64,000 bases of DNA from Strigops habroptila (taxonomy: Eukaryota; Chordata; Aves; Psittaciformes; Psittacidae), in assembly GCF_004027225.2 (NCBI RefSeq), contig NC_044289.2, positions 7,243,761 to 7,307,760 on the forward strand, written 5' to 3'. Shown piece by piece: positions 1 to 64,000 of this stretch (the stretch's first letter is position 1; the number at the start of each line of letters is the position of its first letter). The notes beneath the pieces are model-generated. The model was not told the origin of the DNA. It did no database searches and saw only the letters and a list, made by a program, of their open reading frames with translations. A program made the translations under genes and the position numbers.

Positions 1-3000
1 ACTCTGGCTCCAAAGGATATCCATTTAATGGAAAGCAGAAGCTCATCACCCTTCTGCCTGTCTCCTTTGCTCCTAGTGTTGTCTCTCAACGTCCTTGCTC
101 TTTTCATTTGGCCTGTTCTGAAGGTACCTGTTTTTGCTCTCAGTTTTGCAGATCAAAAAATAGTCTCTCATTTGGTAACTGAGCAATAGGTGTAAAGCCG
201 TTTATCATTGTAACCCTTAATTTCAGGGTGTTTTTTTCCCAGTACCTCTCTTAAGTTCCTTGATGTACCTATTAACCGATTCTAAGAAATGACACATCTG
301 AAGTGTGTTTCCATTAGAGTAGATACTTTAACCCTTCTGGTCCTTTTAGCCTTTTCATCCTGTTTCTGTTAGAAAAATGAACTGTTTTCAGTTACTCATC
401 TTTTTTCTCTATTTTTTTTTTTTTTCAATTAACCTTCAGCATGTCTTCCAACATCAATTTCTGCTGATTAACACCCGTTGTATGCTCACTATCCCACTAG
501 GTCAAAACCCCACATTATGTGATGGAGTTATTAGGAGCTCTGGCTTCCTCTTTTCTTCAGCATTGTTGCACAGGAAAAGGAAATAGCCAATTTATAAAGT
601 AGTTTAAGCTGTAATTTAGAGGTGAAACAAGTTTCCTGGGAAAGGCTTTATTTTCCACCTCTGAAATATTTAGTGAGAGCATTCCAGCTCTGCTGAAATG
701 TTTAAGCATTTGTACTTGAATGAGAGGAAAAAATGTTTCCATAAAGTTAATTTTTCTCTTCTTGTTTATGTGTTTTAAGGAATACTTTTATTCAAACTAA
801 CTCCCATTTTGTTAACCTGAAATTACTTATTTCATTATGTCCTTTTCTTGGGTATGAAAATATTTAAGAATATTCTCTAATAAAATGGGAACGGATAAAA
901 ACATTTATTGACTTCTGGCTACTAAACAAAGTATTTGCGGTTGATTAAAAATACACTTGTCATAGGATTTGTTTCAACTTCCACAAAAACACAAAAATCA
1001 TTAGTTCATACAGGGTTATCCACAATATGCTATTGGAAAATCCCAGTGGTTTAGCATTTTGAAAAGCATGTAGGGAAATCTCTGTTTACTGGCATGTGAA
1101 GTCACCCCAATGGCGTGAGGAATCTGGTGAACAAGATGAAGAGATAATGAAACCAGGAGACTGAGAAGGCAGTTTACACCTTGCAGATGCATACAGAAGT
1201 GAAAGATGTTTGAAAAAAGCTGTTCAGAATCTCTGTTAGTAAATCTGAGATACCCGATTGTCTCTTTAGCCTAAAAACTGTAAGAGAAGCATGGAGGGTG
1301 TGTACTGGTGGGAGCTGGACTAACCTTGGCGATCATGGGTGGCAGGAATGAATAGGACATATGTTTGACTCGATTAACTGAGAAAAAAAAAGAAAATTAC
1401 ACCAAAGACTTGATTAAGAGAAGGTGTAATTAACGAGTTCAGATTAATTAAAAATGTTTGCTTTAAAAGTAGCAATTGAGCTTTGTTCTGATTAACTGCT
1501 TTCTCACAGACTTCGTAACCTTGCAGGACGTGCTGCTCAGCAGGTGGTGGAAGGGAAAAGACCATCTAATATATCTGCAGAACCTTTATTAAAAAAACCT
1601 GTCACTTTCCTATTATAAAATGTTCTGTGGTGCATAATCACATTATTAAAAGAAGTTCCTTGGGATTCTTTAATTTGAGCAGAAAATCTAGGTTCCTCCA
1701 GGGCTGAAGACTTACACGGGGAATAGGCCAATACTAGAAATTTGATTCTGAATGAACTAGTTGCTATTTTATTTTAACCACACCATTTAACATAGCTGTC
1801 AAATAGACCCATATTTCCCACGATTTCTTTTTCCAGTTAAAAAATTTCCATCCTGTCAGGCTGGACACAGTCCGAATTGCAACCATTGAAAGAACAAACT
1901 TCTGCTAAAAATTTCTTTTGAAGATCTAGACTGAGGCCCTGTTACATTTATTGGCCTTACATAAGCTAACATTCTTTCAAAGAATAAGACTTACTTTTAA
2001 TCAGTTCAAATGGTTTAAAACTGTTTTTATTAGCATATATTGACCTTTCTTTCCATTTGTACTACATTAAGTAACCAGTCATTCCTGATCCTTTCCCTCC
2101 CACACACTTGCTAATTATGGTCTCTTTTTGTCCATCTACAGTGGTTAGCAAGAGTGGGCTTAAAGACTATTGACTGTGCAGCTGATGAATCCTGTTTGCC
2201 TGTTAAAGCCTGCTTTTAGGCTCATTTTTCAGATCTGTTTCTGTCATGTGGAGGACCTGCCTGCAAGGTGAATGGGTTGGCCAACTCTGCACAGTGTTAC
2301 TTTCCGCAGTTCATCTTTTGCTTCCATTTTAAATTTGGGCTGCCAGCATTTGCCTCTTGCTTTTGCAGTGTTGGCTGAGCTCTGGTAGATAAATCAGCTG
2401 ACCTCCTCAGTAAAAGGTCCATAAGTATGAGCTAAAAGAGCAGCTGACATTTATACCCATGGAGCCCTGCCCTTGCACCCAGAGTGATCCATTGGCTCTT
2501 CTTCACTCCTCACTGAACTTCCCAACTTCCTCTCCCTGTGATATATTTCTATTAAATTAATATTCTATTAATGTTCTCTTTCTAGAAATAGCAATATTAA
2601 AAAATTGTTAAAGGACCCCTCTTCAAATCAGAATATTTCAATTCCTGCCACATTTAAATATATTTACTTTGCAGGAGCTATATAGTGGCTTTTGATTTTT
2701 CTCCTTTGTCTCTATTTGGAGGAGAGTAAACTTCAAACTATAAAGAGCCTACTTTGCAGCAATGTCTATTCAGAACTTTTAATGTCCAATTTAACTTTGA
2801 TATGTTTCTGTGTCATAATAGAAGCCCCCATGTACAAGTGGGGAAACTGAGGCATGTTTTCTCCATAGCTGCTGAAGAGATTTTGGGAATGCCTTGCTGT
2901 TAATTCCCTCTTCTAACCACTAGACTCTCTCTTCCAATACAGATAGCAAAAACAGAGTTTAATGTTAATCTTTGCAGGAATCTTGCATGTGAAAATGCAA

Positions 3001-6000
3001 GTGCTTTTATGCTTTCATTGAATATGCACATATTCTTCCTGGAGTTTGAAGAAGTTATGTTAAAGGTTGCTACTGTGAATGAAAATATTGCAGTGAAAAT
3101 TGGTATTGTATTTGTAATTCCTCAGGCAAACTTTGCTATATTTAGTATGAAATTTGTTTTGGTAACTGCCATGTTGGGTGTTCGGATAGATCCAATGTAG
3201 AGTAATCAATCATAATTTCAGATTCATGGCTCGGTGATTTTAGGAAGTCACTAGAACATAAATACCACCTCTGGTATTTTTCACGGAAGTGCCATAAGGA
3301 AAAAAGGCATCATTATTTTTTCAGTTCTCACCATAAAAGGAAGTAACAAAATAAAAGCCATTGGTGGCAAAATTTCATGAGAGAAACAAAGAGAAAGAAA
3401 GAGAGGCGTGCTGTGGAAAATCAGGTGTGATTCATGAATAAACTATAGTTTGGAACCCTATGGGATACTGATGAAACAGAATTTTCAGAGCCATCGATAA
3501 TACAAGAAAACAGGACACTTTTTCACAGGTAAAGGCAGAAACTTACGGCTTGTGTGGAAGTCCTATTTGTGGGTAACTAAAGAGCACATCAGAAACTAAA
3601 ATGACTTTGTATTTTACTGGCAAGGAATTTGCAGTAGATTGTGTAATGTAATTGATTGTTATGTGATATGAGCTTAGACTGATCTAATATATCAGAAAGT
3701 ATTTGCAGATATGGATGAAACAATATTTTCTGTTCTTTATTTTTAAGAAAGTTGCAATTAGTTTTTTCCTGAGGCAAAGAAATGGACAAAGAGAGAAAAT
3801 CGGTCTTTCCATCCCTAGAGAGGATTTATTAATATTACATATTATCTGCCCTAAAAATTTCCATAAAGTAATTGGAGGGGGAAAAAAATGGTTTATATTA
3901 TACGCAAATGTGGTCTTTTGATAAGAATACTGGAAAATGAAGTGATTGATATGCCAGAAATGAATATATATCAGCTTGCAGCACTATTGAATTTGCCTGA
4001 GAGTGCCTGCAGGATAATATAGCCGTTGTAGTATTCTGCTTGTTTCAAGATTTGCATGTTTGGAAGTCTGTTGTCTGGAGAATTAAACAGTGGAAAACTT
4101 GTCTGTTACTAGCATTGCTGAGAGCGTGTATTGGCAGAGGTTCCTTGTGTGTGACCTGAAGTAGAGGGAAATAAGGAGGAAGAATGGTTGTATTAAGCTG
4201 AGAAAGTTTGATGGAGTGGTCTGAGTTAGTCCTGGGCAGCTACTGAGAGTGGCTTGTCTAGCAAAGCATGGGGATAATCCAGCCTTGTTTTCATGATCCA
4301 CCTTTTTCACAGAGTACTATACGTTCACTGAACCGATTTGCTAAGTAAGGCTTTAGATGAACCCAGAGCAATTGCATAAACCAGAGTGGAACCTTTTTAT
4401 TGCTCTTTGGTTTGTCACAGAGGAAAAAGGGCACAGGACAAATTCTTGCCTTTGGTTAACTCAGTACAACATCAACCTCTTTGGCCTTTGAAGATTTTTG
4501 TGGAGGGCAGTGTAACAGGTGATCAGAGTCATTTAGCTTGACAGATATTAATTGCTTCACCCGAATAATAGAACCTGCAGTGCAATAAAGTTGCAGGTCC
4601 CATCTGGCACAATTCAATATAACGACATGCTGAGGTACTGGGGTCTATTTGGAAAAGCTGATGATGACAGTGGTGTTGAAAAGTCACATATCCAGTCTGG
4701 AAGTGTTTTAGCCTTCTGTGTTTCTGCAGCTTGTGTGTTTATTGCTTGGCAATAAACGCAAAAGCCTGAGTTGAGCTTATGAATCATTGCTCTTATTTCT
4801 TACTTCAGGTAATGTTGAGGAGGTCGGGGCAGCACAGATGTGGAAATTACCAAATGTTTGCTAACAGAAAGGGCTTATATGAATGGGAATCAGAAAACAG
4901 GAAACTAACCAGATGGTGCCGCTTTTCTCTTACTTTCACGCCCCAAGGCCTGCAATAAAGCTTTATGCACAAAGCTCAGGTTGTAAGAGCCCCAAAATAT
5001 TTGCAAAGCTAAAACTCCACCTGAGAAAAATGTGTGCGTTAAACTTCTTGAACTACTTCGGAAACTTCACTGTCTTCCTGAGGCTTTATTCTAAGTCTTC
5101 TAAGAGCTGATAAAAACATTGTGCGAGGTGGAACAGTTGTCAGAGTTTTTGCTTTTCTACACTGCTTTAATTTAATCAATGACTTTAAAGTACTTTATCT
5201 CCATGGCTTTTCCCTTTCTGTTAAAGGACAACTCTCTTAAGTGATTGATTTCCCCTCATCCCTTCCCCTTTTTTCTTGGTCTTTGTGAAGGTACCTTTTT
5301 CACTGTATGTTTACCAAGGGATGAATTCCATTTAAATAAGGCCAAATGGTTCCCTATCTTTTGATATCTATGTTTATGAACATGTACTCAGCCTCAGGAG
5401 CAGCTCTTTTAGTCTCTGGAGTGGGCTATTGTTGTTAGATTATAAATGTTCTGCTTTCTGATGTTCTGCTGCTCTCTCTGGGGCTTTAACAGCTTGACTT
5501 TACGTTTTGGGTGGTCAGTTCAACACAGACATGGATTCAGAAAAATGTTCTTGCAGTTAACGTCAAATATCAAATAGCACAGAGGACTTGATTGTTCAAC
5601 TTCCTTGGTCCTGTTGGTGTTTGAAACCTGGGTGATTGTGGGTTCTGCAGAACTGCCAGAGGAGGTATGCTGTACCACTCTACTAGCTACATTACCCTCC
5701 ACCTATAATTAAAGCTAGAATCTCTTGTAGGCCGACTAAAGCATAGATAAGGAAACAGTCTTTGCGAGAATAGGAGCACACCTTTCCTTGATTTGTCTAA
5801 AAACACCTCAAAGCTTGGGAATGTTTTTCTTTAACAAAATATTTGAAAGACTCAGGAAGGTTGCACTGAAATTTCATGTTTGCTGCTTAGCGGAAGTAGC
5901 TCATTAAACAGAAGAAATGCGTGTGTGACATGGATGAGGTACACCCTGAGGTGTATTTTCCTTACCACCCATACGAAGGTGAAATCCCTTAGTTAAATTT

Positions 6001-9000
6001 TCTGGTACTGAGCTATTTGGAGCTCCTTCTATCTTGTTTCATTCTCAATATTGTTCAAGTTCCTGAAACTGGGAGCACAATCAATATTTCCAAGCCACTT
6101 TCTGAAGGGAAATTATTTCCTGAGCTGAAGAAAGGACTTAAAGACCTTAAAGACTCAGCATAAACAGGTGTCCAACTAACTGATCCTGAGGAAGTTGAAC
6201 TTTAATGTAGTGTAAACTGTAGTGTACTTCTGCAGGGAAGTATTAAGAACATATAAAGGTTTTTGCTACAGACAAGGATCGTATTCCGCTAAATCTAACA
6301 GAGCGTAGGAGGAGAGTGATAAGGAAAAATAACCCATTTTTACCTACATGTTTTGCTAGGTGGGGAGAAGTTAGGTCAGAAACAATACACTAGCAAATGA
6401 ATGCTTGCGGGGGTTTTTCCTGTAGCTCTCAGACTGTGTTTTGATTAGAAATAATCAAAACCATTCCAGCTATTAAACGTAAAATTTGCAGACACCCTGG
6501 ATTTTGGTTAAATGTGCATGAAATCTATATTGTGCTTCGTACATTTTCCATAGCAGGTGTTAACTAATATGATCTAATAAACTTCAAGTATAATGAAATT
6601 AATCTTGTTCATCATTTAATAATTTTAGCAGCCCAATGCTTGTTTGATCTGTATCTTTCTTTTACAAGATGTCATGGTACAAGATGGGATTGTAAGCCTG
6701 TGAACAGAAAGATGAATGATTTTCTCCAAAATAATTAGATGTCACTGTTAAATAATCTGGTAATCTTTGTTCCTTTGCAAGATTAATTGGACTATCATAT
6801 TAATAAGCAAATACGGTAATCCTCAATACGATTTTAATAAATTTTAATTATTTTAATTACTGTAACTAAAGGCATCAAACATATTACAAATTGAAATACT
6901 TCTATATAAACCCCTTTTTTTTTCTATTTCAGTCCACTTTGCAGTATGGCATGTAAGTTAGATCTCAGTACATTCATTAATGTTCTATTTGAGTTCACAT
7001 TTAAATATTGCTCTGTAATGAAAAATCATTTAATATTCAGGACACATACCGCATATTTCTTTGGTGGCAGGGCACTGAAATCAATGGGCCTTTTACTGAA
7101 TGTGCGTAGTGTAAAACTCTCCCTGAATACTTTTGAAAATTATCCCTTAGTAACTATTTCAAAGGTAAACTGCTTCTATTTAGGCAATCCAGGTTGCAAC
7201 CAATTAATTGATTTCAACTGGCAGCAATGTTCAGCAAGTCGGTCTCTTACCACATAAAAAACCTTAGGGTTTTTTTTATTGAAAGATTCACCTTATTCAC
7301 ATTTTAAAATTTTAATTTGTTTTTGTGAAGTCCAAAGTTTAGAAAAAACAACTTTTTGTGATGTTGGAGGAGGGTCTAAACCTGATTTAATTATGGCTTA
7401 AACAAGAAACAAAAAACTGGACATGTTCGTCATTCATTACATAAATCTTTAGTAAAGTTGAAAATCAGTTCACACTGGGAACTCCTGCTTTTTTATCAAG
7501 GTTCCTGCCTCCAGCCTTTCTAATACCAAGTGTAATGTAAAGCTTTCTGTAGATGTTTTACCTGCCATTCACTGTAGCATTCTGATCAGGTGTACTTCTA
7601 GCACCAATGGGGCCGCTGACAATTCAATCCTTGCAATCTATAGGAGAAATTGAAAGGTTTCACTGCTTGCTGTATCGTGAATACACTTACATCTGCCTCT
7701 GTGCACACCTAGAAATTCCGCATTCTTAAGTTCTGTCTTGAATACTACCTGCAAATATATTTTAGTAGGTATTTGCAGGAAATTACTAGCACATATTTCA
7801 AATACCATATTAAGGTTACTTAATTTATTATTGCACCTGTTTAACATGAAGCACGTAAAATAAATAGTAAAATCACAGAACCTGTGAATTTTAGCAACAC
7901 ATCAGGCTTTTAGATAGCCAAAATTCTCACTTGAAGAACTGGACTGAGATATGAAGGAAGTGTGAGTGGAAAACTCATAAAAAATACTATTCAGAGGCTG
8001 CTGTGAATTTTTATTTGAAGATATAGATGTGTACAACTGTGTCTTTATACTCCAAGATAATCCCTTGGAAACATCCACCTTAGCTTTAGTTATCAGTACT
8101 AATAAACTCAATAGACAGTTGGCACCAAATGGGTGCAGGGTCGAAATAAGAATGACCATTAATATGCTGATCATATTCGATCTCTATCAGTTCTGAAGAA
8201 CTGAAGCACTACAGGCATGGCTCTGTGCAGCTGAGGGCATAGCGTATGCCCAATGATGAGCGAGTTAGGATTTGGAAAGCATCATTTTTTCTTATGAGGT
8301 GAGACTTGCTGGTTTCTCTGTAGCTCTTGCTTTTTGGTACATCATCACAACGGCCTTTTAATACCCAACCAAGCAGTGTCAGTTCTGATAAAGCAGCATA
8401 TGATCTCCCAAAAGGAGGGGTTTTCAGGGAGCATCTCTATGTTGGAAATAAGCTCTCACAGGCTGAAAAAAGTTTTCTAAAATCTTTTAAATCTCTGACT
8501 GCCAGTTTCCCATAAAGTGCCGCTTTAAAGCGTGAAACCGTCTTTTTTTTGTACTATGGCTTGGACTTTCTCAAAATGCAGAAGAGGTGTGCAAAATACG
8601 GGTCAAATAAGAAGGAGGTTAGCCATGACACAAAACTAGTAAGGCATCTATCAAAGCACCATCCAAAGCTTTTGCATCCCACAATTTCCATAAACCTGTG
8701 TTCTTCAGCCAGTCCTTGTGAAGCTGGTAATCCCTGTAGAAGTTTTTCAAGATTTCTTCCCACTTGTGTATATTGTTACTTCTCATTTTTCAGGCTTGTT
8801 TTGAATTTGAATCCCCCTTGCAACCTGCTTACAGTTTTTTCCACCTTTGTGTCAAAGTCTGCAAATTAATTAAACAAAATTTGTAGCCAGTCTCCTGTCC
8901 AACACTACTCAATTTATCCGTTGAGTTTTTATGGTGAAACTCTCGTAATTACTTTACAAGTGTTGTTTCCTGACACATTCCACATGCTGTTAGAGCAGGA

Positions 9001-12000
9001 GGGTCCATGCTGCTCTGTTAAGAGTTGATCAAGGAAAAGTCCAAAGGATTTGCTTCATGCGAGACATATAAGTTGTCAGGTTTTCAGAAGGAACTTTAAG
9101 AAATGTTTCGGCATAAAGTCTCCTCAATTTGGGGATATTTTCAAAACTGGACGTAGGTAGGCTATTTTGTACTGTATTGCACTACTACACATGGCACAAG
9201 GTACCAGCTTATATCTTAGAAAAATATTTTTGAGACTAGCTCTTTGAGATTTTATGTTATTGTACTTAATCATTATAGCCCTGTATAGCAATAAAAAAAA
9301 TTATAAGAAAATATATTTGGGCTCCTCTTGTTCCTATTGAAAGTGGTAGAATTTCCAGTGTTTGCCATGAAATCAAGCCACAATTTGATGACTCTATTCT
9401 TTGAATAAATATTGACAAATACTATTCAGCCTGCTATAGCCCTGAGCAAATAATGCAAAACATTATTACAGATGAAAAATATATTTGATGAATAGCAGAT
9501 CTGTTTGACAAAGAGTCAAATTAGTCTATCTCTATGACTGGCTACAAAAGATGGTATTGCCACATAAAAATATCACTTTAATCATCTGTATTGATATTTC
9601 ACGTAAATGACAAATGAAGGCTTTTCAGCTGCCACAATCATAGAAGACAGCCACTTCCCTGTAAATAAATAGGTGCACTCAGTGCGCTTTGGGCCAGTTT
9701 CAAACCTGGTAAAAGTGAATATATTAGGAGATGAAACTTGATAACACCAGACTCTAAACTTTACGGTAACCCATGCTATGTCTGCTGTCTTTAAAATCAC
9801 TTAAATGACATGTTCAGCAGCTCGTCATAATATTGTGAGAAATACAACTATCCATAGTGAACAAAGCCAGTGCCTTTAACTAAAACAAAAAGAAAAATGT
9901 GTTCTCTTTAAAAGCACATATTGGAATAAGAAGTTGCTACTTGAAATTTCATCACAGGTCAATCACTGTATTGTATGCTGGCACTTATTTTTAAGCTTCT
10001 ACACTGTACTTGCTTTGTAGAAAGTGTTGTGCACTGTAGCTGAAAGGCACTGAATCAACAGAAAATCCTCAGAAGGCTTTAGTGCAAAGTCACTTTATCC
10101 TGCTGTTCTGGATAGAAAAGACCTTCTATTATTAAAAGCTATATTTAAAATGCTGGACCCCAAAAGGAATGAAAATATGACCTAGGCTAGATAAAAAATA
10201 TCAGCCATGTATTTTAAAATAACTTATTTCTTTTTGTGTGGACAACACTAACATTCAGTCAGATTTATATCCAGAAATTCATGAGATAAAGCAAAATGCA
10301 GCCACTACTTGGTTCTCCCCTGCTGGGTGAGCCCTTTTGTTGTATTGATCCTAACAGTGCTAAAAGGGAGATGCTACTGTGGAGTGCAGAGGATGAAGAA
10401 GCCTTCTTGGCCCGCCTTTCACTTCTGCGTCCAGTGGCAACAAGTAGTTGGTTTGTCTCTTACTACTTGCAGCAAGCAGATGAGAATGTTTAACACAGTT
10501 AATGTCTAATAAGGACAAGTGTAAGGAATGCTTAACAGTGAAAAGCTTGGCTTAGACTTGAATAAAAATTTCTCCTCATTTGTACAGGGATCAGGATTTT
10601 TGCATGACTTTGTTTTGTTGTCACAGGAAATTATAGAGGTCAGTGCATATTAGCTATGATCTTCACCTAAGTAAACCTGAAATTATGTCGCACTGAATCA
10701 TACCAGTACTTGTAATAATTGAGATCGTATGTATAGCTGACTGGCAGCCGGTTTTTTTGCTCTATGTCTTCATGGGTGTACATTCCAGGAGTCTTTTTGA
10801 ATTAGCTTTCTGCCATATTCTTATGATTCAGGTAGGATGTTCCACAGAATAAGAATAAGCTACGCAAAAGCCGTGTAGCTCAGATATCTCTGTAGGTAAA
10901 AGAGAGAGCTGTTAAATAATGAGACAGGTCTTGCACGCGGTGAATTACCACCTAGAGAAGCCCAGGTATCTCCACTGACTGCATAGGAGTCAATGCAATC
11001 CTGTGGTCAATTGAGGAAAGTGAACCAGAGTGTATGAGGATGAAAGTCAGAAAAAAGAGCCTGTCTTATCCTTGACCATTACCCGCATTCTGCATGCCTT
11101 CCACTGCTTTGCTCAGTCAACTGTAAATTGTTCATATAAAGTGGCTTTAACCCCTCTTCTTTGGCTGATGCTTAGAAGAACTGGGGACCTTTCTGGAGTC
11201 ATTACAGTAATATTTTCACAGCATGAAAACTACATGCAAATCCCTCCATATCTCTAGAGCCTCCTGTGAGACTGTGCTGGGTAAGCAGAAGACCTGGAAG
11301 GGGTCATATAAAATACTGGTTTGGCAGCTGCCCAAGAATAAGCCAGAAATCTCATATCTTGCCACTAAACATATTTTACACGTCTAGGCCAAAAAGATAC
11401 CTCGCCCTACAGAGTAATAGAGATACAGAGAATGCCTGGAGCCCCATGCTCTTCCTTCAATAGTGAGCATTGATTTTTTTCTTTTAAATCTCTTTTGTGG
11501 CTATACTGAATTTTGGATGGGTGATGAAAATTCACTCTGTATTAAACTTCTCTAACTGGTAGGTAAATGAATGCATTGTTTTACACACTCTAGCTCATGT
11601 ATTTCCTTAATATGCATGCTTCATAATAGAAGCATTTCATTTTTTTCTAAGTTCTCTTATCCAATGTTGTATAAAAACATTCTGACATTTTGTACAAAAA
11701 CGCTATCTGACTTAGTGACATTTCAGTGGATAATATGACAAAAATTGTTTCTTTTTAGGAAAAAGAAAATATAACCAAAACAAACAAAAGAATGAGCATT
11801 ACAGAAGTTGTGATATGCTGAGAAAAAAGCCCCACAGATACAAAATGCTAAAGGTCAGGATCTGTTACTCAAGTCTTGTTTGCAAGTAAAAATACCATGC
11901 TAACGTAGTTGTCAGAAACCAAAGCGGACAGAGTGCTGACAAATAACTTTGACTGTTCTCATAAGCTGAAAAGTGCCTTTCTTTGCCTTTCTTGTCTTTT

Positions 12001-15000
12001 GAAATATTTCTCTCCTGCTTACAGGATATGCAGTGAGAGAGGTCAAAAAAAAAAGGGTGTTGTTAAAAATAACCTGTACCAAGCACTGCCTTTTGTGTGC
12101 TTTCTGGGGAATGCATTAACTCTCAGTAGTTTAACTTGCTAACCTAACCTTCCTGAATTTGCAACATACAGCATGATTTGCTTCTCTTTTGAAAACATTT
12201 TTCTTCATGTATTATTAAGCAAATTAAGAAATGTTCCCTGTTGTTTTTGTGTGTTAAGCAGAATTTCACTGTAGTTTAAGGAGGCTTTGATAAAGGTAAG
12301 CAGAATGAAGAGCCAAAAATGTAATTTTTTTATAAATAGTCAAAACAATCTAAAACCAAATTAAAAACACTTATCTTGGTTTTGGCAGAGATGTTGAGGC
12401 AAAGTTTCTTGGTCATAGAATATTCGGCCAGAAAGACAGAACTTAAAATACCCTGTGCTTGGGGCATGGAGCCTATTTGCATGAGAACAGGGATGGTGAC
12501 CCATATCACCTATATCCTAGAAATAAAAAAAAAAATCAAAGCCTCAAATTTTTTAAAGTTGAAACTCTTGTTTTCTTGGCCACTGTAAGGAAGCAACCCT
12601 GAAATGTGAAAAGTATATTGTGTATGTATATATGAATTGTGTATATAGATATGTATATATAGATGAATCTCGCTGGCCAACACAGCAAGATTCAAATGGG
12701 AACTGAGCTTGTTCATTGAACTGCATACTGAAAAGAAGGAAATAAGTACTTCTCTTAATCAGGCTGTGCCTTTGATATGAGGCTATGATGTTATCTTTAT
12801 GTTATCGTTGTCAGCCTGCTGCAAATTCTTTGAACCCTTCTCCATACAAAAGCGTCTAACAGTTGCAAATAAACTACCCAGCTTCTTATCAAGAGTCTTC
12901 CTGTCTAAATAGGAACCTGCGCTTTAAAGCTGTAGAGCAAAAGTTCCTTAAGGAAACTATTCTTCAATTCAAATTTATCCATATTCTTTTTTGCTTACAC
13001 AGAGCCTGTTCAGTGGGGAATGATCTTGTTAAGGTCTGGCGGTATATAGTGTATGTGTGTTGTAAATATATGGCCATTTAAAATTCAAATACAGACTGTG
13101 GAGGTCACTGTAGGAACCGTCTGTGCCTCAGCAAGCGTGAATGAGTTATCAGACTGCTTTCATTCTTTCCTCACTTTTCACATTACTATTTGCAGCTGGG
13201 AGCTATGCCATAAGTTACCTTTATATTAGCATTGAAAATTCCAAGGCTTTAAAAGCAAAATATTTCTTCTTCTTTTGCTCTCAGTTTTATTTGTAGGCAG
13301 TAAAAACACACAGTGTTTCTGCTGATCAAAACTGGTTGAGACGGTAAGTTAAAAATGCGTTTGGTGTAGTGTGGCTCAGAACAAGAAAGAACCTGTAGGT
13401 TAACTGTTGTGTAACTTCCGTGGTGTGACTGGTTATTTTTACATTGCCCATGAGACTTTTTCCAGATGACTGTGGTGGTTGGATGGGTGGAGAGGATCTT
13501 GTTCTGCTGCAGGACTGTGTTCCTGGGGTTTTTAGCAGAGATGCTCCTATGTATGCGGAAAGCTGTAGGCATAGGTAAAGTAAGTGGCTGTTAGGACAGG
13601 AAGGTGCTGGCGTGGCCAGACCTGCTGCCTGCTCTGCCTGCCTCAGAGGTCTGGAAGCAGCTTGGCTGTTGCTGATGGGGGTAGCAGTTGTGCCAAGTGA
13701 TTTCTATCCACCTTCACCCTCCTGGGCAGTGGACTTGGCTCTCTAGGGGTACCTGTTTCAGCTCTTCGCCTTGTTTTGCCCTATGACAGGAACAGCAAAA
13801 GCCGCTCCAAGTCTTCCTGCATTGTCCTTGGGATGACCAAATTCAGGTTTACTTGCAATGCTGAGATGCTTTGAACTACTTTGCTCTTAACATGTCAGTC
13901 TCCTGGCAGCCTCAGCGATATGGACATACGGAAACCCCTTCATGGAGACAACTCTGCCGCCCCTTCGTCTTGCTCCTGCACAGCCTGGGCAGTGCTCCTG
14001 GAGTAAGCTCTTTACCTGGTTGTCCACGTGGAAGAGTTTGAAAAGGATTATTTAAAAGAAAGATGCAGTCACTTATCTCCTGGTGGTGAAGTTTTTCTCG
14101 GGGGGGTAAGCAGCATTGTATATTGCAGCTAACTGAATGTTGTAGCTAAGCTGCTGGATAAAAAAAATCACAAGTTCCTGAGCGCTGGTGGTAAAACCTA
14201 TACACTCCTTCCGAATTCCCATTCTGCTACTTTTGAGAGGTGGATATCATACAAGGCAAGTCTTTGGTCTGTCTCAAAGGGAGGCTGTTTTTTTCCCTTC
14301 TACAATTCTGAGAAAAAGCATTACCAACATTATAAGTGGCTGGAGTTCTGAGTCCATGGTTACCCCATTTGTCTTTTTTCTTTGCTTGATTCCTGTTTGG
14401 CATTGCAATCTCCACCTGAATCACTTCAAAGTGACATATGTTTGTGCGTAAGAGTATTGAAAGAAGGTGCGTAACCTTGTTTTTTGGTAAAAGAAGGGGA
14501 AGTGTAATTCCAGCTTGTTTTCGTGTTTAGGTAAGTTCACGTGACAGCTTTACCTGCTGGTACCAACATCAAGTTCCTCCTCTGCTCCTCCCACCCTCAC
14601 CCTGAAAATTTCAAATGGTCCTGATTTTGCTTTCATGTTGTCTGTGTGCAGTACTTTACACTAAGGGTAAGACACAGGCAAGCATGCAAAATTGTTATTT
14701 TCACTTCTTACCAGATTTTCTAACTAAAAAATATTTCCTCTTGTCAGTTCCATCTCCAAATATTACCACCCCACCACACCCTTTACAATTGTAAAAGCCC
14801 GGTATGTTTGATATCATGTGGACTTTCACCAGGCTTCAAAGGGAGATTTTATGCGCTGGGCAGGTTGTTGCTAGAACATAAAATATGAATGAAATTGTAA
14901 TTTTATGGCAGATAGCGTAACTGTAACTGTCACAAGCACTCTGTGTCCTGAATAGCCACATGAAAAAATAGTCTCTAAAAACATTTGATTGACTTTTTTT

Positions 15001-15007
15001 TCCCCAG
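1..15007. other. gene-poor AT-rich stretch upstream of the formin locus
   Basis: I see no exon here that I can assign to a protein family on either strand. Open frames are short (no more than about 107 codons), lack splice-site support and have no domain I recognise. The N-terminal exons of the formin, if it had a GBD/FH3 region, would be expected in this stretch or further upstream, but I could not identify any. AT-rich patches such as 6,560-6,910 carry many TAAT and ATTA cores and could be regulatory, without proof. Confidence 0.5.
12600..12666. repeat. degenerate TATA/TGTA simple repeat
   Basis: Irregular alternation of GTATAT, GTGTAT and TATAGA units, a simple-sequence stretch with no coding value. 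Confidence 0.7.
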
Positions 15008-15112
15008 TTAAGCCAAGAAAAAATACTCAAAATTATGAACATGGTGACAAATAAAGAAGCGAGCATTGAAGGAACTCTGCATTTGGCACAGAAAGAGGTG
15101 TGTGCTGAAAAG
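15008..15112 (+). pseudogene. Formin locus, first recognised exon (start of PH-like segment)
   Basis: This is a 105-base block of 35 codons, phase 0 at both ends, with a strong acceptor (a T run then CCCCAG) and a good donor (AAG|GTAAGG). It reads LSQEKILKIMN and then EASIEGTLHLAQK; the last part looks like the first strand of a PH-like fold. It joins in frame to the block at 16,378. Assignment to the formin gene rests on phase, order and strand rather than on clear homology. An upstream exon must exist unless an internal ATG is the start. Confidence 0.5.
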
Positions 15113-15805
15113 GTAAGGCCACTCCTTTGATCTATTTTCCAAGACATTCAAATGCATGTGCATATTCTGGAAAGCCTGAGTGAGCAATAGGAGTATGTCT
15201 GTATTGATTTCAAAGGTGTATTCCCAACTTGGTTTTTGGAATGAAAAGATTATTTGTTAAGACATAAAGCTGATGGAAAAATGGAGAAAGCTCTACGAGG
15301 TATGGAAGTTATGAGTCTGAGAATCTGAAGTAGTTTAATTCCAGTTCTCTAAGTTACCAGCAACCATCAAAAGTCAGAGATAATAATAATGGTTCTGCTT
15401 TGGATATTTCCTGCTATAAGCAGAATGGAGGGAAGGACCATGGTGGTAGCGTTTGTTTGGCACGGTCTGCACTACAGGAATGAAAGTGCCAAAATCTTTC
15501 ATGACCAAAGGTAAATATCTAACTCAGGCAAGATCTGAGACTGAGTTTGTCTTCCCTGTTGACTGTGTTCACTGAAGTTGGGCAGTCAGATAATATTCTC
15601 ATCTTATTATGCCAACAAAGCTGTTTCTGCTCAGCAGGGACTGACACATAGAACACATACTGGAATCTGACTATATCAGTTTTTAACACTGCAAATATAG
15701 ATTGTGTAATGGAAGAGTAATAACCTTACTTTGAAGCAAAAAATTTTTAATTGCTGTAGTTGTGAGACAGCATATTCATTGGCCATTATCATTGCTCCCT
15801 TCATC

Positions 15806-15840
15806 TATATGTATACATATATATTTATATATACATACAG
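15806..15840. repeat. AT-rich simple repeat in intron
   Basis: An alternating TATATG/TATACA tract, partly self-complementary, in the intron between the first two recognised formin exons. Confidence 0.7.
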
Positions 15841-16377
15841 GCAAAAAATCTGTGATAGCTAAGATCTAAACTGAAACACAATAATATTTAGATCAGAAAG
15901 TAATCTGTCAACAATATCCTCTTTTCTTCACACAGAAGTGGCTGTTATAGAAATAGCCACCTTCACTTCATATCAATATTGGGGCATAGGTTGAATCTCT
16001 GCTGAGATGGTCATGCCATTAATTTGTGCTACCTCCACCTCTGAATGGGAAGTTTTTGCACTGGGTTGTGTAAGACAAGGAGGATTCAAAATGGAATAAT
16101 ATTTCAGAGTGATAAATTGACGCATATTCATCAACAGAGATAGGGAAACACAGTTACAACGAATATGTTTGTTTTGAAACTAAACCAAACATAATACAGT
16201 ATCTTGATGATGTAATGTCATTTTTTAAAAATTCTGTTCATGGGCAAGATAGATAGATACATATTCTAAGCTGGTCCTTTATCTAAATGTCCTTGCATGG
16301 GAATACTGGGGATGCTTTGTTTCCCTTGCAGTGAAGAGCAGTGATGGAGTCAAATAATGAAGAACTTTCTGTTCCAG

Positions 16378-16551
16378 ACCGATTTCAACACAAGGACCAT
16401 TTTTAACATTGAAAAAGGAATTATTAAGAAACAGTTCCCTTTCTCACAAGTCAAAGCCTGTGAAGATACTGAAAGGAGGCATTTCAGCATTGTGTTTCAT
16501 GGGCGACAAGATTATGAGCTGGAAGCAGTGTCTCTTGATGATAAAAGGAAG
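16378..16551 (+). pseudogene. Formin locus, PH-like segment exon
   Basis: This block has 58 codons, phase 0 at both ends. The acceptor follows TTCTGTTCCAG and the donor is AAG|GTAAGT. It reads TRTIFNIEKGIIKKQFPF, then HFSIVFHGRQDYELEA and SLDDKRK. Alternating beta-like strands followed by a helix-like end resemble the core of a PH-type fold. Reading frame and both splice sites are intact. An alternative is that the exon starts at 16,332 as a 5' exon using the ATG at 16,357, since the frame is closed by a TGA at 16,342. Confidence 0.6.
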
Positions 16552-17970
16552 GTAAGTTTTTACAGTGTCACGGACAGATTGCTATAAATAACAATATGGT
16601 AGTACCCAGCAGGTCCCGATTGTAAGCGGGAATTACACAATTGCTACGCATTGTGCAAGCAAAGAATTAGGTATGTCTTTATTCTATGTACATAGAACAG
16701 AGAGAATGTGAGTTCAGGATAAAGTTTGGCCTTAGTATTTTGCAACAGTTCACTAGGGTTGAAGATGTAAAGCCAGCTCAGGACATAATATGTAAGTGGA
16801 TGCACTTCTTCAACTACACCCTGAATGTAACTGGTCTGAGTTTGTATTAAAACAAGCAGATAAGATTGACAATGTGCACAGTTGAATCTTCACTGAAATT
16901 TTCCAAGCGCTTTTTATTCTATATATAAGATACTAATTAAAATGCATGGTTTTAAAGAGAATGAACTAGATATTTTTTGAATTAAATTATTCAGCATTGT
17001 AAGATTTTGTATGAGCTGTTTCATTTTGAGGTTTGAGCTCTTTTTGAGTTCTAGGTTCAATTAAATATTCCAAGCAGTTATTTGTAATTAAGCTTTACAC
17101 TGAAACTTGAGAAACTGGAGTCATGACATTAGCACTAGCTCTTCACCTGAATGCAAATATCCTGTGTGTTCAGGGGTGATTGAGTCTTGGAGCTTGTGTT
17201 ATCCCACTGCTGAAGTGCTGAAGCCAGCTGCACAATTTATGTTGAGGTACAAACTCTCAAAAAGCATGGAAAAGTTTGCACCCGAACTTCTGCTGTGACC
17301 CGTTTTTAAGGTGCTTTTTGCAGAGGGATTCATTCCTCGTGAAACTTAATGCTTCACATGCAGAAACTTTTATTCTAGATAAACTGTACATCATGGTTGA
17401 TTAGCTTAATTTTTAAAGTAGACTACACTTAGCAGAAAAGCTCAAAAAAGAACATGTATTCAGTAGTAAAAACACTCAAATATGGCCCTGTATAACAAAT
17501 AGAATGCTTCAAATTCACACCCACCTTAATGCATTCTATTTTCAACTAGGCAAGCCTTCATTTTCCTGCTGTTTGAGAATTCAAGCTAAATCAATCAAGT
17601 ACTATTTGAACTTGAAGTGAGCTGAACAAAACCGTTGTCCTAGATTGCTTTGTATATGAATTAAAAAAGTAAAGCTATGTTTACAGTAACCCCTCCAGAA
17701 TAAAATTATATTCTCCTTATTCTGACAGATTTAGCACTGTGGGCATAAAAAGAAATTGCAGTTAAGTAGTTTATCATCATAGAAAGACCCTATTTATTTT
17801 ACATTAATTTATTTTACCTATTTGGCTGCTGCTCATATTGTTGTCTGTGATTTTTATACTTGAAAAATCGACCTATTAATGTCTTATTCAAAGGAATTAA
17901 CATGGAAAATATACTCTTTCTGCTGCCACTTATTATGTAGACAACATACCTTTTGAGCAGAGTTATACAG

Positions 17971-18089
17971 AGCAATTTGTGCAAGAGACCAGAACAGTCA
18001 TGCTTTGGAAGACCTGCAGAATATGAAGTGATACATGAAGGACTGCTGGATTTGCAGCAAAACACTTTTACATGCACTGCATGTGTGAA
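17971..18089 (+). pseudogene. Formin locus, exon opening the PH domain
   Basis: This block has 119 bases, entering in phase 0 and leaving two bases of a codon. The acceptor ends ATACAG and the donor is GAA|GTATGA. It encodes EYEVIHEGLLDLQQ, which looks like the first strand of a PH domain, and ends ACV plus two bases that with the next exon give K-YLVQLYEGELALY. That join recreates the usual KxLVQL-type second strand, which supports the boundary. The position where PH domains often carry Trp before this strand is Cys here. Confidence 0.6.
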
Positions 18090-20103
18090 GTATGAACTGC
18101 ACTTTTGTAGACTTTTGGGCTGTAGATTTTGTTAAAATTTCTGATAAATAAGATTTTAATTTGCTGATAATAAGTTAATTATTGAATGTCTTTTTAAAGT
18201 TAAAATGTAGATGTCAAAACTGCATGAGATCAAACCACTGAAATTAACTGTTAGTGCAATAGTGGTACCAAACAAAATGAAGCTCTGGTGTGTGCTAGAG
18301 ACTGCTATGTGCTTAACTAACACAAATACATAACATTGATAGTGCTCAGAGTAATTTTAGTGGTGAGTCTTTATGTTTACCTCTTGACTTTTTACTCCAT
18401 TTTCAATCATAAGGAAAAGGAGAAAAAGACTGTCAAAGCAGAGACATACAGGAGTCCTGCTAGAGAACATTGACTTGGACTAGCCAAAATGGCTGCCCAA
18501 AAATTCATAATTCATTCTTGTAATGTTCTGAACTTCCCTCCTGTGGTGCTGACCAACCATGGTGGCCTAATGGGGTGGTGGTTTTAGAGACCAGATGGTC
18601 CAGGAAATGAACCATCATCCTACAGACAACCCACCCTTCCCCTGAGCCAGCTCCTAAAATACCTGGAAATCTTTATACAATCAGAAAGAAAGAGACAGAG
18701 AAAAAAAATCTGTCTAGGAAAAGCTAATGAAAAAAAGGTAACACTAATTATCTGCACAGGGCAATTACCTCAAAGACTTCAGAGGAAATGATTTAAATTG
18801 TTTTTAAAAGGCTACCACTGTATGTCTTGTAAACACCATCCCTGAATGTGCCCAAGATTTGTTACCTTGCAACATTTAACAAGTTTCTTAACAAACAAAA
18901 ATTGATTTTTATTTATCTGGTGAAGCAAAGCCTTTGTTGCTCACTGCTTGATATTAATCCTCTTTTTTTTTTTTTTGGCAAAGTAAATGATGGTGGAAAC
19001 ATCTGGAGATCCGATTAAACTATAAGTTCTTGCTTTAAAGAAAGGAAGGATCAATATAACTGCCAGCTCCATTAAACAATTCTTATCACTTGGACTGTTT
19101 ATGTGGGAATAGCTGCAATTTGTATTTTATGTTTAATTCTTCTGGAGCAGCTAACCTTATTTAAATTCCTCATAGAACACCTTAATCAACTAGCCACACC
19201 TTGAAGAGACAGTGGAAGAAAAGAAAGGTCTGATAGAACTGTCAGAATGATAAAGAAATGCAGTAACCCTCAAGAAAAATGAAAATGTAAATGCTTAAAT
19301 AAGAATAAAAAGTACCTACAGTAAAGCCCTGCTTGTTATAAGCAGCAGAGCAGAATCCTAGAGGAGAGACTGAAGCAGAAGATTGTGCTGTAAATAGAAT
19401 CTGTGTATGGTCAGGCAATTTCTGCAAAGATTAATTTATCATTTAAATAGATAATACCCAAAATTTGGCACAGTCAGTTCTGATGGAAGCCCTTGAGAGC
19501 AGAATACCTTGACCCTTTCCTGCCAAGTGACTCCTGGGAATGAGGAGGGACCAGGATCAGACCTTATGGAGTAAAAGCATACACGGAGGCATTTCTAAGA
19601 GGGAGAGTTACTGGACTATAAGATTGAGCACTAAGTTATATCATGGTGACTTGTTTATAGCTTGGTGTCAGTGGAACCTGCAAGACCCACAAATTCTGAA
19701 GCCTTGCCATATTGTGCACTGCTCAGTCACACAGAGAATTCCTTTAAAAGTTCACAGTCCAAAAGACCCGCTATGCTCAAAACTGGAAAGGAATACATGG
19801 AGTGGGACTGGCAGAGAGTGGCTAACAAATTAACAGAACTTGAGCAATTTTACTTGATAGTTAGATCTTAGTTTTAGCTCTCTCATTAGACATGGCAGGC
19901 TGGAAGTTCATATGTTGTATTACAGTTTGCTTATGTGTCAGATGAGAATAAAAAGCCTTTATCCTAAAGGTTTTATGCTTTGAGAACATTTTGCCTGTTC
20001 CATGGAAGATGCTATAAAAATGTGGAATCTTACTGACATTAGAAAATGCTTTAACAAAGTAGTCAGTGAAGAATGAACTATACCTCCATTCCTTGTCCTA
20101 CAG

Positions 20104-20280
20104 GTACTTGGTACAACTATATGAAGGAGAATTGGCTTTATATTGCATAGGTCTGGGAAGAAAGAACAACACTGCAGACCCTGTAAAAACTACAATTAAT
20201 TTGACAGGTGGTAATGTGAGTGTCAGCAAGGAAAACGGATGCAGTACCTTTTCAATTCAGACCAAAGGACACAATTATTA
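20104..20280 (+). pseudogene. Formin locus, PH domain core exon; splice join forms a stop
   Basis: The acceptor follows TCCTACAG and the donor is TATTA|GTAAGT. It encodes YLVQLYEGELALYCIGLG, a charged loop (RKNNTADP), TTINLTGGNVSVS and STFSIQTKGHNY, which are typical PH beta strands. The exon ends with the two bases TA of a split codon. The next exon begins with G, so canonical splicing makes TAG at exactly the join. In an intact gene this codon would be expected to be TAC or TAT (Tyr). Confidence 0.75.
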
Positions 20281-20896
20281 GTAAGTATAGTTGGTAATTT
20301 CTAATTTGTTCAAGCAGAAGTACTGAAAACGAGGTCAAGCAATGGAGAATCTCCATGCCTCAGAACAAAATACAACAATGGAGAAACAAGGCCATCAGAA
20401 TTATATAGATTACCCCTCCCACTGTTCTGCAGTGATTTGGTGAGTGTTTTAAAGAAGAATTAAAAGTACCACATTGTGGAATTGAGAAGAGACATTGAAA
20501 TACTGCCAACAAAAGCTTGTCTAGTTGTCATGTCAGGAGGCAGTGAAGAAATATGTCATTTAGCTTGACAGGACAGCTGTGTGAACAGGTTCTGACGAGC
20601 TTGTGCAACAAGCACTGTAAGACAGAGCACATTGTTCACCTTCTCCCAAGGTGGAGAAGAGGAATTATGAGGTAACTACACCACAAAGTCAATATATGGC
20701 AAAACTTCAGCTCTCTAACCTTAGACATGTAAGCAATTAACTCTCTCTGAAAAGGTCAGAGTCAGCAGCACTGGGTCCTTTTAACAAGTAAAGCTGCTGA
20801 ACATCATTCTGATTAAATAAGAAATATCTGTGGCTGTATTAGTCAGCATGTTATTTACACTTCCTTGTGTTTATATATGACGTTCCTAAATTTCAG

Positions 20897-21104
20897 GTTT
20901 CATACACCCTTTACTGTCCAAAATAACAGGATGGAGGATGTTAGCAAGCTCCAGAACGAGTGGGTGTCTCTCATAAAAAGGTACTGCCAGCTGTGCAAGG
21001 GTGCCTCACTGCCTCAGGAGGGGTCTCAAAGATGCACCCTCTCTGAAGCTGATTACGAGGAATCTCTGACTTCAAATGCTTTTCAAATTCTGTGGTCTAT
21101 GCAG
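20897..21104 (+). pseudogene. Formin locus, exon with PH domain C-terminal helix
   Basis: The acceptor is AATTTCAG and the donor ATGCAG|GTGAAA. After the split codon it reads FHTPFTVQNNRMEDVSKLQ and then NEWVSLIKRYCQLC. The Trp in the last helix is the hallmark residue of PH domains. The tail, rich in Ser, Glu and Asp, is probably the linker toward FH1/FH2. It is open throughout. No proline-rich FH1 block was seen between here and 23,140. Confidence 0.75.
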
Positions 21105-21401
21105 GTGAAACAGCTTGGTAGCTAGAACTTTGAGAACTGTGCTCAGTGTCTCTCCTGTATTGAACACACAAGAACATTTGTGTAGGTGTAGATGGGTTGG
21201 CATAAGAAGCCTTTGAGGCAGCTACAAGCCATGTTGCAGAAACACTCTTGGTCTTTCTCTGGCTTAGACTGTGAATGGCTGTCTTGAACGATCACGAGCA
21301 GGATTTTTCCCTCTCATATCCCAGGTATGATTCTGCTGAAGGCCTGACCTAGAGCAGTCTTTCACAGCTAATGAAGCAGTTCAGCACATAGCTCTGGTCT
21401 T

Positions 21402-21440
21402 ACTAATGAAAGGATATATTACTAATAAAAGGATATATAA
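21402..21440. repeat. short imperfect tandem duplication
   Basis: Two copies of a unit of about 19 bases reading ACTAATGAAAGGATATAT and ACTAATAAAAGGATATAT, side by side in the intron between PH and FH2 exons. Confidence 0.6.
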
Positions 21441-23139
21441 GGTCTTTCAATTACTTTGATGAGAAGTGGTAAATATTAAAGGAGCAAGAGTAATTGTTCT
21501 TCAAAGACTACTGCGATTTCTGTTACAGAGATGCCTTTCCAAAAAAGTTCTATATCCTAGTGATGTTTGAAGAAATGTTACATGTGTAAAGAATTTGGGG
21601 CAGTTAATTTTGAAGTTTTAATGATTTCATCTTTATGAATATTGATAAGAATATATTTTGGAGATTGTGTAAAGTTTTAATTGGGAACTGTAAATGGAGA
21701 TACTTGTTGGAATTATTGCATCCATTGACTAACAATTTGAAGGGTTAAAAGGGAGTGATACGAAAGTGCTGTTGCAGATAAAAAGAATCCTGTAATAGCA
21801 CTTTATCTACTAAATTATTGCAGTTTCTTTGAGGAAATTTCTTTCTTTGGGTTTGCAAATAGCACTATTCTTCCTTTTGATCCTATTCCTCTTACAACTT
21901 TTTTCATTGAGACATTCTACATCTGTTTCTTAATCTTATCCTTGAAGTCCTGTCAGTGAGATTTTTGGCATATACTTATTATAATCGACATTACTTAGAT
22001 CAAAAGTTAATTTGATCATGAGAATTCTGATTAATCTTCCTGCAAGTGCTGCAAACCACAGTTCTTAAATTAACGACTAAAAAGATGAAGCTCCCAAATG
22101 CCAGTAGGTTAAAATTTCTTGACAATCTGAGTGGCTTTCTGAACACAAGAGAAAAATGAGAGTTCTGAGAGAAGATCTACACACTAAATTCAAGCCCAAT
22201 GTATGAGAAAATGCAAATAAAAGTTATCTGGTGGGTTCTTCTAGACAAAATAAGTTCTGCCATACAGAGAATAGGTATCAGAAAGAGAGATACAAGAAAA
22301 ACATCCTTAGATTTCCAATGAAAAGGTTTGGGGAGACACTATAATGTATATCTTACTCCAAGAACATGGGATCCAGTTGGTGAAAGTCTGATTTATGAGT
22401 CAAAATACCAGCTTCTGTGGCTTGATTGGGGTCTGTTTCTATGTGTGAGACCCAGTTTCCCTCATATATAACCCTTATTTTGCTTAGAAAAATACTTTGG
22501 CAAAGTGTGGTGACTAGAATTTATTCAGCAGCTGGTTTCAACCACCGAAAACATTCAAGAAATTATTAAATTCTTTATAGACAGGTTGTGAAAATTTTAA
22601 AATCAACATTTTACTATGAGTTATTCATTCTGTTATGGTCTGTAGACATTAATACTCCTGAAGAGATACATGGTTAAAACGCATAGGGAAGCAAAAGCTA
22701 CAAGGCATAAAAGGCATAAGATGGAAAAAGGGAAGATTCTGCCAGGCTTAGCACTAACTCTAGATCTTATAATAAAATTAAAAGTGTGGAAAGTGTGTCA
22801 GAGGAAGAATAAATGGTTTATATTTCATTGGTCAACAGTCTTCTGAGAGCCAGTAATAGCTGAATTGAGCCACAGCAAGTTCCTATAACCTGAAAAGCTA
22901 TTGTTTTTTAGAATTGGAGGAAAAAAAAAAAGGTGCATCATAAACACCCTTCCTGAGTTCTCCTTCCCAATCCCCTTTTGCTGCTCAAGGAGTTCTGTCG
23001 TAGCAAAGACTACAGGAAAAGTTTCATGCCAACACTGAGAAGCATTTAAACCTTTTTTACATTCTCTGCTATTGCCTTTTGTTCGCTTCCTTGTGCTTCC
23101 TGTCTTACCTTTATCCTTTGGTGATGATGATGGAGACAG

Positions 23140-23318
23140 GCAGCAACTAAAGAATAACCAGTGTGACAAAGTGGTCTTTTGGGGAGCAACAGCCTTACAA
23201 ATGATTCTTCACCTGTTTGAGGAACAATATTATTTCCATTTTCCTACCATAATGTGTATTATGAGCCAGCCTCATGTCAGCGCAGAAGTCTTAAACATTA
23301 CAAAAACACTTTATTGAA
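23140..23318 (+). pseudogene. Formin locus, degenerate N-terminal FH2 exon
   Basis: The frame encodes KVVFWGATALQMILHLFEEQ, resembling the FH2 pattern of an FW followed by a leucine helix and LF, and ends SAEVLNITKTLY, matching the conserved VLDxKKTLN type element that directly precedes the FLKSF helix of the next exon. The alignment to FH2 needs one more residue before the next exon; that codon is TGA (23,315-23,317), and the base pair where the donor GT should follow (23,319-23,320) is TT. The left boundary is uncertain: AG at 23,138-23,139 or 23,160-23,161. Confidence 0.5.
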
Positions 23319-23823
23319 TTTTAGAATGTCAGGCAATGTGTAATGAGTGAGCACTTCTCTTTCCCAGGCAGCCCTACTCATTCTAGGAGTAATTTTTCTT
23401 GCATAGACACTACCTACCTTCTTTTGAATCCTAGAAATTAAACAAACTAAGTAAACAAAATTAAAATAATTTGAAAAATTAATTTCTTTAACCTTCAAAA
23501 TAATATAATATGCCAATACATTGTGTTGTTGTTTGGAAAAGAAATATTTTGACTGTTGAGCTGAGTACAAGACAAATATATAGGAGTAAGTACTTGAGTA
23601 TCTTCTGATAATAGTGTCTTGATAGTTCTGTCTTAAGCATTGGTGGACAAAAATATATTTTTGCTTGACTACTACTATGTATATTTAAAGAAAATGCAAA
23701 GACTGAGTTCTTGCCTTAGCTTTTCTTTTCCTTAAATCTGGAAAGTAAATAGGAAATGTTTGGGTGATTTTTCCTTTCCTTAAGCATTTTCTTTCAAGTA
23801 ATCTAAAAATCTTTTTCCTCCAG

Positions 23824-23931
23824 ACGTTTTTCTTAAAAGTTTCCATATAAAACCAAGTGAGCTGAAAGAAAAACTATACATTATACATGAAGAGGTGGAC
23901 TTACAGATGAGCAGATTACAGCACTAGGAAG
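23824..23931 (+). pseudogene. Formin locus, FH2 exon with a one-base frameshift
   Basis: The acceptor is CTCCAG and the donor GAAG|GTAATC. The first part reads VFLKSFHIKPSELKEKLYII then HEE in one frame. The second part reads GLTDEQITALG plus two bases in another frame, and these join in phase to R-YMPTPKD of the next exon. Both pieces are standard FH2 sequence, so one base is missing between about 23,894 and 23,897. Read straight through, the first frame hits TAG at 23,925. The exon is 108 bases long where phase linkage requires 109. Confidence 0.85.
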
Positions 23932-26329
23932 GTAATCTTTGGGGTTCAATTGTTTGTTTATAATACAGACTAACATTTGGAGAAGGCATAATCTTCTGCA
24001 AATAATGTGAAGTTCAGGAAAGATGCTACTGAGATATTGGGTATGTCCTGACTGTGAATAGAGTATTAGGGTTGCACACAGAAATCTTAGTCTTTGCAAC
24101 TGAGATTTTAGAGTATGCCTCCAAAATATCACTTTTCCCCATGTTGTGTAGGAAAGGAGATTGCAAGAAATGACAGCAAATCTGACATGATTTTGTGAAC
24201 TACTTGCAAGGAGAAGAGTTAGTAAAAAAATAAGTTGAGGTAGTGAGCAGGTGTAACTTGATGAGGAAACTACAATATCTCTTACTACAGTCTTACCATC
24301 TATTATGGGATCAGAAGTGTAAGACTTAAAATTGGTCTGGAGAGGAGGAAGGCAGAGAAGTGTTAAAGGAGCATCCGTAAATGGGATGAAGAGATATTAA
24401 GAATATTGGTATTTCTGAGTGGCAGAGATTTGTGGGTTTAAAGCAGCATGCAAATTTCCGTATCATTAAAAAACTGAATTATTACATTGAGACAAATAGA
24501 TTTCTGGAGTGTAAGCAAACTACTGGTATGTGAAATTTATAAGAAGTGGATTGTACCTCTTTGACTAGTTTAAGATGTGGAAAAAAAGGAAAGAAGTAGG
24601 ATCCTAGAGTAGTATCTGTAATACGTCCCAGTCCCCATGTAATACTTAGGCCATTTATTAAACACATTCATATGAAAACTTGATGTGAAACTGTTTCTTG
24701 CTTCAAAATGAGGAAAAAAAACTTTTGCCAAAGTGAGCTTGGAAAAAGATGACACTGGCAAAGAAAGTGAGGAAGTAAATAACTGACATTTCTACTATGA
24801 ATGAGTTTAATTTTGGCCTTAAAATCCTTATCCTAATCAATGTATCAATAGTCATTTTAAAGTCTGCAGAATCATGTCTGTACTTTAGAAAGTGATCTGA
24901 ACAGGAATCAATGTGCTATGGTGTGGTTTGTACACAGCTTGACTGAATTACAAAGGGACATGGACAAGACACTGAATATTTCAATGTATATATGTTTTGA
25001 AGGAAAACACTGACCGCAATCTGCTGTTCAAGCCCTAATACAGCACTGCAGATTCAGTCCAGGACCAACATGGTGCTGAAATTGGTAACACCACTGAGAT
25101 CACTCATTTACAGCATCTGGGCTCTTTGCCATCAGACAATTGTAATAACCATAATGGCAATGAAACTTGAAAAGTTATATTTTTTCCTTGAAGATTTCAG
25201 AGTCTTCTCTTGATAGCAATAATGCTGAGGAAATGTTTCTAGCAATGGAATGTGTAAGAGATATTGGATGCTGTATTACTCTATGCTATATAGGATCAAG
25301 GATTCTTATTTATTGCCAAAATCTAGGAATGTATGTACAAATCTTGCAGTGAAAGGAAGCTAATTTTTCCACCCAATAGTTTTAGAAGCGTTACTGAAAT
25401 AGATGAGATGCATTTCAGAGTTAAGGGTTGGATTTCCAAGGCAGTTCAGTGTCTTTTGTCTCCCATTCAGTCATCTCATCAAAGGAGCAGATGCTTATCG
25501 TGAAACATCAGCACTTAGAAGTTTCTCCTGCACAATTCACTGTAGTGGATGTGGCATGACACAAGCAGCTGGACATTTAGTGTTTTTGAAGATATTTCCA
25601 CTTGATTTAGTGGAAATATCATGGTGGAAAATTTTACCATTAAAAACTGTATCCTCCAGTTATTGAGAACCTGTGGTTATGACAGGAGTTTAAGCAGGAT
25701 AGTCGGTGGCTGGAAAATTCCTCTCTGTGCAAATTATACCTGTCACATTGTCTAAGCCTGAGCAGGAAGTCTAAATTCTACTATTGCTGAATGAAAAATA
25801 TTTAAAGCCAAACCCAAGATTGCATTTTAAAGCCTCTGACCAATGTGCAAAATGTCCTGCTCATGTATCCAGTGAATGTTAGTGGAGGTGGTGGAAAATC
25901 AGTAGAAACTTCAGGACTTATTTTGATACAGAAACATTTCCATAGTTCTCTGAATAATTCTTTATCCTGATGTCTTAAAATCAACAGAAAGGACTCTTTT
26001 TTTCCTATAAACTTAATTTTTCAGAACAGTGGGAGATTTTTTCATTGCACAAATTCCGAGTTGCATTCATGTAAAGATATATTTATGGAATGCCTTCACA
26101 TATTCCTGTGATTCCTTTTCCATGGTTTCCATTGTTTAATGCTTTAAGCTTTAAAGCTAGATAATCTACTAGTTTCATTTTGTGTACACAATACATTAAA
26201 AGAGGTTGATGTGATATCAGACTTCTGATTAAATGAAGATGTTTGCTGTCAGCTTTAAAAAAATTGTTCTTTGAATTTGCTTAAAAAGTCAAACTATTTT
26301 TAATGATAAACAAAAACCTCTTTCATTTG

Positions 26330-26640
26330 CCAACAGTTAACTGTTATTTTTAAATGAAAATTCACTTTTGTTTCCTGATGTTGAAGGGTGATGAATGGAA
26401 TATTTTATAATCTGCTTTAATATAATAATTCAAAACCGAGCAATAATTCAATTGAAATGTCATGTTAAATTATTGACAACAGTAAAAAACCCACCTTATT
26501 GTTTGTCCTGTATTTAACATGCTAAAATCCTTGTGTGATTTTTTCCATCTTTGAATAAATTTCTTAACTTTTAACAAAAATGCAAATATATCTCCATGAA
26601 TATTTAATCACACTTGCTACACATTTAGTGGGTTGCTTGC
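26330..26640. promoter_or_regulatory. candidate conserved noncoding element in intron
   Basis: A stretch of very AT-rich but non-repetitive sequence with dense homeodomain-type cores (CAATAATTCAATTG, TTAAATTATTGACA) and TTGTTTGTCCTG, inside the intron between two FH2 exons. Its texture is like that of vertebrate developmental enhancers. This is pattern recognition only; no conservation data are available here. Confidence 0.2.
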
Positions 26641-27380
26641 AGAAAAGATAGTAGACCTGAACACTTATTTAAGATTCTTAACACTCCTTATATGTTAGTT
26701 ATAACATTGATTTCATTTTTCTTAAGATATGCTATGAATTCCCATAGTGTATCAGTCAGGCAGGAAGATCTCCAAACAAGGAGAACTGTGGTGGTGTGTT
26801 TATTTTTCCAAGTGGAGGCATGTTTACAGATGCTAGTTTTTAAGCATCTGTTGCTCTGGAGTACTGTGGGAGAATATTCTGTTACCTTATGCAGAAGGAA
26901 GAAAGTTGTGTTACATGCTATCATAACAAAAACAAGAAATGGATCTTGGATGTGATGCAGCTCTTAGAGAGACAGAAATGCCATTGCCCAATCTTGTTTC
27001 ATGGGTAATTGAAAAAGTTTTAGAGGTAGGAGTCAGTCAGACATTGGGGCCTGTTGGTTAATCACACCACAGCATGAGTCTGCTCTGGTTTTCTACTAAT
27101 TTTTCAGAGACGTTATTGCTGGAGACAAGCTGAGCCAGCATGGCCACAACCACTCAAAAAGTGTGTGTTGTTCCTAGGTGCTTTGGAAATGTTGTCAGGT
27201 ACGTTTCTCAGAGCAATGAAAACAAGGCTGTATATATCAAGCTCAAAATTGATGAACCTCTCTGGAAATTATGGCCTTAACTCCTCTGTTGCATGATTTA
27301 CCTTTTCCAAGCCCATGCTTGGATCTACAGTAAATTGACTGTAGATCAGCAGGTGAACAGTACTGACTTATTTACAAGCC

Positions 27381-27398
27381 TTATATATATATATATAA
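27381..27398. repeat. (TA)n microsatellite
   Basis: A pure TA alternation of about 18 bases in an intron of the formin locus, upstream of the exon at 27,618. Confidence 0.8.
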
Positions 27399-27617
27399 GC
27401 ATTTCCAGATATGCAGATGTATCTGCAGATCATTTTTGCTTTATATTATGTAGCTGGTTCAAATGTCTATAAAGTTCCAATGGTTAAAGAATAAATATAC
27501 AATATGTAAACCACATCAAACAGTAAGGAATTCTGATGGAGTGGAATGGTAGTTTTATGCTACAGCAATATAGAATGAAGAGGAAGCAGACATCTGATTT
27601 TCATTTGCTCTTTACAG

Positions 27618-27708
27618 ATATATGCCAACACCAAAAGATGCAGAAAGGTACCAGTCATTCAAGAGGTCTTCTTCAGAGCTGCATGTGGTGGATCAGTTTA
27701 TGTTAGAG
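27618..27708 (+). pseudogene. Formin locus, FH2 exon (YMPTPKDAERYQSF)
   Basis: The acceptor is TTTACAG and the donor TTAGAG|GTAAGA. After completing a split Arg codon it encodes YMPTPKDAERYQSFKRSS then ELHVVDQFMLE, a very typical FH2 segment (the helix region equivalent to ELxxAEQFLLEL in other formins). Frame and splice sites are intact; it leaves in phase 0. Confidence 0.88.
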
Positions 27709-28233
27709 GTAAGAAGGTGTGCCGTTTCTAGAACACTCTCCTAGATAAAACCACTACAAGAAGCTGCTGTTTTTAACTTAAATATACAATCACAGCTAGA
27801 ATAGGTAGAAAAGGATTTATCTGATAAAGAATTGGGACAGGCAGATATTATGAAGAGAACTGTATGGATCCCTTTGTGTCTCCAAGTCACATGCCTTCCC
27901 TCTCCTGATTTATTCTGAGCTAGATTTCCAAAACCTGTAAGTATAAAATTGTATGCATTTAACCATTCTTACTCACAAGAAATGAGTGTCACTGATTTTA
28001 ATAATGTCTGGCCTTACAAGTGTACAGTGTCTTCTTAAATTTGCATTTGCAAAATGCATATTCAGGTATGTGCCATAGTATATCTACAGACTTAAGGCTT
28101 AGAATAAAATTACTAAATGAGCACAGAAATTAGGAAAACTATGGTGCAGCTAAATTACTCAAATTATGAAAGATATGTGCTTGTTTTGGTATAAACACAA
28201 GTTTTGATTCCTTTTCTGTTCAACTCTATACAG

Positions 28234-28320
28234 CTGTGAAAAATCCCCCACTTAGGCCAGAGGTTGGATCTCCTGCTTAGCATACGTGAGCTCCCTGTAA
28301 GCATGAGAGATTTGGAGCTT
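28234..28320 (+). pseudogene. Formin locus, FH2 exon with in-frame TGA
   Basis: The acceptor is CTATACAG and the donor GAGCTT|GTAAGT; 29 codons, phase 0 at both ends. It encodes KIPHLGQRLDLLLSIREL and PVSMRDLEL, the FH2 stretch normally reading MxxIPxxxxRLxxLxF. The second codon is TGA (28,237-28,239), where FH2 domains have a sense codon. No other frame gives FH2 sequence and the previous exon feeds this frame, so the stop is real in this sequence. Confidence 0.85.
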
Positions 28321-30117
28321 GTAAGTAACATGGCTTATAGTGTGTTCACAGAGTGTTTGTAATCAAAATCAACCAGCTAGACGGTAGAGGGCCAAGTGGC
28401 CTCAATGCACATTTCAAGCTTGTGTAGTTTGGAAGGTTGTGGGGTTCCACCCCCACCCCCTTTTTTTGCTTATAGCAAAACATCTCATGGTTCATAATGG
28501 GAGCAATTCATAGTGTAATAATCCAGACACCCTAGTGTATTAAAAAAACCATTTCATGGCTCTGTTCAAAATTAACAAGCAAAAAGGTTAAAAAACTTAA
28601 TAAAATCTCTATAGGTCATGGCTTTGATAGCCAAGGAATTGTAAATGACATGAAACTATTAGAGACAGACTACATTTGAAATGCAGTGGCACTATCAGCT
28701 GGTACACTTCGAATGCTTTTGAGAATTCAATTAATTTAATTGTATTTTCTAACGATGGTATTCTACAGTATTGGTTCAAAACAAAACAGTATATACATGT
28801 ATCTGCATTTAATATCATCCTTATTCCAGTAAGGTTCAAGAAGCAGCTGCTAATGGATCTGGCAGAGGAATAGACTTCCACAAGGAAGAGAGACAAGAAC
28901 AGGAAAGGATTTTCAAATTTTTATTTGGTGCTGTTAAACTTTCCTCTTTCTTTGGGCACTGATCAGACAGAAGAGAATTTCACCATTAAAATTCAATTCC
29001 TTTTGTCTGGAGGTTCTTGCCCCACAAACTGAAAGAATCAGTCTAAAGTCATAGATACCTATAGCAAGTTTATTTGACCAGCATCTCATAAACATTTACT
29101 ATGTTCAGAAGACTGCGGGAGGATTACAGCCCCGAATTGAAATGTTGCAAACCAGAGTTCAAGTCTCTTGCCTCATTTAAGGTTGATTTAGGGTTAGGGG
29201 CATGTAAATAAACAGTGTTCCAGTCTCATGGACCAGATCTTCCTGTTCCTAACCGCTGCCTTACCTGCCAGGGTTTGTATAGACTTTGATTCAAAACAAA
29301 GTATTTCAACATGATTCTGTTTCTCTGAAAATGTTTCAAAGGTTTTGCTCTCACTCTGCATCGGAGTGAAAACAAAATTTGAAAGTTCTGCAAGTGTGTT
29401 ACCCTTTGTCTGGCTCGATTAAAACCGTAGTAACAGTGAACAAAGCTCAGAAGGGGAACAAATGTAAAACACTGAGGAGATGCACAGATTTCTGACTCTG
29501 CCTGATACAGTGCTACGCCTTTGCTATCCTCCACTGAAACTAAATTTTGAATATTTGGAAGCTATTACATATACTGTTTGCTTTGATGGATATTTAATGT
29601 TCACTGAAGAGCCGATTAGTTGTCTAAGTATTTTCTTACTTGTCCATGCTAGCACATGTTGTTAAACCATAGATTATACACCTGAAATTCTATGGGACAA
29701 GCTGGATATTGACTTTCAGCACCTCTGGCCCTGTGATGTGCCAAAATTGTTTTACCAATGGCTTTCAGCTCTCCCGTGCATTTCACCCTTTCCCTGTTTT
29801 TACATTTGTGTGTTGGTGACTCATGAAGAGAGGTGTGGTGCTATAAAAACATACATTTCCTAATTTAAAACAAAGCCTCTTCTTGTGTCTGTAGCCCTGG
29901 AAGGGAGGGAAACAGAAATTGATACTGACTTTGATTACAGGAAATGATGATTCTTCCTTGTGGGGAAACTGCTAAGAATTTTGATAAGAACAGTCTTCAG
30001 CTGGTATAAGCAGAAGGGAGGGAGGTGAAGGATGGAGAACCTTATACTGTGCTTGAGGCTATCTGCTTCCCCTGATACATGACATTAGATGAAATCTGGT
30101 GCATTCAAACAACAAAA

Positions 30118-30120
<3 letters not shown>

Positions 30121-30148
<28 letters not shown>
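30121..30148. repeat. 28-base poly-T run
   Basis: An uninterrupted T run, which on the minus strand is poly-A. It could be the tail of a minus-strand retroposed insertion, but I recognise no element in the flanking 30,149-30,300. It lies 284 bases before the FH2 exon whose acceptor is mutated. Confidence 0.85.
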
Positions 30149-30432
30149 GTGAGAAGCATTTTTAAGAGATGAGGTTGAAGTCATTTTGGCAGGGCTGGTT
30201 TGGCAGCCAGAAAGGATGTGACCTCTTTTGGGGGCAGGCAACTGTGCCAACACCAGCTTTATCTTGGTGGGAGACTTTTAATAGGTCCTTCCTGAAAACC
30301 CCTGGCCTATTCCCCCAGAGAAGTTGAATAGGAAATTATCCATCAGCTAAAGTGTGACTTGCTTCAGGCGAGGACAATGAAGCTTTTGGCAAAGAGAAAG
30401 TATAGACACCAGTGATTTACTCACATTTTCAA

Positions 30433-30615
30433 TCTGAACTGGAGGAAGATTTCTGTGATTCAGCTATAAACCAGAAAATCCAAGTGAGTAAGCAGCTGCT
30501 ATCCAGCCAGAAATTTGTTGCTGTCTTGGAGTACATTTTAGCCTTTAGGAACCATTTAAATGAAAAGGCTGGAAAAGAGAAGACAAAAGGACTTCGATTG
30601 CCATCTTTGACCAAA
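30433..30615 (+). pseudogene. Formin locus, FH2 exon with mutated acceptor
   Basis: This block has 61 codons ending at AAA|GTGAGT. It encodes SELEEDFCDSAINQKIQ, then QLLSSQKFVAVLEYILAF, RNHLNEKAGKEKTKG and LRLPSLTK, equivalent to the FH2 core ending GNYLN...GFKLxxLxKL. The block must start in phase 0, and the only suitable place is after TTTTCAA, where the acceptor AG has become AA (30,431-30,432). The nearly invariant Gly of the GNYLN motif is Arg here. Both changes fit loss of constraint. Confidence 0.85.
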
Positions 30616-31442
30616 GTGAGTAAATATTTTTCTTGTGATTAAAAGCGTAACATGCTAAGGTGTGTTAGCCATTAATATTAAGTCAGTTTTCCTCTGATTA
30701 TGGAGAAAGGCTATAATTTTTAATGAGTAGCTAAAATTATAACATCTCCTTTTGGTTACCCTAGAAAAAAAATCCTGTATAACAATATATTCTTTAATGT
30801 CTGTTATAACAAGATGCATTTCTCCATTTTAGACAGCAGCACTGGCTAGATGGGGGCACTGTGGTGCTGAATACACTGTGTTTCTAATAAGGTAGAACAT
30901 CAAAATGCTGACAGTCCTGATGCTAAGATTCCCTGGGTAGAATAGGCATCTGAGCTGCAGGCCCGTGGTTAGAAACAAGTTTAGATAGAGTGTAATTTGC
31001 AGTTTTGTGCAGAGCACTGTTATGTGGACCCTTTTCATTTCACTGTGGTCAGAGGCTGTAACTACAGCATTTCTTCTGTGGTTGCATTTTTATGGCACCG
31101 GAGTAATTTCTTAGTGCTTCATTTTACACCATTGCAAGATCTTTTGCCACAAGAGATAGAATGCCATTTGAAGGTAAAGTTTCAAAGGTAGAACGTAAAT
31201 AAATTAATAAATTGAATGGGAGTGGAATTTGACTGCAACGGTTTTAACACTCCATCACTGCTCTGCTGGATGATTGAACAGGGGACAAAGGTGGCAGTTG
31301 TGATCTTTATCCTGCCAGGCATCTGCTGTACAATAAGCATCATTTGGCTCTTAGCTCTCTAATTGTCTCTTCACTGACCTACCACTTGCGTGACATTAGG
31401 CTGAGTTTTCCATTAGTTTTAAGGAAACTACTTTCCCCTCTT

Positions 31443-31475
31443 CATCAGAATTTGCCATCAGAATTTGCCATCAGA
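31443..31475. repeat. 13-base tandem repeat
   Basis: The unit CATCAGAATTTGC occurs about two and a half times in a row in an intron. Confidence 0.7.
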
Positions 31476-31750
31476 AAATGCTGCTGCTGAGTACTGGGCT
31501 TTTTCCCCTCCTCCACCCAACAGCAACAAAGCATCACATTCTTATCCTAAAAAGTAAGAAACAGATACGAATTCATGAAGCTGCCTTGTACCTTTAATGC
31601 TGTTGTAAGATTATGCCTGATCTGTAAATAGGAGAGAAGGACTTTTTTTTTGGTAAGGTATCTTTCCCATCTGGAAACTTTAATATATGAGTGAGTGATT
31701 TATAACTCTAGTGACAATTCTGAGACACAACTTACATTCTTTTTTTTCTT

Positions 31751-31767
31751 CATATATATATATATAA
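31751..31767. repeat. (TA)n microsatellite
   Basis: A short TA alternation after a T-rich run, intronic. Confidence 0.75.
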
Positions 31768-32138
31768 GGGCCATAATACCACATCTATCATAATGAAAAA
31801 TGCCTATGAAATCTTTTTCTGCCACAGAGCATCTTCCCAGATTCAATTAAGAAACTTTGCTATCTTTGTGAACACAGCACACTGCTTTTAACCGGAAAGG
31901 AATAATGGCTGTGTGTGGAGGTTCAAAATCAGTTGTAATCAATTAGGATACCTCAAGTTAAAAAAGACCCATGTGAATAAGAATACACAAAAGAACAAGG
32001 AAGGTCAATGGATATGAGAGTGTAAAGCTGATCTGAATCAAGAACATGTGAAATGGCAGATTGAAAAGAGGTTTAATTTCATTGTGTTTTCTATTCTTGT
32101 CAACTTTACCTGGGAGCTATCAACATCCCGCTGTTCCT

Positions 32139-32172
32139 TTTTTTTTTTCCTTTTTTTTTTTTAATTTTTTTA
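32139..32172. repeat. T-rich homopolymer tract
   Basis: Runs of T broken by CC and AA, 50-80 bases upstream of the FH2 exon at 32,219. It may partly serve as an extended pyrimidine tract for that acceptor. Confidence 0.6.
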
Positions 32173-32218
32173 AATGTCATAGCTCAGTCTGTCAATTATT
32201 ACTCTATTCTATTTGCAG

Positions 32219-32357
32219 TTACCTCTGTTGCGGGGTAAAGAGAAGACATTCACCTTGCTTCACGCCCTTGTGGAACAGATCTTCTTACCTTGTGGAACAA
32301 AATCTGATCTTGCCAGATTTTCTGAGGAGTTGACAGAATTTGAAGCTGTTCCCGATG
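32219..32357 (+). pseudogene. Formin locus, FH2 exon (KTFTLLHALVEQI)
   Basis: The acceptor is ATTTGCAG and the donor GATG|GTAAGA; phase 0 in, one base out. It encodes LPLLRGKEKTFTLLHALVEQ and then SDLARFSEELTEFEAVP, the FH2 region usually reading KTTLLHFLxE...F..EL..V. The frame is open and both splice sites are canonical. Confidence 0.88.
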
Positions 32358-32488
32358 GTAAGAGGAGGGAGGGGAAAAAAATAATCAACAAACAAAAAAT
32401 TAAGTCCTCCAACTTCTGTGGAAACTTCCATTCTCACAATACGAATGATGCTTATTATCATGTTTTTCCCCTCTCTCTTCCTTTCCAG

Positions 32489-32521
32489 CTTCCATGAAGG
32501 GCCTCAGTGCTGAAGTTGATG
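32489..32521 (+). pseudogene. Formin locus, 33-base FH2 mini-exon
   Basis: A very short exon between a long pyrimidine tract ending TTCCAG and the donor GATG|GTATGT. With the incoming G it reads ASMKGLSAEVD and passes one base on. The phase fits both neighbours exactly (1 in, 1 out). It encodes the FH2 helix just after the ELxxV element. Confidence 0.8.
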
Positions 32522-34251
32522 GTATGTAAATGTGGTTTCTAAATTCAGAGAAAGATTTTCATATGGTGTGCAGTCATTTGGAACAGGTTTCCATTGCACT
32601 TCTGTAGTTTGTAAAGAGAGGTAAAGGTTCAAAACATTGAGGTAAACTGTTGCTATGGTGATACTTAACCTGCCATGTTACTGTGAAGAATTTAGAAAAA
32701 AAGAAGAAATATTAAAGTGTGTCCAGGTGGTTTAGAAATATAAAAAAATAGACTGCCCATGGTAAATAGAGTTTATCATAAACTGCAAATGTTAAGTGAT
32801 AGAAGTGCTCCATCAAAGTTATGGCTGTAGCAGGGTCTCTGGGAGCAGGCGATGCAGCAGGAGAAAACTTCCTACAGTTCAGTCCTGAAGTTCAAGAGCT
32901 TCTTTGAACAAAACTGGTCGTCTTCTCTAGAAAAGAGTCCAACACCAATCAACAGGAGGGAACAAAATAAGGTTATTCAAATATAAGACAGATTTTGGGA
33001 GACATTTACAACTTCTCATTGAACACTATCATAATATGGCCAGTGAATTCAATGGATTTTAGATTGAAGCTTTTGATAGAGAAGGTGTATGAGTGGATGA
33101 AAGCGACTTGTATTATGTTGAAAGTTTATAAAAATCTATCTTTTGAAAATGTGGCATGGGTGTTGACTGTAACTACAGACCAACAGATATTATTTTAGCC
33201 TTTGATAACATATCTGAATGATAGTCGCTCTCAGCTTTCAGTTTGAAAAACCCTTGTACCTATTCTGCTGGGCTCTGGGAGTCAGCCAGGCATGTAGCCT
33301 GAGGCTACTGAAGTGTTTTTGTTCTGCTCCAAGAAATTCCAATCAACTTTTTAGGAGATATAATTAACTAAAAAGAGCACTGTTTTCCTTTGGTAACTTG
33401 TGTTCTTTGGGGACAATGTTGGTAGCAATTCAAAATTACTAAATATTTTAAAGGCAGTTTTGGAAAGTCATAGGTAAAGCAGTACAATGGACATGATACC
33501 AGAAACAGTTGGGTGCTGTCAGAGGAGGTAAATATTGGGTACTGGATGAGGTTGGCTGGCTTCTTCCCTCCATGGATTCCACATGGGTCCAGCCTAGTCG
33601 CTTGTATCTTCTGAGTTCCATCTACCAGGGCAGAGAAGGAAAGAGACGGACCAAATGCCACTGAATCAACCTTTCTCACCATGTAGTTCAAAGCACATCC
33701 TGGAGCTCATCTCCTGCAAATATTGCACAAGCACAAGGGGAGGAAGATGCTAGAATGCAGCCTGGGTCAGTTCAGGCCCAAGTCCCTGGAGCCAATGCCA
33801 TATCCTCTTCTCCCCCCATTTTGCACAGCAAGAGGTCTCACAGTAGCAGACAGGATTTCTTATTGTTACACACAGTAGAATTTTTGTTCTTTTATCTTTA
33901 AAGGAACCCTGAACTTTTTACACAAAATGTAGGTTTGAAGAATGTTATTTTCATTGATAAGCCCAATGCTTAAAGCTAGGAAAGGTCAGATTTATGGCTG
34001 CTGCATAACCATACTGTTGATCTCTTCATTATTCAGCAGTTGCTGTGATATGATCACATACTATTTTTTTTTCATAAGACCCATGCCTCCTTCAGGATTT
34101 CTATTTCCACACAGAAAATTATATTCCTAGATGAATGTATTGTAGACACATAATCTCCAAAATTTTCCATGTGCCCTAAATTAGACATTTGCAACCCTTT
34201 GGACACAGCTGCACGCTAGTGAGATTTCTCATTTTCTTTTTCTTTTGTTAG

Positions 34252-34355
34252 TTTTAAAGAAAGAATTGGAAAACGTTATTCAGTGCAGGCGGCTTATTAA
34301 ACCCAAGACAATCAAGGTGACATCCCAGGAGTCACAGTTCTGTAAGGATCTAAAG
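34252..34355 (+). pseudogene. Formin locus, FH2 exon (VLKKELENVIQ)
   Basis: The acceptor is TTTTGTTAG and the donor CTAAAG|GTAACA; one base in, phase 0 out. It encodes VLKKELENVIQCRRLIKPK and TSQESQFCKDLK, a charged helical stretch in the FH2 post domain. Open frame, intact splice sites. A minus-strand CR1 fragment lies about 400 bases downstream in the next intron. Confidence 0.85.
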
Positions 34356-34692
34356 GTAACATTATCACAGCCTTATTGTGGGCTGGAGGGAAAGGATGAG
34401 TAATCTGCTTAGTTTGTGCTGAGATCTGCCCTGACAAGGGAGTCAAGCATTTGAGGGAAAGTGGCCTTTTACTCCCCTCTGATAATGTCTCATACTGCAG
34501 CGTGGGAAGGGCCTTTCAGAGTTTCTGCATCTCCTGCTTTTGCTTCACAGTCAAATGGGCTGGAGTGGATGAGGAATGGGTAACCCCAAGGTTGCTTATG
34601 ATACGCACTTTGCAATAACAGTAATTTTAGATCATATATGAATTTTTAATAATTTCCTCTGCTCTCAGAAAGCAAAATAGCACAAAGTCATA

Positions 34693-34747
34693 TTTATTCT
34701 GTTTATATGTATATATATGTTTATATGTTTATTCTGTTTATATGTTT
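34693..34747. repeat. tandem TTTATTCTGTTTATATG-type repeat
   Basis: The stretch TTATTCTGTTTATATG is seen twice, separated by ATGTATA simple sequence, abutting the CR1 fragment that begins near 34,750. Confidence 0.6.
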
Positions 34748-34749
34748 CC

Positions 34750-34990
34750 AATCATTTAGATTGGAAAAGACCTTTAAGGTCACCGAATTCAACCATTAAC
34801 CCAGCACTGCCAAGGCCATCACTAAACCATGTCCCCAAGTGGCACATCATATACACATCTTTTCAATACCTCCACGGGTGAGTACTCCACCACTTCCCTG
34901 GGCAGCCTGTTCCAGTGCTTGACGACCGTTTTAAGTGAAGAAATGTTTCCTAATATCCAATCTAAACTTCCCCTCGTGAAACTTGTTACT
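34750..34990 (-). mobile_element. CR1 LINE 3'-end fragment, minus orientation
   Basis: On the + strand it reads TTGGAAAAGACCTTTAAGG, then CCCAGCACTGCCAAGGCCA and CTTCCCTGGGCAGCCTGTTC, the antisense of the well-known CR1 3' region of birds and reptiles. It is 5'-truncated as usual for CR1 and lies in an intron of the formin pseudogene. It identifies the host as a sauropsid, most likely a bird. Confidence 0.85.
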
Positions 34991-35676
34991 TGGAAAGAGA
35001 GACCATCCAAGAAACATCATGCTAGGGCATGCCTAAATTGTGAATACAGGTTGATCTAAGATGATTCTACCCATGCTAGTGGGTAAAAAGATGGGGTGGA
35101 AACACAACGGAGAGTTTGCTGAGCAAGTGTAGTGAGCCCAGCTCTGGCCAGGGTCAGCAAAGCCAAACACAGGGTTTATTAGCTCAGGTACAGAGAAGTT
35201 AATTAACTCTCAAAAGCACTGTTGCCCTACTTATGAACAGGACTACTTTCAGTGAAGGTGTTCCCCTTCAAAACAAAAGAATTTTTATTTCAAAAGTTAA
35301 GTTTCTGTTTCTGCCTCAAGAACTAGCAACTGGGAGTGTTTGCTTCATTTATGCAAAAAGGCTAGTCTATGCCAAATGTGGGTGGAAATTAGGACCTTAT
35401 GATGCTTATCTAGTTCTGCCAATTTTAATAGATTTAGGTAATGTCATTGGATGAGACAGTAAAAAATTCTCTAACATTAATGTTTCTTTTTTTTGTCTTT
35501 TATGTCTTAATACTTGCAAGGAAATGTGTGTGCTGGATGTATGCTTATCTTTTGTGAAATGTGAAATTTTTGTGACATGAAAATTTTGACTTGAATTATC
35601 TTGTTTTCACTGCTATTTAATTCCTGCTTTAATATTATGCTCCTATATGAAATTAAGAAGGTTTATTTTATTACAG

Positions 35677-35760
35677 GATTTAATTCAGAAATATGAAAGG
35701 GATCTATCCCAGCTGTCAAAGAGATGTGATGAAATGAAGAAGCTTTACAGCAACGTATTA
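35677..35760 (+). pseudogene. Formin locus, FH2 exon with doubtful donor
   Basis: The acceptor is TTATTACAG, phase 0. It encodes DLIQKYERDLSQLSKRCDE and MKKLYSNVL, the coiled FH2 helix before the FGE element. Alignment with the diaphanous-type spacing LYxxLxxxF wants the exon to run through VL to 35,760, but the next bases are AA instead of GT. A GT at 35,755 would drop two residues and could be used instead. If neither is used, the frame runs on into the intron until 36,042. Confidence 0.78.
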
Positions 35761-36104
35761 AAATGCAATGAAAATAAATCTACATTTCTTTATTTAAAAA
35801 AGAAAAAAAAGGCAGGAAGAAAGAAGTGCCAGAAGTTTCCCTACTTTCACATGCTTTGTAGTTACACTGTCCACAGAAATGGAAAAATAACTAATCATAT
35901 CCAACAGTGGTGGAATGTTCTGAATGAAAATCTGGCTTTTAATTTTCTTGAGGTCTTAACAGCCCATTTTTTTAGAGGGTCTGTGGCTGAAGTATTAAAA
36001 AGAAAAGTAGATGTTCAGCAACTTTATAAATTCAGAGTTTAACTGTTGAATGTTTTCAACATGTTACAGAAAACATGTTATGGGAAGCGACATGTTCTGG
36101 TTCC

Positions 36105-36240
36105 TCCCAGCAATCAAAGGCCAGGTTGGATAGAGCCTTGGGTGACATGGTCTAGTGTGAGGCATCCCTGCCCATTGCAGGGGGTTGGAACTAGGTGATG
36201 TTAAGGTCCTTTCCAACCCAAACCATTCTATGATTCTATG
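36105..36240 (+). mobile_element. CR1 LINE 3'-end fragment, plus orientation
   Basis: It contains GGGGTTGGAACTAGGTGATG, then AAGGTCCTTTCCAACCCAAA, and ends in ATTCTATGATTCTATG, the diagnostic octamer tail of CR1. 5'-truncated, between the last two formin exons. Confidence 0.9.
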
Positions 36241-39200
36241 TCTTTGGCTGGTGGGCAGTTGCAAATCTATTACTTTGGCTGAGAGTTTTTTTCTAGTGAC
36301 AAGCTTACAAGTCCAGGGCATTGATTTAGCAACTGTTATTTGAGTGAGAGGGAGACTGAGATAGAGATGTTAGTAGTAGCACAGATCTAAAAATGAGCAG
36401 AGCAGAAAGGAAGCTCCACAGGCAGAAGAATTCTGATAACGAAACTTTCTGTTCTTGTTTGTTCCTATTATATTCACCCACACTTTTACCGGAGAAGCAT
36501 CTAATTTTCTCAATCACTTTTTCCTCTGAACAGAAGCAACCCATCTAGGTCCAATACACTAGAAAATGTTTTTAGGGTCAGAGGGTCACACTAGAAGGAA
36601 TGATAAAAGCTCCATGCTGCAATTTTTAACAACATAGCATGTAGATTCCTCGTTTAGTACAATGTTCTTGGAGTGTGATCGAAATTCAAGAGGTGTCTGC
36701 TATGGTAATGGTATTCTCTGGCAGAATAGTCACACTAGGAGGTTTTAAGGAAAGGGGCAGATTTGCTGAAATGCAATGCTAATCTCTAAAAGTGGAATAA
36801 TTTCCTGGTCCTGGGATTAGGACCTTTTTTATAAGGGGAAGGGATTAGAAGATGAAAAGTTTTATGGTAGGCAAATGTTACACAGAAGATGCAGCCAGGA
36901 GAAACTTTGGGGACTTATCTGAATAGACACTGAAGATGAGTGAGGTTTTTGACCAAGGAAATTTAATTAGTAGCGAGTTTTACTAAAAATAATATTGTAA
37001 TTATGTGCAAGGGTTTCTTTGTGTCTCTTGCAGTCCTTCAGAAATGGGAAAAATGCCTCAGTGTAGCAAGCCAAAGTTGTATGTACCACCTAGAAGAATA
37101 ACTCTGTCCCAAGCCTTCAAAAAAGGTTGAAGAACTGGGATAAAGCAAGAAGAAGAAAAAGGTGGGAAAAGTAGTGTAAATGAGAGTATGAACAATTGAG
37201 TTACATGAGTGGAAATGGTTGAAAAGTATTCACTAAATTTAAAAATGGGAAGATTTGTGCTGTAAAAGCTTTGAGGGCCACTTCTTGCACAGGGAACAGA
37301 AGAATCTGAGCCAATTTACCTAAAAGTCATCTTCAGAAGGAGTTGTGTTGTGTGGCCAGTCCTGTTTGCAGACCCATGTCACTCCCATGGAGAATGTGCC
37401 CTCCTGTGTGTGTGTGCTCTGTCTTATTCCTCCTGCACAGACATGGTTTTTCTCCAGCTGTGTACGCTCAGCCAGAAGGTATTACACATGTGATGCTGTG
37501 CTACAGATGTATGTGCGAGGCTCTTTGCTTTCCTTTCTTGTACTGGAAACTCATTTGAGGCTCTTATTTGCATCTGAAGAGGATTTCATTTTCCATGTAG
37601 CTGGAAGTTTCCTCAAGTTTTAACCCATCTGCTTTTTGCCCTCCCTCCCTCGTTGTTCTCCAAAGTTAGGCATTTGATATATTTCTCTCCTTTAGAATGG
37701 ATGTTTTTTCCTTCCGAATAATGTTATTGCTAGGCAGATCTTTTTGCATATTTATAAAGCAGCAAAAATGCAAAGCAAATATAAAATAGGACGAGTTATC
37801 AAAGACCAGGCTATCCTCTCAACAGCAGTAGGAAGGAATAGTCCAGCTTAGCTGGGGGAATACCTGATGTGGAAATATGTTGTAGGTAGCCATAGACATC
37901 ATGTTGCACATAAACCAAAAGCTCTACCTACCTTTATGATTTTATATTCTGCTTATAAAATCAATAATGACCTTGGCATGTGACACTTCTATGGAATGAA
38001 CAATAAATTGGGGATAACTGCCTGTGGTATAGCTGTGGGCTATCAACTTTTCGCAGATGGTCATTAGCTCCAGGAAATGCCTCTCTCATTGCTCTTTAAC
38101 TGATGGAACACCATGGGTGAGTGGCAAGGCATGCCAACGATCAACGGCTTGGAGCACCCAGGGGGTGCAATTAGGAACACAACAGGCAAAACTATTAATC
38201 AAGTGTCACTGGTTAATGTTGAAGTTTTTGTGACTGGATTATATGAGAGTGGTTTCTTTTACCGTGTTTCTGATTTCCCGGCAGAGGGTTTGCTCCTAAG
38301 AACATGTTAGATGATGTCCAGGTGAACATGTTTAAGTAATGGCAGATACTTGTCCAAACCTTTTTGTATATTTCAGTTGGAACCTGAAATACAATATCAT
38401 TGCTGCTCAGCCCTGGGAGAGCTGCATCCTCCAATTACAGAGTAGCTCTCAATTACAGCAAAGATAAGAACTTGCAGCAACACAAGATCCATTTTTAAAC
38501 TTTTTGATGAAACCTTTGGAGCATGTTCACTAGATTTGTTCTGCTCAATTAGGAAGCTGTTGCAGGCAGTTATGTTCTTTAACGCATTGATCCCATTAAC
38601 GGGGAATCTCTGAAAATGATGACAAACCTCTTGAATTAAGCCTTAGCAACAGATGTAATATCAAAAATCTTTTCCTATCCTAGAACTGGAGAGTGTATGT
38701 GGAAGTGATTTTAGTTAATGCAGGAATCATTCTCCTAATACTCAGCGCTGTAGTATGACTGCCTTTCACCTCATTTTATAGCAGAGTAGACATGATGCCA
38801 ACATCATTCACAGCTTTTTTAAAAACTTTCCATCTGTTCCCCTTTTTCAGGTGAAGGAAAGAAGAGAACAGGGAAAGCTGGCTCTTCGATACATTACTTT
38901 TTCTATCCAAAATGTCTGCTTCCCTATGAATACTTTTGTTTGTAAAGCAAAAAGACAGAAAAGGAAAGGTTTTTGGCTTTAACATGCCGTGACCATGCTC
39001 ACTGTGGAACATAAACAATTCCCTAACATACGCATTTCCTCGTATGAATGGCTTCATCTAACAAACTGTAGAGCCAGTTTCCTGATTTTTCTCCTTTTCA
39101 GCTGGAGATCTATAGTCCAGGCAGAGAGATGGTGTTATACAGAACTCCAGGTTATTGAGGTATTCAGTGACAACTCCTGGGGCCACTTTTACTTAGGATG

Positions 39201-39378
39201 CTTCGGATCTCAGATTGCTGGAGCCTTTAGCCAGCTCTAAGTTTTCTAATTATTAATATCAACAATAATGAAAGTATTTAACTTTTCTCTTGCTCTTTTA
39301 TTTTCTTTAAGATCTAGGACATGGTTTAGATTACTTGGGTATACTAATGTGAAGTATTATTCTCTTTCAAACTTACAG

Positions 39379-39483
39379 GTAAAATTTGGGGAGCCGCAAG
39401 ACCTGGACTCTCAGGAACTGTTTGGATGGATATCTTCATTCATTAGTGAGTTTAGGAAGGCCTCTGCTGAAGTTATGCCATAA
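39379..39483 (+). pseudogene. Formin locus, last recognised exon, FH2 end and stop
   Basis: The acceptor is ACTTACAG. It encodes VKFGEPQDLDSQELFGWIS then SFISEFRKASAEVMP and ends with TAA at 39,481. The FGE, LFGW and FxxEFxKA elements mark the C-terminal end of FH2. Whether TAA is the ancestral end or another lesion is unknown: no DAD-like basic tail is visible after it. AATAAA signals at 40,074 and 40,197 could have ended the transcript. Confidence 0.82.
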
Positions 39484-40073
39484 GGACAACATAAATCTTA
39501 TAAACAGGTGAGGGAAAGAGAAGACCAGAAAACAACATTTAAGTTAATTGGTTTGAAAGCTTCCCTACTAATAAGTAGCATATAGTATATAGTCTGCACA
39601 GCAGTATACCTTGATTTTGAGATATATTTGATTTATGTGTAATTTGTAAGTGGCATTTGACCTGTAGGATCACAGATCACTTATGAGCCTCTCTATTTTT
39701 TCTGATGTACATGCTTTTGTATTTTGAGATGCCTGTATTTTTAGAAAGGACACAGTTTGGAGATTTTATAATTTTTCTTTCAAATCTTTTCCTTTAACAC
39801 ATAGTCTGTTGAGTTTTAACTGTTACTTTCCATGAATAAGTTTCTGTATGATCACCTATTTTTTAGTTTAAAATTTTTAATTATTTTTTTCTGTAGTTTT
39901 CTAAACAATACTTTACAAGTTTTATAATGAAACAGGGAGCTGTTACCACAGAGGAGAATATTTAACAAAAATTCTTGTTTGTCTTTCTGCTATTGAAGTA
40001 TTGCAGCCTTAGTATGTAATGGAGAAAGTATCTGGCTGAGTGGGTTTTGGGTTTTTTTTCCCCAAAGTAGTGC

Positions 40074-40202
40074 AATAAAATAGTGCTTTTTATGGCTGAT
40101 GTAATGTATTCAGGTAAAATACAATAGAAGACAATCTGTTGATGTCTAAAATGTGAGATTTGCATTGGCGGGAAGAGAAAAATATCAGAGAAGCAAAATA
40201 AA
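40074..40202 (+). terminator. candidate poly-A signals after the formin pseudogene
   Basis: AATAAA occurs at 40,074-40,079 and 40,197-40,202, 0.6-0.7 kb after the last recognised formin stop. Their positions fit a short 3' UTR, but AATAAA is common by chance in sequence this AT-rich. Confidence 0.25.
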
Positions 40203-43200
40203 AATGTGCCATGAAGCATCTAAGTAATGGATACGGAGGTGTAATTATTCATGCTTTTAAAAAGGGAAAATATTTCTGTTGCATTTGTTGGCTTTTACAT
40301 ATTTTTATTTAGAATAATTATCTGGAGCTCAAATATATAAGAAGAAAAGGAGGCCTATAAATGCTAAGACAAAATGGATGTGTTTAACTTTGACAGCAGA
40401 AAATGGTTCTAAAAGGTCATTGATAAAATTTGGCATTTTCTCTATCAGTTTTGCTAACAGTGTTGGTTGTTTGAGGAAAAAGTGTACTACCTGATTTATT
40501 TTAGGTCTGACTGCCCAGGTCTCACAGTGTTTGTTTGGGTTTTAATAGAAATGTTTAACACTCTTCCTGACTTCAGTGTTAAAAGGAGGTAGGGCTAACC
40601 CCTCTGAAACACTTAGATGCTTTCATCTAAAATTTATATTACCACAACCCGCTCTTATAAAATTTCTCTATACTCAGCATTTAATTTGCAGTTCTATATG
40701 TGACCACTGCTGCACATCTAGGTATTTCAATAAAGATCCAGTAAAGAGCCTGGGCACCCACGGGCTAGGTGCTGCAATATGTAGATTTTTGGTGCTGGTC
40801 ATGTCAGACAGTAAAGGAGAGTCACTAGGAACAGACACTTGGACACTGTCTGGAAAGCAACCCAAGAATTTCTTTTCTTATCTTGGACTCAGTACTTTAA
40901 AGTGCATCACAGGCTGCAGTGCCTGGGAGCTTATAGCTTCTGATGTACCATGTCTGGCAGCACACCCCTATGTGCAAAGGCAGAAAAGCATTCCTGCAGC
41001 TAATGTGCCCATCACCAAAGGCAAGGGTTTCAATTTACATCAACCTCAATAAATCTGCTGAGGGAAAGGGGGTGCAGCTGAACCCCTGCCCTCCATGGGT
41101 GCTCCTCTTTGGAAGCCGAATCTGCTCCCAAAGGCACACACACAACTTCTGTTTCAAAGAAGTCAGCAGAGATCATAAATGCTGTGCTAAAATGATAGTG
41201 CGCACTATTTTGAGGAGTCACTGAAGAAGTGAAATCCTGTCCTGAAAGATTCCAGTCCTTATAATGCTCCTCTTAAAGGTGTGCTCTGGCCAAAAGGTGT
41301 GCTGAGCAGGCAGCATCTCATTTGTGACCAGTGAATGAGTACTCCAGGGAAATGTCTTCAACAGGAGGCATCAGGAGGCATCAGCTGTTAAGTGCACTGG
41401 TGAACAAAGAAACAACTGCTCTTCCAGCTTGGTGAGAAGAAAACCTGGCACCAGCTGTGAATGCCAGTGGGCCCCACTGCTTAGCTTCTCTGCCTTAAAT
41501 CCACCCGTCATCTTAGAGGACGCCTAAAAAGAACGTTGAAGAAGAGGCTCAACAGACTATGTATTTAGTATGCTTAATATTATCTTCCAGGCACATACCT
41601 ATCATTACATAGAAACCGTCTTGCCTGAGGTAGAGGATGCCTGTACTAGAGCTCTGTGTAGCAGCAGCAGCAAGGTACCCAGTGGGTCTCCCCTGCACTG
41701 TTGTTGCCATCCATAAGCTCTTGCATGGCCGCACTAATTAAGTGCATCATTTTGGCTTCTCAACAGTCTTGTCAGGACTATGCTTCCAGTTAAGAACAAT
41801 CCTGTTTCTCAGAGCCAAAAGGAATAAAATAAAATAACAATTAGCAAAATTAGTACCGCTGATACTTATTTTACAGAAAATTATTTATGGAAGCAAATAA
41901 AGGGATTTAATTTTACAGAAAATATATTGGCTATATTTGCCTCAAGTCAGCATGAGAGCAGTGACATCTGGCTGACACTAAAGTCAGTGTCAGGCAGATT
42001 CATCTAGCTATGAATCAGGAACTACAATTATATCACTCATTTCTCATTGAATGAGGACAACTAAATTCCTATTTAATTTCTTGCATCTCCACACCACAGT
42101 GCCCTATACAGCTCATATATGTGCACTGTAAACAACACTTGCAGTTTTTGATGTGTGTTGTTACTGCTCCAAAATCTGAACCATCTTCATTTATATGTGA
42201 ATCATGTAAGATAATCCTGAATACAAGTGCCATTTCCATGGTATCAAGATCCCTGCATCCCTGAACAGTGTTCGTGATGGTCATGATAAGTTTCATGTTT
42301 TTCTACCATTAACTTAGCTCAGGAGTCCTGAGAAGTGTCTTTTAACTAAATAGTCTTTTTCTCTTTTTTTCATGACTCACTTTTTTCTTCTTCTCTTCTT
42401 TCTCTGTTATTATATCTAACAGCTCATACTTGTTTTATAGCTCAGCTGCCATGGCCTCTTCTAATTAAAAATATATTCTACACAGTAGTCGATATCTGCA
42501 TCTTTGTGTGAATATCCTGGAGCATTAATTAGAAAAACTAGTGTCCAAATACCTTCTTGTCAAGAAGTTCAAGCCCCGTCAGAGAGCATGAACTTTCCTA
42601 TGGAGTGGGAGCTTACTGAGGAGATGTGTTCCAGTTTTCTCAAACAAGCTATTTCTTCAGTGCCTGTGAGTTTCAGACCCCTCCTCATTTATATGTAAAA
42701 ATAAATAAATAGACCTTGTTCCCTACCTCATTCTTTTTTACCAAGTGACATTTTGCATAAGACTGGGTTTTTCAATTTCTTAGAGTCAATTGTAGGATTC
42801 TGCTTTAGTGGTGTAAAGAATAATAGTTGTTACACCTCAACATTTACTTGGAATTATATAGGCGATCTCTAAGTCTCTGTGTGGTGGTGCCTTTGGAATC
42901 CTTCCTTAGTTTTATCCTGCAAACTTGTGGTCATAGAAGTCAAAGCTCTGGGTGAGTCTTCTGTTTGTGGAAACTAATACAACTGGGAGCATTCAGACTA
43001 ATAGCAACCTGCAAGAACTGTAGTATCTTTAATTCTGGGTTATTTCTTTCCCTACGAAACCCACAAAGCTGACATTTAGCATATTATAAAATATGAAAAC
43101 TTAATTATGACATTAAGTAGTTCTGTTCAGTAAAATCAGTTCTCAGTATTTAGCTGTGTGAAGTAAGGCTGTGGGTCAAATGCTGTACTGATTTTTAGTT

Positions 43201-46200
43201 TCATGACAGCTCAGCTGTGTAAGAACTGCTTGCCTCAGAAGGAAATAGAGATTTCTCTTGATAATCTGTTTCCTTAAAATGTACACTACTTGGTAGTATG
43301 TGCAGTACTTCAGCAAGAACTGGAAAGAGAATTTCTGAATCTTTTATTAGACATTAGTTGTCCTCAGCAAAAACATGACTGAGAGAAGCCCCGCACTCTG
43401 GGACCGGAGCTTTTGATAGAAATCCCTGACTTCATCTGCCTGTCCAGTGTCCCAGTGTATTCAAATGTACCCCAAGAAAGGCTGTAAGAAATGGAGCTCA
43501 TATAAGTACGGATCACTGAATCGACTTGAGCTCCCACAGGGGCCAGTACTATATGTGTACCAGCACTCACAAGGGTTTTTCAGAAATTAGCAGTTTGAAA
43601 TACAGGTATCATCTTCCCTAAGCGGCAGAAATTTCCCAGAGTTTCCTCAAACCAAAAATGTAAAGAGCTGGTGTTATCCAACACTGGATTCAGTGGGAAA
43701 AAAAATAACTTCCCTAGATGGACAATTACATCTAAGGACAGTGGCTGAACTTTGCTTTCCAGTATTCCTTTATTTTTCCTTTCCTATTCGACCTGCCAGG
43801 CACCTGCCAGTTTGTACAAATGCACAGTAAAGCAAAAACAAAAACTGTGGTCACTTGTAAGGTGTTCTGTGCATAAAAGCTTTGAAGTCACTTCTGTATG
43901 CTGATCTTCTAGTTTGAATGAATGTTTTTCAAATACAAACACCACTTTTAGGAGAAGAAAAAAATGGTGTTAGACAAAGCCAATAAAAACATGAGGTCTC
44001 TAAAAGGGAACCTGTTGGGCACTCGCTGTACAACAACTACAGCCTGAAAGTATTCTTAGAAACTACTCACTCCTGTGCTTAAGAAGCTGCTGCTAATGAT
44101 GACTCAGAAGAACCACAAAAAGAATTCAAGCTGCTCACCTTAAAGAAGAATATATTAAAAAATTCAAGCTGAGGGGTTGCTTTGCCCAAGTGCTGAGGTG
44201 CCCCGGCTCAAACAGGGACTCAGAAAGCTTGTGGTGAGATCCTGTCCTGTGTTGCTCACAGAACTTTTGCTGTGGATCTTCATAGAACCAAGACTCCGTT
44301 CCCTGGTTTAAAAGACATTTTCAGACAGCCCAAATGCTCAACTATTAAGTTTTCTCACCAAACTAAATGCAAATATTAATTTTGTTCACTGTTGCTGCTC
44401 ACTACCCAAAAGCAGAACCATCAACTTTATTCACAGAGTAACAAAGAAGGGGAGAGACTTTTAATGAAAACTAACTCAGACTCATGCAGGTCTGAATACT
44501 TTGTGCAAGTGAGATTTTATTTAGCATTAACTTGAGTATTTCACATCACACCATATTACTGCAGTTGACATGATACGTCTAAGAAGCAGACTGTGCTTTC
44601 TTGGGTGTACATTGAACTGATTTCAGGATTTGCTAAATGTGCTTAAGCCTTACACTTGCTCCCTGTTTACCCAGGGATGAATTTTAGTCAAGGACAGTCA
44701 GCATTAATTAAGCAACAGAAAACTACAAGGTAAGTAAATATTGCTTTAAGCTCATTTTACAAATAAGACATTTGAAATAAAAAGGTTTCAGATGCAGAAT
44801 TTAAGTCTCTGGATGCAATTTAAAAATGCTGTGATGTGTTTTGAAACATAAATGACACAAGGATAAATAACTGCTGGTCTATGCTTTGGTGACATGATTT
44901 GCTCATTTGATCATTGAACTAAAAAACCAAAATAACCCCAAAGGTTATTGTCCATAAAGATCAAGTACTAATGAGCACATTCACACAAAAATTCTTCTTG
45001 TAGCTCCTAGAAACTTTCCTGAACAAGCTGTACAGGACTTGGCCTGAAATGCTGTTATTATAAATAGAAATTTGCTTGACTCAGTTTCAAACAGCACTGT
45101 TCTCAGCCACTAAATAATTCCCAGATAGCATCCCAAATTGCTATCATCATTAATGCTTAAATTGAAGTTTGTTATTTGGAATCCTGCCATTTAAAACAAT
45201 CTGATGTCTCACTTTGTTGTCAAGAATTAAGCTGATTAGGAAAATTAAAAACAACCAAAATCCTTTTGATTCTGGATTTACTAAACTTGCCCTGCAAAAG
45301 GACAACCCGTGTGTGATGACTCTGCTCTCTGAGCTGAAGTTCAGCTCTGGCTGGATGTGATGAAAAGCCCTGAGGAGCCAGCCTGCAGTGTGCTGATGGG
45401 CGCTCCTCTGGCTCTCACAACTTCTCATTTAGAGGCTTGATTGTACCATATCCATGCAGGTGTGCTGTGCAAAATAGACGTTCCAGGGAATGAAATTTAG
45501 AAAACAGTTGTAGCTCAACCCAGTCACTCCCACCTCTTCCCCTGGCAGCTGAGCAAAAACCAAGGGTTATTGAGCTGTGCATAGAATGAGACTGTCTAGG
45601 GATTGGGATAGTCAGTTGGAAGGAGGAAACCTAAGTGCCAGTCACTATTTGAAGAAAAGTTTGTATATTTTTATATTGAAAATCCCTTGGTTAAAATAAA
45701 GAACCACCATTGGTACAGAGGCCAGAGCTCGCATCTACCTCTCTTCAAGGCAAGGCTGTGGGCTATAGGCTGAGAAGCTAGAACCCCTAGAGACTGATTT
45801 CTATGACTGTGGTGACTACACTTGGATTTTGGATCCAGTTCTGGGGACCAAATGCACAAAACTTATTCAGAGCCTGTGTTTTAGCTGTGCAGATCCTTTC
45901 TATCGGTTTGTCCATTTCTGCAAGCAGGAAGGCTGTTTTGATACCATCCTCAGAGATTTGGAATACATGCAAAAAATAGCTTCTGTGTTACAGTTTTTTT
46001 TATCTGAATCATTTGAGACTCAGATAACTGTTTATTAGCATTCATCTTGATGAACTCATCTGGTATTAAAACTTTAATTAAAACTCAATGCACTGCAGTC
46101 AGTGAAAATCTGTTACCTGCTGAGAGACAGCTGATGTTTCAAGCTGAAAATCCCATAGTTTGGGATAGGAATTGCAATAACACTGGGAAGTAGGACATGG

Positions 46201-46404
46201 TGTGTTGAGGTGACTTTTGGAATGGAAGTCTTAGAGAAGGATATCCTTGTCAAGTACTTTGATCTAATTGATAACTGAATGCTGTCAGCTCTTCAGAAGT
46301 ACTTACAGTTTGGACATATTTACAATTTTCTTTCTGTTTTGCCCAGTATTTACATGTTTTGATAGCTTCATTGCAAGAAAAAAAAATAAAAAGAGTTTTA
46401 GCAG

Positions 46405-46470
46405 ACTCACAGAATGGTGGAGGCTGGAAGGCACCTCTGGAGGTCATTCAGTCCAGCCCACGGTGCAGAA
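46405..46470 (-). mobile_element. short CR1-like fragment, minus orientation
   Basis: TCACAGAATGGTGGAGGCTG, followed by GGAGGTCATTCAGTCCAGCC, is the antisense of the CR1 3' end. Only about 65 bases are recognisable. Confidence 0.7.
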
Positions 46471-47472
46471 GGTCCAGTGTTATTTTGAATGTCTCTGGCG
46501 ATGGAGAAGATGGAGGTTTCTCAATTTGTCAGTGAGTTTAAGGTTTCTAGAAGTTATTAGCTGAGGACAAAAAGAAAGATAGAACGTGAGCTCTGGACCC
46601 TCATTTCCTTAAGAAAGCAGGTTAAAAAAATGACAACAGATTGTCACCTGGGACAGATACCCACCAGCCAAGCAGGAGAAATTGGTGGGTTTGATGGACT
46701 TGATTCCATAGCGGTGAAATATGTGTATTGTTTTCTTCCCTGCATCTTTTTAAAGCATTCACTACGACAAAGAGAGATAATAGATCTTTATTGTTCTTGA
46801 CAGCTTTGCTTGGACAGAATTGGAAAGATCTGGTTAAAAATTACTCAGTGACATGTCCAGGAAATTATTCAAATTAATGAAAAAATACTTTTAAAAGACT
46901 TGATCTTTTTTCATCCCAGAGGTGACTGCAGTTCATCTATAAGGAGTTCTAGATTACATATAGTTAATTACACTATGTTGGGGTCCTCTGGGATGAATTT
47001 GTTTTCCTTAGAAAGTTGGAGGGGATTTGAAGGAGGACTTCTAACCCAACTCTTTCAGTGCTGTGTTTCCCATGCACATCTTCATGGAATTGATCATCTT
47101 CAATGATATTGTCTTGTTTGGCCATTGGTGATAAATGCATGGTTTCCAGGACACTTTGTGTGGGCATGGTTTGTAAAGTATCATATACGCTTACAAATAA
47201 TAGTGAAAAATGCTATTCACAAGCAATTATGAGATTTTACCTTTTGGATTAATGAACAAGCCTTGCAGATCACATAGGGAATGTGTTTTACCCTTCTTGC
47301 TGCTATCACTAAGAGAAAGAAAAAATGTGAAAATGTGAAATCATTTAATTTATGTTTTAAATACCTGACCAAGTAGAAAAATGCTTTTCTGTTAGGATTC
47401 CATTTTAGAGAGATGCAAGAGAAGCACTAATGGGGCTGGCTGGAGGGAAGTGAACCTTGGAAGAAAGTCTTG

Positions 47473-47487
47473 CTTTGCTTTGCTTTG
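47473..47487. repeat. (CTTTG)3 pentamer repeat
   Basis: Three perfect copies of CTTTG in intergenic sequence. Confidence 0.7.
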
Positions 47488-50400
47488 ATTAAAAATCATC
47501 ACAACATTTAATCAGATTAATCAATTCCCATCTGCTACAAAGGTTAGGTTACTCATCCTTAATGCTTATCTCCAAATATGTCACTAACTTATAGCTGAAA
47601 ATTATTACACTGACTAATGAAGTCAGAGATAAATTTTAAAAGCAAAACCAAGCATCCTTTCTTCTAAAATTGTTTATTAAGTTTTACTTCCAGACCACTT
47701 TAGGCAACAGTACAAGTACACGAGAAAGTGAAGTTTGGTCCTGAATCCTCAAGCAAGCAACCGAGATACACAGGTACAGTAAAAGACTTGCTATTCAAGC
47801 TGTCTGAATAGTTGAGTAAGTTACATAGTATTATTTCCTTTCTCTGATTGAAAGACTCATTTACTCCTTTTCTAACTCAGTACCAATTGGGAACTGCAAA
47901 TATTAGAACTGCATAGACATTTGATGTTAAATATTTTGCAGGTTTAATTTCCGTAAATTACATGCACTCCCTAAGTTAGCTCCACAATCTATAGAAGAAA
48001 ATGCACATTGAGATTATAATATTTGCCAAGTCATCTATGAACCAAAACAGTGAGTTAAGAAAATTACACACTGGTTTTAAAAGATGTGCATTTTTTGGAA
48101 AACAGCAGAAACTAGTTTTGAGATATTGTGTTCCACCTCTGAACGACTGAAGTAAAATTTAGACACTCTGAGGTACTTTTGCACATTTGCACTCACAAAT
48201 AATTTCTCGAAAGGCCCAATTTTTAGAGGAAATTTCTGGAAGAATTGGGGTTAAATTTTCCCCACTCCCTCTAGCCCTGAAATTAAAAGAAATGAAAAAA
48301 AAAATGCACCCCATAGAGCTTGTGGTTGTTGCACTACTATGTCACTCCAACTTGCCTTGACACTAGCCCCTGCAAACAGCTTGACTGCTGCAGAAATGTT
48401 TAAAAACCTGTTGGAGAAGTGCAGAATAGGTGTTGGAATCCATATACTAGGGAGAAGTAAAAAAAAATGCCATGGAACACTTCTGTCCCTGCTGCCAAGT
48501 TGTTTCTAGAGATTTGGAGGACTGTGCCCAGCTTGGGACATTTGATTTTATGATGTTTATTCTAAAACGAAAGGAGAGAAACCTTAGCTACTTAAAGGTA
48601 TCATACTGTGATTTTTATATGTTTTTCCAGTACCATGTGAATGTAGCAGGACTATCTGATATGACCTGTGCAGCATGGAGGCTGGAAACTAGTCCGAACA
48701 GCGAATGGATGCGATCAAAGTTGATAAGTTAAAAAATGAAACCTACAATATACAAAACTCTTCTATTAAAGTTGGCACATCTCTATAGATGGCACTAAAA
48801 ATCCTGATGCAAAGCCATTCCCTGTGGCTTCTTCCATGAATATCACCACAAGTCTTCCAGTCAATCCACTTCCTTTAAATATCAAGCAATATAACCAATG
48901 GATGGTCTCTTAATTCACTGTCTCAGACACTTCTTTTAACACAAATTATTCCCTCAGCAATGCTATTATTAGTTTTTTATTGGCCCTGGCTATGAAAACT
49001 ACTCAGTGAGAAATGTATCTGGGACAAATTCTCCTGAGGAAAGGTAATCTGTATACCTCCATTGATGTCAAAGAAGATGCACTAAATTACACCACGATCT
49101 AAATTTTCTGTGGTTTTCTTGACACCAAATTAGCAAACTATATCCACAAAATGTATTCAACAGTTTAAGCTAAAGAGACTAGCAGGGGATTGCTGGAGTC
49201 TTTGCAAACTCCACCCTGAGTGCACTGAACCACCTTGCTCAGTGAAACTGGAGGAGGTAACAAACCATGTTCCTTCCCCTCCCCTCCTGCTAAAAGGAAA
49301 AGTTTTTCGTGCAAGACTGTTTTTCTGTTGTGTTTTGTTTTGTTTGGTTTTTTTTTTCTTGACCATATCATCTGATTTTATTCCATTTGGGCAAAAAATC
49401 ACAATTCTTGCCTCATTAAAATGCAACTGAAACATCTAAGACCACTGCACAGGTCAGCTCAGTGCTTCGTGGAATTTTTTATTTCATAAAACTGCACAAA
49501 TCAGGCAAATTAGTTGAAAACACACACAAAAAAGGAGGGTTTTTTTTCCTAGACGTGAACTGAAACGCAATATTAAAACAGGAATTAAACTTTATAACAA
49601 GTTATATAGCTGCAAGTAACTGGTATAAAGGCAGCTAATGTATGTAAGTTGATTTTACGGTCCTAATCCACCAAATCCATGTTTTTACAAGAGGGTTAAA
49701 CGTATAAATTAGAAAGAGATTGACTCAAAATATTGTAAATAAATATAAGCGCAAGAAATATTAAACTATTTGTGGTTAGCCAAGCAAAGGTTAATGATAA
49801 AATTTACAGGCCTATTGATATTGCAAACAATTGGCTCCTACCTAGGATCTATGACAGAGTAAAAAGAACCTATAGGGCCAAATTTTGCTCTCAGTTTTCC
49901 ACTGATGAAAATGCAGACTAAGTCTATTGGACTCAGTGCAACAGTATAACTGTGGAATATTTCCAGACATCTATCAAAGAGTAACTGCAGAAACATGCTG
50001 CTGTAAGGAGTCACAGAATCTGGCCATGAGCATATGAAGCCCTGATTTGCACTTTGTGCTTGGGCCTGAAGTGCGCTCAGGTTTGCAGTATTGGCCAGAT
50101 AGAAGTTTTGGCTGTGTAAGAAATGCTGAATAAAGACCTCAAATGCCAATGCTGTCAGCATATCTGAACAGTTTTACCTTTACACACATGCAGGCATTCT
50201 GCTGACTTCATTTTCTTAATCACCTCTAAAATTCACACAGAATTTTAAAATTCTGTTTCCTGAGATGGCCATCAAAACACAGATTTATTCTAGCAGAGTG
50301 CCAGGGAAATTAAAGAAGCCCAACAAATGTAAGTAGACAAATGTTCTTCACTGGTTTCTCTGTTCTGCTGCTGCAGAAAGTTTAAAAACAAAGAATACTT

Positions 50401-51663
50401 GAAGATAGAATGAAGAGAGATACATTAAAAATAGACAAACACACAGAAAAAGCTCACTTACAAGCCAAGCAAGGTTGACTTTTAGATTAAAATAAAGCAA
50501 GGAAAAGCTAGGCTTGATTCTGCATCTGTCTGAATTAAATAGCAAGAACTTTTGTCCATTTTAGTCATTTCGGCCATATGTATGGCTGAAGATTTTACTG
50601 TATTCCTAGAGGATCTCTTTACATTTTATGCCTACATAAATGAAGTGACATTTACCCTATAAAATATTTATGGAAACTTCTTAAGAAGCGTTAAGCTCAT
50701 TAGCCAGGTGAATTTGTTTTGGATTTGGCCAACAAACTGTTTAACTAGCTGAAGGCCACAGGGCCAGCTGCCTAAAAGACAAGTTAGTCTGTAACAGAGC
50801 CAGCATCCAGATGGAGATGACAGCCAACTCAGGAAATACAGTATTTAGCCTGAAAGAATGTCAAAAGACAACAAAAAGTCTGACCGCTGAGCTCCATAAA
50901 CACAGGTTTGAACCATCATCAGTATTCTGCCTTTGAACCCATCCTTTCTGCCCCACCGTGTCCCCGCATTGGTTCACCTCATGCGTCCTCATTAGAGTGA
51001 GTTCAGCAAAAAGCCAAATAGAGCAGTGCTGGAGCTGGGGGTTTCATCCTAGGAGGAGTCTGATGAGTGCTCAACCAGCTCACTACAAAACAGTGCTACA
51101 CATTCAGCAAACAGAAAGCTCAGCTTGACAGGAGAGAAATATAATTAGGATAAAGAAAAAAAGAAAAGAAGTGAAAGGAGGGCTCCTGTCACCGAGGGGT
51201 TAGTAGTATTCATAAGGCCTCAAGACACATGCAAGAGGCTCAAAAGCAGGAGAGGAAGTCAGAGGCAGATTATTTCTCCCTTTTGTAAGGCAAATGAGTA
51301 ATTATACAAAGCAAGATGGTTTTTTTTCCAAAGAGATTTGAAAGGTATCATGCAATATTGATACAGATGTTGTATTTAATGCAGGTTTACAAGCCAAGCG
51401 GTAAAAGAAAATGTAAATGTAAACATGGTGTTTTCTCCTTATTCTCCCTGTGGCTCCTCCAATTGCCAGAAAGATGCCTAGCACACCTGCCTCGGCGCAG
51501 AAAGTTCCTTGTGAAAGCGCAAAATACTTCTAAATGGAGAAAGTTTTAGGCTTCGACAGTATGTGTCCAGAAAGGGAAAGAAACTGTGAGCTTAATCTAA
51601 CTGCATTTCCATTCTTGAGCATTGTTGCTATTTATTTTACTCATTTTTCTTTCAAAGGAAGAA

Positions 51664-51664
<1 letters not shown>

Positions 51665-51695
<31 letters not shown>
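51665..51695. repeat. 31-base poly-A run
   Basis: An uninterrupted A run in the intergenic region. It could be the tail of a plus-strand retroposed copy, but the preceding few hundred bases match no gene or element I recognise. Confidence 0.85.
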
Positions 51696-51700
<5 letters not shown>

Positions 51701-52314
51701 GTTAGAGGGAGCTGGATCGATACTAAGAAATTCTTTGTCAGATGAAATAAGAACAATCATTAACCTTGCTGCTTATGAATTAAATGCCAGCTTTTCAACT
51801 CGTCTTTTGCACAACAGCTCCAGCAAACTTCCCTCGTTTTGTTCAGCAATTGAAGCCCAGCCCAACTACTCATACAAACACTGGTACTAAGAACCTGAAA
51901 GCACTCTTCCTGCTGCACGGGTGGGAAAAAAGGAGGAGGTATTTTGTGATATGAGCCAGGTATTTTAGTGATGGGGGCTCTTCGGTCTGGTTATCTGAGG
52001 CTGGATTCTGTACATCTATGGATCCAGTCTCTCTTGGAGTGTCACGTCATGTCATGGCTGTACCAGCAGCTCTGCACTGCTTGATGGGTGGGTTCCTCTT
52101 GGCCCAGACTGGGCCGTGCCTCCTTCCCACAGCCATAACAGCCCAGTTATAATCTTGAAGGTTATTGACAGCAGGCTCTGGTCTCCATTGAAGGGCTTGA
52201 TCCATCGCCTCCAAGAATATGTTTTAAGTGCCACCATTACTCTCCGAATTGTAATTTGGTGCCATATCTGAGCAGTGAAAAGAGACTGTCTACAGCATTG
52301 TTCCCCATGGCCGG

Positions 52315-52446
52315 CAGTGTTCAAGGCCAGGCTGGAAGGGGCTTGGAGCAACATGGTCTAGTGGAAGGTGTCCCTGCCCCTGGAAGGGGGTTGGAACTGG
52401 ATAAGCTTTAAGGTCCCTTCCAACCCAAACCAGGCTGTGATTCTTT
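52315..52446 (+). mobile_element. CR1 LINE 3'-end fragment, plus orientation
   Basis: It reads GGCCAGGCTGGAAGGGGCTT, then CAACATGGTCTAGTGGAAGG and GGTCCCTTCCAACCCAAACC, typical of CR1 3' sequence. The terminal ATTCTATG repeats are eroded to TGATTCTTT. Confidence 0.88.
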
Positions 52447-55400
52447 CTGTAAAGCATCACATCGTTGAATGTGATGCACTACTTTTGAATGTCTGAAAAC
52501 GCTAACTTTATTATAGCTTATATTATTTCCAGGAAGAACTCAGTTTCCTTTTTTTCAGTTCAGCTCTGTCCTCCCCAAAATACACTCTCCCTGACGGTCT
52601 CCATTGTGCTTTCCTTCTCCTGGAGCAGAGAAAATCTGTTAGGATTTCCTCTGCGCTAGTAGGACTTGGCTGTTAAATCATGATCACTGTGTCAAATTTT
52701 GCTTGTCCTGTTATTCTGCTGCCTTCTCTCCATCCTGCAAATGGCTTATTGCTAAGGAAAAGTTGTGATAGTCTTATTTATCTCTTGAATTCATGCTGTT
52801 AATAAATGTAATCTGAAATCTCAACACTGGTTACCCTTTGGGGAAAAGAATACTTTAGTGAAACACAGCGCCTTCCAGTCCTGAGCATGGAGTAAAACTT
52901 CTGATTTTGCTGCTGCTGGTTTCCATGAGGGAGAGAGCTCTGGTGTGCACCAGCTGCCGCAGACAAGGGCCAGCACTGCTGTACAGCCTCTGCTCAGTCC
53001 TGTTCCTTCAAATCCATAAAAGCTGCTAATTTTACTGAGCTGCCATCAAGAAACACATCAGAGTCGGTAGTACACTAGAATGTGTTTTAGACATTGAAAA
53101 GGATATGATGAAAAGGGTTTGTCCATACCCTTTTGTAAATAAGAAAAAATGTCCCAAGTCAAAGACACCAACACAGGAATAGGAGTCCTAGTGTGTGTAT
53201 GGGGGGAACCTCTCCAACACCACAATTCAAAAAGCCTCTCAAATGAGATGTGCCCAGCATAGACGTGGGCAAAATAGAGGGGCAGAATCTGCTCCCTTCT
53301 TCATGTCATCTTTATTAGGAGCTTCGTTTAATTGGACTTCCTTCAGATTAGAATATCACTGATGTCAAAATTGAATGCCATCTGCCAAAACAGTTTTGGA
53401 AATTGCAGTGTAATCCACTGCCGGACAGTCTGCTTCAGTCTCCTTTCGAAGGTGGTAAGTATGGTGTTAATCATTAAGGTACATCTTGTGTTATCTGTGC
53501 AGACTGGCAGGTAGTTCTAAGAGTTTTTTGTTATATTATCCGATTTTTCCAGAATAGGATGCATGTGATGAGGAGCACATCACTTTTGCAGACTGTGCTC
53601 TCAAAAGAAGTTTTATGACTACATGCAAAATGTGTGTGCAAATTTGCTCCTAACTTTCATTTAACTTTATCGCAACTGAGCTCTGAAATGAGGCAGCTGT
53701 GTCCACAAATGGCTGCAATTAGTTAGTTGCATACTTACTTACTAATGTGTTCACACTGCTCAGGTAACCTGCATGCATAGAAATGTATGCACAGCTCTGG
53801 GAGGAAAGGACAGAAGTGAGAAGTGATTCTCATCTTGACTTTGCCTGCACTTGTGCATCTGCTCTCTGCAAAACAGGCCCTTTGATATTCAAGTGAGAGA
53901 AGTGGAACAGGAAAATGCTTTCTGCCAGGCCAGGCTTAGCAGGTGTCTGCACTTGCAGACAAGGAAATAGGAAAGTCAACTGCTGAAAGATCTGATTCAG
54001 CTCATACCTTGCCTTGCTAATCAGGTGGGGTTATGATGTTACTTTCCCTTTTTCTCAGTTTCTTCATCTGAGTTTTGGCTATTTTCTTGATTTTTCCATT
54101 TTTTTCCCCACTATTGAGATAGCTGATGTCATTGTCCACAACAAAACGAAATTCAAGCAACTTGTCCGAAATTATTGTAAAGTTTTTAATCTCTGACAGA
54201 TCTTTCTGATTTTTCAAAATTCTCAGCGGTTTCAAATTTTAATCTAAATTTATGTCCATGCTATAAATATAGTTGCTGTTATTTGTGCGGTGCTAAAAGG
54301 CTGCTCAGCAGCATGAGGTACAGAAGAGTTTTTAAGGATGAGATGTTGCAATAGTGTGGAATTATTTATACATTTGTATTTATTTACAAAATATTGTGCC
54401 ACAAAATCTTTTCCTCTTTTGTGATTCTCCAGGCAGGTGCTCTGATACGTTGGCACAAATCTTTTAATCGGCAGATCCAGTTTTTACAACAGGGACAAAG
54501 TTGTGCTGCAAGTATTTGCTTTATTTCTTGTTTCCTTTCCTTACTGTAAGTGGTGCTTCTCAGCTTACTCTTCCATTCCTTTTTGCTGATGTCACTGAAT
54601 AAGAGAATAGACACATTCCTAGAAAACAGTAAAATTTCTTTTTACCTCTTATCTGACCAATGGGATTCCTCAAAATTTGAGTGTGGCTTTTGGGATGTTA
54701 GAGTATTGTGTTTATTGGTAGCTAAGAGGACTTTGGGCTGCTTTATGGCTTCTCAAAGACTTTGTTGAGTTCTGCAGACTTAATGCTTCACCCTCAATCC
54801 TCCACATCAACTGAAAACCAGTCCCCAGCTCACATGTGCCTGCAGAAAGCCTTGGAGTTCAGTAGAGAGTGGGTATCAGTGCTTTTTATTTCTTAAGTTT
54901 CCTGTTGCTTCTTTAATTTCTCCTGTCTCTTGGTGTCCAGATTTATGGTGAGCATTTGTTAGCACATAGAGCTGAGTGTGAGCTGACTGTATCCCAAGCC
55001 TCTTCCTCTACAGAATGGGAAGCAGCAACATGTGCTGGCATTCCGAGCTCCAGAACAGCTCAGCCCCTTTCCCAGCTGGGTTTGAAAGGTAAAAAAGCTG
55101 TACACAGATGGAGATGCCTCTGGGCAAGAAGGGAATGAAGGCTGCTAGTGGTTAATCGTTCACACGGGACGTATTTGTTGCAAAGCTCTTATGGGCACAA
55201 AAATAATCTGCTGTTTGGAAAGGTGTGTATCTAAAGATCATATGCTCAATTTCTGACAAACTATGGTGCTTTGCTGTTGGCTTGGATGGAAATCTGTTTA
55301 GCCAATTCTGCTTCTGGCAGCATTATGTCATTTCTGCCAGCTCTTCAAGAGGGTTTAGGTTTCACCATTAAACTATTTCAAATGGGAGCAGGTGGTGGGG

Positions 55401-56360
55401 GAAAGATCTCTAGAAGCCAGCAGCAGCACCAAACCAGTCACATTTTTAATAGTCTTCAAATATGTGTGAGTATTAAGCTAAGGTACCTGCTCAGTCTTCC
55501 AATCCTTCCTGCATGCATCAGAAAAAAGAAACTAATACTTTTTCGTGGTGTCTAATCAAAACCTTACCAGAAGCTGCCATTAGGATTACCTGGCAACATT
55601 AATCCTCAAAAAGCAGCCAGCAAAGTCCTATCAGTGATCTCATTGTGACTAGCTTTGAGAAGGAATCAGTGTCGGTGTGCTCAGGGTCAGGGTGTCATGC
55701 CCAAATGCAAGCCACAAACACATACCCAGGAAGTCTGTGTCCTGGGAGACACCTCCAGGTTTAGATGCTTCCTTTTCGACCAGGCTGCAGCTCTTTCCCC
55801 CTCCTCCTTTTGAAAACAGGGGATGTGCGATGTTTTGTTGCTTTGTAGCTGCTTGAAAAGTTGCCTGGGAAGACATGCGTGTGTCTGCGCAGGGGGCAAC
55901 CCAAGAGGAGGGTCTCTAGTGATGAAGTGTTGTGTTTGCCTGGCTAGGTGTGAGTTGGGCAGGTTTGCTATGACATAACTCTTTGAATGAGGGGGGTTGT
56001 AACCGAGGGGGGGGGTAAAGACAGAGAGGGAATTGGAGCCTGCAACACCCAGCAGTGATATCAGACACAGGATCTGGCAGCGCTGGGGTAAGCTACCACT
56101 TCTCCACTTCACCTCACAGAACAGCCTGGATCTCCGGCTCAAAGGGGAGAGTGAGCCAGCAGCAGCAATCATGGCAACGCCAAATGGGTTTATTTCTTCA
56201 TGACCTCTCTTCTCTCTCTGATCAATAATTCACCTAAGGGCTTTTTTTCCCTCACCCTACCCCCCCTTTTCACTCTCTTTTTTGGATGTGGAGAGGGGGG
56301 AGCAAAGAGGGCACCGGGAAGTGTTTAATTTGTTCGGCAGCTTTTTGTGGCGTGTTTTAA

Positions 56361-61647
<5,287 letters not shown>

Positions 61648-62770
61648 AGTCAATTTTCCTGTGATATTCATCCAGATGTGGACTCATCATTGCCCCCGTT
61701 ACATGAAGAGCATTTTATCATCATGGGATTGATGTTTCTTTATTGTTTTTTTCATGGGTGAATATGGATTCTCTTTATGGATTTTGGCCCCATCTGAACT
61801 ACTCAGAAGTTTCACAGAATTTTATGTGTTTAAATACAATATATTTGGATTGGGACTAAAGCAGACAATAAATATCTATGCTTAATGTTACAGTCTAAAG
61901 CTGCCTGCAAAATTTGTTCTGATTTCATTTACTGGACTTATTGGATTCATGGGAGAAGTGGATTTTCTTTAATTATGAAAAGACTGGCAACCAGGTCTAT
62001 ATTTAGGAGAGTTTGAGTTCAGACTTCAATCAAGAGTTAGTGTGTTGCTGCCAAAGAACTGTATATTGATATATTGGTCCTACATGTTTTTGTCATTGGG
62101 ACTTAACTGACATGATCTATCCCATTGTCTTGAGAAAGGTAATCATTATTCCTAAGTGGTTGACTTTAATTCTCCTCTGCGTGTAGTGTGTTGGATGATT
62201 CACCAACCATATTTATGCTCTGTCACCAGTCACAATCAAGTCTAGCCTACAGAAAGCTAAGAGGTTATAGTTGTATTTTAGTTGTAAAAAGGTATTCCTC
62301 TTTTCCATGTTTCCTAAAGAGAAGAGCAGATTATAACCATAAAGAAAAATATTCTTACCAGCATCAGAGGTGGTCATTCAGGCACAACTTTGCAAAACAG
62401 CTTTGCCCTGCAGGAACTCTTACACTTGTTATTCAATTTTAATCAACATGATTGATAATAACTGCTTTATTAAAAACCTAAGGGATTCCTTCCTTAGACA
62501 CAACCACTTTATTAGCTGGAGATGAGATCCCTTTGTTTGTAATTATGTCTATTTTTCAAAACTGTTGTGTTAAAGGTATCATCTGGTTTTGCCTTAACTT
62601 CACAGCTGTACATAATTTTAGATCATACGTTTAACAAATATTAAATCCAAATAGCTGGTACCTAACTTGGGGCAGTATCTTTTTGGCTTTTTGTACGAGT
62701 CATATGAATCCATAAACTTATTTATTCTATCATTGTTATATAATAAAGATTAATATATGTTAGCTGAATT
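61648..62770 (+). other. CBLN4: probable CBLN4 3' UTR with two poly-A signals
   Basis: AT-rich noncoding sequence after the stop. AATAAA occurs at 61,867-61,872 and again at 62,742-62,747, giving UTRs of about 0.24 or 1.1 kb. Which is used cannot be told from the sequence. Confidence 0.55.
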
Positions 62771-64000
62771 TTTGACCTTTGGATTTTGGAAGTCACTTCA
62801 TGCTATTTTTTTATTGGATATAATTACTATATGCAAAGTATAAGCTTTTGGGATTCAGAGAAACTGTCCTGGGAGGCAGGAAAACTGCCATCGTTTAGGC
62901 TGGCAGAATCCTAGAGGTAATCAGAATGTATAAATAATAATAACCTATGCATTTTATTAAAAAAAAAAAAATTAGGCAGAAATCCTGGCTTCACTGAACT
63001 TAGTGTTAAGAATCGCATTGATTCCAAAGGATATTGGATGAGTCCTGTGCTTTAGATTTTGGCATCAGCATCGAACTCTGGTGCCATCAAATTGAATATA
63101 AAATAAAATGACTTTCACATGAACTGCTAATGAAATCTTCTTCCCTCATGCCCAATACATTATACACTGAATTGGATGGATATTTTTGCCTTGCATATCA
63201 TGAAGGATAGAGTTCTAAATTAAAAAATACTACATACTTGAGAATGTTTGTGGATGGAAGGAATGCCCAGCAATCTGGGACCTTCTCTAAAAGTCAGTTT
63301 AGGCTTGGATATACTGTTTCAGGTAATGTTTCCGCTTTCTTCACTTGTTAGCCAAGTGCAGTGTATTGTGTTGCTCTAACCACTGTAAATGAATTTTTCA
63401 CTGATTTAAAGTGTAATGCACAGCTGGTTGATGCTCCTGATAAAAATGTCAGGGAATCAGTGGCACAAAAATCTGCCTGAATTCCTTATTTTTCTGGACC
63501 AAACATACAGGAATTTTTGGGGAATTTCAGGACAATAGGTGGCTACATTTGCACCCCTATGAGATAAATCAGATGAGGAGGTTGTTTGCTAGACACAACA
63601 TTGTTGCTGTACAGAACACTGCGGTTTGGGAGGAAGTGGAAAGACAGGGCAAGAACGTGAATGATTTATGTTTGATTTATATTGCTGAAAAATACTTAAG
63701 TTTTCCGACTAATCAAACTGTGTTACCACTATACCCCCCAAAAGTGTATATATATGTACGTATATCTAAACCCCCTGGAGATCACAGCACATAGTATGCA
63801 TGATATTATAAAAAGGTTATTTGCCATAAGAGTTTATTTCAGAAGGAACCATTAGTATTTTGTATAAAATTGGTAAAATCTGAAAGCTCACGCATTGATA
63901 TTTATGTAATGTAAAGGAAACATTGTTCCTACACAGATAGAAGAAAAATGGCATTAAAGGTGTCAGTATACTTTTGAGAGTGATAAGATGTACCTAACTT
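62771..64000. other. downstream flank, no gene seen
   Basis: AT-rich sequence with an A run near 62,960 and short TATA repeats near 63,750. No exon or element recognised to the end of the window. Confidence 0.5.

Follow-up and report, generated by a model that had tools for sequence, protein, structure and literature searches.

A probable unitary pseudogene of the PH-domain formin PHCF in the kakapo lineage

The kakapo (Strigops habroptila) carries the remains of a PH-domain formin gene, PHCF, and we consider, with a probability of about 0.94, that this locus is a unitary pseudogene of the single-copy gene in the kakapo lineage. Fifteen of about 18 coding exons remain at 3493-39483, + strand, of the window, the 64,000-nucleotide stretch of contig NC_044289.2 (7,243,761 to 7,307,760) that was analysed. 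The introns are kept, the locus lies at its ancestral place and no other copy was found; disabling lesions are accompanied by weakened constraint at the protein level. The PHCF family, its genomic place and its loss in placental mammals were already known. No report of a kakapo formin, or of PHCF loss in birds, was found among the papers listed in searches of the open-licence PMC literature.

Results

Mapping the predicted PHCF protein P0002 of the parrot Pezoporus flaviventris (746 aa) back onto the window placed exons 2, 4-7 and 10-18 at 15008-39483, as 14 colinear exon-like blocks on the + strand. The earlier note had counted at least fifteen such blocks there and had begun the gene at 15008; the colinear blocks and the range of exons 2-18 held up, the count did not, and the gene begins 11.5 kb further upstream with exon 1 at 3493-3528. 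A protein search with P0002 over the whole genome (1.149 Gb in 89 contigs, the window being free of N) recovered 13 of the 14 blocks (E 9.2e-31 to 7.7e-4). All 13 of its matches at E<=0.001 lie at this locus, and no second PHCF copy was found in this search. The fourteenth block, exon 15 (11 codons), was picked up by tblastn. The boundaries of exons 12-14 were set by the exon-skipping parrot isoforms P0001 and P0010, and the junctions agree with them. AG is kept at 14 of 14 acceptors and GT at 12 of the 13 donors tested, a total of 26 of 27 splice dinucleotides; the donor of exon 7, gone along with the end of that exon, was left out of the donor test. The final exon encodes the conserved C-terminus, followed by TAA at 39481-39483.

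Exon 1, 3493..3528, + strand: IDNTRKQDTFSQ; ATC at the start codon of most orthologs; donor GT kept
Exon 2, 15008..15112, + strand: frame open, phases 0/0
Exon 3 interval, 15113..16377, + strand: 29 codons expected, strands 1-2 of PH1; no remnant found
Exon 4, 16378..16551, + strand: PH1 segment, frame open
Exon 5, 17941..18089, + strand: frame open; 7/38 conserved positions changed
Exon 6, 20104..20280, + strand: PH2; final two bases TA
Exon 7, 20897..21061, + strand: truncated past codons YE; remainder and donor absent
Gap, 21062..23823, + strand: end of exon 7, FH1 and FH2 start expected (exons 8-9, about 140 codons); no remnant
Exon 10, 23824..23931, + strand: FH2; 4 bp short past 23894, frameshift
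Exon 11, 27618..27708, + strand: FH2, frame open
Exon 12, 28234..28320, + strand: FH2; TGA at 28237-28239 replaces a Cys codon conserved in orthologs
Exon 13, 30464..30615, + strand: FH2 core; 152 bp against 153; frameshift at start, immediate TAA
Exon 14, 32219..32357, + strand: FH2; 9-bp in-frame insertion within 32288-32305
Exon 15, 32489..32521, + strand: FH2, frame open
Exon 16, 34252..34355, + strand: FH2, frame open
Exon 17, 35677..35760, + strand: FH2; donor GT lost, AA at 35761
Exon 18, 39379..39483, + strand: FH2 C-terminus, open, stop TAA
Presumed CBLN4, 56676..61647, + strand: three open exons from 56676, 58502 and about 61450; end ...GFLVFPL

An open MC3R reading frame lies upstream of the locus (NC_044289.2:7230474-7231475). 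The downstream neighbour, which we take to be CBLN4, is intact and serves as a quality control for the local sequence. The locus thus sits between the two genes, the position that section 12 of Pruyne 2016 (PMC5047451) describes for PHCF. Structure prediction for P0002 (mean pLDDT 68.5, pTM 0.42, with residues 284-389 unreliable) gives matches to PH folds at 59-159 and 167-282 and to the FH2 fold at 433-746, so that the parrot ortholog has both the N-terminal PH pair and the FH2 domain of a PHCF formin. Pfam detects FH2 in P0002 with 228.7 bits and does not detect PH in it. The proline-rich FH1 ahead of FH2 is present in parrot orthologs and was not found in the window. In a tree the kakapo copy groups with five other parrot rows (support 0.999). 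As to the species, a nuclear copy of mitochondrial ND2 is closest to Strigops habroptila (93%), with Nestor notabilis next (88%). The tandem PH and FH2 domains of P0002 and the MC3R-CBLN4 position support the assignment of the gene as a PHCF formin, bearing out the view of the locus from which the analysis started.

Two whole reading frames over 15001-29999 gave no Pfam match, the exons being too short for such a scan. When four window exons were scanned singly, FH2 was matched in exon 13 only, the remainder of which scores 27.4 bits, under the cut-off of 34.8; exon 4 alone gave one weak unrelated match. Rfam gave no match in the window at gathering scores and none in 21000-24000 at E<=0.1.

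The kakapo copy bears eight separate damaging lesions, two of which are exon losses. They were read directly from the DNA and confirm that there are several separate disabling changes; the exon layout, which had been thought intact, is not: exon 3 is absent, as are the end of exon 7 and the FH1 and FH2-lasso exons 8-9, and the donor of exon 17 is lost. A TAG stop spans the exon 6/7 junction, made up of the final TA of exon 6 and the first base, G, of exon 7. Two in-frame TGA codons lie just 5' of the exon 1 start position; exon 1 itself scores 53 (49 with the Pezoporus letters) against shuffle maxima of 27 and 34 (10 shuffles each). P0024 and P0028, bird models that read into the exon 17 intron, have five extra junction residues; the kakapo copy is 15 bp shorter at this point.

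Frameshift-tolerant scans of 3001-24000 on both strands for exon 3 and for residues 361-447 gave nothing above four shuffles each, and a + strand scan of 21001-23900 found no remnant of residues 301-378. With FH1 and the FH2 start (100 residues) as query, the best match in the genome had E 0.11 and adjoined another formin. The segment 21056-23823 occurs once in the genome, matching itself only, and a repeated mobile element behind the large deletion was rejected on this ground; tandem repeats offer no explanation. What remains cannot make a formin, because PH1 is without its first two strands, PH2 breaks off ahead of its last helix, and neither FH1 nor the FH2 lasso is present; the copy is presumably no longer expressed.

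The retained codons are 90% identical to P0002 (503/557), compared with 95% (480/506) between P0013 and P0002. We note that this identity and the 26 of 27 splice dinucleotides kept are points against a dead gene, and that decay is therefore incomplete. Unique changes in the kakapo copy against each of five parrots number 31/7, 30/12, 26/8, 28/14 and 28/15, with chi2 of 15.2, 7.7, 9.5, 4.7 and 3.9 in the same order; the five comparisons share columns and are not independent, and the outgroup was 18 birds at 80% agreement. The excess is just 2-fold against the conure and macaw rows (P0012, P0013). Any age in years worked out from the 30-31 changes unique to the copy, over about 440 conserved codons, depends on the neutral rate assumed. 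Invariance across 23 birds and 9 reptiles holds at 180 positions; the kakapo copy departs from it at 12 of them, one being the start codon and two lying beside the 9-bp insertion, where they depend on the alignment. Applied to the 23 birds one at a time, this test gave 0-8 changes; the value of 8 belongs to P0029 (Antrostomus), a doubtful model without exons 5-6 and with a foreign insert. These constraint measurements used 37 of the 120 rows listed, hand-picked and for the most part close to full length. The tree path to the kakapo copy is 0.081, against 0.027-0.049 for the other parrots. Amino-acid changes are spread over 13 of the 16 exon pieces counted, and conserved positions are changed at 18/192 in the N-terminal half and 12/250 in the C-terminal half, with 0/29 in exon 6 and 1/54 in exon 4.

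Of 6486 candidates in a protein search with the exon blocks, 194 reached E<=0.01. Within the 120 of these 194 matches that are listed, parrots are best, followed by other birds, turtles, crocodilians, lizards, coelacanth and lungfish; other fish, sharks, amphibians and two marsupials also occur, and none of the 120 is a placental mammal, two rows being unnamed. The orthologs are all predicted models, and the rows are cluster representatives (90% clustering) behind which kea, cockatoo and kakapo entries may be hidden. Parrot PHCF entries carry NCBI names such as formin-H-like and delphilin-like. P0002 has all 18 exons; four more parrot rows, all isoform models, have 17 of 18 (P0001 without exon 12; P0010, P0012 and P0013 without exon 13). 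Scored per exon at a 45% threshold, the 58 bird rows include 13 with all 18 exons matched; the other 45 fail at least one through divergence, isoform or gap.

Discussion

The ancestral product had tandem N-terminal PH domains followed by FH1 and FH2, and from these PH and FH2 domains PHCF is presumably a membrane-directed actin-filament assembler. We suggest that the gene died where it stands, after the split of the kakapo line from the other parrots examined, and that the start, several exons, one splice donor and the reading frame would have been lost later. Compared with P0002 and its full set of exons, the kakapo copy is without a start and without FH1, and its frames are broken. P0002 is complete, four other parrots are nearly so and other birds are complete; the loss is therefore independent of that in placental mammals, as had been proposed.

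A recent loss, which had also been proposed, finds no support: the eight damaging lesions, two of them exon losses, and the surplus of amino-acid changes relative to other parrots indicate that the inactivation is older. So many separate lesions argue against a very recent event, as do the retained splice sites and the 90% identity against a very old one. It is unlikely, though worth weighing, that the same pseudogene reflects an older loss common to kakapo and kea, that is, to the whole Strigops-Nestor line. The two are put 60 to 80 million years apart (PMC11386469), so a shared loss would be that old; the identity and splice dinucleotides kept are much for such an age, and the high figure quoted for the split lowers the odds of a shared loss.

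It is very improbable that the locus is a shortened working gene, with a new start in exon 2 and a PH-only protein ending at the exon 6/7 TAG. Exons 2, 4, 5 and 6 are open, the length of exon 3 is divisible by three, which would allow exons 2 and 4 to be joined in frame, and exons 6 and 4 have hardly changed at conserved positions. Such a protein would nevertheless contain a PH1 without strands 1-2 and, judging from the structural model, a PH2 without its last helix (model residues 263-282), and the N-terminal half of the copy is overall more changed than the C-terminal half. Assembly is known to introduce single-base indels and to drop GC-rich exons, which lends some plausibility to an intact gene obscured by assembly or sequencing errors; this is the least probable explanation of all, as the damage takes several forms (among them an altered start, the loss of a donor and two stops at codons that otherwise align), the window has no N, the neighbours MC3R and CBLN4 are clean, and the amino-acid changes extend over most exon pieces. 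A unitary pseudogene remains the best account of the locus.

The human PHCF locus, as described in PMC5047451, likewise lies between MC3R and CBLN4 and is dead by stops and frameshifts; there, six blocks match parts of 6 of 17 opossum exons. The kakapo differs in retaining 15 of about 18 exons and in having relatives that keep PHCF. According to PMC9727682, CNR2 is another gene pseudogenised in parrots, but its loss is common to all parrots and that of kakapo PHCF is not.

Three sparrow (Passeridae) models also lack exons 7-9. They raise the unlikely but distinct idea that PHCF has been lost repeatedly in birds, the FH1/FH2-lasso part going early; in the kakapo this part would have been lost by deletion. 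Single models of other birds are also without exons of the same stretch, many non-sparrow bird models fail to match an exon, and assembly gaps may explain the sparrows, all of which count against repeated loss.

Conclusions

A lineage-specific dead gene is of an ordinary kind; the interest here is a second independent loss of a little-studied formin. The available text of PMC5047451 and PMC5628938 states no function for PHCF, and no functional study of it was found among the open-licence PMC papers listed in the searches. The kakapo copy is far more legible than the human remnant, and with many kakapo already sequenced the loss should be easy to confirm and to date. If repeated loss in birds were true, PHCF would be a repeatedly dispensable formin of warm-blooded vertebrates, the placental loss being one among several. 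Features common to the kakapo (or to kakapo and kea) and placental mammals could reveal what PHCF is for.

The passerine models P0041 and P0057 of the PH-domain formin (PHCF) carry an N-terminal extension. This looks like an open form of the kakapo stretch lying 5′ of PHCF exon 1:

3380-3492 (window), 5′ of PHCF exon 1: ATGAATAAACTATAG

Elsewhere in the kakapo genome, a nuclear copy of mitochondrial sequence is located on another contig:

C25, around 23971525-23971686: L022, nuclear mitochondrial copy

Its ND2 is open when read with the mitochondrial code and is 93% identical to Strigops ND2.

The PHCF model of Antrostomus carolinensis (P0029) is changed at eight positions that are invariant elsewhere, lacks exons 5-6 and contains a foreign insert; these oddities may reflect either gene decay or a bad model.

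Exons 7-9, which include FH1 and the FH2 lasso, are absent from P0060, P0065 and P0072 (Passer, Pyrgilauda and Onychostruthus), all three of the Passeridae models among the matches listed; the remaining PHCF sequence is mostly well preserved. Models P0017, P0018 and P0033 from other birds likewise lack exons from this stretch. The absence in Passeridae may represent a second avian case of PHCF erosion, or else a gap in the assemblies at GC-rich sequence.
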